DNA of 64,000 nucleotides. Origin: Seonamhaeicola aphaedonensis (GTDB taxonomy: Bacteria > Bacteroidota > Bacteroidia > Flavobacteriales > Flavobacteriaceae). Positions 1-64,000 of this stretch are shown here, piece by piece. Within the stretch, counting starts at the first letter, position 1, and each line of letters begins with the position of its first letter. The notes beneath the pieces were generated by a model that was not told the DNA's origin, ran no database searches, and saw only the letters and a list, made by a program, of their open reading frames with translations. The translations under genes and the position numbers were made by a program. The stretch covers positions 36,915 through 100,914 of the forward strand of contig NZ_QRDX01000005.1 of assembly GCF_003386195.1 (NCBI RefSeq), in the 5' to 3' direction.

Positions 1-2
1 CA

Positions 3-734
3 TACCTTCAAATCATAGATTTAGGCATTGTACCACAAGACCCCTTAGCAGCAAATAATTTTACCATAGAGTCTGTAGGAGAGACCTGTGCCGATAAAAA
101 TAACGGTAAGCTTATTATTACGGGTAATGCTACGCATGATTATACAACCACGATCAGTGGAGTAGCATATGATTTTACCAAGGAATTGACTGTTGAGAAT
201 TTAACTCCAGGCACATATGATTTTTGTATTGATGTGGTAGGAGAGAATTATAGTCACTGTTATGAAGTTACCATAGCGGGAGGCGCAAGTTTAAGTGGAA
301 AAATAGAGGTTGTTAAGAAATCAGCCAATGTATCCGTTACCTCAGGCACAGGGCCCTATAAGGTTTACAAAAACGGTTTGGAGCTTTTTGAGACCCATCA
401 AACCAATTTTACAATAGCGGTAGAGCATGGTGATGAGATTCAGGTAAAGAGCAAAGAAGCCTGCCAAGGAAAAATGACAAAGACTATCAATTTACTAGAA
501 GATGTCAAGGCCTATCCCAACCCATCTAATGGTCTATTTGAGTTATACATTCCCAATGATGTAGAGACCCTGAACTTAGAGGTTTATAACATCCAATCAC
601 AGTTAATAAAGTCAAAAACATACAGAATAAATAACGGTAAAGTTAGTTTAGATCTAACAGATAGTCCAAACGGAATCTATTTTGTAAGAATGAATTTAGA
701 AAAACCAGTATTCACAAAATTAATAAAGAAATAA
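3..734 (+). CDS. 3' part of a T9SS-exported protein (type A sorting domain)
   Basis: The reading frame is open from the left window edge (codon at 3) to the TAA ending at 734, so the gene begins outside the window. A TTG at 186 is inside this open frame and is not a convincing start. The last ~75 residues form a typical type A T9SS C-terminal domain: a KAYPNPSNG motif, then a beta-rich stretch with LEVYNIQSQLI, then SPNGIYFVRM and a basic KLIKK end. Family knowledge: such tails direct proteins through the type IX secretion system to the cell surface or medium. Upstream residues are beta-rich repeats (TVENLTPGTYDFCIDV, GGASLSGKIEV) resembling stalk modules rather than a catalytic domain. The catalytic or adhesive part is missing, so no enzymatic role can be given. 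The next gene starts one base after the stop, so the two are probably co-transcribed. Confidence 0.85.
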   Translation, partial: YLQIIDLGIVPQDPLAANNFTIESVGETCADKNNGKLIITGNATHDYTTTISGVAYDFTKELTVENLTPGTYDFCIDVVGENYSHCYEVTIAGGASLSGKIEVVKKSANVSVTSGTGPYKVYKNGLELFETHQTNFTIAVEHGDEIQVKSKEACQGKMTKTINLLEDVKAYPNPSNGLFELYIPNDVETLNLEVYNIQSQLIKSKTYRINNGKVSLDLTDSPNGIYFVRMNLEKPVFTKLIKK

Positions 735-735
735 A

Positions 736-1443
736 ATGAAAAAGGCATATTTATATTTAGTTGTATTCACAAGTATTTTAATGTCATGTAGTGGCGGCGG
801 TGATGGTGATGGCGGTGGTCCAGATCCAGATGTAGAGAACACGGCACCTACAGTTCCCACATTGGTTTACCCATTAAGCAATACGTTATGTATAGACAAT
901 AATGTTGTATTTGAATGGAACGCCTCTACCGATAGTGAAGGCAATGCGATAACCTATAGAGTTGAGGTATCTGAAAACAGTAATTTCTCAACATTGTCAC
1001 ATGATCTATCAAGTTCCACAACCTCAAGAGTTATTAGTTTAGAAAAGGGTAAATCCTATTATTGGCGATTAAAGGCCAGAGACGTTAAAGGAGCGGAGAG
1101 TGGCTATTCCTCGGTTAGTCAATTTTTAACAGAAGGCGATGGTGTATCCAACCATTTACCATTTGCACCAGAGTTGGTAGCACCAGCAATGAATTCAGAG
1201 ATAGATGGTACGAGTACGACATTGAGTTGGACCGCCAGTGATGTAGATGGCGATACTTTGAGTTATGATGTGTATTTAGATACCAACAGTAGTCCATCAA
1301 CAAAAGTATCAGAGGGTCAATCAGGGACTAGTTATGATGCCACAGGATTAAGTGCCGCATCTACCTATTACTTTAAGGTAGTAGTTAAAGATGGTAACGG
1401 AGGGGCAACCATTGGACAAGTGTGGAGTTTTAAGACTAAATAA
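736..1443 (+). CDS. Surface lipoprotein with two FN3-like beta-sandwich repeats
   Basis: The 235-residue protein has a lipoprotein signal peptide with lipobox ILMSC (Cys18), followed by a Gly/Asp-rich linker (SGGGDGDGGGPDPDVEN). Acidic residues just after the lipid-bearing cysteine are typical of Bacteroidota lipoproteins exported to the cell surface. Two tandem beta-sandwich modules follow (about residues 38-132 and 143-235). Each has the pattern 'P..P.L..P..', a Trp in the second strand (VFEWNAS, TLSWTAS) and a YYWRLKARD or YYFKVVVKDG strand, as in fibronectin type III domains. No catalytic motif is visible. It starts one base after the preceding T9SS-protein gene and is followed by a strong terminator, so it is the last gene of that unit. 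A role as a surface accessory or binding protein for the T9SS protein is inference only. Confidence 0.8.
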   Translation: MKKAYLYLVVFTSILMSCSGGGDGDGGGPDPDVENTAPTVPTLVYPLSNTLCIDNNVVFEWNASTDSEGNAITYRVEVSENSNFSTLSHDLSSSTTSRVISLEKGKSYYWRLKARDVKGAESGYSSVSQFLTEGDGVSNHLPFAPELVAPAMNSEIDGTSTTLSWTASDVDGDTLSYDVYLDTNSSPSTKVSEGQSGTSYDATGLSAASTYYFKVVVKDGNGGATIGQVWSFKTK

Positions 1444-1491
1444 TTTAAATTATTTTCTCAACTTATTCTAAGTTGAAACACTAATAATAAC

Positions 1492-1521
1492 AAAACCAGA
1501 ATCTAAATTCTGGTTTTTTTT
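1492..1521 (+). terminator. Rho-independent terminator
   Basis: An 11-bp perfect stem (1492-1502 with 1507-1517), a 4-nt CTAA loop and a run of eight T from 1514. It lies 48 nt after the stop of the FN3 lipoprotein gene and separates that unit from the gene at 1601. Confidence 0.9.
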
Positions 1522-1528
1522 ATCCATT

Positions 1529-1545
1529 CAGGATAAAACAGGATA
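1529..1545 (+). promoter_or_regulatory. Direct-repeat operator, site A (perfect copy)
   Basis: CAGGATA at 1529-1535 and again at 1539-1545, exactly one helical turn (10 bp) apart. It ends 55 nt before the ATG at 1601. A TACTTTC element at 1566-1572, resembling the Bacteroidota -7 box, lies 20 nt downstream, which would put the repeat near the -33 region. The same arrangement recurs before the genes at 4564, 18955, 61072 and 62411. Function as an activator site is inferred from this recurrence. Confidence 0.6.
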
Positions 1546-1600
1546 GATGTAAAATCAATTTTTGGTACTTTCAAATTCCAATAATCTCATAATATAAAAA

Positions 1601-3514
1601 ATGCAAAGACGCAACTTTATACAATTATCAACTCTTGCAGGCGTAGGGCTTTCATTACCTATATCAGGTATTTTAAACGCTTGTGAAAACCATATAGAGC
1701 ACTCAATAGAATTTAAAAATTTAACGTCCAGTCTTTTAAAAGATTGGTGTGATGGGATGTTAAAACAGCAAATTGTAAATCCATCTAATTTAGAAGAACA
1801 CGGCGCTTTAGAGTGTCCTTCTTGTTCACACATACATGGCCGTTGTATGGATGCGGTGTATCCTTTTTTATATATGGCAGACAAAACAGGAGACGAAAAA
1901 TATGTAGAAGGTGCAAAATTGGTAATGCTTTGGGCTGAAAACAATGTGTCTCAAGAGGATGGTAGCTGGACCGTAATTACCAACCCTAAATCTTGGAAAG
2001 GTATTACGGTTTTTGGAGCGATTGCCTTGGCTGAAGCATTGCACTATCACGGTCATGTTTTAGATCAAGAAACTAGGTTAGCGTGGATGAGTCGCCTTGA
2101 AAAAGCAGGGCAGTATATCCATGATACCTTTACCATCGATTTTACCAATATCAATTATCCAGGTACGGCAGTTTATGGGTTAGATTTAATAGGAGATGTT
2201 GTAAATAGAGATGATTTTAAAGCCAAGAGTAAGACATTGGCATTAGAAGTAAAAGCCTATTTTACACCTAATGAAGGGTTGTTGTTTGGTGAATGTAAAA
2301 AGAGTTCCAGTAAACTAAGTGAAAAAGGATTGCATGGTGTAGATTTAGGGTATAATGTAGAGGAAACCTTAAACAGTTTAGTAATGTATGCGCTAAAAGA
2401 AAAAGATGAAGATTTATTGCAAATTCTAACCAAATCTTTGAATAGCCATTTAGAGTTTATGATGCCCGATGGTGGATGGGACAATAGTTGGGGTAACCGC
2501 ATGTACAAATGGACGTATTGGGGTAGTAGAACTTGTGACGGTAGCCAACCCGCATTCGGAATGATGGCACACATCAACCCAGCTTTTGGTACAGCAGCGG
2601 TTAAAAATACAGAGCTTTTAAAACAATGTACATCAGATGGTTTAATTCATGGCGGACCGCATTATGTGTCGGCAGGTATTTTACCCTGTATTCACCATAC
2701 CTTCACACATACAAAACCTTTAACAGCATTATTGGATCACTGGGAGCATTTGCCAGAAATAAATGCAAACACAGAATTACCAAGAGCTACCGCAGATGGG
2801 GTAAAACACTTTAAAGATTTAGATGTCTTTTTATTTGCCAGAGGCGATTGGAGAGGAACAGTAAGTGCTTATGATGCAGAGTACCATTACAAAGAAGATT
2901 TTCGTCAGGCGTCTGGTGGAGCCTTAGGTGTATTGTATCACAATAAAGTGGGCATGCTTTGTGCTGCCAGTATGGCAAAATATGAAATGGTTGAAAAAAA
3001 TAATCAACAAGAACAACCAGGAAAAGATATTTGTTTAACACCAAGGATAGAAACTTTTGTAGATGAGGTTTGGTACACCAATTTATACGATTTACCAGCT
3101 ACAGTTACTTCTAAAGATGAAAATGACACTATTGAATTGGTTGCAGATGTAAAATTGAAAAATGTAGCTAGAGAAGAAGTAAAAGAAACAGCTTCTAAAT
3201 TCGATATTAGATATAAGTGTGATTTAAATCAAACGGTAATTTCAGTAAAAACAGACCAGAATATTACTTCGCCAACTGCTTTTGTCTTACCTATTGTTTC
3301 GCCAAACAATGAGGTTATTTCTAGTGTAAGCGATACGGAAGTTACCATTCAAAAACCAGAGGGGTTAGTTACCATCAAGGCAAATTCACCAATCAATATG
3401 AAAGCACTTGAAGGTAAAAGAACATTTAATATGGTGCCAGGTGTAGAGGCTCTACCATTTGAAATCTTTTTTGAAGATAATAAGGCCTTGGTAATATCCA
3501 TTACTGTTAGTTAA
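1601..3514 (+). CDS. Tat-exported lipoprotein, probable alpha/alpha-toroid carbohydrate enzyme
   Basis: The 637-residue product starts with a twin-arginine signal (RRNFIQ, residues 3-8) joined to a lipobox (GILNAC, Cys28), so it should be a periplasm- or surface-anchored lipoprotein exported folded. Residues 40 to ~400 are helical with repeated Trp/Tyr/Gly-rich turns (PDGGWDNSWGNR, TYWGSRTCDGSQP), as in (alpha/alpha)n-toroid lyases and glycosidases. The last ~200 residues look beta-rich, resembling the lyase C-terminal beta-sandwich. A cysteine/histidine cluster at residues 72-82 (CPSCSHIHGRC) is striking and may bind a metal. I do not recognise the family: a polysaccharide lyase or a glucuronidase-like hydrolase are both possible. 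It is preceded by the perfect copy of the direct-repeat operator and its 3' end overlaps the convergent AraC gene by 4 nt, so it belongs to the rhamnose-glycan regulon by context. Confidence 0.75.
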   Translation: MQRRNFIQLSTLAGVGLSLPISGILNACENHIEHSIEFKNLTSSLLKDWCDGMLKQQIVNPSNLEEHGALECPSCSHIHGRCMDAVYPFLYMADKTGDEKYVEGAKLVMLWAENNVSQEDGSWTVITNPKSWKGITVFGAIALAEALHYHGHVLDQETRLAWMSRLEKAGQYIHDTFTIDFTNINYPGTAVYGLDLIGDVVNRDDFKAKSKTLALEVKAYFTPNEGLLFGECKKSSSKLSEKGLHGVDLGYNVEETLNSLVMYALKEKDEDLLQILTKSLNSHLEFMMPDGGWDNSWGNRMYKWTYWGSRTCDGSQPAFGMMAHINPAFGTAAVKNTELLKQCTSDGLIHGGPHYVSAGILPCIHHTFTHTKPLTALLDHWEHLPEINANTELPRATADGVKHFKDLDVFLFARGDWRGTVSAYDAEYHYKEDFRQASGGALGVLYHNKVGMLCAASMAKYEMVEKNNQQEQPGKDICLTPRIETFVDEVWYTNLYDLPATVTSKDENDTIELVADVKLKNVAREEVKETASKFDIRYKCDLNQTVISVKTDQNITSPTAFVLPIVSPNNEVISSVSDTEVTIQKPEGLVTIKANSPINMKALEGKRTFNMVPGVEALPFEIFFEDNKALVISITVS

Positions 3515-4386
3515 TTGGATAAATTTCTAAATATCCCAGGAGCTAAACCTGTTTTTCGTTTAAATAAACGGTTAAAATAAACATCTGATTCAAACCCCAA
3601 TTCAAAAGCAATTTCTTTTTGAGATTTATTGGTGTTTAACAGTAATTCCTTAGACTTTTCAATTTTTAGAAGCAAATGGTACTGTAATGGCGAAATACCT
3701 GTTTGCTTTTTAAAATCAATCCTAAATTTGGAGTAACTCACACCTAATTCTTGTGCTACTTTTTTCAAATTTAAAGTTGAATAAATATTTTTGTACATGA
3801 TGCTTTTGGCTTTTGCTACTAGCGAGTTTAAACTTTCAATATTACTGCCACCACTTTTAATATTATATAAATCAGCCATAAGCTGTAGGCAAATACCCGA
3901 TGCTGTGCGCTGAAAACCATAAGGTTCTTCATCAAATAATTTAAAGAGCGAATTAAAATGTTGTAATATAGAAGGTTTGTTACACTTTGATATTACAGGT
4001 TCATTTGTACTGAAAAACCCATTTGATAGGAATTGAGAAGCAATCTTACCTGAAAATCCTACCCATCGTTCAGTCCATCCGGTGCTTTTTTTTGGTTTAT
4101 AACGGTGCCAGATACCAGGAAATAATAAAAAAGCATCACCATCGGATACGTTTATTTTTCCCGTAGCCTTGCTTTCAAAAATACCTTCGCCTTTAGTAAT
4201 TAGAACTATATGAAATTCGTTTAATATACGCCCCTTATCCCATGTAAATATATATTGGTCTGGGTGGTCTTTAGAAGGATATTCTGTGTTTTTTTCAATA
4301 ACATTTCGTCCTAAATTATTAATATAAAAACCCCATGAAGTTTCTATTCTACTGGTTATTAAGTATTTTCTGTATTTATTTATCAT
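3511..4386 (-). CDS. AraC-family transcriptional regulator
   Basis: The 291-residue protein has an N-terminal cupin-like effector domain (about residues 30-160, with the GEGIF and DGDAFLLFPGIWHRY strand motifs). The C-terminal AraC-type DNA-binding domain (about 195-290) contains two helix-turn-helix units: LKKVAQELGVSYSKFRIDFK, then QKEIAFELGFESDVYFNRLF. The closing KRKTGLAPGIFR matches the usual AraC signature region. Regulators of this architecture sense sugars in catabolic loci. It is transcribed divergently from the GH78 operon starting at 4564 and convergently with the gene ending at 3514, overlapping it by 4 nt. As the only regulator in the window it is the natural candidate for the sugar sensor acting at the CAGGATA repeats, but the sequence does not prove this. 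An L-rhamnose or rhamnosyl-oligosaccharide ligand is inferred. Confidence 0.92.
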   Translation of the reverse strand: MINKYRKYLITSRIETSWGFYINNLGRNVIEKNTEYPSKDHPDQYIFTWDKGRILNEFHIVLITKGEGIFESKATGKINVSDGDAFLLFPGIWHRYKPKKSTGWTERWVGFSGKIASQFLSNGFFSTNEPVISKCNKPSILQHFNSLFKLFDEEPYGFQRTASGICLQLMADLYNIKSGGSNIESLNSLVAKAKSIMYKNIYSTLNLKKVAQELGVSYSKFRIDFKKQTGISPLQYHLLLKIEKSKELLLNTNKSQKEIAFELGFESDVYFNRLFKRKTGLAPGIFRNLSN

Positions 4387-4486
4387 ATCATTTTGTGCAA
4401 CTAATATATCAATTTGTTAATTGTTAATTTTAAGAAATTAAGAGAAATTTACAAACAAGTTATAAATGAAGTGGATTGAAATCTTG

Positions 4487-4503
4487 CGGGAGGGGACAGG
4501 ATA
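4487..4503 (+). promoter_or_regulatory. Direct-repeat operator, site B
   Basis: The invariant box CAGGATA is at 4497-4503 with a weaker copy (CGGGAGG) 10 bp upstream. It lies in the divergent intergenic region between the AraC gene and the GH78 operon, 60 nt before the ATG at 4564. A TACTTTC element lies at 4533-4539. This position favours 4564 over an earlier in-frame ATG at 4513, which would overlap the promoter. Confidence 0.5.
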
Positions 4504-4563
4504 GTAATCTATGTGTTTTTCGTTTTATTTATTACTTTCAAACTAAACCAAATAGTATATCGC

Positions 4564-7500
4564 ATGAAACTAAAGAACGCTGGCAGCATTTTTCCAAGTT
4601 CTATATTATTGTTAATAATTATAAGTGGACTAATATGTATCTCTTGTGGGCAATCGCTTTTAAGAGTTAAAGATTTAAAATGTGAGTACCGTACAAATCC
4701 TCTCGGTATCGATAATACAATGCCAAGATTTGGTTGGAAATTAATTGATGAAAACAACGAGAGAGGACAAAAACAAACCGCTTATCAAATATTAGTGTCT
4801 AGTAATATTGAAGGATTAAAAAATGATAAAGGTGATGTTTGGGACTCGGGTAAATTGAAAGCGGATAAATCGGTCAACATTGAGTTTTTAGGAAAACCTT
4901 TAGAATCTGGAAAAGAGTATTTCTGGAAAGTGAAAGTTTGGGATGCTAGTGGTTTAGAATCCAAATGGAGTGAGGTTGCTAATTTTTCAATGGGCTTATT
5001 GAACCCAAAAGATTGGAAAGGCGAATGGATATACAAAAAAGACCAAAATAAAAAAGACCATAATTGGTATAGAAAGAACGTGTCTTTAGATAAAACACCA
5101 CAATCTGCCTTTATTCATGTAGCATCTTTTGGGTATCACGAATTGTACGTGAATGGGAAGAAAGTTGGTGATGAGGTGATGAATCCTGTCAACTCATTCC
5201 TTAAAAAGCGCTTACCCTATCTCACTTATGATATTAAGGATTATTTAAACGAAGGTGATAATGTTATTGCTATTTGGCATGCAGCAGGTTGGGCAAGATG
5301 GGGACGTGTAAAAGATTATTTCGACCCGCCTTTTGTATTTAAGGCTCAGGCTCATATTGATTTAGGTGAAGACAGGATTGTCATAGTTTCAGATGCCTCA
5401 TGGAAATGCAAAAAAAGCTATAGTGCTTACCATAGTTCTTGGGATATATTGGATTTTGGTGGTGAAATTATTGATGAACGTTTACGTGAAGACGATTGGA
5501 ATACTGCTGAATACGATGATGGTAATTGGGCAAATGCAGTTGTTTTTGATGAAACAGAAATGCAAGAAGTTGAAGTAACCAATATCAATTTGGGACCTAA
5601 AGGGGCTATACGAGCACCAAGTACAGATGCTAACCCACCAATAAGTAAAATTACAGCGACCTTAAGTGCACAAATGGTAGAACCTCAAGTGAAATTTAAA
5701 GAAGTGAAACCTATTGGTGTTACAAAAACTGAAGATGGCCATTATGTGATTGATATGGGCGAAAATTACACCGGTTACTTCGAAATGAACCTGTATAACG
5801 GTAAAGCGGGCGATACCGTTACTTTTGAAATTGCCGACCATAAAGAGGTGTCCACGTCTTGGGAACAGCGCAGTAAATATATTTATGATGAAACCGGCAA
5901 AGGCCATTTTACCAATCGATTCAATTTGGCAGGAGGCCGCTTTGTAACCATTTATGGTATTAATTATAAACCCGAATTAAAAGATATTAAAGGCTATGTT
6001 ATTACGAATAATCGTAAACAAATAAGTCAGTTTGAAAGCTCAAGCGAGTTGTTAAATAAGATATATCAAGTGAATCTGAATACCTACATCGCTAATACAA
6101 TAGATGGTATTTTGGTAGACTGTCCGCATCGCGAACGCCGTGGTTGGGGCGAAGTTACCGTGGCCGCCATTTACGGAGATGCACTACCTAATTTTGAAAG
6201 TGGCGCCTACATGATGCAATATGCACAATTTATGCAAGATGCACAGGCTGAAGATGGTAAAATGCGAGCTGTAATTAATGGCGACGATTTTGAGTTTTTA
6301 ATGTGGATGGCAAATAGCCCAATTACTATTTGGGAAACTTACCGTATGTTGGGAGATAAACAGTTGTTAGAAAACCACTATCCGACTTTAAAAAAATGGA
6401 TGCATTGGTTGTATGAACATTCTAATTATGAAACTCAAGATGCTTTAAGAATTGGTGAACGAGGTACTCTAGAATTCCCAGGATTGGGCGATTGGTGTAC
6501 CCCTAGAGGTAATTTTTGGACGTCGAGTAATTCACCAGAGTCGGAGCATTTTAATAATTGTGTGTATGCTTTTATGCTAGAATCGGCTTTAGAAATCGCA
6601 AAAACCCTCAATAAAAAGGACGATGTAAAACTATTTTCAGACCGTTTGAAAGTACAACGAAAAGCAACACATCAAAAGATATATGATACCCAAACTGGGA
6701 AATATGGCGAAGGGCATCAGGTAAATCAAGCTTTTGCTTTGCTTTCTGGAGTTACTCCCAAGTCAGAACAACAAAAGGTATACGATAATTTAGTAGACCA
6801 AGTTTTATATAAATTCCCATATTACGACACCGGTAGTTCGGGACAAGCCCTCTATACGCGCTATTTTATAGAGCATGGTGAACGCATGGATTTAATTTAT
6901 GAACTGTTAAAAGATAAACGTCACCCGAGTTACGGATACTTTTTAGAACAAGGTAAAACCGTCTGGCCAGAACGTTGGTCGGCAATCGGGAACAGTCAAA
7001 TTCACACCTGTTACACGGGTATTGGCGGTTATTTCATAAAAGGTTTTGCGGGAATTAGGCCAGACCCAGAGCAACCAGGAATGCAACAATTTATCGTGAA
7101 ACCAGCTCCGGTAGGCGATTTAACCTATGTAAATACCAGTTACCAATCTCCTTATGGAGATGTCGTTTCAAATTGGAAAATTACTGATGATACTGCAACG
7201 TTTCATATTGAAATCCCTGTAAATACTTCAGCTAAAATTTATATCCCATCAAATGAAATCGACTTAGTTATTGAAGGTGGGATGAGTATTGAAAAATCAG
7301 AAGGTATTAAATATATCGGTTCAGAGAAAAGCGATGCGGTCGGTAATTATATCATTTTTGAAGTGGCTTCTGGTGTGTATGATTTTGAAGTATCAAAATT
7401 ACCAAAAGTAACATACCCAGACCCAATAAATAAACCTGATAACTTGGCATTAATAGGGCGTATAAACGCTTCTACAATGACTATCGATTCTGAAAAACTA

Positions 7501-7830
7501 CCTCTTTATGAAGCATTTAGAGCAAATGATGAAAAGTTAGAAACACACTGGAAAGCGAATTCTAAAACTAACGAATGGTTGGAAGTGGAATGGTTTAAAC
7601 CACAGACCTTTAACAAAATTGTGATTCATGAAAAAGGGAATAATATTTCAAACTATAAAATTCAATATTTTGAAGATGAAACTTGGGTAGATTTGGTGCA
7701 AGATACCTCTTGCGGGGTTAATAAAATGCATCAATTTCAAAGTGTAACGGCTTCAAAATGTAGAATACTAATAGAAGCTTCGAGAGCTATACCTGAAATT
7801 TCAGAAATCGAAATAAATTATTCAAACTAA
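4564..7830 (+). CDS. GH78 alpha-L-rhamnosidase with C-terminal discoidin-like domain
   Basis: With the ATG at 4564 the product is 1088 residues and opens with a lipoprotein-type signal (Cys28). An in-frame ATG at 4513 would put 17 extra residues before the signal peptide and overlap the promoter. N-terminal beta-sandwich modules (VKDLKCEYRTNPLGID, then YFWKVKVWDA) precede a GH78 (alpha/alpha)6 catalytic barrel. The signature DCPHRERRGW begins at Asp519 with the candidate general acid Glu524; the candidate general base is Glu803 in VWPERW. Odd feature: after RRGW the sequence runs GEVTVAA, whereas GH78 enzymes normally have an Asp 12 residues after the first Asp. A ~110-residue F5/8-type (CBM32-like) domain ends the protein. 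It is closely similar in order and sequence to the product of 10400-13648. The enzyme should release terminal alpha-L-rhamnose in the periplasm or at the surface. Confidence 0.9.
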   Translation: MKLKNAGSIFPSSILLLIIISGLICISCGQSLLRVKDLKCEYRTNPLGIDNTMPRFGWKLIDENNERGQKQTAYQILVSSNIEGLKNDKGDVWDSGKLKADKSVNIEFLGKPLESGKEYFWKVKVWDASGLESKWSEVANFSMGLLNPKDWKGEWIYKKDQNKKDHNWYRKNVSLDKTPQSAFIHVASFGYHELYVNGKKVGDEVMNPVNSFLKKRLPYLTYDIKDYLNEGDNVIAIWHAAGWARWGRVKDYFDPPFVFKAQAHIDLGEDRIVIVSDASWKCKKSYSAYHSSWDILDFGGEIIDERLREDDWNTAEYDDGNWANAVVFDETEMQEVEVTNINLGPKGAIRAPSTDANPPISKITATLSAQMVEPQVKFKEVKPIGVTKTEDGHYVIDMGENYTGYFEMNLYNGKAGDTVTFEIADHKEVSTSWEQRSKYIYDETGKGHFTNRFNLAGGRFVTIYGINYKPELKDIKGYVITNNRKQISQFESSSELLNKIYQVNLNTYIANTIDGILVDCPHRERRGWGEVTVAAIYGDALPNFESGAYMMQYAQFMQDAQAEDGKMRAVINGDDFEFLMWMANSPITIWETYRMLGDKQLLENHYPTLKKWMHWLYEHSNYETQDALRIGERGTLEFPGLGDWCTPRGNFWTSSNSPESEHFNNCVYAFMLESALEIAKTLNKKDDVKLFSDRLKVQRKATHQKIYDTQTGKYGEGHQVNQAFALLSGVTPKSEQQKVYDNLVDQVLYKFPYYDTGSSGQALYTRYFIEHGERMDLIYELLKDKRHPSYGYFLEQGKTVWPERWSAIGNSQIHTCYTGIGGYFIKGFAGIRPDPEQPGMQQFIVKPAPVGDLTYVNTSYQSPYGDVVSNWKITDDTATFHIEIPVNTSAKIYIPSNEIDLVIEGGMSIEKSEGIKYIGSEKSDAVGNYIIFEVASGVYDFEVSKLPKVTYPDPINKPDNLALIGRINASTMTIDSEKLPLYEAFRANDEKLETHWKANSKTNEWLEVEWFKPQTFNKIVIHEKGNNISNYKIQYFEDETWVDLVQDTSCGVNKMHQFQSVTASKCRILIEASRAIPEISEIEINYSN

Positions 7831-7847
7831 ATATTTTCAAAACTGAA

Positions 7848-10382
7848 ATGAATAATAAAATGTATTTAAATAAAAACAAAATTAAGGCCTTTCTTTTTGG
7901 AACAATAATTTGTCTTTCAAGTAGTTGTTTGCAATCCAAGAAAAAGGATTCCGAGACGGCATTACATGTAGATGTATTCACTTCCATAAACTGGGACAGC
8001 GCCAAATGGATTGGTTATACCAAAGACCATCGTCCCGAAAAATGGGCAGCGAGAGATTTGGTACGTAACCAACCACCCATGAATATTAATACTTGGGAGC
8101 CCACGGAAGAGGACCTAAAAGTAACCCGACGTAAAACCCATCCTTCTGTGCTTCTAAGAAAAGCGTTTTCAATAACTAAGGAAGTAGCATCAGCAGAAGT
8201 AGCCATTTGTGGATTAGGACTTTATGAACTGTATTTAAATGGTGAAAAAGTAGGCGACCGTGTGCTCGACCCAGCACAAACCTCCTATGATAAACGTGCT
8301 TTTTATGTACGTCATGATGTAACCAAAGCGCTTCGTAAAAACAACAGTTTGGGAGTAATGTTGGGTAATGGGTTTTACGGACAAAATATGGCGTTTGCCC
8401 CTGGGCTTTCTTATGGAAAACCTCGAGCAACAATGGTGTTAAATATCCTCTATAAAGATGGGACAAAAGAACAAATTGTGACTGATGAAAGTTGGAAAGC
8501 ACACAGCAGTCCTATTCTTTTCGATAATATTTATCATGGAGAAACTTACGATGCACGTGAAGCGATAACTGGTTGGAGTAGTTATAAGTTTGATGATACC
8601 TCTTGGGAACCTGTTGAGATAATGAAAGCACCAACACAAAATTTATTGGAGCAGGATTTAGAACCCATCCGAAAGATTAGAACAGTTACACCTATAGCGG
8701 TTTGGAAAGCAGAACGGGGATGGATATTGGATATGGGACAAAATATGACGGGTTGGTTAGCCATTTCCGTAAAAGAAAAGGAAGGTACTGTTGTAAAAAT
8801 GCGTTTTGCCGAACACCTCATGCCTGATAAACAAAACATAGACCCTGCATCTACTGGTATTCACGTTACTGGAAATACCCAAACCGATATATATATCTGT
8901 AAGGGTGATGGAACTGAAACTTGGGAACCCCGTTTTACCTATCATGCCTTTCGCTATGTTCAAATTGAAGGACTCAGTGAAAAGCCAGATTTAAGTCAAT
9001 TTACAGGATGGTTAGTGCGCACCGATGCAGAGAGAATAGGGACTTTTAAATCTTCGGACACACTTATAAATAAGTTTTACGATGTGTCCATGTGGACTAT
9101 CGAAGATAATATTCAAGGGTTGTTGAGTGATTGTCCGCACCGCGAGCGCTGTGCGTGGATGGGCGATGCTTATGTAGTAGCCGAAGCAGCTAGTTTTAAT
9201 TTCGATTTAAAACGCTTGTGGCAAAAAACATCTGCCGATATGGAAACGGTTTTAGGGGTGTCTAAAGCACATTTTAAAGACCCTTTTCCTTATGATGCGC
9301 GCACACCTGCAAATATTTCCGTTGGAAAGCGTCTCTGTTTACAAGCACGACCAGACTGGGGGGCTGCCACCATTATGGTACCATGGTTTTCGTATGTGTA
9401 TTATGGAGATAAGTCAATTATTCAAGGCGCTTGGGAGATGATGGAAGGTTGGATGGCTTACCTAGATGAAAAAGTACAAGAAGGCGGTATTATAAACGGT
9501 GGATTTGGCGATTGGTGTCCTCCAGGAGGTAATCCAGAAATGGATACAGCACCCGCATTAACGTCAACTGCACTGTATTATCAGTCTTTAGTATCTATGG
9601 AAAAAATGGCATTGGTTTTAGAAAAAAGAGAAGTCGCTAATAATTATGCTGAAACAGCGAAATTGGTCAAGACGGCTTTTAATAAAACCTTTTTTAAAGA
9701 AAAAACGAAGTCCTATGGTTCTCAAACAGGTAATGCCTTTGCGTTGTATTCTGGTTTAGTTCCTAAAGGCTTAGAGCAATTGGTTGCTGATGATTTAGCA
9801 AACCTTATCATGAAAGATAAAAATGGGCATTACAGCACGGGTATTTTTGGGCATCGTCCGTTATACACCGTATTAAATGATTACGGACATGATGCGGTGA
9901 CAAAGCACTTATGGAGTATTACCGATTATCCTAGCTTAGGATTTATGACCGAGGAGCACGATTTAACCGTATGGCCAGAAGGCGTTAGCAATTGGGATAA
10001 GAACGAGCGGTATTATCGACATTCATTTAACCACCCCATGCAAAGTGGATTTGCTGCTTCGTTTCATGAAAGTTTAGGAGGCATAAGACCTAATGAGGAT
10101 TATCCCGGATTTAAAAAGTTCTATCTAAAACCAACATTTCTTGAAGGTGTAGATTGGGTTGAGGTAACACACAAATCCCCGCAAGGCACGATAGAAAGTT
10201 CGTGGAAAAAGGAAGGTGAAGAAATTATTTGGACCATTTCAGTACCAGAACAATCAGAAGCTATTGTGCAGTTACCATATTATCAAAATGAACAAATCAA
10301 ATTAAATAATACATCAGTTAGAGCTAATATGTTTAATGTATCATCAGGTAAACACATTATACGAATATCAAATTCAAAATAA
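7848..10382 (+). CDS. GH78 alpha-L-rhamnosidase (lipoprotein)
   Basis: 844 residues with a lipoprotein signal (LSSSC, Cys27). A beta-sandwich domain with ATWIGY/KWIGY-type Trp motif and the lectin-like GLYELYLNGEKVGD strand comes first, then the (alpha/alpha)6 barrel. The full GH78 acidic signature is present: DCPHRERCAWMGD with Asp428, Glu433 and Asp440, and the candidate general base Glu711 in TVWPEG. A small C-terminal beta domain closes the protein (SSWKKEGEEIIWTISVP). It lacks the discoidin tail of its two neighbours. The gene starts 17 nt after the preceding stop and ends 17 nt before the next start, so it is the middle gene of an operon. Its different architecture from the flanking paralogues suggests a different linkage or position specificity in the same glycan. 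Confidence 0.92.
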   Translation: MNNKMYLNKNKIKAFLFGTIICLSSSCLQSKKKDSETALHVDVFTSINWDSAKWIGYTKDHRPEKWAARDLVRNQPPMNINTWEPTEEDLKVTRRKTHPSVLLRKAFSITKEVASAEVAICGLGLYELYLNGEKVGDRVLDPAQTSYDKRAFYVRHDVTKALRKNNSLGVMLGNGFYGQNMAFAPGLSYGKPRATMVLNILYKDGTKEQIVTDESWKAHSSPILFDNIYHGETYDAREAITGWSSYKFDDTSWEPVEIMKAPTQNLLEQDLEPIRKIRTVTPIAVWKAERGWILDMGQNMTGWLAISVKEKEGTVVKMRFAEHLMPDKQNIDPASTGIHVTGNTQTDIYICKGDGTETWEPRFTYHAFRYVQIEGLSEKPDLSQFTGWLVRTDAERIGTFKSSDTLINKFYDVSMWTIEDNIQGLLSDCPHRERCAWMGDAYVVAEAASFNFDLKRLWQKTSADMETVLGVSKAHFKDPFPYDARTPANISVGKRLCLQARPDWGAATIMVPWFSYVYYGDKSIIQGAWEMMEGWMAYLDEKVQEGGIINGGFGDWCPPGGNPEMDTAPALTSTALYYQSLVSMEKMALVLEKREVANNYAETAKLVKTAFNKTFFKEKTKSYGSQTGNAFALYSGLVPKGLEQLVADDLANLIMKDKNGHYSTGIFGHRPLYTVLNDYGHDAVTKHLWSITDYPSLGFMTEEHDLTVWPEGVSNWDKNERYYRHSFNHPMQSGFAASFHESLGGIRPNEDYPGFKKFYLKPTFLEGVDWVEVTHKSPQGTIESSWKKEGEEIIWTISVPEQSEAIVQLPYYQNEQIKLNNTSVRANMFNVSSGKHIIRISNSK

Positions 10383-10399
10383 AAAATCATAGTGTTAAA

Positions 10400-13300
10400 A
10401 TGAAGTATCTAAGGAATTTTAGAACATATCTAATCATTGTATTGACTCTTAATCTGTTTGGTAGTTGTAATACGAAACCTTCCCAAGTAAAGGTTACAGA
10501 CCTTAAATGTGAATATAAATCAAACCCTTTGGGTATTGATAACACGGCGCCAAGGTTAAGTTGGAAACTTTTAGAAGATATGCAAACAATGGGTCAGAAA
10601 CAATCGGCGTATCAAATTTTAGTGTCTAGTACTTTAGAAAATTTGGAAAGCAATAATGGTGATGTTTGGGATTCTGATAAAATTGAAACCAACCAATCGG
10701 TAAATGTCAATTATCAAGGAAAAACATTAGAATCGGCTAAACAATACTTCTGGAAGGTGAAAATTTGGGATAAAGATGAAGTCCCTTCAAACTGGAGCGA
10801 ACCCGCTATATTTTCTATGGGCTTATTAAACCAATCTGACTGGAAAGGCGATTGGATTATGAAACCAGACCAAAAAAAGAAAGACCATAACTGGTACAGA
10901 AAGAATTTTGAATTAAAAGAAAATCCATCTTCGGCATTTGTGTTTGTGGGGTCTTTCGGTTATCATGAATTATATGTAAATGGTCAAAAAATCACGGATA
11001 ATGTGTTGAATCCTGTGTCTTCATACATGAAAAAACGCATTCCGTACCTCACTTATGATATTACTGATAAATTGAAGGAAGGTGATAATGTGATTGCCAT
11101 TTGGCATGCTGCGGGTTGGTCTCGATGGCGACGTATTAGGGAATACCGAAATATTCCTTTTGTGTTTAAAGCACAAGCTGAAATTGTTGTAGGAAATGAG
11201 CATATCACTTTAAAAACTGATGCGACTTGGAAAACCAAAAAAAGTCATTCTGAATATTATGGCGATTGGGATATTTTGCGCTTTGGCGGTGAAACCATTG
11301 ATGACAGATTAAAGGAAGATAACTGGTGTAACGCCGATTATGATGATAGCGATTGGATAAAAGCTACTATATATAATCACGAAGTATTAAACGCGAAAAT
11401 ACCCGAGGGTAATAACATTAGTTTTGCATTAAATAGTAATAAGGATAGGGAGTTGCGAGCTTTATACGAACCCATAAAGGCAGAATTAAGTGCACAAATG
11501 GTAGAGCCTCAGGTAAAATATGAGGCATTTAGGGCTAAGGCTATCAGAAATAATAGAGATGGCTCTTATCGTATAGATATGGGACGAAATTATACAGGGT
11601 TCTTCGAAATGAAATTGCATAATGGTATAGAAGGCGATTCTGTACTTTTTGAAGTTAGCGACCAGAAAGAAGTGGTGATGAACTGGAAACAAAAGAGCAA
11701 ATACATTTTTGGAAAATCTGGAAAAGGCATATTTACCAATCGTTTTAATGTAGCTGGAGGGCGCTATATCACGGTTTATGGTTTTAAATACGAACCTAGG
11801 GTATATGACGCCAAAGGTTATGTAGTAACTAATGATAGAAAGCAAATAAGCCAATTTAAATCTTCCGATTCATTGCTAAATGGAATTTACAAAGTAAATC
11901 TGGATACCTATCTCGCAAATACGATGGACGGTATTTTGGTAGATTGTCCACATCGCGAACGAAGAGGTTGGGGCGAAGTTACTGTGGCAGCCATGTATGG
12001 TGATGCATTGCCAAATTTTGAAAGTGGCGCCTATATGGATCAGTATTTACAGTTTACACGCGATGCACAATTATCAGATGGGCAAATACGCGCGGTTTTA
12101 AATGAAGAAGACCGCCCATTTTTAATGTGGAAAGCCAACAGTCCTTTAACCGTTTGGGAAACCTACCGTATGTTGGGTGATAAAAAAGTGTTGGAAGATA
12201 ATTACAAGTCCATGCAAAAATGGATGCATTGGTTATACAAGAATTCCAATTTTAGTCAAGGAGGTGCTCTAAAAATTGGCGAGCGTGGTAAACGGGAGAT
12301 GCCTGGGTTAGGTGATTGGTGTACACCACGTGGTAATTTTTGGGATAGCAGTAATTCTCCGGGAGCGGCACATTTCAATAATTGTTTATATGCTTATATG
12401 TTGCACTGTGCCCAAGGTATAGCAAAGGCTTTGGGTAAAACTGAAGATGAAAACGCCTATGCCAATAGATTGGAAGTACAACAAAAAGCAACACATGCTT
12501 TGTCATATAACACAGATTCTGGAAAGTATTTAGATGGTATTCAGGTGAATCAAGCGTTTGCATTACTAACAGGCGTAACTCCAACAGAGGAGACCCAAAA
12601 AGTAACCTCCCAATTGGAAAACAACGTGTTATATGATTTTCCGTACTACGATACAGGGAGTTCTGGGCAAGCCCTTTACACGCGCTATTTTATAGAATCT
12701 GGTGAGCGTATGGATTTAATTTACGAATTATTAAAAGACAAGCATCATCCAAGTTACGGTTACTTTTTAGAGCAAGGGCATACCACTTGGCCAGAACGAT
12801 GGTCGGCCATAGGCAATAGTCAAATACATACCTGTTATACAGGTATTGGAGGCTATTTTATAAAAGGATTTGGTGGTATTCGTCCCAATCCAGAACAACC
12901 GGGGATGCAGCACATGCTTATTAAACCTGCTGTAGTTGGCGACTTAACTTTTGCAAATACCGAGTATCAATCCATGTATGGAAAGGTAGTTGTTAATTGG
13001 AAAAAACAGGATAATGGTGCTTCGTTTCATATTGAAATTCCAGCAAACACTTCGGCTAAGGTGTATTTACCTTCAAATGATAAAAATGATATTTATGAAG
13101 GTGAACAATTAGCTGAGAAATCTGAAGGTGTTGAATATGTCGGTTCAGAAAAAAATGAAGCGGTTGGTAATTACATCATATACAATGTAGCGTCAGGTGT
13201 TTATGATTTTAAAGTGAATGCATTACCAAAAACAGAATTTCCAGACCCAATAGATTTACCAAGCAATTTAGCATCTATTGGTAGGATGAATGCCTCATCT

Positions 13301-13648
13301 ATGTTTATTGAAACAGAAAAACTACCCGGATTTGAAGCCTTCAAAGCTAATGATAACAACGAAGAAACCCAGTGGTTTGCCAATGGTAAAACGAATCAAT
13401 ATTTAGAGGTAGAGTGGGTAAAGCCTCAAACATTTAGCAAAGTGCTTATTGACGAATACGGACAAAATATTTCAAAGTATACCATTGAATATTTTCAAAA
13501 TAATGAATGGGTTATTTTGACTAACGGCTCTAAATGTGGAGCAAATAAAGAACATGTTTTTGATGCGGTAACTTCCAATAAGTGTAGGGTATTCATTGAA
13601 GCAGCAGATAAAGCACCCTCCATTAAAGAAATTAAAATTTTTAAATAA
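10400..13648 (+). CDS. GH78 alpha-L-rhamnosidase, paralogue of the 4564 gene
   Basis: 1082 residues with a lipoprotein signal (LFGSC, Cys23). The domain order repeats that of 4564-7830: N-terminal beta modules (VTDLKCEYKSNPLGID), a GHYHELYVNG-type lectin domain, the catalytic barrel and a C-terminal F5/8-like domain from about residue 965. The motif is DCPHRERRGWGEVTVAA with Asp515 and Glu520 (general-acid candidate) and the candidate base Glu799 in TWPERW. As in its paralogue, the third acidic residue of GH78 is not at the usual place. Long identical stretches such as YFIESGERMDLIYELLKDK versus YFIEHGERMDLIYELLKDK show a duplication followed by divergence. It is the third gene of the operon, 17 nt after the preceding stop and 10 nt before the isomerase gene. 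Confidence 0.9.
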   Translation: MKYLRNFRTYLIIVLTLNLFGSCNTKPSQVKVTDLKCEYKSNPLGIDNTAPRLSWKLLEDMQTMGQKQSAYQILVSSTLENLESNNGDVWDSDKIETNQSVNVNYQGKTLESAKQYFWKVKIWDKDEVPSNWSEPAIFSMGLLNQSDWKGDWIMKPDQKKKDHNWYRKNFELKENPSSAFVFVGSFGYHELYVNGQKITDNVLNPVSSYMKKRIPYLTYDITDKLKEGDNVIAIWHAAGWSRWRRIREYRNIPFVFKAQAEIVVGNEHITLKTDATWKTKKSHSEYYGDWDILRFGGETIDDRLKEDNWCNADYDDSDWIKATIYNHEVLNAKIPEGNNISFALNSNKDRELRALYEPIKAELSAQMVEPQVKYEAFRAKAIRNNRDGSYRIDMGRNYTGFFEMKLHNGIEGDSVLFEVSDQKEVVMNWKQKSKYIFGKSGKGIFTNRFNVAGGRYITVYGFKYEPRVYDAKGYVVTNDRKQISQFKSSDSLLNGIYKVNLDTYLANTMDGILVDCPHRERRGWGEVTVAAMYGDALPNFESGAYMDQYLQFTRDAQLSDGQIRAVLNEEDRPFLMWKANSPLTVWETYRMLGDKKVLEDNYKSMQKWMHWLYKNSNFSQGGALKIGERGKREMPGLGDWCTPRGNFWDSSNSPGAAHFNNCLYAYMLHCAQGIAKALGKTEDENAYANRLEVQQKATHALSYNTDSGKYLDGIQVNQAFALLTGVTPTEETQKVTSQLENNVLYDFPYYDTGSSGQALYTRYFIESGERMDLIYELLKDKHHPSYGYFLEQGHTTWPERWSAIGNSQIHTCYTGIGGYFIKGFGGIRPNPEQPGMQHMLIKPAVVGDLTFANTEYQSMYGKVVVNWKKQDNGASFHIEIPANTSAKVYLPSNDKNDIYEGEQLAEKSEGVEYVGSEKNEAVGNYIIYNVASGVYDFKVNALPKTEFPDPIDLPSNLASIGRMNASSMFIETEKLPGFEAFKANDNNEETQWFANGKTNQYLEVEWVKPQTFSKVLIDEYGQNISKYTIEYFQNNEWVILTNGSKCGANKEHVFDAVTSNKCRVFIEAADKAPSIKEIKIFK

Positions 13649-13658
13649 ATAGTAACAG

Positions 13659-15068
13659 ATGAAAGTAGGATTATTTGGTATCGGTTTAGATACGTATTGG
13701 CCGCAGTTTGAAGGTTTATTAGAACGATTAGAAGGCTATCAGCAGCAAATTGCAGATAAAATGGAAGGCTTTGGGGCTGAGGTGATAAATGTTGGTTTGG
13801 TAGATTCTCCTGAGGTAGCAAGAGAGAAAGCACAGATATTAAAAACAGAAGATATAGATATCTTATTTTTATATGTATCTACTTATGCTTTGTCATCTAC
13901 AATATTACCTGTGGTGCAAAAAGTGAAATGCCCTGTAATAATTTTAAATATTCAACCCGTAGCAGCCATAGATTACGAGAACTTCAATAAACTGGGTGAT
14001 AGAGGTAAAATGACAGGTGAATGGTTGGCACATTGTCAAGCATGCTCTGTACCTGAATTTGCTAATGTACTCAATCGTTCAGGAATTGATTATGAATTTG
14101 TTACTGGTTATTTGGATGAACAATCGGTTTGGGATGACATTCAAGATTGGATCGATGCCGCCAAAGTAGCTAAAGTTATGGCGAATAATCGCTTGGGTGT
14201 TTTAGGGCATTATTACTGTGGTATGCTAGATGTATATGCGGATCTAACAAAACAATCGGCAGCTTTTGGTACACACATTGAAATTGTAGAAATGTGTGAA
14301 GTAAAAAAATACCGCGATGCTGTGACTGAGCAAGAGGTTGAAGAAAAAATCACCGAATTTAGAAGTGCCTTCGAAGTAATTGATGCCTGTGAACAATCTG
14401 AATTAGTGCGTGCCGCAAAAACTTCTATAGCTTTAGATAAATTGGTTGAAAACCATAATTTGGGGTCTATGGCTTATTATTATGAAGGGGAAACGGCTAA
14501 CAAATATGAAAATATAGTAACATCTGTCATCGCAGGAAATACGCTACTAACAGGTAAAAATGTTCCAGTTGCAGGAGAGTACGAAGTGAAAAATGCCCAA
14601 GCTATGAAAATTATGGATGCTTTTGGAGTAGGCGGTTCGTTTTCAGAATTTTATGCCATGGATTTTAATGATGATATCGTCATGTTAGGTCATGATGGTC
14701 CTGCACATTTTGCTATTGCAGAAGGGAAAGTGCAGCTAGTACCTTTGCCTGTTTATCATGGAAAACCAGGAAAAGGACTATCTATTCAAATGACGGTGAA
14801 ACATGGTCCTGTAACCTTACTTTCTGTTGTAGAAGGAAAAGAAGATGTCTTTTTATTAGTTGCCGAAGGCGAATCGGTTGAAGGTCCAGTACTTCACATT
14901 GGTAATACCAACAGTCGTTATCGTTTTTCTATCGGTGCAAGAGCTTTTATGAATGAATGGTCCAAACAAGGGCCATCGCATCACTGTGCCATAGGTGTTG
15001 GGCATATTGGAAATAAGATTGAGATGTTGGGTAGTATATTAAAATTGCGGGTGGTTCGTATTTGTTAG
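13659..15068 (+). CDS. Cytoplasmic sugar isomerase of the L-arabinose/L-fucose isomerase fold
   Basis: 469 residues with no signal peptide, the only clearly cytoplasmic enzyme in the operon. Residues 1-170 form a Rossmann-like region (MKVGLFGIGLDTYWPQ, DIDILFLYVSTYA). The metal-binding set of the AraA type can be read by spacing: Glu307 (AGEYE), Glu330 (FSEFY), His345 (MLGHDGP) and His441/442 (PSHHCAIG), closely matching Glu306/Glu333/His350/His450 of E. coli AraA. The family interconverts aldoses and ketoses. Since the operon otherwise releases L-rhamnose, this enzyme may isomerise L-rhamnose or another released sugar (xylose, arabinose or fucose type); the sequence cannot decide. No kinase or aldolase accompanies it here. 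The start lies 10 nt after the preceding GH78. A remnant of a second copy of its 3' end lies at 18796-18852. Confidence 0.85.
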   Translation: MKVGLFGIGLDTYWPQFEGLLERLEGYQQQIADKMEGFGAEVINVGLVDSPEVAREKAQILKTEDIDILFLYVSTYALSSTILPVVQKVKCPVIILNIQPVAAIDYENFNKLGDRGKMTGEWLAHCQACSVPEFANVLNRSGIDYEFVTGYLDEQSVWDDIQDWIDAAKVAKVMANNRLGVLGHYYCGMLDVYADLTKQSAAFGTHIEIVEMCEVKKYRDAVTEQEVEEKITEFRSAFEVIDACEQSELVRAAKTSIALDKLVENHNLGSMAYYYEGETANKYENIVTSVIAGNTLLTGKNVPVAGEYEVKNAQAMKIMDAFGVGGSFSEFYAMDFNDDIVMLGHDGPAHFAIAEGKVQLVPLPVYHGKPGKGLSIQMTVKHGPVTLLSVVEGKEDVFLLVAEGESVEGPVLHIGNTNSRYRFSIGARAFMNEWSKQGPSHHCAIGVGHIGNKIEMLGSILKLRVVRIC

Positions 15069-15138
15069 TAAAGCACAAAAATCTGGAATAAAACTTGTTT
15101 AAGTTGAAAGAAAATGCTACGCTAACGCATAAAATTAC

Positions 15139-15170
15139 AACTAACAAACAGGAAGCTCTTAGTGTTAGTT
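15139..15170 (+). repeat. Inverted repeat between isomerase and GH78 genes
   Basis: AACTAACA (15139-15146) and TGTTAGTT (15163-15170) are perfect inverted copies around a 16-nt spacer. There is no T-run after it, so it is a poor terminator candidate; it may be an operator or have no function. It lies 36 nt before the ATG at 15206. Confidence 0.3.
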
Positions 15171-15205
15171 TATGTAAAAAAAGAAATCAATTATAAAAAA
15201 CAATT

Positions 15206-17968
15206 ATGCACTATTTTAACAAATTAATAGTATTATTAGTCATTTTAGTATTGCCTTTTACATTATTTGCTCAAATCGTACCTTACGATTTAAAATTAGA
15301 GTACAGAGAAAATCCAGAGGGTGTAGATGTAAAGAAACCACGTTTTTTCTGGAAATGCAAAAGCAATGAATCCGAACAGTATCAAACTGCATATCGTTTA
15401 CTGGTAGCCACCTCAATTGAAAATTTGAAAAGTAATAAAGGTGATGCTTTTGACTCAAAAAAGATAAAAGGCTCTGCCAGTACCCAAGTTGAATACAAGG
15501 GATTGGCATTAAAACCTGCCTCAAAGTACTTTTGGAAAGTAATGGTTTGGGATAAAAACAAACAGGCTTCAAATTGGAGTGAAACCGCAACGTTTACAAC
15601 CGGACTTTTTGATGCTGCTGATTGGAAAGGTGCACAATGGATTGCCTGGCGAGATAATGACGAATGGACAAAAGAATGGTGGCGTAAAAAGGAAATTGAA
15701 GAACAGTGTGCCGAGTTTCGATTGCCAAGTTATTTTGGTGCTCGTATGAATATGTTTGAGCGCTATCATTTTTACCATGATAAACCCCACGATCCTGCAC
15801 CGCTTTTACGCAAAAGTTTTGACATAGATAAAAAGGTGAAATCAGCTCATGCCTTTATTAGCGGAATAGGATACTATGAGTTATACGTCAATGGAAAACG
15901 CATAGGCAACTCAGTGCTTGATCCGGGGTGGACTGATTACCGAAAAACAATACTTTATGCTACTCACGATATAACCAAAAACCTACAAGATGGAACAAAC
16001 ACTGCAGGTGTAATGTTAGGTCGTGGGTTTTATGGCCAGTTAGCGATCGATCATTGGGGGTTTTATAAGAAAAACGGATACGTTGGTCAGCCCAAATTGT
16101 TATGTCGTATTAAAGTGGAATATGATGATGGTACGGTCACGGATATAATCAGTGATCTAAGCTGGAAAATTACCGGAGGACCTGTTATTTACGACGGTCC
16201 GCATATGGGAGAGATTTATGATGCTACTAAAGAAATTAATGGCTGGAATGAGCCTGGCTTTGACGATAGCGATTGGGAAAACGTTAATCCTGCACCGCAT
16301 CCGGGCGGAGAGTTGGTCGCTCAATTATGCCAGCCTATCAGGGTTACAAAAACGTTTCATCCCATTAAAACAGCAGGCAAAGGAAGTTACGGACAATGGT
16401 TCGATGCCGGAACTAACATGTCGGGCTGGGTACGCTTACGCATTAAAAATGCAAAGAAGGGACAACGCGTAAATGTGTTCTTTGGTGAGCATGAAGATCC
16501 GTTGTCGTCAGGACAGCCTGGGCGTCTGCAGCAAATGGCTTACATCTGTAAAGGAGACGCTGAAGAGTTTGCTGAATGTCGATTCTCATACAAAGGCTTT
16601 CGTTATTTTCAGGTTCAGGGTTTTAAAGGAATGAAGTTTGATTTGGAGGATGTTGAAATAAAATATGTGCATTCCGATGTTCCTCAAGTTGGACAATTTA
16701 CATCGTCTGATGAAACGGTAAATGCAGTTCACGAAATATGCAGAAAGTCGCTAATATTCAACTTACACAGTATTCCAACTGATTGTCCCCATCGTGAGAA
16801 AAACGGCTGGCTTGGCGATGCCGTTACAGGCATGGAGTTTGGTATGGCCAATTATGATCTGGCTGCACTCATGACCAAATTTACCCGCGATATTTTCGAC
16901 ACTCAGGATGAAAAAGGCGGAATGGCTGCTATCGCCCCAGCAAATCATTACCGCAACGGCAATTCAACATTATGGTCTTCAGCTGCAGTACACATTCCAT
17001 GGTACATGTATAATTATTATGGCGATACCCGGCTATTTGAAAAGTATTGGGACAAAATGATGTTATGGGTTGATTTTTCATGGAAAAATAACAATTCGAT
17101 TGAAAAGGATGGCATGTTTTCAGAAGCATATAACGATTGGTGCCCTCCGTATGATAAAACTTATAAAGGTAGAGGAAAACCGGGTGGTAATGAGGTGATT
17201 GCCTCTATGAACTTTTACCTCGTATTAAAGCGCTTAGCCTATATGGCAGATCTTTTAGGTAAAAGTGAAGATGCAAAACGACTACATACACAAGTTGAAC
17301 GCATTTATACCGGTATCCAAAAATGGGCGTTTGACAAAGAGAAAGTGGAGTATGCAGGCTTAAAATATTTCGATGAGTTTTTACCGGTGGTTAATATTCT
17401 TGCTCTCAACTACAACATTGTACCAGAAGAGTATCGCAGTCGGTTAGAAAAGAAAGTAGTTGACAATATAGTTATCGATAAAGACAATCATCTGTGGGGT
17501 GGGGTGTTTACCGTACACTCTGCTTACGAATATTTACCCAAAAATGGCTATGCCGATTTAATACACAAAGTTTTGATTAATGAAACCTGGCCATCGTTTG
17601 GATGGATGATTAAAGAGGGGGCAACTACACTACCCGAAGGTTACAAATTTGAGTCTTCAGACATTCATCATTTTATGGGTGCTGTAGATAATTTCTTTTA
17701 TCGTCATATGGTAGGCATCAATTCAGACCCTGAAGCTCCAGGTTTTCAAAGCATCATTTTAAAACCAAATTTTATTAAAGCCATGTATTTTGCCAAAGGA
17801 AGTTACATTTCAATTTATGGTACAATTAAAGCAGAGTGGAAAAAGGTAAACGATGGAACCTATGAATACAAAATTGAGATTCCAACAAATTGTCGGGCTA
17901 AAGTGCTGTTGCCAAATAATACAGTGGAAGTAAAAAGTGGAATGTATTCTTATATCGTTAAAATTTAG
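15206..17968 (+). CDS. GH78 alpha-L-rhamnosidase (secreted), compositionally distinct
   Basis: 920 residues with a cleavable signal peptide ending near LFAQ. N-terminal beta modules (YDLKLEYRENPEGVDV), a lectin-like domain (YELYVNGKRIGN) and the (alpha/alpha)6 barrel follow. The complete GH78 set is present: Asp526, Glu531 and Asp538 in DCPHREKNGWLGD, and candidate base Glu811 in TTLPEG. A C-terminal beta domain ends in polar residues without a discoidin module. The coding sequence is GC-richer than the genes around it (30 of 60 bases G+C at 16801-16860) and uses many CGC/GGC/CTG-type codons. It is followed by a broken aldose epimerase gene and an isomerase-gene remnant, which suggests that this block arrived as a unit from another bacteroidete. 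The product should remove alpha-linked L-rhamnose outside the inner membrane. Confidence 0.9.
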   Translation: MHYFNKLIVLLVILVLPFTLFAQIVPYDLKLEYRENPEGVDVKKPRFFWKCKSNESEQYQTAYRLLVATSIENLKSNKGDAFDSKKIKGSASTQVEYKGLALKPASKYFWKVMVWDKNKQASNWSETATFTTGLFDAADWKGAQWIAWRDNDEWTKEWWRKKEIEEQCAEFRLPSYFGARMNMFERYHFYHDKPHDPAPLLRKSFDIDKKVKSAHAFISGIGYYELYVNGKRIGNSVLDPGWTDYRKTILYATHDITKNLQDGTNTAGVMLGRGFYGQLAIDHWGFYKKNGYVGQPKLLCRIKVEYDDGTVTDIISDLSWKITGGPVIYDGPHMGEIYDATKEINGWNEPGFDDSDWENVNPAPHPGGELVAQLCQPIRVTKTFHPIKTAGKGSYGQWFDAGTNMSGWVRLRIKNAKKGQRVNVFFGEHEDPLSSGQPGRLQQMAYICKGDAEEFAECRFSYKGFRYFQVQGFKGMKFDLEDVEIKYVHSDVPQVGQFTSSDETVNAVHEICRKSLIFNLHSIPTDCPHREKNGWLGDAVTGMEFGMANYDLAALMTKFTRDIFDTQDEKGGMAAIAPANHYRNGNSTLWSSAAVHIPWYMYNYYGDTRLFEKYWDKMMLWVDFSWKNNNSIEKDGMFSEAYNDWCPPYDKTYKGRGKPGGNEVIASMNFYLVLKRLAYMADLLGKSEDAKRLHTQVERIYTGIQKWAFDKEKVEYAGLKYFDEFLPVVNILALNYNIVPEEYRSRLEKKVVDNIVIDKDNHLWGGVFTVHSAYEYLPKNGYADLIHKVLINETWPSFGWMIKEGATTLPEGYKFESSDIHHFMGAVDNFFYRHMVGINSDPEAPGFQSIILKPNFIKAMYFAKGSYISIYGTIKAEWKKVNDGTYEYKIEIPTNCRAKVLLPNNTVEVKSGMYSYIVKI

Positions 17969-18026
17969 TTTTCACACTATTCCAAAAAAATTGGTTTGGT
18001 TCAAATAGAAAGAAGAAAATAAAACA

Positions 18027-18745
18027 ATGAATCCTACACATCGAATCTTTTTAATATGTAGCATTTGTTTTAGTTTTGGTCGTACAAGGTGGAGTGTCAG
18101 AAAAATATTCTTTTCAATCTTCAAGCAGAAAACTTTAAGACTATTATCAATGGCAAAGATGTTGGACTTTATTTCTTAAAAAATGGCGCAATCAACACCT
18201 GTCAACCTTAGCAACCATGCGTTTTTCAATTTAGGAGGAAAGCCCTTTGGAACTATACACAATCATATTCTTAAAATAAATGCCGATAGATTTACCTCTG
18301 TTGACGAAATCCTAATTCCATTTGGAGAGAATGCTTTTGTAGAAGGTACTCCATTCGATTTTAGAAAAGGAAATATAATTGGTAAAGATTTGCCATTACA
18401 AGAAAGCAACGAACAGCTTAAAAAAGGAAAGGATACGGCCATAATTTTGTGTTGAATAAAAGTAATGAAGGAATAATGTTGGCCGCCGTTGTGGTAGAAC
18501 CAAAAAACGGAATAAAGATGTAAATTTTCACAGAAGAACCAGGTCTACAATCCTATGGTGGAAATTTCTTTAACGGCTCCGACACAGGTAAATATGGTAA
18601 TAGGCATAACTATCGCGAAGCATTTGCGCTGGAAACTCAACATTTCCCCGATGCTCCAAATCAGGAATTATTTCCATCAATTATTCTGAATCCAGGTGAA
18701 ATTTACCAAAGTAAATCGGTTTTTAAGTTCTCTATCGAATACTAG
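18027..18745 (+). pseudogene. Broken secreted aldose 1-epimerase (GalM-like)
   Basis: Several pieces of a mutarotase are readable in order but not in one frame. A start at 18027 gives a signal-peptide-like MNPTHRIFLICSICFSFG. In another frame comes FKTIINGKDVGLYFLKNGA, the family's N-terminal strands. This jumps directly to TPVNLSNHAFFNLGG (open frame 18183-18455), a motif normally more than 100 residues later, so there is an internal deletion. A frameshift near 18435 is needed to continue into GYGHNFVLNK. A nonsense TAA follows KNGIKM just before IFTEEPGLQSYGGNF, and the end reads ALETQHFPDAPNQELFPSIILNPGE. Intact enzymes interconvert alpha and beta anomers of aldoses. With a deletion, at least two frame changes and a stop, no activity is expected. 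The short open frame 18183-18455 should not be called a gene. Confidence 0.85.
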
Positions 18746-18795
18746 CTGTGTATGGGATATTTTTAAATTGAATATAATTAGCATGATTAATTTCT

Positions 18796-18852
18796 AATAA
18801 AATTAAGAAATTGGGAAGTTTATTGAAATTACGGGTAGTTAGGGTTTGTTAA
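18796..18852 (+). pseudogene. Remnant of the 3' end of a second isomerase gene
   Basis: Reading from 18796 gives 18 codons, NKIKKLGSLLKLRVVRVC, and a TAA at 18850-18852. The intact isomerase ends NKIEMLGSILKLRVVRIC and a stop at the equivalent place (15012-15068). Upstream of 18796 the frame is closed by a TGA at 18784, so only the tail survives. It sits 102 nt before the GH78 gene at 18955. The simplest reading is that an isomerase gene once preceded this GH78 gene and was lost or displaced by a recombination that brought in the 15206-18745 block. Confidence 0.75.
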
Positions 18853-18867
18853 AATTTCATTCTCGTC

Positions 18868-18884
18868 CATGACATTACAGGATA
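18868..18884 (+). promoter_or_regulatory. Direct-repeat operator, site C
   Basis: CAGGATA at 18878-18884 with a related box (CATGACA) exactly 10 bp upstream. It ends 70 nt before the ATG at 18955. A TAAACTTTG sequence (from 18893) downstream resembles the Bacteroidota -7 element. It starts 15 nt after the isomerase remnant. The rest of the gap between 17969 and 18954 outside the pseudogene pieces shows nothing else I can support. Confidence 0.5.
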
Positions 18885-18954
18885 ACTATAATGTAAACTT
18901 TGGTTAATTTTCCGTTTTTAAATCAAAGAAAGTATTTAACACAAACTATCAGTA

Positions 18955-21336
18955 ATGTCAACATCACATAAAACAATTCAATTTCTGATAAACACAATTA
19001 TAGTCTTTTTTTTAACCATTAGTTCTTCAGCTTTTGCTAATAATCCAAATTGGGACAATGCCCAATGGATTTGGCAACAAGAAGACAGCCCTTCTAATAC
19101 TTGGATGAGTTTTAGAAAGACTGTAACACTAGACGAAATTCCTAAAAGCGTTGAAGCTTACATCTCAGTAGATAGTAAATTTTGGCTTTGGATCAATGGA
19201 GACATGGTAATTTTTGAAGGCGGTTTATCTCGTGGGCCAAGTCAAGCTGGTGAGTGGAATCGTAAAGAAAAAATAACACCAGCCAACTCTTGGTATGAAA
19301 CGTTAAACATTCAACCTTATTTAAAAAAAGGAGAAAATACCATTGCTGTTTTGGTGTGGTATTGGGGACGTGAAACCCACAAAGGAACCCATATCGACAG
19401 TGGAAAAGGAGGTTTATTATTTTCTTCAGAAATAGGAAATCAACACTTGGTTTCTGATAGCACTTGGAAGGTTCTACAACATCCAGGTTATGATAATACC
19501 ATTGAACCTGCTAGCAGAATGCTAGTTCAATATAGCGTAAAGTTTAATGCTCAAAAGGGATTAAATGATTGGACAGACCAAGCTTGGTACAGCCAAAGTT
19601 TTAACGATGCTAATTGGGCAGACGCTTCAGAAAAAGGAAAATTAGGAGTAGCTCCATGGTATAATGTTGAAAAAAATATAGTGCCACATTTAATCAATCA
19701 TGGATTGCAGGATTATGCAAATCATGAAGATTTAAAAATCCCTTTTGTTAGTGATGGTACAACTATAAAAGCGAGGTTACCATTCAATAAGCAGGTAACG
19801 CCTTATCTGGAAATTGAAGCCAAAGCAGGAGATAGTATTTTTATCACCACCGATAATAATAGAAATAGTATCCATGCTACATACATTGCCAAAGACGGAT
19901 TACAAAAGTTTGAAAGCTACTCATGGTTTAATGGCCATGAAGTGCAATATACCATTCCTGCAGGCGTAAAAGTAAAGGCGTTAAAATACCGATGGATGAG
20001 TGTAGGTGAAATGGCGGGTAATTTTCAAATAGACGACCCATTTTACAACCGCTTGTGGGATATGGGTAACAATACACTTTTTGTATGTGCTCGCGATAAC
20101 TTTATGGATTGCCCAGACCGTGAACGTGCTCTTTGGATTGGTGATGTAGCAGACCAAACAGGCTATTTGTTTTATGCTATGGATGATGCGGGGCGTAAAC
20201 TTTTAAAAAAGGCCATTTTGCAAACAGTGTATTTTAGTGAGAATGATGTCATTGGCGCTTTAGGCCCATTGCGAGTTCGGGAGTTGGTTTGCCAAAGTTT
20301 ACAGTTTATTGCTCAAGTGGTTTGGCCATATTACTTGAATACAGGTGATAAAGAAACCCTTGAAATTGCTTATCCGTATTTGTACAGGTATTTGGATTTA
20401 TTTCCAATGCGAGACAATGGATTTCCAGAATATAGAAAAAGTAAAAGTCCAGATACTTGGAACTGGTTGGATTGGGGCGTAAAAGGTACTATAGACGAGC
20501 AACCGATACAAATGGCTTTCTACTATTTAGCTTTAAGAAAAGCTAAAAAAATGGCAGAAGTTTTGGGTAAAGAAGATCATATACAATGGTATGATGAGCG
20601 CATGACTTCCATGAAATCGGCTTATGAAAAAGAATTTTGGAAAGATGGTTTTTACAGTAGTAATGCAGCAAAGTTTAAAGACGATCGTGCCAATGCTATA
20701 GCTATTGTATCAGGTATTGCAAACCCAGAATATTACAATCAAATTGTTGACAATGTGTTAATTCCGAACCGGTTTTCTAGCCCGCATTTCGAATGGATGG
20801 CAGAAGAAGCCATGTTTATAGCAGGCAGACCAAAAGCCTCTTTGCAGCGTATGAAAGAAATGTATCAAAGTCAAGTTGATAAAAAGAATATGACGACGCT
20901 TTACGAGAAGTTTCCTGATGGAGGAAGTTACAATCATGCTTGGAATGGTTCCAATACCATATTATCCAAATACGTTGCAGGTGTAAAACCAATTAAAGTG
21001 GCTTGGAGTGAATTTCAAATTATGCCAACAATGGTACATTTTAAGAAGATAGAAAAAACAATCCCAACCGTTAAGGGTAATGTTGTTATTGGGATTAATG
21101 AATCAGATAGCTCTTATCAATTAAACTTAGAATCACCAAATAATACTGATGCAATTATTGGTATTCCTACATCAGAAAAACAAGTTGCTTCAGTTGAAAT
21201 AAACGGAAAAATAGTTTGGAAAAAAGGGAAAGCAAAAAAGAGGATTGCAGGTGTAAGTTATGTTGGTGAAGATGATCAATTTTTGAAATTTAAATTATCT
21301 TCAGGAGAATGGAGTGTAAATGCTGAGTACAAATAA
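18955..21336 (+). CDS. GH78-family alpha-L-rhamnosidase (secreted)
   Basis: 793 residues with a signal peptide ending near SSAFAN. The first domain has the rhamnosidase N-terminal pattern (NAQWIWQQED, FWLWINGDMVIFEGG), and the toroid follows. The catalytic signature is DCPDRERALWIGD with Asp385, Glu390 and Asp397, with the candidate base Glu651 in TTLYEKF. A C-terminal beta domain includes VEINGKIVWKKGK. It is shorter than classical five-domain GH78 enzymes. The gene opens the transcription unit after operator site C and is followed after 20 nt by a close paralogue (21357), so the pair is a tandem duplication. The SPNWxNAxWIWQ start and DCPDRER motif set this pair apart from the other five GH78 proteins in the window, suggesting another subfamily and substrate position. 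Confidence 0.88.
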   Translation: MSTSHKTIQFLINTIIVFFLTISSSAFANNPNWDNAQWIWQQEDSPSNTWMSFRKTVTLDEIPKSVEAYISVDSKFWLWINGDMVIFEGGLSRGPSQAGEWNRKEKITPANSWYETLNIQPYLKKGENTIAVLVWYWGRETHKGTHIDSGKGGLLFSSEIGNQHLVSDSTWKVLQHPGYDNTIEPASRMLVQYSVKFNAQKGLNDWTDQAWYSQSFNDANWADASEKGKLGVAPWYNVEKNIVPHLINHGLQDYANHEDLKIPFVSDGTTIKARLPFNKQVTPYLEIEAKAGDSIFITTDNNRNSIHATYIAKDGLQKFESYSWFNGHEVQYTIPAGVKVKALKYRWMSVGEMAGNFQIDDPFYNRLWDMGNNTLFVCARDNFMDCPDRERALWIGDVADQTGYLFYAMDDAGRKLLKKAILQTVYFSENDVIGALGPLRVRELVCQSLQFIAQVVWPYYLNTGDKETLEIAYPYLYRYLDLFPMRDNGFPEYRKSKSPDTWNWLDWGVKGTIDEQPIQMAFYYLALRKAKKMAEVLGKEDHIQWYDERMTSMKSAYEKEFWKDGFYSSNAAKFKDDRANAIAIVSGIANPEYYNQIVDNVLIPNRFSSPHFEWMAEEAMFIAGRPKASLQRMKEMYQSQVDKKNMTTLYEKFPDGGSYNHAWNGSNTILSKYVAGVKPIKVAWSEFQIMPTMVHFKKIEKTIPTVKGNVVIGINESDSSYQLNLESPNNTDAIIGIPTSEKQVASVEINGKIVWKKGKAKKRIAGVSYVGEDDQFLKFKLSSGEWSVNAEYK

Positions 21337-21356
21337 ATGGATTCTCAGAAAATAGC

Positions 21357-23717
21357 ATGGAACTAAAAAAAAGCACATTCGTATTTTTATTTGCTTTATT
21401 AACTTCAATTTCAGCAATTGCAAATTCGCCTATCTGGGAGAATGCAAAATGGATTTGGCAAGAAGAAGCTGGACCTGCTAATACTTGGGTAGCCTTTAGA
21501 AAAGAATTCAACCTTAAAGAAATTCCTAAAAACGCATTGGCAAATATTGCTGTAGATACCAAATATTGGCTTTGGGTAAATGGTGAAATGGTATTGTTTG
21601 AAGGAGGCTTAGCACGTGGTGCTGCCCCAAATACTAATTATTACGACGAGGTTGATTTAAAATCTTATTTAAAAAAAGGAGAGAATACTATTGCCATTTT
21701 AGTGTGGTATTGGGGAAGAACCCGAAAAGTTCATGACGATAGTGGTAAAGGTGGTTTGTTATTTTATGCCGATTTTGGACAGCAAGTTTTAAAATCAGAT
21801 GATACTTGGAAAATGAAAGTGCACCCTGCGTATGACCCCAAAAGCGGAGGAGGAGGAGGTAGTGCCAATCGCGTCAATGCTTACAATGTAAAATTTGATG
21901 CCCAAAAAAGTTTAGGTGATTGGACAGATAATGCTTGGTACTCGAACAATTATAATGATAAAAATTGGGATAAGCCCATTTTAAAAGGTGTTGCCAATGG
22001 TAAACCTTGGGGGACTTTAGTGAAAAGAGCCATTCCACAATGGAATGATAGGGGTTTGGTAGACTACGAATCTCTTGTACTAAAATCGAATAAAGAGAAG
22101 ATTAATTTACCTTTTAAGAACACAACGGATTCATTACTCGTTATTAGTGCCAAATTGCCTTTTAACAAGCAAATAACGCCCTATTTAAAAGTAAATAGTA
22201 AAGCTGGTAAAACTATTGTAGCAGATATGGAAAATCCCTTCAATATGCTTAAGGGAACTTTTATCACTAAGGATGGTGTACAGGAATTTGAAAGTTATTC
22301 TTGGATAAATGGACATGTTGTAGAATATTCAATTCCTGCTGGAGTGGAAGTATTAGCACTAAAATACAGATGGACCGGAGTAGGAGAAATGACTGGTAAT
22401 TTTGAATGTAGTGACCCTTACTTTTCAAGACTGTGGTGGATGGCAAGAAATACGCTTTATGTTTGTGCAAGAGATGGTTTTATGGACTGCCCAGATAGAG
22501 AACGTGGTTTGTGGATAGGCGATGTGGCCGACCAAACAGGTGCCATTTTTTATTCCCTTGATGATGCAGGGAAGCAACTCTTAAAAAAAGGAATAGACAA
22601 TACTATTGCTTATAGAGCGGGAGATACCATACAAGGCTTAGCGCCTGGTTTTGGTGCTTATCGAGGTAAAAGTAGTGAGCTAACAGGACAAAGTTTACAA
22701 TTTATAGACCAAGTTGTTTGGCAGTATTATTACAATACAGGTGATAAAAAAACTTTAGAAAATGCATATCCGGCCATTTTGAAGTATTTAAAACTCTGGG
22801 AAATGCAATCCAATGGGTTACCCGAACATCGCAAGGGATATGCCAATTGGATTGATTGGGGGATAGACCCAGACCAAGTTCCCGTAAATGTTATTTTGTA
22901 TTACATGGCATTGAATGCCACAAAAAAAATGGCGACTACTTTAGATAAAGAGCAGGATTTAGAATGGTTAAATCCAAGAATAGAGAGTATTAAGGCCAAT
23001 TTTGAAAACGAGTATTGGCAAGGGAACCGTTATGGTAGTAAAGATAAGGTCATTGAAGAACGTACAAGTGCTTTAGCCATGATTAGTGGTTTGGCCAAAA
23101 AAGAACATTACAATATTTTGGTAGATAGTGTTTTAGTACCCGTGCGAAAATCGAGTCCGCATATGGAATGGATGGCAGAAGAAGCCATTATGCTTACTGG
23201 TCAATATGACAAGGGTTTAGAACGTATGAAAGTGCGTTACGAAGAACAAGTAAATATGGAATGGCTAACTACTTTATATGAGAAGTTTTTGCCAAAATTA
23301 AGGGGTACTTATAATCATGCTTGGAATGCTCCCAACTACGTGTTGTCTAGATACATTGCAGGTATTAAACCAACAAGTGTTGCTTGGAAAACCTTTGAGG
23401 TAAAACCAAATTTAGCGCACATGACTTCTGTAAAGCAGGTTGTACCTTCTGTAAAAGGAGACATCACTATGGAAGTTAATAAAACAGCAAGCAAATATCA
23501 ACTAGATTTAATCTCTCCAGATAAAACCACAGCTACAGTTTACATTCCTAAAGAAGACAAAGCAATTTCAAAAATTTTGGTAAATGGTAAAGAAATTTGG
23601 AAAAAGGGGAAATTGAAAACCAAGTTAAAAAATCTAAGTCTCATTGATGAAGATGTTGATTTTATTTCATTTGAGGTTGAGGAAGGAACTTGGAATTTTA
23701 CAGCTGTATATAAATAA
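21357..23717 (+). CDS. GH78-family alpha-L-rhamnosidase, tandem paralogue
   Basis: 786 residues with a signal peptide (LLTSISAIAN). It aligns along its length with the preceding gene: NAKWIWQEEAGPANTW, YWLWVNGEMVLFEGGLARG, DCPDRERGLWIGD (Asp377, Glu382, Asp389) and the base candidate Glu642 in TTLYEKF. It differs by a Gly-rich loop (KSGGGGGSANR) near residue 165, by a longer insertion around residues 240-265, and by a distinct region after AYRAGDTIQGLAPG. Such loop changes near the active site are where specificity differences would be expected. It starts 20 nt after the preceding stop and 14 nt before the DUF1080 gene, so co-transcription is likely. The enzyme should act outside the inner membrane on alpha-rhamnosyl ends. 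Confidence 0.88.
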   Translation: MELKKSTFVFLFALLTSISAIANSPIWENAKWIWQEEAGPANTWVAFRKEFNLKEIPKNALANIAVDTKYWLWVNGEMVLFEGGLARGAAPNTNYYDEVDLKSYLKKGENTIAILVWYWGRTRKVHDDSGKGGLLFYADFGQQVLKSDDTWKMKVHPAYDPKSGGGGGSANRVNAYNVKFDAQKSLGDWTDNAWYSNNYNDKNWDKPILKGVANGKPWGTLVKRAIPQWNDRGLVDYESLVLKSNKEKINLPFKNTTDSLLVISAKLPFNKQITPYLKVNSKAGKTIVADMENPFNMLKGTFITKDGVQEFESYSWINGHVVEYSIPAGVEVLALKYRWTGVGEMTGNFECSDPYFSRLWWMARNTLYVCARDGFMDCPDRERGLWIGDVADQTGAIFYSLDDAGKQLLKKGIDNTIAYRAGDTIQGLAPGFGAYRGKSSELTGQSLQFIDQVVWQYYYNTGDKKTLENAYPAILKYLKLWEMQSNGLPEHRKGYANWIDWGIDPDQVPVNVILYYMALNATKKMATTLDKEQDLEWLNPRIESIKANFENEYWQGNRYGSKDKVIEERTSALAMISGLAKKEHYNILVDSVLVPVRKSSPHMEWMAEEAIMLTGQYDKGLERMKVRYEEQVNMEWLTTLYEKFLPKLRGTYNHAWNAPNYVLSRYIAGIKPTSVAWKTFEVKPNLAHMTSVKQVVPSVKGDITMEVNKTASKYQLDLISPDKTTATVYIPKEDKAISKILVNGKEIWKKGKLKTKLKNLSLIDEDVDFISFEVEEGTWNFTAVYK

Positions 23718-23731
23718 TGTGAAAAAATCTT

Positions 23732-24436
23732 ATGAGAACCAAACAACAAATTTTTATTCTATGTAGTGCTATTCTAATTGGTTTGAGCACTTTAGCACAG
23801 AATAATCAAAAAAATAAAAAACAACTACTAAATACAGATAAAGAGCCAAAGTTAAAAAGTAAAAAATTCAAATCGTTGTTTGATGGAGAAACATTAAATG
23901 GCTGGTCGCCCAAACAAGGAACTATGAAATTTGAGGTCGTCAATGGAGATATTGTCGGTACTTGTAGTGCAGGACCAAGTACTTTTTTATGTACCGATAA
24001 AACGTATACAGATTTTATTTTTACTTGTGAAATGAAATGGGAAGTTGATGGAAATTCAGGTGTTCAAATTCGTTCTCGAATCCGAAAAGACCCCGATAGA
24101 AATACCGTAATTGGTCCACAAGCCGAAATGGAAGATTTGGCAAAAAAAGGACGTGGTTGGTCTGGAGGTATTTATGGTCAAAATTGTGGTGGTTGGTTTT
24201 ATCCATTAAAAGCCCCTGAACATAGACTACTAAAGAATGCTATTGATAGAAGTGGCTGGAACAGACTTACCATTAAAGTAGTAGGAAATGTTTTTAAAAC
24301 TTGGGTAAATGGAATTCCTGCGGCACATTGGATTGATGAAGAAAATGAATATCCAACAGGTTTTATCGGTCTACAGGTTCATGGAGGGAAACAAGGTATT
24401 ATTCATTGGAGAAATTTAAAAATCAGAGAACTGTAA
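23732..24436 (+). CDS. DUF1080 / 3-keto-disaccharide hydrolase-domain protein
   Basis: 234 residues with a signal peptide ending near LSTLAQ and a Lys-rich linker. One concanavalin-like beta-sandwich domain (about residues 48-234) opens with FKSLFDGETLNGWSP, the hallmark start of DUF1080, and continues with NSGVQIRSR, YGPQAE-like GPQAEMED and WNRLTIKVVGN..KTWVNG, ending in IHWRNLKIREL. In characterised relatives the domain cleaves 3-keto-glycosides, working with an oxidoreductase that oxidises C3; others may simply bind sugars. No partner dehydrogenase is complete in the window. The gene lies between GH78 genes and the heparinase-like gene with gaps of 14 nt and 1 nt, so it belongs to this operon. 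Confidence 0.85.
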   Translation: MRTKQQIFILCSAILIGLSTLAQNNQKNKKQLLNTDKEPKLKSKKFKSLFDGETLNGWSPKQGTMKFEVVNGDIVGTCSAGPSTFLCTDKTYTDFIFTCEMKWEVDGNSGVQIRSRIRKDPDRNTVIGPQAEMEDLAKKGRGWSGGIYGQNCGGWFYPLKAPEHRLLKNAIDRSGWNRLTIKVVGNVFKTWVNGIPAAHWIDEENEYPTGFIGLQVHGGKQGIIHWRNLKIREL

Positions 24437-24503
24437 GATGAATGCCAGTTGTTTAACAAGAAATAAACAAAAGTCTTTAGTTGAAAATGCTAAAGCTAAA
24501 TCG

Positions 24504-26432
24504 ATGAATACACCATTGATTTTTTTGTTTTTAGTAATTCTTTCTATTCATTTTTCAATATATGCACAACGTGATTTTTTGGTAGCATCTTGTACTCCTG
24601 AAGAGTTGCAGGAAATGTTAGTGATGGATCAGAAATGGGTAATTTATCCAGACTACAGCAATCGCGAAGCATGGGACAATTTATTGGGAAGTCATAAAGT
24701 AAGCTTGATTGAAAACGGAGAAGCTTATTTAGATTACGAATGGCAAGTGGTTAAAGCAACCGATTATCTCGATTATTCGAGAACGGGTAATCGTCAAACC
24801 ATGCAAGACCCATATTTTGATAATCAAGATGCGATAAGCGCTTTAATTTTAGCTGAATTAGCAGAAGGAAAAGGACGTTTTTTAGATCAGATCATTGATG
24901 GTATATTTATGAATTGCGAAATGACGTCTTGGGTACTATCGGCTCACTTTAAAATTTCGTCCAAAGAAGTTAAAAACCATTTTCCCGATGTAAACGAAAA
25001 CTTAATTGGATTGTATTCCTCGCAAACTGGAGCTATGTTATCTTGGGCACATTATTTTTTTAAAAATGAGTTTGATAAGGTCAATCCACTTATTTCAGAT
25101 CGTATTCAATTTGAAGTAAAAAAGCGCATTTTAGAGCCTTATATGAATATGAACTATTGGTGGACAGCACTTCCTCCTTATGAAAACAAAAAACCAAAAG
25201 TAAACAATTGGAATCCTTGGTGTAATGCCAATTTATTGCAGTGTTTTATGTTGATGGAAAATGATAAGGACAAATTAGCAAAAGCAGTGTATCGGTCTAT
25301 GCAATCGGTAGATATGTTTATTAACGAAGATAAAGACGGTGCTTGCGATGAAGGCCCTGGATATTGGGGTGTTGCTGCAGGAAAAATGTACGATTATTTG
25401 TCATTATTAGAAAAACTCACAGCAGGTAAAATTTCCATTTTTGATAAGCCTGAAATAAAAGCCATGGCAGAATATGTTTATCGAGCTAATGTTGGCAAAG
25501 GTTGGGTCGTTAATTTTTCAGATGCCTCGGCAAAGTCAAAAGGAAATCCTTATTTTGTTTATGGTTTTGGTAAAGCGGTGGCAAGTCAAGATATGATGCA
25601 ATTTGCTGCTTATCTGAAAAAAGAAAACCCTGAGATAAACATTGCTTACAATAGAGATATTGATAGAGCTTTAAGAAATGCAACCATATCTAAAGTACTA
25701 GAAGATACAACACCTGTTTTTAAAACTCCTGAATATTCTTGGTATCCTAAAACAGAATACTGTTTTATGAGTAATGAGGAAGGTCTTTTTCTGGCTACAA
25801 AAGGAGGGTATAATCAAGAAAATCATAACCATAATGATGTTGGGTCATTTATGTTTTATGTAAATGCCACACCCATATTTATTGATACAGGAGTAGGTTC
25901 TTATACCGCCAAAACCTTTGGGCCAGATCGTTATACTATTTGGACCATGCAAAGTAATTATCACAATGTGCCAATGATTAATGGCGTTGCACAAAGTCCA
26001 GGAGCAATTTTTAAAGCTACCAACACACGTTTTAATAAAAATAAAAAGACATTTACTACGGATATTTCTAAAGCATATCCAGAAAGTGCTGAGGTTACGT
26101 CATGGATACGTAACTATCAACTAAAAAAAGATGGGCTAACTATAAAGGATAAATTTTCATTATCCGAAACACTAGCCCCCAATCAATTAAATTTTATGAC
26201 ATGGGGTAAAGTTAATATAGATAATCCAGGCAAAGTTTCAATTCAAATTGAAAAAGAAAAAATAGACTTATTTTATAATGAACAAGAATTCTCGATCGCT
26301 TTAGAATCTATTCCGCTCAATGAGAAAAAGTTGAGTGGTGTTTGGGGGGCAACTATTTACAGGCTTACTCTTACTGCAAAGTCATTGCAAAAAGAAGGCG
26401 AGTATACGTTTCAAATTAAAAAGACCAAATGA
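24504..26432 (+). CDS. Heparinase II/III-like protein, candidate polysaccharide lyase
   Basis: From the ATG at 24504 the product has 642 residues and starts with a clean signal peptide (IHFSIYAQ). An earlier in-frame ATG at 24438, one base after the previous stop, would place 22 charged residues in front, which is less likely. The N-terminal ~380 residues are a helical toroid with WNPWCNANLLQC and DEGPGYWGVAAGKMYDYL. The C-terminal half is the heparinase II/III beta-sandwich type, with HNHNDVGSFMFYVN (His441, His443, Asp445) followed by FIDTGVGSYT. Families with this two-domain fold cleave uronic-acid polysaccharides by beta-elimination. It is the best lyase candidate in the window and would supply the unsaturated ends needed by the GH88 at 30909. 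The substrate is inferred. The 3' end overlaps the next sulfatase gene by 4 nt (ATGA). Confidence 0.82.
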   Translation: MNTPLIFLFLVILSIHFSIYAQRDFLVASCTPEELQEMLVMDQKWVIYPDYSNREAWDNLLGSHKVSLIENGEAYLDYEWQVVKATDYLDYSRTGNRQTMQDPYFDNQDAISALILAELAEGKGRFLDQIIDGIFMNCEMTSWVLSAHFKISSKEVKNHFPDVNENLIGLYSSQTGAMLSWAHYFFKNEFDKVNPLISDRIQFEVKKRILEPYMNMNYWWTALPPYENKKPKVNNWNPWCNANLLQCFMLMENDKDKLAKAVYRSMQSVDMFINEDKDGACDEGPGYWGVAAGKMYDYLSLLEKLTAGKISIFDKPEIKAMAEYVYRANVGKGWVVNFSDASAKSKGNPYFVYGFGKAVASQDMMQFAAYLKKENPEINIAYNRDIDRALRNATISKVLEDTTPVFKTPEYSWYPKTEYCFMSNEEGLFLATKGGYNQENHNHNDVGSFMFYVNATPIFIDTGVGSYTAKTFGPDRYTIWTMQSNYHNVPMINGVAQSPGAIFKATNTRFNKNKKTFTTDISKAYPESAEVTSWIRNYQLKKDGLTIKDKFSLSETLAPNQLNFMTWGKVNIDNPGKVSIQIEKEKIDLFYNEQEFSIALESIPLNEKKLSGVWGATIYRLTLTAKSLQKEGEYTFQIKKTK

Positions 26433-27979
26433 AAAAAATAATAACTGTTTTAGTATTGAGTTTCATGTTTATTGTTGTTAAAGCACAAGAAACTGACAAC
26501 AAAAAAATGAATGTAGTGTTTATTTTGGCCGATGATTTGGGTTGGGCAGATGTAACATTATATGGCAAAACAAAACTATACGAAACACCAAATTTAGAAC
26601 GATTGGCTGCTCGTGGCGTAACGTTTACTCGTGCATATGCTGCTAGTCCCTTATGTTCTCCAACAAGAGCCAGTATTTTAACAGGGCAAACACCCGCAAG
26701 AACGGGAATTACCTCACCTGCTGCACATCAACCTAAAGTACAATTAAAAGCATCCGTACCTCCAAAAGCGGCTCCAGATTCTAAATCAGTTGCCTGCCAA
26801 CCTGTTACAAGACTGGATACTATTATTCCAACACTTGGTAAATTATTAAAGGCTCATGGTTACAATACGGCTCATTTTGGTAAATGGCATTTAGGTAAAG
26901 AACCTTACACACCTCTTCAACATGGATTCGATGTAGATATCCCACACTGGCCAGGACCTGGACCAGCAGGTAGTTTTGTAGCACCTTGGAAATATCCAAA
27001 GTTTAAGGCGAATTATGAAAATGAACACATTGAAGATAGAATGGCAGATGAAGCTATAAACTGGTTACGTTCCATTGATTTGAACGAGCCATTTTTCATG
27101 AATTATTGGCAATTTTCGGTGCATGCTCCTTTTGATGCTAAGGAAAGTTTGATTAAATATTATCAGTCTAAAATAGATTTTACAGACTTACAACATTCGC
27201 CAACCTACGCAGCTATGGTACATTCTCTAGACCAAGCTGTAGGTCGATTATTAGATGAAATAGACAGGTTAGGTATTAGCGACAGAACTGCTTTTGTTTT
27301 CTTTAGTGATAATGGAGGAAACATGTATAATGGAATCCGAGAAACAACGCAATCAGGAGAAGAATTCATTACAGAACCCACAAGCAATCGTCCTTTACGA
27401 GGAGGTAAAGCCACCATTTATGAAGGCGGTACAAGAGTGCCTTGTATTGTGGCATGGCCAAAAATTACACAAGCAGGAACAACATCAGATGTGATGATTC
27501 AATCCACCGATTTTTATCCAACAATATTGAATCAATTAGGAATCCAATTCCCTAAAAAACATAAAATTGATGGTGTAGATATTACAAAAGCATTACAGGG
27601 CGAAAACCAAAATAGAGGGCCAATCATTACCTATTTTCCGCATCAACCAAAAATACCAAATTGGTTACCGCCATCGGCTTCAGTTCATGAAGGTGAATGG
27701 AAGCTCATAAGAGTGTTTCATAACGGAAAAGATTTTGCTCATCAATACTTTTTATATAACTTAAAGCAAGATATTGGAGAAGTACACAATCTTGCAGGAA
27801 AGTATCCAGAAAAAGTAAAACAATTAGATGCCATAATTGAAGCGCATCTACAAGATTCTAATGCTGTTTTACCAATTGTAAATCCTGCATTCGAACCAGA
27901 AAAATACCATCCTGAAACTGTAGGTATTCAAAAGGGTGGTTTACGAGTAGCAAAGAGAATTGATAGAACTAAAAATTAG
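26429..27979 (+). CDS. S1-family (formylglycine) sulfatase
   Basis: 516 residues with a signal peptide (VVKAQ). The metal-binding start VFILADDLGWADV is followed by the sulfatase signature CSPTRASILTG with Cys76, the residue converted to formylglycine. Further conserved elements are HFGKWHLG and FFSDNGG (metal-binding Asp-Asn). The length is normal for type I sulfatases. Its reaction is removal of a sulfate ester from a sugar, probably in the periplasm. A proline/lysine-rich insertion around residues 92-125 (HQPKVQLKASVPPK) is unusual and lies near the active-site face. Translational coupling with the heparinase-like gene (4-nt overlap) argues that desulfation and chain cleavage act on the same substrate. 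No formylglycine-generating enzyme gene is in the window. Confidence 0.93.
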   Translation: MKKIITVLVLSFMFIVVKAQETDNKKMNVVFILADDLGWADVTLYGKTKLYETPNLERLAARGVTFTRAYAASPLCSPTRASILTGQTPARTGITSPAAHQPKVQLKASVPPKAAPDSKSVACQPVTRLDTIIPTLGKLLKAHGYNTAHFGKWHLGKEPYTPLQHGFDVDIPHWPGPGPAGSFVAPWKYPKFKANYENEHIEDRMADEAINWLRSIDLNEPFFMNYWQFSVHAPFDAKESLIKYYQSKIDFTDLQHSPTYAAMVHSLDQAVGRLLDEIDRLGISDRTAFVFFSDNGGNMYNGIRETTQSGEEFITEPTSNRPLRGGKATIYEGGTRVPCIVAWPKITQAGTTSDVMIQSTDFYPTILNQLGIQFPKKHKIDGVDITKALQGENQNRGPIITYFPHQPKIPNWLPPSASVHEGEWKLIRVFHNGKDFAHQYFLYNLKQDIGEVHNLAGKYPEKVKQLDAIIEAHLQDSNAVLPIVNPAFEPEKYHPETVGIQKGGLRVAKRIDRTKN

Positions 27980-27982
27980 GAA

Positions 27983-29071
27983 ATGCGTACACTGTTTTGT
28001 TTTGTATCAGTAGTGGTTTTTGGTTTGGGTTTTATTACATGTAATGCCCAATCCACTCGAGATACGATTTACCCCATTTTTCAATTTCCACAACACAAAA
28101 TGCCTCGAATAGATGGTGACTTTTCCGACTGGAATCTGGTTCCAGACACCTATGCCATTGGCTTAGACCAAATGAAGGAAGCTATCAATGGCAATGGTTT
28201 TAATCTGGATGCAACCGATTTAGATATTTCAGTCAAAGTAGGGTGGGTAAAAGACTTGAACCGATTGTATTTTTATGTTGAGGTTTTTGATGATTTCTGG
28301 GAATTTGAACAACTTGATATTAAACAGGATATTTTTGAATTGGTCGTTGACGCCGATGTTTCTGGTGGTAATTTTATAAAAAAATGGAACGCCAACAAAA
28401 AATATATTCCTATCGAAGAATTGCACTTTAGAGGTCATGGAGCGCATGCTCAAAACTATCATGTTTTTATGCCTGCCGTAAATAAGGACTGGGCCATGGT
28501 TTGGGGTAATACGCCTTGGATTAAAGACTTTCCTTATGCCAATGCTGCTTATCAGCATAATTTAAAACAGGGTAAATCTGGAGCACTTAAAATGGAATTT
28601 TGGATTACACCATTCGATTATGCCGCTATTGAGGGTATCAATCGTTCCGCTATTTCAACGCTTAAAGAAAATGAAATTATTGCTATGTCTTGGAGTGTTA
28701 TCGATTATGATAATGATAACAAAGAAAGAAAGGATTTTACAAGTCTTTCGCATAATATTAATATGATTCATGATGCCGATTTTATGAATGCGTTTAGATT
28801 AATGCCACTGATTGAGGAATTTGCACCTGAACTTCAAGCCAATTGGTCTTTTGTTGAGGTAAATAGAGAAAGACGTGTTTTTGCTTTTAAAGATGAATCT
28901 GTGGGTGACGTTGAAAAGTGGACTTGGGATTTTGGAGATGGAACAACTTCTAATGAACAAAATCCGGTTCATCAATATAATTCTGCAGACCACTGGACTG
29001 TGGTACTCACAGTAGAAAATAAAAACGGTAAATCCATACGTTCTAAAGTTTGGGATGTGGTTACAAAATAG
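27983..29071 (+). CDS. Secreted CBM9-like plus PKD-domain protein
   Basis: 362 residues with a signal sequence of either the cleavable or the lipoprotein type (GFITCNAQ). The main domain (about 35-285) begins PRIDGDFSDW and continues with VGWVKDLNRLYFYVEVFDD, the pattern of family-9 carbohydrate-binding modules found in sugar-binding and glycoside-associated proteins. A C-terminal PKD domain (about 290-362) contains WTWDFGDGTTSNEQNPVHQY. No catalytic domain is present, so the protein probably only binds glycan or presents it. It lies 3 nt after a sulfatase gene and 12 nt before the amidohydrolase-fusion gene. A free-standing CBM9-PKD protein inside an operon of enzymes suggests a surface capture role, which is inference. 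Confidence 0.8.
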   Translation: MRTLFCFVSVVVFGLGFITCNAQSTRDTIYPIFQFPQHKMPRIDGDFSDWNLVPDTYAIGLDQMKEAINGNGFNLDATDLDISVKVGWVKDLNRLYFYVEVFDDFWEFEQLDIKQDIFELVVDADVSGGNFIKKWNANKKYIPIEELHFRGHGAHAQNYHVFMPAVNKDWAMVWGNTPWIKDFPYANAAYQHNLKQGKSGALKMEFWITPFDYAAIEGINRSAISTLKENEIIAMSWSVIDYDNDNKERKDFTSLSHNINMIHDADFMNAFRLMPLIEEFAPELQANWSFVEVNRERRVFAFKDESVGDVEKWTWDFGDGTTSNEQNPVHQYNSADHWTVVLTVENKNGKSIRSKVWDVVTK

Positions 29072-29083
29072 ATATAATGTTTT

Positions 29084-30871
29084 ATGACGTTTAATTTAAA
29101 AGTATATGTAATTTTTCTTTCGCTTTTGGCGTTTGTCGTATCCGCTTTTGGTCAAAACAATACTGCTCGAATAGATGCACATATTCACCTTTACGATATT
29201 AATCGAGACAGTAGTTTTACTTTTTTAAACAAACAAAATAAAGATACCAACCCAGAGCTATTTCGTCCGCATTTAGAAAAAGACTTTTTAGAGGTAGCCA
29301 ATTCATCAGGGTTTAACTATGCATATCTTGTTGAAGCAAGTACCAGAAGGGAAGATAACTTTTGGCTATCTCAAATAGCTAACGAATCAAAGCATATACT
29401 CGGTTTTACAGTGAATTTAAATCCTTTGGATGCTAATTTTATAAGTGATTTAGATTCTTTAAAAAAGAATACCAAGTTTAGAGGCGTTCGTCCAAGATAT
29501 AAGGGATTGGATTTTTCAAATCCTGAAGTATTAAAACAATTAAAAGAATTAGACAAACGTAATTTAGTGCTTGAAATTAATGGGTTAAAACATGTAGAAA
29601 CCATCGCTAAACAATACCCAAACATGCCTATTGTAGTCAATCATTTTGGAGGGGGAAAATTAAAAAATGGCGTATTGCAAAATGAAGAAAATTACAAAAA
29701 AGCACTTCAAGAAGTGGCATCCTTTCCAAATGTATTTATGAAGATTTCTGCGCTTTATACCCTTTCTGGAAAAAATAAAGCTCCTAAAAAACTAAAATAT
29801 TACAAACCTTTATTAGATGCTAATCACAAGGCTTTTGGTCCAAATCGAGTGCTATTTGGTAGCAATTGGCCTTTGTCAAGTTTACGAGGAACCTACAATA
29901 ATGCAGTTCAAATTTTAGAAGCATATTGTAAATCTCGAAACGATTTGAGCGAGGAACAATTGTTTTTTAATAATGTTAGAAAGGCTTATGGATTGATAAA
30001 TCCTACCATTCCCACTTTTATGGAGTTGAGTAATAATGAACTTCGTTTAAAATTAGATTTAAGAAGAGGAGGAGCTATTGCTTATATTTCTAAATCAGAC
30101 GTGGATAGAAATATTGTAAACGTTCATGACGAAGGTAGATACATTCAGCAATCGTATTATGGAGGCAAGATTATTAATAGACAAAGTGAAGGACAAAAAC
30201 GAGCTTGGTCTCCTTGGTCTTGGAATCCCATTCAAGTTGGTGATTGTTATCGAAATAGAGCAGAAATTCTAGAGTACAAACAAGAAGGAAACACGCTGTA
30301 TGTAAAATGTATTCCTATGCTTTGGGATATGAAAAACAAAGCAGCAGAAGCCATTATGGAACAATGGACAACTTTAGAAGGTCATGTTATTAAAGTTCAG
30401 AATAAGTTAACTTGCCACCGGACAGATACTATTTATGGCGAAGGGAAAACCCATAATCAAGAGTTGCCAGCAGTGTATCCAATATCAGCTTTAAATAATT
30501 TGTATTCTTATTTTGGCGATAAGCCATTTACGGGAGCGCCTTTGAGTAATCCAAAAGTGATAAATTTACGAAGTGGTTTTTGGGGCAAATACAAAAACAA
30601 TATGGTTACCGAAAGTTGGATGGCTTTTGTAAATGATGATTTATGGGGAATAGGAGTGTATTCTCCAAAATGTACTAACTTTTTAGCAGGTATGGCTAAA
30701 GACCCAGGTTACGAAGCAAACGACAGTGCAACTTCGTATATGGCTCCAATCCATCCTGCAACATTGAATAAAAATACGGTGTATGAGTTTGATTATTACT
30801 TAATTGTGGGAGAGTTGAATGACATTAGAAACGATATTTACGCTTTAAAAAAATCAATAAAAACGGAATAA
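29084..30871 (+). CDS. Secreted amidohydrolase (lactonase-like) fused to an unknown C-terminal domain
   Basis: 595 residues with a signal peptide (VVSAFGQ). Residues 28-300 are an amidohydrolase-2 TIM barrel of the COG3618 type (fucono-/rhamnono-lactonase relatives): the metal-type His33-x-His35 in RIDAHIHLYD, RGVRPRYKG, VVNHFGGG (His187) and VLFGSNWP. In many relatives the last motif carries a catalytic Asp (GSDWP); here it is Asn261. Residues ~309-595 are a separate region (LSNNELRLKLDLRRGGAIAY, EGRYIQQSYYGG, WSPWSWNPIQVGDCYRN) that I do not recognise; it is beta-rich and ends in EFDYYLIVGEL. Family lactonases are normally cytoplasmic single-domain enzymes, so both export and fusion are odd. 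It sits 12 nt after the CBM9/PKD gene. A role in opening sugar lactones or in a different uronate reaction is possible. Confidence 0.75.
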   Translation: MTFNLKVYVIFLSLLAFVVSAFGQNNTARIDAHIHLYDINRDSSFTFLNKQNKDTNPELFRPHLEKDFLEVANSSGFNYAYLVEASTRREDNFWLSQIANESKHILGFTVNLNPLDANFISDLDSLKKNTKFRGVRPRYKGLDFSNPEVLKQLKELDKRNLVLEINGLKHVETIAKQYPNMPIVVNHFGGGKLKNGVLQNEENYKKALQEVASFPNVFMKISALYTLSGKNKAPKKLKYYKPLLDANHKAFGPNRVLFGSNWPLSSLRGTYNNAVQILEAYCKSRNDLSEEQLFFNNVRKAYGLINPTIPTFMELSNNELRLKLDLRRGGAIAYISKSDVDRNIVNVHDEGRYIQQSYYGGKIINRQSEGQKRAWSPWSWNPIQVGDCYRNRAEILEYKQEGNTLYVKCIPMLWDMKNKAAEAIMEQWTTLEGHVIKVQNKLTCHRTDTIYGEGKTHNQELPAVYPISALNNLYSYFGDKPFTGAPLSNPKVINLRSGFWGKYKNNMVTESWMAFVNDDLWGIGVYSPKCTNFLAGMAKDPGYEANDSATSYMAPIHPATLNKNTVYEFDYYLIVGELNDIRNDIYALKKSIKTE

Positions 30872-30908
30872 AAAACAAACAATAGATAAATGATTGAAAA
30901 AATATAAA

Positions 30909-32072
30909 ATGAAGAAACTAATTATAGTATTGACAGTTTTAGCAGGATTGAGTTCCTGTAAAAATCAAGATTTTGATGTCGATGCAACCTTAAAAAAAGC
31001 TGAAAATCAGTTTTCGGTGCTATTAGATGCATCCTATGCCGAAAATAAAATACCAAGAAGTCTTGATGAACACGGAAATATAGATTGGGCAAAACGAAAA
31101 ATGGATTGGACGCAAGGGTTCTTTCCTGGTGCTTGTTGGAAATTATATGAGCATACGCAAGATGCAAAATGGAAAGAAGGCGCTCACCATTTTCAAAACC
31201 TATTTATTGATGCTAAAGATATCAATACAACCCACGATTTAGGCTTTATGTTTTATTGTTCTTTTGGTGAAGGGTATAAATTAACCAAAAACGAAGCCTA
31301 TAAACAAGTGGTTATTGATGCTTCAGAATCCTTAATATCTCGATATGACTCTGTAGTCGGTTGTATTAAAAGTTGGGATTTTGGTAAAGACAGATGGACG
31401 TTTCCTGTGATTATAGACAATATGCTGAATTTAGAAATGCTATTTGAGGCTTCAATTTTAACTGGAAATGATAAATATAAACATATAGCTATTAATCACG
31501 CCAATACTACACTGAAAAATCATTTTAGAGACGATTATAGTACTTGGCACGTGGTAGATTACAATCCAGAAGATGGGTCTGTATTTAAAAAACTAACACA
31601 CCAAGGTTTACATAATGAAAGCAGTTGGGCAAGAGGGCAGTCTTGGGCATTGTATGGTTATACCATGTGTTATCGTTACACAAAAGACCCTAAATATTTA
31701 GAGCAAGCCAAAAATATTGCTGCATTTGTTAAAGCAAATTTACCAGAAGATTTTGTGCCAATTTGGGATTTTGATGTGAAAGATAAAGACATTATGTATA
31801 AAGACGCCTCTGCGGCTGCTGTTTATGCTTCTGCATATTTAGAACTGTATACCTATACCAAAAACACAGCATATAAAGAGTTGGCAGAAAATATTTTGAA
31901 GTCTTTAAGTTCGGATGCCTACTTTTCTGAATTTGGTAAAAATGGCGGATTTATATTAGAGCATAGTGTTGGTAATTTTCCTAGAAATGGCGAGATTGAT
32001 GTTTCAATCAATTATGCAGATTACTATTATTTAGAAGCGCTTTTACGTTTAAAACACATTAATGAAGAATAA
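30909..32072 (+). CDS. GH88 unsaturated glucuronyl hydrolase (lipoprotein)
   Basis: From the ATG at 30909 the product has 387 residues and a lipobox GLSSC (Cys17); a TTG five codons earlier is unnecessary. The (alpha/alpha)6 barrel carries both GH88 aspartates: Asp110 in THDLGFMFY (nucleophile-like position) and Asp170 in VIIDNMLNL (acid/base position). Supporting motifs are WTQGFFPGACWKLYE and SSWARGQSWALYGY. The family hydrates the double bond of 4,5-unsaturated uronic acids made by polysaccharide lyases, releasing the 5-keto acid. Its presence shows that the pathway includes a lyase and a uronic acid as well as rhamnose. The most likely lyase in the window is the heparinase-like protein at 24504. 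It lies 37 nt after the preceding gene. Confidence 0.93.
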   Translation: MKKLIIVLTVLAGLSSCKNQDFDVDATLKKAENQFSVLLDASYAENKIPRSLDEHGNIDWAKRKMDWTQGFFPGACWKLYEHTQDAKWKEGAHHFQNLFIDAKDINTTHDLGFMFYCSFGEGYKLTKNEAYKQVVIDASESLISRYDSVVGCIKSWDFGKDRWTFPVIIDNMLNLEMLFEASILTGNDKYKHIAINHANTTLKNHFRDDYSTWHVVDYNPEDGSVFKKLTHQGLHNESSWARGQSWALYGYTMCYRYTKDPKYLEQAKNIAAFVKANLPEDFVPIWDFDVKDKDIMYKDASAAAVYASAYLELYTYTKNTAYKELAENILKSLSSDAYFSEFGKNGGFILEHSVGNFPRNGEIDVSINYADYYYLEALLRLKHINEE

Positions 32073-32133
32073 AATTGAAAGTATTAAAGTATTAAAGAAC
32101 TATGAAATCTTAAATATAGTAGCATAAAAACCT

Positions 32134-34884
32134 ATGAAAATTAACATCATATTTATAGCATTATTGCAATGTCTGTTTTTAAGTTGTAATGGAATATCCA
32201 AAAATACAGTTCAAGTTCCAGAACAATTGCTAGTTTCTGAAGGATTTCAAAATCCTTTGGGATTTTATGATGCTACACCTTCATTTTCATGGAAATTAGC
32301 TCCAACCGTTAAAAAACAAATGGCTTATGCCATTGTTGTAGCTTCAAAACCTGAATTGTTACCAAATCAACCAGATATTTGGAATTCAGGTAAGGTCACC
32401 TCAAATCAATCTACTTTTGTAAAATACGAGGGAAAACCCTTAAAATCAAGACAAAACGTTTTTTGGCAAGTTCAATATTGGGATGAAAATGATAACCCAT
32501 CAAATTGGAGTGAAACCGCTCAGATTGAAATGGGCTTATTATCTAATTCTAATTGGAAAGCCAAATGGATAAAAATACCAGACCCTGAAGAATGGAATAC
32601 TACCCAATATGGTACACGATTATTCAGACCACAATATTTAAGAAACGATTTTAAATTAGATGCTGAAGTAAAAAAAGCACGCTTGTATATTGCCTCAAAA
32701 GGGGTGTTTCAAGCAAACATTAATGGGCAAAAAATTGGTAATGATGTGCTTACACCAGGTTGGACACCTTACCATAAACGCATTGAAACACTAACCTATG
32801 ATGTTACTGAAAATTTACAGAATGATAAAAACTCCATAGGCATTATCCTCGCTGAAGGATGGCATTCTGGAAGATTCGGACCTAGAAGAAGATGGGACAC
32901 TGTAGTTGCGCCTCCTCAAGTAATTTGTCAGTTAGAAATTGAAGACCTTAAAGGAAATGTAAAAACAATAATTTCAGATAAAAATTGGAAAGCTACTAGA
33001 AAAGGGCCTATACGAACATCAGGATTGTATGATGGCGAAGTATATGATGCGAACTTTGAAATGCTGAATTGGAGTCAACCTAATTTTGATGACAGTTCTT
33101 GGGAAACTGTTGAAACCGAAGATATAAATCTAAAAACTCAACTATTTCCTAAAAAACAAGCTCCTTTAAAAAATAAAATGGAGTTGCAACCTGTTCAAAT
33201 GATGCAACAAGATGATAATTCAGTTTTATTCGATTTTGGTCAGAATATGGTAGGAGTTGTGCAATTAAACATGCCTGTTAAAAAAGGTGACACCCTTAAG
33301 TTAAGACATGGCGAAATGTTGGATGCCAAGGGTGAATTATTCACAAAAAATTTAGGTTCTGCAAAATCAATAGATTATTACATCGCAAAAGAAGATAAAA
33401 TAGTTACTTGGCAACCTACATTTACCTTTCACGGATTTCGTTATGTGGAGTTAAGCGGATTTAATTCAGCTCTCAAACCAGAAAAATCTTGGGTAACAGG
33501 ATTAGTTCAGTATTCTGATTTTGAAATGGAAGGTGAATTCAAATCCTCTAATTCTAAACTCAACCAACTGCATAGCAACATTCAATGGGGATTAAGAGGG
33601 AACTTTTTTGATGTGCCTTTAGATTGCCCACAACGAAGTGAACGTTTGGGTTGGACAGGAGATGCACAGGTATTTATACCAACTTCATTGTATTTATCAG
33701 ATACGCACGCGTTTTGGTCAGCTTGGTTGACAAGTATGAGAGAAGAGCAATTTGCTAATGGAGGTATTCCTGTTGTTGTTCCAAATTTTACAGGGAAATT
33801 TGCACAAGCAGGTTGGTCTGATGCCTGCACTATTGTGCCTTGGGAATTGTATTTTAGAACAGGTGATAAAGGTGTTTTAGAAGATAATTATAAGATGATG
33901 AAACGTTGGTGTGCCTATCATACTTCCGAAGCAACAAATTACATCAGCCATATGTCTACTGTAGGCGACTGGTTGCAACCCTATTCTCAACAAAAAGACG
34001 ATAGAAGAGGTGATACGCCTAATACATTAATTTCTACGGTATTTTACGCGCAGTCCGTTAAGTTGACAATGAAAGCGGCTGAAATTCTAGGTTTAAATGA
34101 AGATAAAAAGTATTATGAGCAACTTTTAGATTCCATTTCAATGGCTTTTGAAAACGAATATTTTAATGATGAAGGTCAAATAAAACAACCTTATACACCA
34201 ACACAAACAGGCTATTTATTGGCTTTAGGGTTTGATATTTTATCAGAAGAAAAAGCAGATAAGGCTATTTATCATTTGCTAAAAGAAATAGAAGCAACTG
34301 ATAATCATCTAAGAACAGGATTTATTGGCACGCCTTTACTAGCGCCAGTTTTAGATAAGACAGGTCATACTGATAAATTGTTTGAAATTTTATTCAAAGA
34401 AACCTATCCTTCGTGGTTTTATAGCATCAATCAAGGAGCTACCACAATGTGGGAACGTTGGGATGGTTACACGCACGATAATGGTTTTGCAGATAGAGCC
34501 TTATCATTTAATCATTACGCCTATGGCGCAATTGGGCAATGGATGTACGAGCGCATTGCAGGAATTGCACCTTTAGAAGCAGGCTATAAGAAGATTTTAT
34601 TTGCGCCTATGCCTCACTTAAAATTGAAAGAGGGTTCAGGCAGTTATGAATCGCAGTATGGAACAATTAAGTCATCTTGGAAATTTGTAGAAAGTGATTT
34701 TGTTTACAATATTAGAATACCACCAAATACAAGTGCTAAAATCAAAATCCCATTATTTAGTAAAAATTCCCAAGATGTAACACTCAATGGAAAAAGCACA
34801 AAGTTCGGGATAGAAGGGAATACCTTAATTTTGGATAACATATATAGTGGTTCTTATCAATTTATATATAAAAATGCAAAGTAA
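32134..34884 (+). CDS. GH78 alpha-L-rhamnosidase, classical five-domain form (lipoprotein)
   Basis: 916 residues with a lipoprotein signal (LFLSC, Cys18). The domain order is that of textbook GH78 enzymes: beta domain (LLVSEGFQNPLGF), YFWQVQYWDEN-like Fn3 module, lectin-like domain (QANINGQKIGND), a second beta domain with FDFGQNMVGVVQL, the (alpha/alpha)6 barrel and a C-terminal beta-sandwich. The motif DCPQRSERLGWTGD contains Asp497, Glu503 (general-acid candidate) and Asp510; the candidate base is Glu774 in TTMWERWDG. This is the most conventional rhamnosidase of the seven, and the most likely to act as an ordinary exo-alpha-L-rhamnosidase. It lies 61 nt after the GH88 gene, and its last 11 nt overlap the next sulfatase gene. 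Confidence 0.93.
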   Translation: MKINIIFIALLQCLFLSCNGISKNTVQVPEQLLVSEGFQNPLGFYDATPSFSWKLAPTVKKQMAYAIVVASKPELLPNQPDIWNSGKVTSNQSTFVKYEGKPLKSRQNVFWQVQYWDENDNPSNWSETAQIEMGLLSNSNWKAKWIKIPDPEEWNTTQYGTRLFRPQYLRNDFKLDAEVKKARLYIASKGVFQANINGQKIGNDVLTPGWTPYHKRIETLTYDVTENLQNDKNSIGIILAEGWHSGRFGPRRRWDTVVAPPQVICQLEIEDLKGNVKTIISDKNWKATRKGPIRTSGLYDGEVYDANFEMLNWSQPNFDDSSWETVETEDINLKTQLFPKKQAPLKNKMELQPVQMMQQDDNSVLFDFGQNMVGVVQLNMPVKKGDTLKLRHGEMLDAKGELFTKNLGSAKSIDYYIAKEDKIVTWQPTFTFHGFRYVELSGFNSALKPEKSWVTGLVQYSDFEMEGEFKSSNSKLNQLHSNIQWGLRGNFFDVPLDCPQRSERLGWTGDAQVFIPTSLYLSDTHAFWSAWLTSMREEQFANGGIPVVVPNFTGKFAQAGWSDACTIVPWELYFRTGDKGVLEDNYKMMKRWCAYHTSEATNYISHMSTVGDWLQPYSQQKDDRRGDTPNTLISTVFYAQSVKLTMKAAEILGLNEDKKYYEQLLDSISMAFENEYFNDEGQIKQPYTPTQTGYLLALGFDILSEEKADKAIYHLLKEIEATDNHLRTGFIGTPLLAPVLDKTGHTDKLFEILFKETYPSWFYSINQGATTMWERWDGYTHDNGFADRALSFNHYAYGAIGQWMYERIAGIAPLEAGYKKILFAPMPHLKLKEGSGSYESQYGTIKSSWKFVESDFVYNIRIPPNTSAKIKIPLFSKNSQDVTLNGKSTKFGIEGNTLILDNIYSGSYQFIYKNAK

Positions 34885-36310
34885 AAAGTCGGTATTTATT
34901 GTTTGTTTTTTAATGGTTGCATTTAGTGTGATAGGGCAACAACCCAGAAAATCAAATATTATCCTCATATCAATTGATGACTTAAATGACTGGGTAGGAT
35001 GTTTAGGTGGACATCCACAGGCAAAAACTCCAAATATTGATAGGTTAGCTAAACAAGGCGTTCTTTTCACGAATGCACACTGTCAGTCTCCAGTATGTAA
35101 CCCCTCAAGGGTAAGCATAATGACCTCTTTATATCCGAGTACTTCTGGAATTTATTTTTTAAATCCCGACCTAGCAGAGTCAGAGGTGGCTAAAAATAAC
35201 CGACTGATGCCACTAAGATTTCAGGATGAAGGATATTTTGTAACAGGTGCAGGAAAGTTGTTTCATAATGCAAATGGAGTAAATGAAAAATACGTTCCAA
35301 ATTATGGTGGTGACTTTGGTGGGTTTGGTCCTTATCCTAAAGAGAAATTAACTGCGTTTCAAGGACATAAACTTTGGGATTGGGGAGTTTATCCCCAGAA
35401 CGATGAACAAATGCCAGACCATGAAATAGCTAATTGGGCTGTAAAACAACTTCAAAAGCAATACGATACTGCCTTATGGCTAGGTGTTGGATTTTTTAGA
35501 CCACATGTACCCCAATATGCTCCAAAGAAATGGTTTGATCTGCATCCAATAGAAACACTTCAGTTGCCTGTGACCATACCTAACGATTTAGTGGACATCC
35601 CACAGTATGGAATTGATATTACACGAAAAAAACATATAGCCCCTATGTACCAATGGGTTATTGAAAACAATGAATGGAAACCATTAGTACAATCCTACTT
35701 AGCCTGTGTAAGCTTTGTTGATGCTCAAATAGGCAGGATATTAGATGCCATTGAGTCAGGAGGTTATACTAACAATACCTATATTGTTTTGTATAGCGAC
35801 CACGGGTTTCATCTGGGAGAAAAGGAGCGCTTCGCCAAACGTAGCATTTGGGAAGACAGCACCAAAATACCACTAATTATTGCTGGTCCTGGAATTGAAC
35901 CTGGTCAATGCTCCAAGCCGGTAGAACTTATAGATATTTATCCCACATTATTAGCATTAATAGGACTCAATCCAGATAGTTTACATGAAGGGAATTCTTT
36001 AGTTCCATTACTCAAGAATCATGAATTAAATTGGCCACATTATGCCCGAACAAGTTTTGGACCTGGTAATTATGCTATTGTTTCAGAACAATATAGATAT
36101 GTAAAATATAACAATGGAGCTGAAGAGTTTTATAATCACGAAGATGACCCGCATGAATGGTACAACCAAATAAACAATTCTAAATATAAAGAGCAGATAG
36201 CTTTACACAGGCAACAAATACCTGAGGAATGCCATGTAGTACTTGGTGAAAATTCAACAGGACATAAGGCCTATAATGCAGCGGAGACAAATAAATCAAA
36301 TAAAAAGTAA
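34874..36310 (+). CDS. S1 sulfatase, iduronate-2-sulfatase-like
   Basis: With the ATG at 34874 the protein has 478 residues and a proper signal peptide (FSVIGQ); an upstream in-frame ATG at 34847 adds nine residues within the previous gene. The N-terminus IILISIDDLNDWVGCLGGHP and the signature CNPSRVSIMTS (Cys75 for formylglycine) are those of iduronate-2-sulfatase-type enzymes, as are GVGFFRPHVPQYAPKKWF and YSDHGFHLGEK. This subgroup removes 2-O- or other sulfates from uronic acid or rhamnose residues in algal glycan loci. The 11-nt overlap with the GH78 gene suggests translational coupling. Which sulfate position is attacked cannot be read from the sequence. Confidence 0.92.
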   Translation: MQSKKSVFIVCFLMVAFSVIGQQPRKSNIILISIDDLNDWVGCLGGHPQAKTPNIDRLAKQGVLFTNAHCQSPVCNPSRVSIMTSLYPSTSGIYFLNPDLAESEVAKNNRLMPLRFQDEGYFVTGAGKLFHNANGVNEKYVPNYGGDFGGFGPYPKEKLTAFQGHKLWDWGVYPQNDEQMPDHEIANWAVKQLQKQYDTALWLGVGFFRPHVPQYAPKKWFDLHPIETLQLPVTIPNDLVDIPQYGIDITRKKHIAPMYQWVIENNEWKPLVQSYLACVSFVDAQIGRILDAIESGGYTNNTYIVLYSDHGFHLGEKERFAKRSIWEDSTKIPLIIAGPGIEPGQCSKPVELIDIYPTLLALIGLNPDSLHEGNSLVPLLKNHELNWPHYARTSFGPGNYAIVSEQYRYVKYNNGAEEFYNHEDDPHEWYNQINNSKYKEQIALHRQQIPEECHVVLGENSTGHKAYNAAETNKSNKK

Positions 36311-36328
36311 TAATTATAATTTTTAATA

Positions 36329-39300
36329 ATGCGAAAATATATTTCACTAATTAGTTTGTTCATATTTGTACCTCTTTTTTGTATGGGTCAAACAGTATCA
36401 AAAAAATTAGAGCAAAACTTCAAAAATCCCCCAGCTTCAGTGAAGCCTCGTACTTGGATGCATGCCATAGATGGCAATATGAGTAAGGAAGGTTTGACCA
36501 AAGACTTAGAGGCGATGCAACGTGTAGGTATTGGAGGTATCTTATTATTCAATATCGACCAAAAAATTCCAGATGGAAAAATAAAATACGGCTCACCTGA
36601 ACATCACGATATGTTAAAGCATGCAGCAGCAGAATGTGAGCGTTTGGGTTTGAGTTTTGGAATACATAATTGTGATGGTTGGTCTTCTAGTGGAGGTCCA
36701 TGGATTACTCCAGAACAAAGTATGAAAATGCTGGTTTGGAGCGAGCTTCAAATAAAAGGAGGTCAGTTAAATGTAAAATTACCACAACCCACAAAAAGGG
36801 AAGACTACTACAAAGATGTTACTGTTTTAGCTTATCCTTCACTACCTTCAGAATTAGATGATGCTACCAATACGCCTATTATTACCTCCTCAGAACTAAA
36901 TTTAAAAACGGATGGTTTAGTTGATGACTTACTTGATGGTAGATTAGTACTTCCTAAAAAGAAGAATGCACTTCCTTGGTTACAGTATGAGTACCTAGAA
37001 GAAAAGTCGATACAATCTATCTTAATTGTTTGTAACCAACGCGACCCAATTGCTACACTGCAAGTATCTAATGATGGGATTAACTTTACAGCAGTTCGAG
37101 AACTTTATACAGTACGTACAGGAAAAAGGGAGTGGACTATTAATGATAGCTTTGAGGCAGTAACGTCAAAGTATTTCAGGATAACGTTTAACCAAACAAT
37201 GTCTTTGCAAGAAGCCCGTTTATCCAATACGCAAAGCATTCATAATGTCATGGGTCGAATTAGTATGGGGCGTACAGAAGACTCGAATTTGATACCTATT
37301 GGACAACCTAAAAAGTCAATGGTTATTGATAAAAGCAGTATCATAAACTTAACATCATATCTAAAATCTGATGGTACATTGCAAGCAAAATTACCAAAAG
37401 GTGACTGGACGATAATGCGTTTTGGTTATACATCAACAGGAGCGTTTAACAATCCTGCTTCAGATGCTGGTAGAGGTTTAGAATGTGATAAATTTAGCAA
37501 ACCCGCTTTTAAAACTCATTACGATGCTATTATTAAAAAAGTAATTGAGAACACCAAAAAAATAGCACCAAATGCTATGCAATATGCGGAAATAGATAGC
37601 TATGAGATGGGTGGACAAAACTGGACTGATAATTATGAGCATTTATTTAAAGAAAAGTATGGTTATAATTTGTTAGATTTTTTGCCTCTTTACGCAGGAC
37701 GTTTTGTGGAAAGTGAGGAGATTTCTGATGCTATACTTTGGGATGTGCGTCAATTTAACTGTCATTTAATGGCAGAGAATTACTTTGGTTATTTTGCGGA
37801 GTTGTGTAAACAAGATGGTATTAAAAGTTATATAGAACCTTACGGTTTTGGACCGCTAAATGATTTAGATGTTGGCGCTAAAGCAGATATTAATATGGGA
37901 GAATTTTGGATGGGTCGTGAAATGACCGCGGTTCAGTCTGCGGTATCTGCCTCTCATATTTATGGTAAAAATGTGACCTCAGCAGAATCCTTTACATCAA
38001 ATCCACAGATTAACTGGAAAGGGCATCCTGCACTAGCTAAAACTTCGGGTGATTTGGCTTGGGTATATGGTATCAACGAATTTATGTTTCATCGTTTTAC
38101 ACATCAAGCCAACCCAAATGTTGCTCCTGGAATGACTATGGGTAGATGGGGTTTTCATTTTGACCGAGTTCAGCCTTGGTGGGATAATGCAGGACAAGCT
38201 TGGTTTACTTACATGATGCGTGGTCAGTACTTGTTACGTCAAGGAGTTCCTGTATCCGACTTTTTAGTGTTTATTGGCGATGGTTCTCCAAATTCGGTGT
38301 ATCTACGTAAAGATTTTGAACCAGCAATTCCAGCAGGCACAAACTTTGATTGTACTAATGCTGATGTGCTTTTCAATCGTATTAGGAGTAAAAACAAAGT
38401 CTTAGTACTTCCAGAAGGGACAACCTATAAATCGTTGGTGCTCAAAAATTCTAAAAAATTAAGTCTGTCGAGTTTAAAACGGATTTATGAAATAGCAAAA
38501 GCAGGAGTTCCTGTAATTGGCGAGTTACCTGAGCAAGTAGCAGGCTACTTCAACACAACTGAAGAAAAAGCTGAGTTTTCAAAAACTGTAGCAGCTTTAA
38601 AAGCCTTACCAAATGTATATGCTGGTTTTGCGTGGGAAAAAATGATGAATAAGGAAAAGATTGTCAGTGATTTTACTATTGAAAGTCGAGACGATATTCC
38701 ATTTATTCATCGAAAAGATAAGAAGATGGATATGTATTTCTTTTTCAATCCAGATGATTCAAAGCAACTGTTTGAATGTAACTTTAATGTTAATGGAAAA
38801 GTTCCAGAGTTATGGAATCCAATGAATGGGGAAATTATAAAAACGGCTCAGTTTAAACATCAAGATGGTAAAACCAAAGTTTGGATTCATTTGGAGGCTG
38901 AAGAATCTGTATTTGTGGTATTTAAAGAGGCGTCAGTAGGTGTACCTACGATTACAGATATTGATAAATTTTCATCGACATCTTATGTCTTAACTTCTAC
39001 TAATGCATTGCAAGAAGAAAAATCAGCAGAAAGTATCGACCTAACTTTTGAAGATGATTGGAGTGTCACTTTTCATAACTTAAATTCTGAAGAAAAACGT
39101 TTCAAATTCCCTGAATTGATAGATTTATCAAACCACAAATTTGAAGATATAAAATATTATTCAGGAACTGCTGTTTATGAAAACAAATTCAAAATTAGTA
39201 GAAAACAACTAGCTAAAAACATAATGTATACCTTAGATTTAGGTGAAGTAGCCATAGCAGGAAAAGTTACTGTAAATGGAACTGATTTAGGAGTAGTTTG

Positions 39301-39604
39301 GAAAGCACCTTTTGAAATAGACATTACTTCGGTATTGAAAAAAGGGATCAATAATATAAAAGTAGAAGTGAGCAACCAATGGACAAATCGTCTTATTGGT
39401 GATGAGCAATACCCGAATGAAACGGGTTTTGACCGAACAGCTGAAGTGATGCCAGATTGGTTTTTAAACAACGAGTCAGCTCCTTTAAAAAAGCGTTCTA
39501 CGTTTACAATTACCAATTTTTACGGACGTGACAGAACCTTGCTGTCAGCAGGTTTAATCGGACCAATCACAATAAAAACAACCAAGAAAATAACCATGAA
39601 ATAG
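36329..39604 (+). CDS. GH106 alpha-L-rhamnosidase (first of three)
   Basis: 1091 residues with a signal peptide (PLFCMGQ). It shows the GH106 start (PRTWMHAIDGNMSKEGLTKD), the IHNCDGWSSSGGPWITPEQ block, a central TIM-barrel region with conserved acidic motifs (EIDSYEMGGQNWT with Glu426, YIEPYG with Glu503, SAESFTS with Glu553) and a C-terminal GH2-like jelly roll (DLGEVAIAGKVTVNGTDLG, VEVSNQWTNRLIGD). GH106 enzymes invert configuration when hydrolysing alpha-L-rhamnosides and use calcium in the active site. Which Glu is acid and which base I cannot assign reliably. It is closely related to the product of 46032. The gene starts 18 nt after the preceding sulfatase gene. Confidence 0.92.
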   Translation: MRKYISLISLFIFVPLFCMGQTVSKKLEQNFKNPPASVKPRTWMHAIDGNMSKEGLTKDLEAMQRVGIGGILLFNIDQKIPDGKIKYGSPEHHDMLKHAAAECERLGLSFGIHNCDGWSSSGGPWITPEQSMKMLVWSELQIKGGQLNVKLPQPTKREDYYKDVTVLAYPSLPSELDDATNTPIITSSELNLKTDGLVDDLLDGRLVLPKKKNALPWLQYEYLEEKSIQSILIVCNQRDPIATLQVSNDGINFTAVRELYTVRTGKREWTINDSFEAVTSKYFRITFNQTMSLQEARLSNTQSIHNVMGRISMGRTEDSNLIPIGQPKKSMVIDKSSIINLTSYLKSDGTLQAKLPKGDWTIMRFGYTSTGAFNNPASDAGRGLECDKFSKPAFKTHYDAIIKKVIENTKKIAPNAMQYAEIDSYEMGGQNWTDNYEHLFKEKYGYNLLDFLPLYAGRFVESEEISDAILWDVRQFNCHLMAENYFGYFAELCKQDGIKSYIEPYGFGPLNDLDVGAKADINMGEFWMGREMTAVQSAVSASHIYGKNVTSAESFTSNPQINWKGHPALAKTSGDLAWVYGINEFMFHRFTHQANPNVAPGMTMGRWGFHFDRVQPWWDNAGQAWFTYMMRGQYLLRQGVPVSDFLVFIGDGSPNSVYLRKDFEPAIPAGTNFDCTNADVLFNRIRSKNKVLVLPEGTTYKSLVLKNSKKLSLSSLKRIYEIAKAGVPVIGELPEQVAGYFNTTEEKAEFSKTVAALKALPNVYAGFAWEKMMNKEKIVSDFTIESRDDIPFIHRKDKKMDMYFFFNPDDSKQLFECNFNVNGKVPELWNPMNGEIIKTAQFKHQDGKTKVWIHLEAEESVFVVFKEASVGVPTITDIDKFSSTSYVLTSTNALQEEKSAESIDLTFEDDWSVTFHNLNSEEKRFKFPELIDLSNHKFEDIKYYSGTAVYENKFKISRKQLAKNIMYTLDLGEVAIAGKVTVNGTDLGVVWKAPFEIDITSVLKKGINNIKVEVSNQWTNRLIGDEQYPNETGFDRTAEVMPDWFLNNESAPLKKRSTFTITNFYGRDRTLLSAGLIGPITIKTTKKITMK

Positions 39605-39626
39605 TTTCAATTAAACCTATTGAAAC
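39604..39626 (+). repeat. Hairpin immediately after a GH106 stop codon
   Basis: GTTTCAA (39604-39610) and TTGAAAC (39620-39626) form a 7-bp stem with a 9-nt loop beginning on the last base of the stop codon. No T-run follows, so it is more likely an mRNA-end stabiliser or chance structure than a terminator. Confidence 0.3.
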
Positions 39627-39651
39627 AGACAATATAAAACTAACTTTACTC

Positions 39652-42600
39652 ATGAAAAAAATGTCAACGTATCAACCAAAATTATTGTTGCTTCTAGTAT
39701 TTGTTCTACTATATTCATGTAATGAATCAAAGAGTCAACAAATTTCAGAACAGAATTACGAAGTCATTAAATCGGATTTTGTTACGCCTTCCGAAGACAA
39801 CACCATTTGGTGTTATTGGTATTGGATAAATGATGATATTTCAAAAGAAGGCATCACCAAAGATTTGTTGGCGATGAAAAAAGCTGGAATTGGTGGTGCC
39901 TTAATTGGTAATATCAATCCTGCACATAAAGATGGAAAAGTACCGATGTTGAGTGAAGATTGGTGGAGCCATATGGTGCATGCTGTAGAAGAAGGCAAAC
40001 GTATTGGTGTAGATATTGGTATTTTCAATTGTCCTGGTTGGAGTCAAAGTGGTGGCCCTTGGGTAGATGATACCAAGGCGATGCGTTATTTAACTTTTAG
40101 CGAAACCAAAGTTGAAGGTGGTAAAGCGTTAACATTATCATTGAAAAAGCCAAAAGAAAAGTTTCAAGACACGCATACTTTTGCGTTCAAATCTTCAGAT
40201 GTTGAAAAACGAAGCACACAATTTATTCCTACAAAAATCACTGCTAACTGGAACGATGTTGATGTAAGTGTTTTGACTGATGGCATTAAAGAAGCAGACA
40301 CGAGCTTTGAACCAAAAAAGGGAGAAACCTTAGAAATTAGTTTTGACCTTGCTGAACCAATTACAGCACGTTCTATAACTATCATTCCGAGTAAAGCATT
40401 TAAATGTAATATGAGTTTGTTTGCAGTTGTAAACGGTGAAGAAGAACTTATCAAAGAATTTCAGTTCGACCGTTTTCGCATTACACCAAACGTAGCGTCC
40501 ATAGAAACAGGGGATTTTGCTACCATACTTCCAGAAAAAAAAGCACAGCAGTATGTATTAAAATGTAGCAACTTGAGAACCCAGAGAAATACAGGTTTTG
40601 GCTTTGCCGAAATTACTATTTCAGAAGCTCCTGTATTAGATAAATACATAGAGAAACAATTGGGTAAAATGCACTCTACACCAAAACCTGATTGGGATAC
40701 CTACATTTTTGGAAGACAAGAAGCACTGAAAGACAAGAGTTTTACAGTGAACCCAGAGGAGGTTATCGATTTGAGTGATAAACTGGATAAAAATGGCGTT
40801 CTCAATTGGGATGCACCAGAGGGGAATTGGACGATTATGCGAATGGGAATGACCCCAACAGGTACAAAAAATGCACCAGCTGCACCTCAGGGTGTAGGTT
40901 ATGAAATTGATAAAATGAATAGTAGTTTGGCTCAATATCATTTCGATAATTTTGTAGGTGAATTTTTAAAACGTATTCCCGAAGAAAGCAAATCTGCTTT
41001 TAAATATGTTGTAGCAGATAGTTACGAACAAGGCTCTCAAAACTGGACAGATGGTTATGAAGTTAGGTTCAAAGAAAAATACGGATACGACCCTATTCCA
41101 TTTTTACCAGTGCTTTCTGGTAGAATTGTAGGAAGTGTGGAATTATCCGAGCGTTTTCTCTGGGATTTACGTCGTTCTATTTCAGATGATGTAGCCTATG
41201 AATATGTAGGAGGGTTAAAAAAAGCCAGTAACAAACACAATCTTCAAACATGGCTGGAAAATTATGGTCATTGGGGTTTTCCTAGTGAATTTATGATGTA
41301 TGGTGGCCAGTCGGATTTAATTGCTGGCGAATTTTGGAATGAAGGAACATTGGGTAATATCGAATGTAAAGCATCCTCTTCAACGGCGCATACGTATGGA
41401 AAACCAATAACTTCTGCAGAAGCGTTTACTTCCTCAAGAAAAATGTATTTAAGGCATCCTGAAATGCTAAAAAAACGAGGCGATTGGGCATTAACGGAAG
41501 GCATCAATCATTTTGTATTGCATTTGTACATTCAACAGCCAGATGATACAAGAAAACCAGGGATGAATGCTTGGTTTGGTACAGAATTCAATCGTCATAA
41601 TACTTGGTTCAGTCAAGCAGATACGTATTTTGATTACTTGCGTCGATGTCAACATTTACTACAACAAGGAAAATATGTAGCCGATGTATGTTATTTTATT
41701 GGTGAGGATGCACCAATAATGACAGGAGGTCGCGTGCCAGAAATTCCAAAAGGCTATTCTTATGACTATATTAACGCAGAAGTAATTTTAGATAGACTTA
41801 CTGTTAAAGATGGTCGTTTTGTATTGCCAGATGGTATGTCTTATAAAGTAATGGTATTGCCACCTTTTAAAACCATGCGTCCAGAATTATTGACCAAATT
41901 GGAACAATTAGTTGCACAAGGAGGAACAATTTTAGGACAAAAACCGGAAAAATCACCAAGTTTAACAAATTATCCTACATCTGATAACATAGTAAAAGAT
42001 TTGGCAAGTAAAATGTGGAATGCTAGCTATGTTGATGGCAAAATGAAAGCAACTTATGGAAAAGGAAAAATTTGGGATGGTTATGAATTATCAGAAGTTT
42101 TTGATGAAATAAATCTAGCAAAAGACATTGAGGTTGCCGAGGATGCACCTGTTTTATGGACACACCGTAAATCATCAGAGATGGATATTTATTTTATAAG
42201 CAATCAAAGTGATGATAAGCTAAACATAGCACCAGTTTTTAGAACCGATAAAAAGTTAAAACCACAATTGTGGAATGCTGTAAGTGGAGAAATTAGAGAT
42301 TTACCAGAGTATGAAATAACTCCAACGGGAATTAAAGTACCATTGCAATTTGAAGGTGCTCAAAGTTGGTTTGTTGTTTTTAGTAAAGAAGCTAAAACCG
42401 ATAAAACATCTAATTTTCCTGAATACAAACCGCTAGTAACATTAGACAAAGATTTTAAAGTCGATTTTCAAAATAAAGAGATTGGACCAAAAGAACCGCT
42501 CGTGTTTAACAAGCTACAAGACTGGTCAATTTCAGATAATGAACAAATAAAATTCTATTCAGGTACAGCAACTTATACCAAAACCTTTGCAATTGACGAA

Positions 42601-42915
42601 CTTCCTGAGAACCAAGAAATGTATATCGATTTAGGAAACGTATCAGTAATGGCTAAAGTAAAATTAAATGGAAAATATGTTGGAGGTGTATGGATGGCTC
42701 CTTACCGATTAAACATTTCAAAAGCTATTAAAAAAGGTGAAAACAAACTAGAGATAGAAGTAGTAAATCTATGGAGAAATCAACTGATACGAGATAAACA
42801 GCTACCAGAAAATGAAAAATATACCTGGTTAGTTACCGACGATATTACGCCAGAATCAAAACTACAAAAGTCAGGATTATTAGGGCCTGTGGTTATTGAA
42901 TCTGTAGCATATTAA
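39652..42915 (+). CDS. GH106 alpha-L-rhamnosidase, divergent member (lipoprotein)
   Basis: 1087 residues with a lipoprotein signal (LLYSC, Cys23). The GH106 blocks are recognisable but divergent from the other two: TIWCYWYWINDDISKEGITKD at the start, IFNCPGWSQSGGPWV, VADSYEQGSQNWTDGYE, TWLENYGHWG and SAEAFTSSRKMYLRHPEM. The replacement of the WMHAxDGN start by WYWINDD, and of EPYG by ENYG, points to a different subgroup and probably a different linkage. The C-terminal jelly roll (DLGNVSVMAKVKLNGKYVGGVW) is retained. The gap to the previous gene is 47 nt and to the following sulfatase 25 nt. The product is probably anchored to the outer or inner membrane facing the periplasm. Confidence 0.9.
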   Translation: MKKMSTYQPKLLLLLVFVLLYSCNESKSQQISEQNYEVIKSDFVTPSEDNTIWCYWYWINDDISKEGITKDLLAMKKAGIGGALIGNINPAHKDGKVPMLSEDWWSHMVHAVEEGKRIGVDIGIFNCPGWSQSGGPWVDDTKAMRYLTFSETKVEGGKALTLSLKKPKEKFQDTHTFAFKSSDVEKRSTQFIPTKITANWNDVDVSVLTDGIKEADTSFEPKKGETLEISFDLAEPITARSITIIPSKAFKCNMSLFAVVNGEEELIKEFQFDRFRITPNVASIETGDFATILPEKKAQQYVLKCSNLRTQRNTGFGFAEITISEAPVLDKYIEKQLGKMHSTPKPDWDTYIFGRQEALKDKSFTVNPEEVIDLSDKLDKNGVLNWDAPEGNWTIMRMGMTPTGTKNAPAAPQGVGYEIDKMNSSLAQYHFDNFVGEFLKRIPEESKSAFKYVVADSYEQGSQNWTDGYEVRFKEKYGYDPIPFLPVLSGRIVGSVELSERFLWDLRRSISDDVAYEYVGGLKKASNKHNLQTWLENYGHWGFPSEFMMYGGQSDLIAGEFWNEGTLGNIECKASSSTAHTYGKPITSAEAFTSSRKMYLRHPEMLKKRGDWALTEGINHFVLHLYIQQPDDTRKPGMNAWFGTEFNRHNTWFSQADTYFDYLRRCQHLLQQGKYVADVCYFIGEDAPIMTGGRVPEIPKGYSYDYINAEVILDRLTVKDGRFVLPDGMSYKVMVLPPFKTMRPELLTKLEQLVAQGGTILGQKPEKSPSLTNYPTSDNIVKDLASKMWNASYVDGKMKATYGKGKIWDGYELSEVFDEINLAKDIEVAEDAPVLWTHRKSSEMDIYFISNQSDDKLNIAPVFRTDKKLKPQLWNAVSGEIRDLPEYEITPTGIKVPLQFEGAQSWFVVFSKEAKTDKTSNFPEYKPLVTLDKDFKVDFQNKEIGPKEPLVFNKLQDWSISDNEQIKFYSGTATYTKTFAIDELPENQEMYIDLGNVSVMAKVKLNGKYVGGVWMAPYRLNISKAIKKGENKLEIEVVNLWRNQLIRDKQLPENEKYTWLVTDDITPESKLQKSGLLGPVVIESVAY

Positions 42916-42940
42916 TTTTGAATTAAATTAAAAATATTTA

Positions 42941-44374
42941 ATGAAACTAAAACTAATAATCCTCAACATCCTTTGTATGGTTCTCATATTGGGAACTATA
43001 AGTTGTAAGATCAAGCAAGTTGATGTAGAAAAAGAAGTTGCTTCAAAACCTAATATTATTTTTATTCTAGCAGACGATTTGGGGTATGGCGATGTGGGTT
43101 TCAATGGTCAAGACAAAATAAAAACTCCAAATATTGATAAACTGGCAGCAAACGGTATGGTTTTTACCAACCATTACACTGGTTCTACGGTATGTGGACC
43201 TTCTCGAGCAGTTTTGATGACAGGGAAGCATACAGGACATGCTACCGTTCGTGGCAATCCTAGATGGACAGCAAGTGGCAATCCTGTAGATATTAATGCA
43301 GAAGATGTTACAGTAGCCGAAGAACTAAAACGAGCCGGCTATACCACAGGTATTATTGGTAAATGGGGGTTAGCAGAAAATCTTGGAGATGGTTTACCTA
43401 ATAAACAAGGTTTCGATTATTTCTATGGATTTAATCAGCATTCACCAGCACATCATTACTATCCAAAAACGATTTTTGAGAATGAAAATGAGTTAACTAT
43501 AGAAGGTAACGACCCTCAAACAAAAGAAGGGCAACATATTCATTATTTAATAACAGAAAAAGCAACTGAATTTATTGATAAAAACCATAAAGCACCTTTC
43601 TTTTTGTATTTGTCTTATACGATTCCGCATTTTGAATTAACAATTCTCGAAAAAGAAAAAGAGCAATACAAGAATTTAGGTTGGCCAAAACGAAAAATGA
43701 CACCAGGGCATTATCGTCATGATGAAGATGGCCACATTACCTATGCTGCTATGGTGTCTACCATGGATAGAGATATTGGAAATCTTTTAAAACAGTTGGA
43801 AAGTCTTGGGTTAGCAGACAATACTTTAATTGTTTTTACTAGTGATAATGGACACGAATATGATGATTTACAGAACGAATTTTTTAATAGTAATGGCGAT
43901 TTTAAAGGGCATAAACGCGATTTGTACGAAGGTGGTATCCGCACACCTTTTGTGGCCTATTGGCCAAATAAAATTAAGGCAGGTTCAAAAACTAATCACA
44001 TTTCCGCATTTTGGGATTTTTTACCCACTGCATGCGAATTAGCAGGTATAAGACCTTCTGATAAAATTGATGGAATTTCTTACGCACCAACACTTTTAGG
44101 AAACGATAATCAGCAAGAGAAACACAATTATTTGTATTGGGAGTTTAATGAAAGACAAGGTCCAATACAAGCCGTTAGAAAAGATAATTGGAAAGCAGTG
44201 AAATTTGATAAAAAGCCTGTTGAGCTTTACGATTTGAATCAGGATATAAGCGAGCAAATTAATGTTGCAGAACAATATCCTGAAAAGGCACAGGAGTTGC
44301 TTCACTTTATTAACAATTCTCGTACTGAGCATCCCGAGTTTCCTTTGGTAAAAAAGACTTTAAAGAAAAAATAA
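42941..44374 (+). CDS. S1-family sulfatase (lipoprotein)
   Basis: 477 residues with a lipobox (GTISC, Cys22). Metal-binding IFILADDLGYGDVG and the signature CGPSRAVLMTG with Cys85 identify a type I formylglycine sulfatase; IIGKWGLAENL and FTSDNGHEYDD are the other active-site blocks. It differs from the usual 'GKWHLG' by GKWGL, so the His that normally helps sulfate binding is replaced by Gly, as seen in some arylsulfatase-A-like subgroups. It lies 25 nt after a GH106 gene and 92 nt before the next sulfatase gene, which has its own candidate promoter. Confidence 0.92.
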   Translation: MKLKLIILNILCMVLILGTISCKIKQVDVEKEVASKPNIIFILADDLGYGDVGFNGQDKIKTPNIDKLAANGMVFTNHYTGSTVCGPSRAVLMTGKHTGHATVRGNPRWTASGNPVDINAEDVTVAEELKRAGYTTGIIGKWGLAENLGDGLPNKQGFDYFYGFNQHSPAHHYYPKTIFENENELTIEGNDPQTKEGQHIHYLITEKATEFIDKNHKAPFFLYLSYTIPHFELTILEKEKEQYKNLGWPKRKMTPGHYRHDEDGHITYAAMVSTMDRDIGNLLKQLESLGLADNTLIVFTSDNGHEYDDLQNEFFNSNGDFKGHKRDLYEGGIRTPFVAYWPNKIKAGSKTNHISAFWDFLPTACELAGIRPSDKIDGISYAPTLLGNDNQQEKHNYLYWEFNERQGPIQAVRKDNWKAVKFDKKPVELYDLNQDISEQINVAEQYPEKAQELLHFINNSRTEHPEFPLVKKTLKKK

Positions 44375-44400
44375 TTATTGAAATTGCAAAACCAAATTAT

Positions 44401-44413
44401 TAATTTTTGTCAC
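44401..44413 (+). promoter_or_regulatory. Shared upstream element TAATTTTTGTCAC, copy 1
   Basis: The 13-mer lies 53 nt before the sulfatase start at 44467 and occurs again identically at 45902-45914. TTTTTG may serve as a -33 element, with TATTTTATTG downstream as an approximate -7 element. Two copies only, so support is modest. Confidence 0.3.
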
Positions 44414-44466
44414 CCATGTTAAATATTTTATTGTCATAACCTTAAGTATCAAATAAAACCACTAAA

Positions 44467-45858
44467 ATGAAATTAAAACTAATTATTGGAACGATACTAA
44501 TAGCATTTTATAGCTCCTGCGATAGTCAACCTAAAAATAACACTAAGCCAAATATCTTGATTATAAATATTGATGATATGGGGTGGAAAGATGTTGGCTT
44601 TATGGGCAGTGAATATTACGAAACCCCAAATATAGATTATTTGGCAAGTCGAGGCATGGTGTTTACTAATGGCTACGCAGCCTCAGCTAATTGTGCACCC
44701 AGTAGAGCTTGTTTAATGACTGGACTTTGGACACCGCGACATGGAATTTATACTGTGAATTCTTCCGAAAGAGGAGAGTCTAAAGACCGTAAACTCATCC
44801 CAACACCTAATACCACTATATTAGCACCAGAGCACGACATTATACCAAAACTTTTAAAGCGTAATGGTTATAAAACCTGTCATGCAGGGAAATGGCATTT
44901 AAGTAAAAACCCTTTAGAATATGGCTTTGATATCAATATAGGTGGAGGCCATAATGGTCTCCCTTCAAGTTATTATCCGCCCTATAAAAATGTAAATATT
45001 GCAAAGGGTAACAGTCAATACTTAACCGATTTGGTCATGGAAAACGCCTTGAAGTTTGTAGACACTATAGCCTCACCATTCTTTCTATATTATTCGCCTT
45101 ATGCAGTACATACGCCAATAATGCCGGTGGATAGTCTCTTGCCTAAATATAAAAAGAAAGCACCATGGAATGGTCAAGGAAATCCGGAATATGCAACCAT
45201 GGTTGATAATCTTGATAGAAATATTGGGTTGCTAATCAATAAATTAAAAGAAAGAAACCTTTTTGATAATACACTTATTGTTTTTACTTCAGATAATGGG
45301 GGTTTATATGGTATTACCAAACAAAAACCACTAAGGGCAGGGAAAGGAAGTTACTATGAAGGTGGCATTCGGGAACCCTTTTTCTTTGTTTATAACGGAA
45401 AAATTGAACCAAATTCAAAAAGCGAAGTACCAATTACCAATCTTGATATTTTTCCAACCATGCTGAAATATGCAGGGATTGAAAACACCCAACTTGAACT
45501 AGATGGTGCTAATCTGTCTTCGGTATTAGAAGGGGAAACAGAAACGTTTGAGCGATCCTTATTTTGGCATTTCCCTATTTATTTACAGGCTTATAATAAA
45601 AAGGATAATGAAAATAGAGACCCTTTATTTAGAACAAGACCAGGCTCTGTGATGCGAAAAGGGGATTGGAAATTACATTATTATTTTGAAGATAATGGTG
45701 TGGAACTGTATAATCTGTCTCAGGATATTGGTGAGAGAAATAATTTAGCAACTATCAATTTAGAAAAGAAAGAAGAATTACTTGACGATTTAAAAAATTG
45801 GTGGAAACAAACCAATGCCCCTATTCCAACAGATTTAAATCCTGAATATAGAGAATAA
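44467..45858 (+). CDS. S1-family sulfatase (lipoprotein)
   Basis: 463 residues with a lipobox (FYSSC, Cys18). Metal-binding block ILIINIDDMGWKDVGFMG, signature CAPSRACLMTG with Cys76, then HAGKWHLSKNP and FTSDNGGLYG. The length is at the short end of the family. A distinct substrate is likely compared with the other four sulfatases because the residues around the signature and the GGGHNGLPSSYYPPYKN loop differ. It starts 92 nt after the preceding sulfatase, with a shared 13-bp element in the gap, so it may have its own promoter. The reaction is hydrolysis of a sugar sulfate ester. Confidence 0.92.
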   Translation: MKLKLIIGTILIAFYSSCDSQPKNNTKPNILIINIDDMGWKDVGFMGSEYYETPNIDYLASRGMVFTNGYAASANCAPSRACLMTGLWTPRHGIYTVNSSERGESKDRKLIPTPNTTILAPEHDIIPKLLKRNGYKTCHAGKWHLSKNPLEYGFDINIGGGHNGLPSSYYPPYKNVNIAKGNSQYLTDLVMENALKFVDTIASPFFLYYSPYAVHTPIMPVDSLLPKYKKKAPWNGQGNPEYATMVDNLDRNIGLLINKLKERNLFDNTLIVFTSDNGGLYGITKQKPLRAGKGSYYEGGIREPFFFVYNGKIEPNSKSEVPITNLDIFPTMLKYAGIENTQLELDGANLSSVLEGETETFERSLFWHFPIYLQAYNKKDNENRDPLFRTRPGSVMRKGDWKLHYYFEDNGVELYNLSQDIGERNNLATINLEKKEELLDDLKNWWKQTNAPIPTDLNPEYRE

Positions 45859-45901
45859 AAGTGATAGCGCTTGATTTATAGGCAGTTAAGTTTATTATGG
45901 A

Positions 45902-45914
45902 TAATTTTTGTCAC
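45902..45914 (+). promoter_or_regulatory. Shared upstream element TAATTTTTGTCAC, copy 2
   Basis: Second identical copy of the 13-mer, in the gap before the GH106 gene and 117 nt upstream of the ATG at 46032. See the copy at 44401. Confidence 0.3.
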
Positions 45915-46031
45915 TATTCTTGCAAATTATCGGAAAGGATTTTAAATTTTTAAAAACATCTTAAAATATAAGTTGAAGATGTGCCAAAGAATTTTTCAAG
46001 CAACGAATCAAATGAAATCAAGCACCTAAAA

Positions 46032-49000
46032 ATGAACATTGAAAACAAAAATAAAATAGTTATACACAAAGCCGAGAAAATTAGTTTTAATAATAAGGTA
46101 GTATTCAATCAACCAATTTGTAAAATTAAAAAGATTAAAAAACACACATTAACAGTTGTTTTAATGATGCTTAGCATCTCTGTTTGCTTTGCCCAAACGA
46201 ATCAGTTATTAGAGTCAAGTTTTCAAACCCCACCAAATCAATATAGACCACAAACTTGGATGCATGTTTTAGACGGCAATATGTCAAAAGAGGGGTTAAC
46301 TAAAGATTTGGAGGCACTTGCAGATGCTGGTGTGGGAGGTGTGTTGTTATTTAATATTTCCTATGGGATTCCAAATGGCAAAGTAACATATAACTCGCCA
46401 AAGCACATTGCTTTATTAAAACATGCTGCTGCTGAATCTGAACGATTAGGTCTAAATTTTGGCATTCACAATTGCGATGGATGGTCTGCAAGTGGCGGGC
46501 CTTGGATAACGCCTGAACAATCCATGAAAATGGTGGTTCACAGTGAAACGATCGTAAAAGGAGGTAAAAAAAGCACATTAAAATTGCCACAACCTACTAT
46601 ACGAAAAGGGTATTATCGAGATTTGGCTGTATTGGCATATCCATCTTTTCAATCAGAACTTGATGACGCCAATAATATACCTACCATAAGCTCTTCGGAC
46701 AAAAAGTTGGATATTAAAAAATTAACCGATAGCAAAATTGACACTTTTACAGTAATAAATGGTTCTGAAAAAAATCCGGCGAGTATTATCTATGCCTATT
46801 CTAAGCCTTTTACCTTACGTTCCCTTTTAATTTCCACAGGTACACGACATTCAAAAATAAAAATTTATGTATCGAACAATGGGCAGGATTTTACAGAAAT
46901 TGAAAAACCGGACAATCCTCGCCCGGGAAAAAATGAATATAGTTTGTCAAAAATATACGACGGCGTTACCACGCAATTTATTAAAGTTGAAACTACGGCT
47001 AAGGTAAGGCTATATGAAACGTCATTTTCCTCAACCCAATTAATTGGTGATCAATTGGGGCGTGTGTCTATCTCAAAAACCGTCGCTTCAAAAGTTACAC
47101 CAATTGGTATTCCTTCAAGGGAAATGATTATAGATCCTTCTAAAGTTATAGATTTAAGCAAGCAAATGGACGAGCATGGCAACTTAACTGTAAAACTTCC
47201 TAAAGGATATTGGACGGTCATGCGTTTTGGTTACACTACTACCGCAGCGTTTAATCATCCGGCATCTGATTCAGGCAGAGGTTTGGAGGTGGATAAATAC
47301 AATCGAGAGGCTGTAAAAATACATTACGACGCGTTTACAAAAAAGGTGATAGACGCAGCTATGCCAATTGCACCAAATGCCATGAAATATGTTGAAATAG
47401 ATAGTTATGAAATGGGAGGTCAGAACTGGACGACAGATTACGACAGTATTTTTAAATCTCGTTTTGGATATGATTTAATACCTTTTTTACCTATTTATTC
47501 AGGTCGATTTATAAAAAATGCCGATGTAACAGAAGCCGTTACCTATGACATTAGAAAACTAAATAGTGAGCTGATGGTAGAAAACTATTTTGGTTACTTT
47601 ACAGAATTAAGCAATAAGGATGGCATAAAAACTTACATTGAGCCTTATGGAAATGGACCCATGGATAATTTAGCTACAGGTGGTAAATCAGATATACCCA
47701 TGGGTGAATTTTGGACAAGTTTTCCAGGAGCCTCTGCGCAAAGCAATCCGCCTACTATTGTTAGTGCAGCGGTTGAATCGGCCCATTTATATGGAAAGAA
47801 TGTTGTGTCGGCCGAATCTTTTACAGCCTCTGCCAAGTTAAATTGGAAAGGGAATCCTGCGGAATTTAAAAAATCGGGAGATCGTATTTGGACTTTAGGT
47901 GTTAATGAGTTCATGTTTCACAGGTTTGCGCACCAGCCAAATACACACGTTACACCGGGAATGACTATGGGGCCTTGGGGTTCGCATTTCGACCGTACAA
48001 ACACCTGGTGGTATAATGCCGGCAAAGCTTGGTTTAAATATTTGGCACGCGGGCAATATATGCTTCGTCAAGGGAATCCGGTATACGATTTTCTTCTTTT
48101 TCCTGGCGATGCATCTCCTAACCCATCATTTGATCCTAAACTACCTGCACAAATTAAATATTTGAATACCAATAGTGAAGCTCTTATTAACAGAGTTATT
48201 GTAGACGAAGGCCAATTGAAACTTCCTGAAGGAACGACTTTTAAAGCTTTAATATTAGGCAATATCCAAAAAATTGAATGGCCCACATTACGCCGCTTAA
48301 AAGTTTTGGCTGATCAAGGAGCGGTTCTTATTGGTGAACGTCCTACTACTATTGCCCAATACCAGATAAGTCAGGCAGAAAAAGACGAGTTTAATGCCTT
48401 GGTAGAATATATTTGGAACAAACCAACTACTTACAATGAAATGAATTGGGAAGTATTGTTACCAAAACTAAAGGTGATTCCCGATTTTACGGTAAAAGGG
48501 AAAGAAACTTACGATTATATTCATCGAAAAACCGAAACAGAGGACATTTATTTCTTTTACAATATGGATGATACCCCTCAGATGTTAGATTGTACGTTTA
48601 ATATCACAGGAAAAATACCTGAACTTTGGAATCCATTAACAGGTGAAATTGTTAAATTGGCGCAGTTTACAACCAAGGAAGGAAAAACACATGTGCCTAT
48701 ATTTTTGGAGCAGTCAGGTGCTGTATTTGTGGTGTTTCGTCAGCCAATTAATAATACGTTAAATGTTAGTGCTGAACCTCAAACTGATGTTCAATATGTT
48801 TATAAAGATAATGGTGTGATACAAGCTGAAATTAAGGAAAATGGCAACTACCAGGTTTTTACGTCTCAAGGTGAAAAAAGGCAGTTTAAGATTAACGATA
48901 TTGCAGCTCCTTATTCCATTGGAGGTAGCTGGGAAGTCCAATTTAGAAAGGAAGACGGCTACGAGGCAAAACATACGTTCTCAACATTAAGCGATTGGAA

Positions 49001-49481
49001 AGATCATAATTTAGATGCGATAAAGTATTACTCAGGCACGGCTATATACACTAAAAATTTTACGATTGACAAAGAATTATTAAAATCAAATCGAAAATTA
49101 TACCTCGATTTAGGTCAGGTTTGTATAGCCGCACGGGTACTCTTAAATGGAAAAGATTTGGGTGTTTTATGGGTAGCTCCTTATGAGGTGGATATAACTA
49201 ATTTTGCCAAGGAAGGTCTTAATGAACTCAAAATTGAGGTGACTAACCTATGGACCAACAGGTTAGTTGGAGATGAGGCATTACCCGATACTAGTGGTTA
49301 TGATAAAAATGCTAAAAATATGCCTGAGTGGTATACAAATAATGAGCACAAACCAGCAGGGGATCGACATACATTTACGGTATTTAATTTTTACAAAACC
49401 GACAAAAATTTGATGCCTTCCGGACTTTTAGGTCCTGTTCAGTTAAAAACGGGGGTTGATTTTTTAATCCAGAAGCCTTAA
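46032..49481 (+). CDS. GH106 alpha-L-rhamnosidase with a long pre-signal region
   Basis: From the ATG at 46032 the protein has 1149 residues. A GTG at 45981 is possible but adds a polar stretch and is less likely. A ~38-residue basic region precedes the hydrophobic signal (TVVLMMLSISVCFAQ), which is unusually long for an exported protein; the true start may be further in. The GH106 blocks match those of the 36329 product: PQTWMHVLDGNMSKEGLTKD, IHNCDGWSASGGPWITPEQS, EIDSYEMGGQNWT, YIEPYGNG, SAESFTAS, and a C-terminal jelly roll DLGQVCIAARVLLNGKDLG. Compared with that paralogue it is longer around residues 940-980. The two are duplicates separated by a divergent GH106 and two sulfatases. Confidence 0.88.
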   Translation: MNIENKNKIVIHKAEKISFNNKVVFNQPICKIKKIKKHTLTVVLMMLSISVCFAQTNQLLESSFQTPPNQYRPQTWMHVLDGNMSKEGLTKDLEALADAGVGGVLLFNISYGIPNGKVTYNSPKHIALLKHAAAESERLGLNFGIHNCDGWSASGGPWITPEQSMKMVVHSETIVKGGKKSTLKLPQPTIRKGYYRDLAVLAYPSFQSELDDANNIPTISSSDKKLDIKKLTDSKIDTFTVINGSEKNPASIIYAYSKPFTLRSLLISTGTRHSKIKIYVSNNGQDFTEIEKPDNPRPGKNEYSLSKIYDGVTTQFIKVETTAKVRLYETSFSSTQLIGDQLGRVSISKTVASKVTPIGIPSREMIIDPSKVIDLSKQMDEHGNLTVKLPKGYWTVMRFGYTTTAAFNHPASDSGRGLEVDKYNREAVKIHYDAFTKKVIDAAMPIAPNAMKYVEIDSYEMGGQNWTTDYDSIFKSRFGYDLIPFLPIYSGRFIKNADVTEAVTYDIRKLNSELMVENYFGYFTELSNKDGIKTYIEPYGNGPMDNLATGGKSDIPMGEFWTSFPGASAQSNPPTIVSAAVESAHLYGKNVVSAESFTASAKLNWKGNPAEFKKSGDRIWTLGVNEFMFHRFAHQPNTHVTPGMTMGPWGSHFDRTNTWWYNAGKAWFKYLARGQYMLRQGNPVYDFLLFPGDASPNPSFDPKLPAQIKYLNTNSEALINRVIVDEGQLKLPEGTTFKALILGNIQKIEWPTLRRLKVLADQGAVLIGERPTTIAQYQISQAEKDEFNALVEYIWNKPTTYNEMNWEVLLPKLKVIPDFTVKGKETYDYIHRKTETEDIYFFYNMDDTPQMLDCTFNITGKIPELWNPLTGEIVKLAQFTTKEGKTHVPIFLEQSGAVFVVFRQPINNTLNVSAEPQTDVQYVYKDNGVIQAEIKENGNYQVFTSQGEKRQFKINDIAAPYSIGGSWEVQFRKEDGYEAKHTFSTLSDWKDHNLDAIKYYSGTAIYTKNFTIDKELLKSNRKLYLDLGQVCIAARVLLNGKDLGVLWVAPYEVDITNFAKEGLNELKIEVTNLWTNRLVGDEALPDTSGYDKNAKNMPEWYTNNEHKPAGDRHTFTVFNFYKTDKNLMPSGLLGPVQLKTGVDFLIQKP

Positions 49482-49596
49482 TCGTACTTTTAATTGGTAG
49501 GTTTTAGTGAGTAATACGCTATCAGTCAACGATTCAGTTAGTTATTAATATGCATAGAATAAATATCAATTAAAAATATATTTTTTAGGAAGAGTT

Positions 49597-52527
49597 ATGA
49601 AGTATATGTTTTTTACAGTTTTAACTGCTTTTTTGTCTATAATTTGTTACGGACAGAAAGTAATTAATCTTGCCGGAGAATGGCAAGTGAAACTAGACAC
49701 TGAAAATAAGGGAATTGAAGAACAGTGGTTCAATGAAAACACATTTACCGATGTGTTAACCTTACCGGGTTGTATTCAGGAACAAGGTTATGGAAATATT
49801 CCCGGACCAAACACCCCTTGGTATGGTAACACTGAATGGGCAGGTTCCGGAGGTCTGAATGGTTGGGGACCTGATTACCTGAGCAAGTACAAAGAGCGGG
49901 GTATCTATAAAATGCAACACTTTTTACATCCCGAAAGGCATTTCATCGGTGCTGTATGGTATCAACGTAGCATCGAAGTACCAAAAGCATGGGAAGGCAA
50001 GCAGATTGCTGTTTCATTTGAACGCGTTCACTGGGTTTCACAACTTTGGTTCGATGGCAAAGAAGTTGGCAAAGCGACAAGTCTTGCTGCACCGCATCAA
50101 TATAGTTTAGGTCAACTTACTCCCGGCTCACATACCATCACTATACGTGTTGACAATTCTGAATATGTGCATATGGGATATAATGCTCATTCAGTATCGG
50201 AGCAGACCGCCGGAACATGGAATGGTATTGTAGGTGATATCAAATTAGAAGCACGACCTGAAGTTTGGATAGAAAGATTTACTGTTTCTCCAAAGCCGGT
50301 TGATGGTATGTTAAAGGTGAGCCTTCAATTAGGAAAAACTATTACAGCAAAAGGAAAATGGGAACTGACTCTGGATGCCATTGGAATAAGTAAGGGTAAT
50401 GAGCATAACCCTGAACCATTGGTATTAAAAGGGAATGTTAATGAAATTGATGGTAAAATGCTCCATTTTGATTATCCAATGACAGATAAAGCTCTGTTGT
50501 GGGATGAATATGAACAGAATCTTTACCAAATAGAAGCGAAGTTAAAAACAAAAAAGTCTAACGATTCCCGTCAGCTGACTTTTGGTTTGCGTGATATATC
50601 TGTAGATGGTATGCACTTTAGTGTAAATGGCAATAAAACATTCATAAGAGGCAATAACGATTGTGCTGTGATGCCTGCCACCGGCTATGCCCCAATGGAT
50701 GTAGAATCATGGCGCAAAGTATGGCGTACCTATAAAGATTTTGGTCTTAATCTGGCTCGTTTTCATTCCTGGACACCGCCAAAAGCAGCATTTATTGCAG
50801 CTGATGAAATAGGAATCTATATGGCACCAGAGGTGGGCGAATGGGGAACTGTTAAAACAAAAGAGCAGTTTGATTTTATGCGTGCCGAAGCCAAACGTAT
50901 TTTGGATGAATTTGGACACCACCCAAGCTTTGTAATGATGGGGTTGGGAAATGAATACGATGGAAATCACGACTTCTTCACAGAAGTGGTACAGGAATGG
51001 AAGGCTTATGATAACTCTAAGCTTTATATGGTTAAAGCCAATTCATGGAGTCCCGCCGAGGCAGATTATCAGGTGCAACGCGGCATTTGGCCTGAGCGCA
51101 CCACTAAACTTCGCTACCAGTTTGGTTGGCCTCCAACACCCGATCGTACGGAATATAATCTTTCTGCTCCAAATACGGCTATCGACTGGCGTGAGGCTTC
51201 ATCCTCATTCAAAGTTCCGGTAATGTCACACGAGATTGCGCAGATTTGTACCTATCCCGATGTGGAAACCGAACTCAAAAAGTACACGGGTTACCTGAAA
51301 GCGGATTACCTTGAAATAGCCCGTGATCAACTTATAGAGCGAGGCATGTACGCCTTGCTTCCTGAAATTGTGGAGTCATCGGGCAAGTGGCAGGTAGAGC
51401 TTATCCGTGAGGCCTTTGAGGCGGCTTATCGCACTCCTGATATGGCAGGTTTCCAATGGTTGTCGTTGGCCGATTTTACAGGGCAAAGCAGTGCCCCGGT
51501 TGGTTTAACCGACCCATTTTACGATGCTCGTCCATACGTGGATTTGGAATACATTCGCCAATGGTGTGCCCCAACTGTACTTTTAGCGCGAATACCGAAA
51601 CGTGTATTAACACAAAGTGAAACCTTCAAAGCCGACCTCGAAGTCACACATTTTGGCAAAGAAGAGCTAGTCCTTAATGATCTTACAGCTACACTTCGCA
51701 AAGACGATGGTACAGTGATAAAAACATGGGAGCTTCCTAAAAAGACATTTATACAAGAAAGTGCACAGGCTATCGCTTCAATTGAATTGGCACTTGGAAG
51801 TATTGCTGCTCTGGCCAAAATCAACTTACAAGTTGAGTCTAAAGCGAATAAACTTATGAACGATTGGAATATTTGGGTTTATCCTGATGCGCCAGCTGAA
51901 ACATTCCCTGCAAATGTTCATGTTGCCAAAGCCTGGAACGAGGAAACGCAAAAGCGACTTGAAGCGGGTGAAACCGTTTTGCTATTGCCTCAAATTGGTG
52001 ATATGAAAGGTAACCTGCCTTCGTGCTTTACCAACCATTTCTGGACAGCGATAGGTGAAAAAGGTGGACAATCATCGGCTTCGGGCATGTTGATAAATCC
52101 TGAACATCCACTTTTTGCGGCTTTTCCAACCGATGCACATGTGAACTGGAACTGGTGGGATATTTTGAATCATGCACAGCCTATGATTTTAGACGCCTTT
52201 GACGCTAAAAATCCATGGCCAAAAGACTACCGCTCCATCATTCAGCCTGTGGATTCGTGGAAAATTAACCGCAAATTAGCATTGGTAGCAGAGGCAAAAG
52301 TGGGCAAAGGGAAGTTGCTGATTTGTAGCATCGATATTGAAAGTGATTTAGAAAATCGTCCTGCAACCCGTCAGTTCCGAAAATCTCTGTTAAACTACCT
52401 CACAACTTCCGCATTTAATCCTCAATGGGAGATTCAACCCGAAGCAATTGCAGAAGTATTCGAAAAAGAAACAGGACCGGCAAAAGAAATAGATTTTAAA
52501 TCGAATGCTTTGCCAATTGACAATTAG
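49597..52527 (+). CDS. GH2-type glycoside hydrolase (first of a tandem pair)
   Basis: 976 residues with a signal peptide (ICYGQ). The GH2 order is visible: sugar-binding jelly roll (INLAGEWQVKLD, QLWFDGKEVG, TAGTWNGIVGDIKLEARP), immunoglobulin-like domain and TIM barrel (SVNGNKTFIRGNNDCAVMP, GLNLARFHSWTPPKAAF). The acid/base candidate is Glu453 in GLGNEYDG and the nucleophile candidate Glu546 in MSHEIAQICTYP. A further ~330 residues after the barrel carry beta domains and a LEAGETVLLLPQIGD module of the type found in glutamine-amidotransferase-like folds. The substrate (beta-galactoside, beta-glucuronide or other) cannot be read. The sequence is notably GC-rich (33 of 60 bases at 51061-51120), suggesting transfer from another bacteroidete. 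Confidence 0.85.
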   Translation: MKYMFFTVLTAFLSIICYGQKVINLAGEWQVKLDTENKGIEEQWFNENTFTDVLTLPGCIQEQGYGNIPGPNTPWYGNTEWAGSGGLNGWGPDYLSKYKERGIYKMQHFLHPERHFIGAVWYQRSIEVPKAWEGKQIAVSFERVHWVSQLWFDGKEVGKATSLAAPHQYSLGQLTPGSHTITIRVDNSEYVHMGYNAHSVSEQTAGTWNGIVGDIKLEARPEVWIERFTVSPKPVDGMLKVSLQLGKTITAKGKWELTLDAIGISKGNEHNPEPLVLKGNVNEIDGKMLHFDYPMTDKALLWDEYEQNLYQIEAKLKTKKSNDSRQLTFGLRDISVDGMHFSVNGNKTFIRGNNDCAVMPATGYAPMDVESWRKVWRTYKDFGLNLARFHSWTPPKAAFIAADEIGIYMAPEVGEWGTVKTKEQFDFMRAEAKRILDEFGHHPSFVMMGLGNEYDGNHDFFTEVVQEWKAYDNSKLYMVKANSWSPAEADYQVQRGIWPERTTKLRYQFGWPPTPDRTEYNLSAPNTAIDWREASSSFKVPVMSHEIAQICTYPDVETELKKYTGYLKADYLEIARDQLIERGMYALLPEIVESSGKWQVELIREAFEAAYRTPDMAGFQWLSLADFTGQSSAPVGLTDPFYDARPYVDLEYIRQWCAPTVLLARIPKRVLTQSETFKADLEVTHFGKEELVLNDLTATLRKDDGTVIKTWELPKKTFIQESAQAIASIELALGSIAALAKINLQVESKANKLMNDWNIWVYPDAPAETFPANVHVAKAWNEETQKRLEAGETVLLLPQIGDMKGNLPSCFTNHFWTAIGEKGGQSSASGMLINPEHPLFAAFPTDAHVNWNWWDILNHAQPMILDAFDAKNPWPKDYRSIIQPVDSWKINRKLALVAEAKVGKGKLLICSIDIESDLENRPATRQFRKSLLNYLTTSAFNPQWEIQPEAIAEVFEKETGPAKEIDFKSNALPIDN

Positions 52528-52533
52528 AAAACC

Positions 52534-58556
<6,023 letters not shown>

Positions 58557-58559
58557 CAA

Positions 58560-60836
58560 ATGAGGTTTTTATTTAATTACATAACACGTTTATTACTAAT
58601 TGTTTTAATGGTAGCTCCAACTTTAATAACTGCACAAAAATTAATCTATAAAGATGCTTCTTTACCCATAGAAGATAGGGTAAATGATCTACTTAATAGA
58701 ATGACAGTAGAAGAGAAAGTTGGACAAATGCTCATGTTTGGCGCCCAAAGAGTAGCAAGAAAAGGTAAAGATGGCTCGTTAGTCATTACCGATTGGGGTA
58801 AACCATACTTTACGAATGGTTTAGGTGGTTTAAAGTTTCCTTTTCAGAAAGAAACTCCAGAAGAGTCAGCAAGACTAAATAACGAACTTCAAAAAAAGAT
58901 TATAGCGTCCAACCGATTTGGAATACCAGCATTATTTGTTGGAGAAGCCTATAATGGTGTAGATGCCAAAGGATGTACAAGTTTTGGTCGTCCACTTAAT
59001 TTGGCTGCTTCTTGGAATGTAAACTTAACGCACGATGTATGGAGTGCTATTGGTCGCGAATCTCGTTTACGTGGTTGGCACATGGTGCATTCTCCTGTTG
59101 GAGATATTGCGCGCGATCCTCGTTTTGGAAGAATGAGCGAAGGATATGGAGAAGATACTTTTTTAACCACAGAAATGTTGGTGGCTGCTGTAACTGGGGT
59201 ACAAGGAGATTACAATGGAACAGGATTTAATACGTCTCATATAGGTGCAGTGGTTAAACATTTTGCTGGTTATAGCCAAGTTGTTGGAGGTCGTAATTTT
59301 GCAGCTGTAGAGGTGTCTCCTCGTGTTTTACTTGATGAGTTGTTACCACCTTTTAAAACGGCTGTTCAACGCGGTCATGCTCTTGCTATTATGCCGTCGC
59401 ACGGTGATATTAACGGTGTGGCTAGTCATGGGAACCCTTGGTTATTAACAGATTTGTTACGAAAACAATGGGGTTTTAACGGTTATGTCGTCTCAGATGC
59501 TTATGATGTTGGACGCTTAAATTTTTTAATGAAAGTTGCAGAAAATATTGAAGAAGCAGTGAAACTTGGTTTAAAAGCAGGTGTAGATTTAGACTTATAT
59601 AGTGAAGATGTTTACGAGCTGCTTCCAGAAATGGTAAAGAAAGACCCTAGCTTGTTACCCTATATTGATAGAGCAGCTGGTGATATGCTACGTACTAAAT
59701 TTATTATGGGCCTTTTTGATAATCCTTACATTGACGTTGAGGAAACAAAAAAGGGAGTACGTTCTAAAGAGAACCTATCATTGGCAAAAGAAATGGATGA
59801 AGAATCCATGATTTTACTTAAAAATGAAAACCAGATATTACCTTTAAATAAAAAAGAATCACGTAAAATAGCATTAATTGGACCTTTACTTGGCGAAGAC
59901 ACGAAAGAAGCATTTGAAAGTGTAGCTGGAGATAAAGTGTCTTTTGTTGCTGAAAAAGGATATGAGCTGACAAACCGAAACTCAAAGCATCCTGAACTAA
60001 CACCCAGAAACGATGCGGCTTTAGACAAAATGGTAGAACTTGCTAAAGATGCAGATGTATCAATTCTTTTTGTTGGAGGAGATCGCTTTACAGCTCAAGA
60101 GGCTACTTTTTTCAAGTGGGTTATTGGAGATCGGGCTACTATAGAACCAGTTGGTGTTCAAGATGAGTTAATTCAAAGAGTTAAAGCATTGGGTAAACCG
60201 GTAATAGTGGTGTTGAAACACCGTAGAACATTATCATTCAATGTAATCAATGACAATGCAGATGCTGTCTTGGATTGTTGGGAAATGACCGAGTTTGGAG
60301 ACGAACTTGTAGCAAAAGTGCTCTTTGGTGAATTTTCGCCTTCAGGGAAATTACCGGTTACTGTGCCACGTACAATTGGTCAAATTCCTTATCACTATAG
60401 CATGAAGGAGATTAGTTTCTTTAAAGATTATCTATTTTTAGAATCTGGTCCATTATATCCGTTTGGCTATGGTTTAAGTTATTCTAAGTTTAGCTATTCT
60501 CAACCTAAATTAACAAGTGATATCTTAGAACGTGATGGAACAATACAAGTAACTGTAGATGTTATGAATACAGGAAAGGTAACCGCTAAAGAAGTGGTAC
60601 AAATGTATATTAAAGATATGTTTGGTTCTGTACTAAGACCTGATAAGGAACTGAAAGGTTTTGAAAAGATTGAATTAAAACCTGGAGAAACAAAAACAGT
60701 TCAATTTACAATTACTCCAGATATGTTAGTTTTTACAGGAGTAGAAATGAAACCGATTATAGAGGCAGGAGATTATGAAGTAATGTTAGGTACATCGTCT
60801 CAAGAATATCAGAAGACCTCATTTCGTCTTAAATGA
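58560..60836 (+). CDS. GH3 beta-glycosidase (xylosidase/glucosidase type)
   Basis: 758 residues with a signal peptide (PTLITAQ). GH3 barrel (about 40-390) with LLNRMTVEEKVGQM, the KHFAGYSQ substrate loop and nucleophile Asp313 in GYVVSDAYDVG. The alpha/beta sandwich domain follows (ESMILLKNENQILPL, FVGGDRFTAQEA, VIVVLKHRRTLS), then the C-terminal FN3 domain (PFGYGLSYSKFSYSQ). GH3 enzymes remove single beta-linked glucose, xylose or other sugars. For an ulvan-like substrate a beta-xylosidase function would fit, but specificity is not visible. The lack of the usual HG(S/T)P-like loop after VVL, replaced by KHRRTLS, is slightly odd. It ends the long cluster, with 235 nt before rhaT. Confidence 0.9.
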   Translation: MRFLFNYITRLLLIVLMVAPTLITAQKLIYKDASLPIEDRVNDLLNRMTVEEKVGQMLMFGAQRVARKGKDGSLVITDWGKPYFTNGLGGLKFPFQKETPEESARLNNELQKKIIASNRFGIPALFVGEAYNGVDAKGCTSFGRPLNLAASWNVNLTHDVWSAIGRESRLRGWHMVHSPVGDIARDPRFGRMSEGYGEDTFLTTEMLVAAVTGVQGDYNGTGFNTSHIGAVVKHFAGYSQVVGGRNFAAVEVSPRVLLDELLPPFKTAVQRGHALAIMPSHGDINGVASHGNPWLLTDLLRKQWGFNGYVVSDAYDVGRLNFLMKVAENIEEAVKLGLKAGVDLDLYSEDVYELLPEMVKKDPSLLPYIDRAAGDMLRTKFIMGLFDNPYIDVEETKKGVRSKENLSLAKEMDEESMILLKNENQILPLNKKESRKIALIGPLLGEDTKEAFESVAGDKVSFVAEKGYELTNRNSKHPELTPRNDAALDKMVELAKDADVSILFVGGDRFTAQEATFFKWVIGDRATIEPVGVQDELIQRVKALGKPVIVVLKHRRTLSFNVINDNADAVLDCWEMTEFGDELVAKVLFGEFSPSGKLPVTVPRTIGQIPYHYSMKEISFFKDYLFLESGPLYPFGYGLSYSKFSYSQPKLTSDILERDGTIQVTVDVMNTGKVTAKEVVQMYIKDMFGSVLRPDKELKGFEKIELKPGETKTVQFTITPDMLVFTGVEMKPIIEAGDYEVMLGTSSQEYQKTSFRLK

Positions 60837-60893
60837 TTTTAGATAAATGACGATTACTAGAAATTCAAAAAACTTTTATCATGGATTAAAAAT

Positions 60894-60916
60894 TATTTTA
60901 CCTCAACAGTAAAATA
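60894..60916 (+). repeat. Weak hairpin after the GH3 gene
   Basis: TATTTTAC (60894-60901) and GTAAAATA (60909-60916) pair perfectly around a 7-nt loop, 57 nt after the GH3 stop. No T-run follows, so termination is uncertain. Confidence 0.3.
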
Positions 60917-60996
60917 TTAAAACAAATATGTATGTTGCTAGATTTGAAGGTAATAAGGAATGGTAGGCTCAGGATTATATATGTTTATTTAATTCT

Positions 60997-61013
60997 CATG
61001 ATAGTGCAGGATA
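60997..61013 (+). promoter_or_regulatory. Direct-repeat operator, site D
   Basis: CAGGATA at 61007-61013 with CATGATA (one mismatch) exactly 10 bp upstream; another related box CAGGATT is at 60970-60976. It ends 58 nt before the rhaT start. This is the second-best copy of the motif and links rhamnose uptake to the hydrolase genes. Confidence 0.6.
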
Positions 61014-61071
61014 GTTTAAAAGACATCAAGATTTATTTTTAAGCCTTACAAATAAACTTAAATAAGAAAAT

Positions 61072-62124
61072 ATGCAAGCATTAATAGGTGTTATATTTCA
61101 TTCCTTAGGAGGAATTGCTTCTGGTAGTTTTTACATGCCGTTTAACAAAGTAAAAGGTTGGGCCTGGGAAAGCTATTGGATAGTTGGTGGTTTAATGTCT
61201 TGGTTAATAGTGCCTCCACTAGCGGCTTATTTAACAGTTCCAGGGTTTTTAGATATTATAGCAGCAGGTTCTAGTACCATTGTATGGTTTACTTTTTTAA
61301 TGGGGCTGCTCTGGGGTGTAGGAGGTTTGTCCTATGGACTAGGAGTTCGCTATTTAGGAATGTCTTTAGGTAATTCAGTAGTTCTTGGTTTTTGTGCTGC
61401 CTTTGGAGCTATAGTGCCCTCTATATATTACAACTTTAGTCCTATGGAAGGGAAAGTGTCTTTTACAGATATGCTTGGTTCTTCAGGGGGACAGATAGTA
61501 TTATTAGGTGTTTTGGTTTGTCTTCTAGGTATTGGATTATGTGGAAGAGCCGGTATTTTAAAAGAAAAAGAGCTTTCAGACGAAGAAAAAAAGAAATCTG
61601 TTTCAGAGTTTAATTTAGTTAAAGGATTAGTAGTGGCCATTCTTTCGGGTATTTTAAGTTCCTTTTTTAGTTTTGGTATTGAATCGGGAAAGCCCCTTGC
61701 AGATGCTGCAGTAGAAGCCGGTTATGATCATCTATTTGCTAACAATGTAACATTTGTAGTTATTTTATGGGGAGGTTTAATAACCAACTTAGTTTGGACA
61801 ACCATTTTGAGTATTAAAAATAAATCTTATAAAGATTTTACAAATAAGAGTACTCCAATTCGCAACAATATAATATTTTCTGCAATGGCAGGAACCATCT
61901 GGTTTTTACAATTCTTTTTCTACGGAATGGGTGAAAGCAAACTAGGTAGCGGTGCTAGTTCATGGATTTTACATATGTCTACCATTATTTTAACAGCTAA
62001 TTTTTGGGGTATTTACCGTAAAGAGTGGAAAGGTGTTGCTAAAAAGACTAAGATAACCATAACAGCAGGTATTGTGGTGATTTTATTGTCTGTGGTTTTG
62101 GTTGGAATTGGGAATTCAATCTAG
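61072..62124 (+). CDS. rhaT: L-rhamnose/proton symporter
   Basis: 350 residues, almost entirely hydrophobic with about ten membrane helices and no cleavable signal. The N-terminal ALIGVIFHSLGGIASGSFYMPF, the GLLWGVGGLSYGLGVRYLGMSLGNSV segment, and LSSFFSFGIESGKPLADAA are characteristic of the RhaT family, part of the DMT superfamily. It imports L-rhamnose across the inner membrane with protons. It stands alone between operator site D and a strong terminator, so it is a single-gene unit apparently co-controlled with the rhamnosidase operons. Its presence is the clearest independent sign that L-rhamnose is a product of this region. Confidence 0.95.
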   Translation: MQALIGVIFHSLGGIASGSFYMPFNKVKGWAWESYWIVGGLMSWLIVPPLAAYLTVPGFLDIIAAGSSTIVWFTFLMGLLWGVGGLSYGLGVRYLGMSLGNSVVLGFCAAFGAIVPSIYYNFSPMEGKVSFTDMLGSSGGQIVLLGVLVCLLGIGLCGRAGILKEKELSDEEKKKSVSEFNLVKGLVVAILSGILSSFFSFGIESGKPLADAAVEAGYDHLFANNVTFVVILWGGLITNLVWTTILSIKNKSYKDFTNKSTPIRNNIIFSAMAGTIWFLQFFFYGMGESKLGSGASSWILHMSTIILTANFWGIYRKEWKGVAKKTKITITAGIVVILLSVVLVGIGNSI

Positions 62125-62135
62125 ATAATGAATTT

Positions 62136-62153
62136 AACCTGAAGCTTCAGGTT
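62136..62153. repeat. 18-bp perfect palindrome after rhaT
   Basis: AACCTGAAGCTTCAGGTT at 62136-62153 reads the same on both strands. It lies 11 nt after the rhaT stop and 9 nt before the terminator stem. It could be an operator or an additional hairpin of the terminator region. Confidence 0.45.
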
Positions 62154-62162
62154 AGTTATTAG

Positions 62163-62213
62163 CATGATACAAAATAGATTATGAATGATTTATTTTGTAT
62201 CATGTTTTTTTTT
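62163..62213 (+). terminator. Strong Rho-independent terminator of rhaT
   Basis: A perfect 14-bp stem (62163-62176 with 62191-62204), 14-nt loop and a run of nine T at 62205-62213. The stem is AT-rich but long. It isolates rhaT from the following sulfatase gene. Confidence 0.9.
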
Positions 62214-62330
62214 AAGAGGCTTTAATTGGGTAATAACAATTTTATCTTGTGACACCTATTGAGAACATTTTCTGCAAGCGATTCTCCTTGTCTTTTTTTT
62301 GTTTAGTTCTTTAAAATTACTGTATTATAC

Positions 62331-62347
62331 AGGCCAGTACAGGATAA
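62331..62347 (+). promoter_or_regulatory. Direct-repeat operator, site E
   Basis: CAGGATA at 62341-62347 with CAGGCCA (two mismatches) exactly 10 bp upstream. It ends 63 nt before the ATG at 62411. A TACTTTTC element follows at 62368-62375, 20 nt downstream, the same spacing as at site A. Confidence 0.5.
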
Positions 62348-62410
62348 TCAACTTGCTATTGTTTTATACTTTTCAAAAGTTAGATTAATATCCAAGTTGA
62401 ATTCAAAATA

Positions 62411-63871
62411 ATGACTCATCAAACAAAAAAAATTTATCTTTTATTATTATTGATTTTGGTGGTTTTCTCATGTAAACATAAAACCTCCGAAGAAAATATT
62501 AAGGAGCAAAAACCTAATCTGCTATTTATTTTTGCCGACCAATACAGGCAAGCCTCTTTAGGGTTTTTAAATGAAGACCCTGTGCACACACCAAACATAG
62601 ATCAACTCGCTGAAGAGGGGGTGTTTTTTAGTGAAGCTGTTTCAAATAATCCATTATGCAGTCCATATAGAGCTATGCTCATGACCGGCCGCTATTCGCT
62701 TTCTACTGGAGTTGTAGAAAATTGCAACTCACAAAGAACAGCGTACGGCAATTATTTAAAAAAAGATGAAGTTTGTATTTCTGATGTTTTGGTTAATAAT
62801 GGTTATAGCGCAGGTTATGTTGGTAAATGGCATTTAGACGGTCCAGAGCCAACACCACCCGATGTAAAACGCGTTTGGGATACGTGGTGTCCACCAGATA
62901 GAAGACATGGGTTCTCTTTTTGGTATGCTTACGGTACTCATAACAGGCATAACGACCCGTATTATTGGACCACCGATGGCGGGGAAGAAGATAAAGTATA
63001 CCCTAAACAATGGTCGGCAGAACACGAAGCCAATGTGGTTATTAATTATTTAGAAAACAACGAAAATCAACGTAAAAATGATGAGCCGTTTGCCTTATTT
63101 TGGTCTATCAATCCACCCCACACACCTTTTACCCAAGTTCCAGAGCGTTATAAAAAACGCTATGAAGGTTTGGATTATAAAGAAGTATTAAATCGTCCAA
63201 ACGTTCAGTTTAGCGATAACCATGAGTTGAAACGCGGTGATAAAGGTGTAGAGGCCCGATTACATGAAGCTAAAGACTATTTTGCTTCAGTTAATGGTGT
63301 AGACGACCAAATAGGGAGAGTTATAGAACAACTAAAAACCTCAGGATTATATGACAATACTATTATTGTGTTTTCTGCCGATCATGGTGAAATGTTAGGA
63401 AGCCAAGGCTTGATGCACAAAAACGTATGGTTTAAAGAAGCTTATGCCATACCTTTTATTGTGCATTATCCGAAGAAGCTCAAACCCAAAACAGAAGATT
63501 TGTTAATTTCTGTACCAGATTATATGCCAACACTGTTAGGGTTAATGGATTTAAAGAATAAAATTCCAGATGCTGTTGAAGGTCTAGATTATTCTAATCT
63601 ATTTTTCGATAAAGAAGTCATTCGTCCAGAGAAGCAACTGTACTTTGGAGGAAAAAGTTTTGCATCAAAAGGAGATACTCGAGGGTTTAGAACCAAAGAT
63701 TATACCTATGCTGTGGTAAAGGGTGAAAATGATGAGAAGTTTCATTACCTCTATCATGATGCCAAAGACCCTTATCAAATGACCAATATTTGGGGTAAAA
63801 ACCCTAATCTTGACCATAAAATGGAAGTTGAATTAGCAGAATTACTAACCTCTATGAACGACGCTTGGTAA
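62411..63871 (+). CDS. S1-family sulfatase (lipoprotein)
   Basis: 486 residues with a lipobox (VVFSC, Cys21). LLFIFADQYRQASLGF and the signature CSPYRAMLMTGR (Cys83, the formylglycine site), then YVGKWHLDGPEP and FSADHGEMLGSQGLMHK define the family. Replacing ADDLG by ADQYR places it in a different subgroup from the four earlier sulfatases, closer to arylsulfatases or choline-sulfatase-like enzymes. It is the first gene of a unit controlled by operator site E, with the Tat lipoprotein at 63887 starting 15 nt after its stop. Specific sulfate position is unknown. Confidence 0.93.
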   Translation: MTHQTKKIYLLLLLILVVFSCKHKTSEENIKEQKPNLLFIFADQYRQASLGFLNEDPVHTPNIDQLAEEGVFFSEAVSNNPLCSPYRAMLMTGRYSLSTGVVENCNSQRTAYGNYLKKDEVCISDVLVNNGYSAGYVGKWHLDGPEPTPPDVKRVWDTWCPPDRRHGFSFWYAYGTHNRHNDPYYWTTDGGEEDKVYPKQWSAEHEANVVINYLENNENQRKNDEPFALFWSINPPHTPFTQVPERYKKRYEGLDYKEVLNRPNVQFSDNHELKRGDKGVEARLHEAKDYFASVNGVDDQIGRVIEQLKTSGLYDNTIIVFSADHGEMLGSQGLMHKNVWFKEAYAIPFIVHYPKKLKPKTEDLLISVPDYMPTLLGLMDLKNKIPDAVEGLDYSNLFFDKEVIRPEKQLYFGGKSFASKGDTRGFRTKDYTYAVVKGENDEKFHYLYHDAKDPYQMTNIWGKNPNLDHKMEVELAELLTSMNDAW

Positions 63872-63886
63872 ACCTAGACTTTAATA

Positions 63887-64000
63887 ATGAAAATTAACCG
63901 CAGAAATTTTATCAAAGGTATCTCTAGTCTAGGGCTGTTCAGTTTATCATATCCTTTACTGTCATCATGTATTAGTAATAAAGATGTATTGACTTTAAAA
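63887..64000 (+). CDS. 5' end of a Tat-exported lipoprotein (cut by window edge)
   Basis: An ATG at 63887, 15 nt after the sulfatase stop, opens a frame that runs to the window end (38 codons). It reads as a twin-arginine signal (NRRNFIKG) followed by a hydrophobic stretch and a lipobox (LLSSC, Cys28). This resembles the start of the protein encoded at 1601. The remainder lies outside. Tat signals of this form are common on Gfo/Idh/MocA-type oxidoreductases and on lyase-like lipoproteins of Bacteroidota, but the visible part does not decide between them. Confidence 0.7.
   Translation, partial: MKINRRNFIKGISSLGLFSLSYPLLSSCISNKDVLTLK

Follow-up and report, generated by a model that had tools for sequence, protein, structure and literature searches.

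A paired heptamer with a 10-bp phase is a genuine control element located 5' of more than 20 genes or operons for the use of rhamnose-rich, probably seaweed, sugars in Seonamhaeicola aphaedonensis. We consider it probable that this element is an L-rhamnose operator of the Flavobacteriaceae, bound by a GntR-family regulator and acting by class II activation. The window is the whole stretch of 64,000 nucleotides that was analyzed, and coordinates without a contig name refer to it. Sequence analysis established the repeat with its 10-bp phase, the constant spacing between it and the -7 element, its placement over the -33 region, the identity of its target genes, and its conservation at the rhamnose operon; we infer that the protein binding it would be the GntR-family regulator encoded at C5:192498-193547, which combines a winged helix with a LacI-like sugar-binding domain.

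The window contained 15 exact copies of CAGGATA against 6.5 expected, and none of 100 shuffles reached 15. Five copies formed the downstream box of a predicted operator, all on the + strand, as were the genes below them. Site 1 (1529..1545, CAGGATA-AAA-CAGGATA, matrix score 29.2) was located 62 nt 5' of a lipoprotein-like gene (1601..3514), for which a Pfam and NCBIfam profile search gave no match at E <= 0.001. Site 2 (4487..4503, CGGGAGG-GGA-CAGGATA, score 16.5) was the weakest of the window sites; it belonged to a GH78 alpha-L-rhamnosidase gene (4564..7830; PF17389, PF08531) and lay 67 nt 5' of the ATG at 4564 and 16 nt 5' of a GTG at 4513. Site 3 (18868..18884, CATGACA-TTA-CAGGATA, score 28.8) preceded a GH78-type rhamnosidase gene (18955..21336; PF17389) by 77 nt, site 4 (60997..61013, CATGATA-GTG-CAGGATA, score 32.2) preceded the gene of the L-rhamnose/proton symporter RhaT (61072..62124; NF010024, 509.6 bits, cut-off 468) by 65 nt, and site 5 (62330..62346, CAGGCCA-GTA-CAGGATA, score 29.3) preceded a sulfatase gene (62411..63871; PF00884) by 71 nt. 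The downstream boxes thus began at 1539, 4497, 18878, 61007, and 62340, in agreement with the earlier note, which gave 62341 for the last, and the upstream partners lay exactly 10 bp earlier, as it had described; the distances to the start codons were slightly longer than the 55-70 nt that it reported. Nine of the 15 copies were inside genes and had no start codon at promoter distance, as expected of the chance occurrences that the intragenic copies had been taken to be, and TAnnTT at 20 nt was absent from all nine. The window repeats are not a product of chance.

To describe the element, an alignment of 21 sites was made from 22 intergenic downstream boxes in contig C5 and part of C8; the box at C5:233283 was dropped, having no partner box and no gene within 3 kb. 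Two members of the set, C5:126779 and C5:102997, had poor upstream boxes and matrix scores below 16. The operator was a direct repeat with a 10-bp phase and a non-palindromic box. The spacer had been regarded as three arbitrary nucleotides; its length stood but its sequence proved to be conserved, with G at position 1 in 16 sites, T at position 2 in 17, and A or G at position 3 in all 21. The 25 nt 5' of the upstream box held no additional conserved box in these sites.

A -7 element followed the box at a distance of 20 nt at site 1 (1566..1573, TACTTTCA), site 3 (18905..18912, TAATTTTC), site 4 (61034..61041, TATTTTTA), and site 5 (62367..62374, TACTTTTC), all on the + strand. Such an element had previously been noticed at two sites only; it was also present at 18905 and 61034, always at exactly 20 nt. 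At site 2, the sequence at this distance (4524-4531, TTTATTTA) was not a good -7 element. TAnnTT[TG] was found at +20 in 14 of the 21 box-selected sites and elsewhere once, in agreement with the sigma-A -7 consensus TAnnTTTG, which occurred in full at many rhaEW promoters. Sigma-A promoters of Bacteroidetes have a TTG consensus at -33, with a spacing of 17-23 nt. In the site alignment the box occupied the place of the -33 element, as had been proposed for an activator, and none of the 28 sites of the matrix scan described below had TTG at -33. This lack is largely explained by the box itself filling that stretch, and the missing TTG is therefore weak evidence for activation. Passages of PMC9723704 place the Bacteroidetes -7 box at -12 to -5 relative to the start.

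In the whole 3.5-Mb genome, CAGGATA-N20-TANNTTT gave 13 matches, 10 of them outside the window, and the reversed pattern gave none. A matrix trained on 46 sites from other genomes only was used to scan approximately 0.44 Mb of this genome, the rest being searched with patterns. The scan detected 28 sites scoring at least 16, including all five window sites, and its reversed control detected none; since the training sites had been gathered with patterns of like general shape, these counts test the recurrence and position of the element, not its shape. All 27 of the matches with gene models were intergenic. By annotation, the targets were rhaT, rhaM, rhaEW-rhaI-rhaB, GH78, GH106, sulfatase, and SusC genes. 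The notion of a single rhamnose-glycan regulon was upheld, but not its limitation to five units, given the 28 sites and the inclusion of rhaM and rhaEW-rhaI-rhaB. The catabolic operon had the consensus CRGKAYA-GTA-CAGGATA-N20-TAnnTTTG, and the glycan genes had CAKGAYA-NTR-CAGGATA. A gene for a 296-aa protein (C5:102040-102930) was associated more weakly, with a site scoring 15.9.

The element was kept in related bacteria. We collected 80 named loci, each extending up to 5 kb on either side of the GntR gene, 75 of which contained the promoter of the rhamnose operon. The comparison of orthologous promoters, suggested in the earlier note, showed the site in 72 of these 75, 71 with a recognizable upstream box; in the three misses (L140, L171, and L201) the ORF start was probably misplaced and the site was visible. 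In a sample of the family, 26 of 30 rhaEW loci had the site, all 26 at N20 and 25 with an upstream box, and in Flavobacterium it was found 5' of a plain rhamnose operon. Among the window sites, a counterpart of site 1 (CAGGACA-AAA-CAGGATA) preceded the ortholog of the gene at 1601-3514 in genome G044 (L107), in G132 and G145 site 3 was retained along with the gene that it precedes, and a degenerate counterpart of site 4 preceded a rhaT-like gene in G134 (L106). A strict pattern was positive in 13 of 149 genomes; the match in G104, a genome lacking the GntR, was inside an ORF and counted as a miss, and that in G110 was likewise flagged as inside an ORF, one of 152 aa on the opposite strand, and was kept. 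A wider pattern matched 66 of the 149 genomes and was excluded from the counts because its reversed control also matched many.

The proposed binder is encoded outside the window at C5:192498-193547, divergently from rhaEW-rhaI-rhaB. It had a winged-helix domain (PF00392, 41.3 bits, cut-off 27) and a LacI/periplasmic-binding-like effector domain (PF13377, 28.6 bits, cut-off 26.5), the latter as in the AraR-type subgroup. An AlphaFold model of a 97% relative had a mean pLDDT of 86, and its best Foldseek match was LacI (1efa). A GntR protein of at least 46% identity was present in 12 of the 13 motif genomes versus 17 of the 136 others (p=4e-9). All 29 genomes with such a protein also had rhaEW, for which p=2e-8, and co-occurrence thus does not tell whether GntR binds the sites or belongs only to the same pathway. 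In genome G050, which lacks an ortholog of the AraC protein considered below, sites were located on both sides of the GntR gene. In G115 and G061, with rhaEW on another contig or 62 kb off, promoter-spaced boxes adjoined the GntR gene, some with imperfect upstream boxes. Eight GntR genes had no rhaEW within 10 kb, and a site was present at only three of these loci (L114, L131, and L132), some with poor upstream boxes; the rhaEW-linked GntRs of G037 and G108 (42-46% identity) were accompanied by neither a rhaEW site nor a phased repeat. According to parts of PMC5320631, GntR operators are usually inverted repeats, whereas the element described here is a direct one.

This genome encodes several GntR paralogs, which we counted against assigning one regulator to every site. 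A 64% paralog on contig C1 adjoined GH78-like and rhaT-like genes, and a related word (CAGAARCRACAGGATG) preceded two genes neighboring it, with boxes 9 bp apart, not 10, and no clear -7 element at 20 nt. For more distant homologs, 20 of the 69 matches of at most 46% identity in the list from G020 downward were examined: a different 7-mer with a 10-bp phase was found in 17 of the 20 upstream regions against 2.7 expected, where the shuffles, as in the named-locus test, preserved base composition only. Fifteen of the 17 were variants of CTACTAG, and two (L282 and L294) looked like chance. A CTACTAG word is close to its own reverse complement, and direct and inverted repeats are therefore indistinguishable there. 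The group with CTACTAG-like words adjoined galactose-type genes in this sample.

The earlier note had assigned the repeats to the AraC-family protein encoded at 3511..4386 on the - strand (PF12833, PF02311), whose gene is divergent from one target operon. We regard this as improbable. The strict motif did occur in five of the seven genomes with an AraC ortholog (p=4e-5), but an ortholog of at least 70% identity was present in only five of the 13 motif genomes and missing from eight, and none was labelled in the 80 named loci, which cover up to 5 kb around the GntR gene. Furthermore, CAGGATA lay within 160 nt of the araC gene in only three of the seven orthologs, whereas a conserved element unlike CAGGATA (4387..4422, - strand) was located just 5' of it in all seven. 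When that element was compared with itself at shifts of 5-25, a shift of 21 bp gave the best result, with 10 of 16 positions matching, and it matched 32/36 at its own locus compared with 26/36 at best elsewhere in the scanned C5 and C8 sequence. AraC-type RhaR and RhaS operators, either direct repeats with a 21-bp period or inverted repeats of 17-bp half sites, differ from the 10-bp period found here, and in parts of PMC3870299 and PMC3878776 the predicted operators of Bacteroides AraC-type and HTCS regulators have a 21-bp period. On the grounds of co-occurrence and of the different upstream element, we rejected the AraC protein, which is probably not the main binder; the predicted reader of the repeat is most likely a GntR-type sugar sensor instead.

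Slightly less probable still is binding by an HTCS whose output domain is of the AraC type (C5:17849-21907, C5:163608-167624, or C8:124175-128206). The HTCS genes are located in the same clusters as the sites, and a relative of at least 40% identity to C5:17849-21907 was among the matches listed in seven of the 13 motif genomes (p=2e-6), with the best four candidates per genome scored, so that some relatives may be missed. However, no relative was among the matches listed in the other six, including G132, which keeps sites 5' of the same genes; in Flavobacterium, a plain rhamnose operon also has the site in front of it, and predicted HTCS sites have boxes approximately 21 bp apart in passages of PMC3878776, as against 10 bp here. 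An HTCS as sole binder was rejected on the basis of the count of 7/13, from the best four candidates each, and the 10-bp period. DeoR-family RhaR resembles the present case in pathway and operator geometry, its published predicted motifs being imperfect direct repeats of 10-11 bp in part of PMC3870299, and a DeoR-type domain was detected in 10 of 15 genomes tested. It belongs to another protein family, and HTH_DeoR had no match in this genome, with 13 of 14 control genomes positive, or in the further site-bearing genomes G115, G132, G145, and G070. The absence of HTH_DeoR contradicts such a binder for this genome, and we give it almost no probability.

For GntR-dependent class II activation, the following steps are proposed. 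L-rhamnose or a pathway intermediate would set the sensor state of GntR. Two GntR subunits would be bound in tandem from -49 to -33, one helical turn apart on the same DNA face, and this pair, at a site centered at -41, would replace the -33 element and recruit sigma-A polymerase. A single sensor would switch on cytoplasmic rhamnose catabolism and the glycan genes of the PUL cluster together. The main rival is that GntR on the same operator is a repressor over the -33 region, released by rhamnose or an intermediate, which we judge to be unlikely. GntR-family regulators are mostly repressors, and the predicted site overlies the core promoter. AusR of Zobellia galactanivorans resembles the present candidate in being a GntR-family protein that regulates an algal PUL in a flavobacterium; by the title of its paper it is a repressor, and it differs in this and in its substrate, alginate. 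Against repression, a constant 20 nt separates the box from the -7 element, a regularity that a repressor would not require. The box in the -33 place leaves an unaided polymerase no evident contact, although this is partly forced by the box itself. More tentatively, a flavobacterial class of GntR/LacI-hybrid sensors may read paired 7-bp words one turn apart, CAGGATA for rhamnose and a CTACTAG-like word in a second group; the rhamnose sensor would be a class II activator, and one such monosaccharide sensor, not a PUL HTCS or AraC protein, would run both cytoplasmic catabolism and a whole supercluster of genes for algal rhamnose glycans, with about 28 sites.

RhaR (BT3768) of Bacteroides thetaiotaomicron, from the same phylum, exerts positive control over L-rhamnose uptake and catabolism, as is proposed here. 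It is described in parts of PMC3870299 and PMC3878776 as an AraC-family protein with a predicted repeat of 21-bp period and a single target operon, unlike the GntR candidate, 10-bp period, and approximately 28 sites extending into glycan degradation found here. Sections of PMC5320631 describe activators of the MocR group (GabR, PdxR, and TauR) in which a GntR winged helix reads direct repeats and which are often divergent from the activated gene; these have an aminotransferase-like sensor and other repeat arrangements, in contrast to the LacI-like sensor and boxes one turn apart here. Neither this motif nor a GntR regulator of rhamnose use in flavobacteria was found described in a search of a library of PMC articles. 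Little is known of how PULs for algal polysaccharides are controlled in marine flavobacteria, and PUL regulation in the phylum is generally attributed to local HTCS, SusR-like, or ECF systems. With a single short operator, genome sequence suffices for recognizing the regulon throughout the family, and the operator ties orphan genes, that at 1601-3514 and more weakly C5:102040-102930, to the use of rhamnose glycans. It also points to a regulator that can be tested and that has close Flavobacterium orthologs, among them a 71% identical GntR in F. johnsoniae strain CI04 (L208), and the 10-bp phase beside distant homologs suggests a route to predicting operators for this family of sugar sensors.

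All five sites at which the earlier note had placed a 10-bp-phased direct repeat before transcription units were confirmed in the window; four of its CAGGATA box positions (1539, 4497, 18878, and 61007) were exact, and the fifth was off by one, the box lying at 62340. The window contained 15 copies of CAGGATA, as compared with 6.5 expected and a count not reached in any of 100 shuffles, and the nine copies beyond the five promoters were all within genes. In the whole genome (3.5 Mb, 41 contigs; the window is C5:36915-100914), the 17-mer CANGANANNNCAGGATA with at most one mismatch was found 34 times (6 times in the control), and CAGGATA-N20-TANNTTT gave 13 matches versus none for the reversed pattern; 12 of the 13 fell within the 6-194 kb stretch of contig C5, and 10 were outside the window. 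The earlier note had proposed a position matrix from its five sites; the matrix used here was instead trained on other genomes, with 46 sites in all (24 promoters of rhaEW, the first gene of the rhamnose catabolic operon; the rest PUL sites), and was used to scan approximately 0.44 Mb of the source genome on both strands. It yielded 28 matches at a score of at least 16 (C5, 23; C8, 4; C1, 1), among them all five window sites, and none in the reversed sequence. All 27 matches with gene models were intergenic. The repeat is almost certainly a real rhamnose-regulon operator. CAGGATA also recurred in a repeated coding sequence at C5:313153-313603 (minus strand), where three in-gene copies are spaced by 150 and 300 nt; these are unrelated to the operator.

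The anatomy of the operator was derived from an alignment of 21 intergenic sites (one of 22 was left out), for which the box served as the selection criterion and the -7 element did not. The upstream box had the consensus CAKGAYA and the spacer between the boxes was N-T-A/G, and the downstream box CAGGATA was invariant as a result of the selection by box. It was followed by 20 nt with little conservation and then TAnnTT; TAnnTT[TG] occurred at +20 in 14 of the 21 sites and at another offset once. With the -7 box placed at -12 to -5 (PMC9723704), the repeat would span -49 to -33, with its centre at -41. None of 28 sites had a TTG where a -33 element would be expected, as compared with 4.6 expected from spacer composition, an absence that mainly restates the position of the box in the -33 place, because the box takes up most of this segment. 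In two relatives, SusC genes are preceded by tandem arrays in which the CAGGAYA word recurs at least three times at 10-bp intervals (L168, 8226-8246; L171, 2828-2848).

The strict 17-mer CAKGAYANTRCAGGATA was present in 13 of the 149 genomes of the family sample, with no match in the control. rhaEW was found in 33 of the 149, and 30 of these loci were fetched (three were left out). The box lay exactly 20 nt from TAnnTT at 26 of the 30; the other four comprised one CAGGATT variant, one locus cut by a contig end, and two without a site. The site is nearly universal at the rhamnose catabolic operon. Comparison of orthologous promoters, as the earlier note had suggested, gave the same picture: among the best 80 of 568 confirmed relatives of the GntR-family protein C5:192498-193547, 75 loci contained a promoter of rhaEW or rhaT (rhamnose symporter), and 72 of these carried the box and the -7 element versus 0.08 expected, with a recognisable upstream box in 71. 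Within the same best 80, the site-bearing loci included Polaribacter, Algibacter, Winogradskyella, Zobellia, Arenibacter, and Flavobacterium, and the closest named relative of the protein was from Seonamhaeicola sediminis (97%). The Flavobacterium variant was AAGGAYA-GTA-CAGGAYA, 21 nt from the -7 element.

As candidate binders we compared the AraC protein encoded at 3511-4386 (minus strand), the cluster's HTCS proteins, a RhaR of the DeoR type, and the GntR protein, which is encoded divergently from rhaEW and was found through the neighbours of sites in genomes without AraC. The AraC protein, which the earlier note had put forward for binding tests, was not supported as the binder: it occurred (at least 70% identity) in only 5 of the 13 strict-motif genomes, versus 12 of 13 for GntR (at least 46%); in the thirteenth, G104, the motif match sits within an ORF. 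Fisher tests over the 149 genomes gave p = 4e-9 for GntR, 4e-5 for AraC, and 2e-6 for HTCS (at least 40%; 7 of 13), the HTCS search covering four candidates per genome. DeoR was present in 10 of 15 genomes tested; it is absent from the source genome, and the DeoR-type RhaR was rejected. Thirty GntR loci of 4 kb each contained 16 sites in 13 loci versus 0.17 in dinucleotide shuffles. Of 23 AraC-paralog loci, two had one site each, and the araC gene's own upstream element was conserved in 7 of 7 orthologs. The association of GntR with the motif is not proof by itself, because GntR and rhaEW co-occur; GntR loci lacking rhaEW within 10 kb had a site in only 3 of 8. The GntR protein is the probable binder. 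Tandem duplicated GntR genes stood next to rhaEW in six loci (L139, L140, L141, L146, L153, and L154; Hyunsoonleella, Flaviramulus, and Algibacter), possibly reflecting a split of sensing roles.

The protein combines a GntR winged helix (PF00392) with a Peripla_BP_3 domain. The AlphaFold model of a 97% relative (mean pLDDT 86) best matched LacI-family structures (1efa, E 1e-13), and the 13 sequence relatives in the PDB at E ≤ 1e-5 aligned to the winged-helix part only. A 64% paralog on contig C1 adjoins GH78-like and rhaT-like genes (named by eye), and a related word, CAGAARCRACAGGATG, precedes two of its neighbours, which favours GntR as the binder; there the boxes are spaced by 9 bp and lack a clear -7 element at 20 nt. 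A second word on a 10-bp phase at distant homologs favours the same assignment. Among the regions upstream of 20 GntR homologs (37-46% identity), a 7-mer repeat occurred at phase 10 in 17 versus 2.7 expected, and at phases 8, 9, and 11-16 in only 2-4 loci each; this result mainly represents one further group, because 15 of the 17 share variants of the word CTACTAG, which is nearly self-palindromic, so that direct and inverted arrangements are inseparable for it. CTACTAGNNNCTACTAG was found in 10 of the 149 genomes, one copy each (one match in the reversed control), and nine copies were no more than about 41 nt from the start of a GntR gene, among them that of the source genome by galK/galT-like genes. 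This copy, CTACTAG-ACC-CTACTAG (C1:84478-84494, locus L278), separates a gene of the GntR family from a transporter-like gene that diverges from it, and is the probable operator of a galactose-type GntR.

In the mechanism with most support, sugar-responsive GntR subunits would occupy the two boxes from -49 to -33 as a tandem pair facing the same side of the DNA, and the bound tandem would replace the -33 contact and act as an activator. The main rival explanation is that GntR represses at the operator, as is the usual habit of the family and as the title of the report on AusR, the regulator of alginate use in Zobellia galactanivorans, states for that protein; however, the constant distance of 20 nt and the position of the box where the -33 element should lie argue against repression and for activation. 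Since the box itself largely accounts for the missing TTG, we lean only somewhat towards GntR as an activator. The MocR group provides known cases of GntR-type activators that read direct repeats (PMC5320631). Rhamnose regulons controlled by regulators of the AraC, DeoR, and LacI families have been described (PMC3870299); the literature searched yielded neither a described GntR rhamnose regulator nor an account of the CAGGATA operator.

A gap of 986 nt directly upstream of the second GH78 operon (window 17969-18954) contained fragments in two frames resembling aldose 1-epimerase by eye, taken as a decayed gene just upstream of the operator site at 18868-18884. An assembly gap of N (C5:36818-36914) abuts the window start, and both flanks encode the same peptide stretch; the assembly thus interrupts the gene under the site at C5:35215, whose 3' end is the ORF that opens the window (186-734).

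The first genes downstream of the operator bore out the rhamnose-glycan regulon of the earlier note. They included GH106, GH2, and GH5, several GH78 genes, sulfatases, a sulfatase-GH78 fusion preceded by two sites in tandem, a PF06439 protein, SusC, a GntR paralog on C8, rhaT, rhaM, and the rhaEW-rhaI-rhaB operon, together with several genes without a Pfam match or left unannotated. RhaT, RhaM, and RhaEW passed curated cut-offs, and the names rhaI and rhaB are best matches below cut-off. A BNR_4 protein, possibly an ulvan lyase, was also under the operator. An ECF sigma gene (C5:122930-123499, minus strand), followed by FecR and then SusC/SusD-like genes, was likewise a first gene, which suggests that the rhamnose regulator acts on an ECF switch in a cascade. 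From these first genes, the substrate of the regulon would be a rhamnose-rich sulfated glycan, most likely ulvan.
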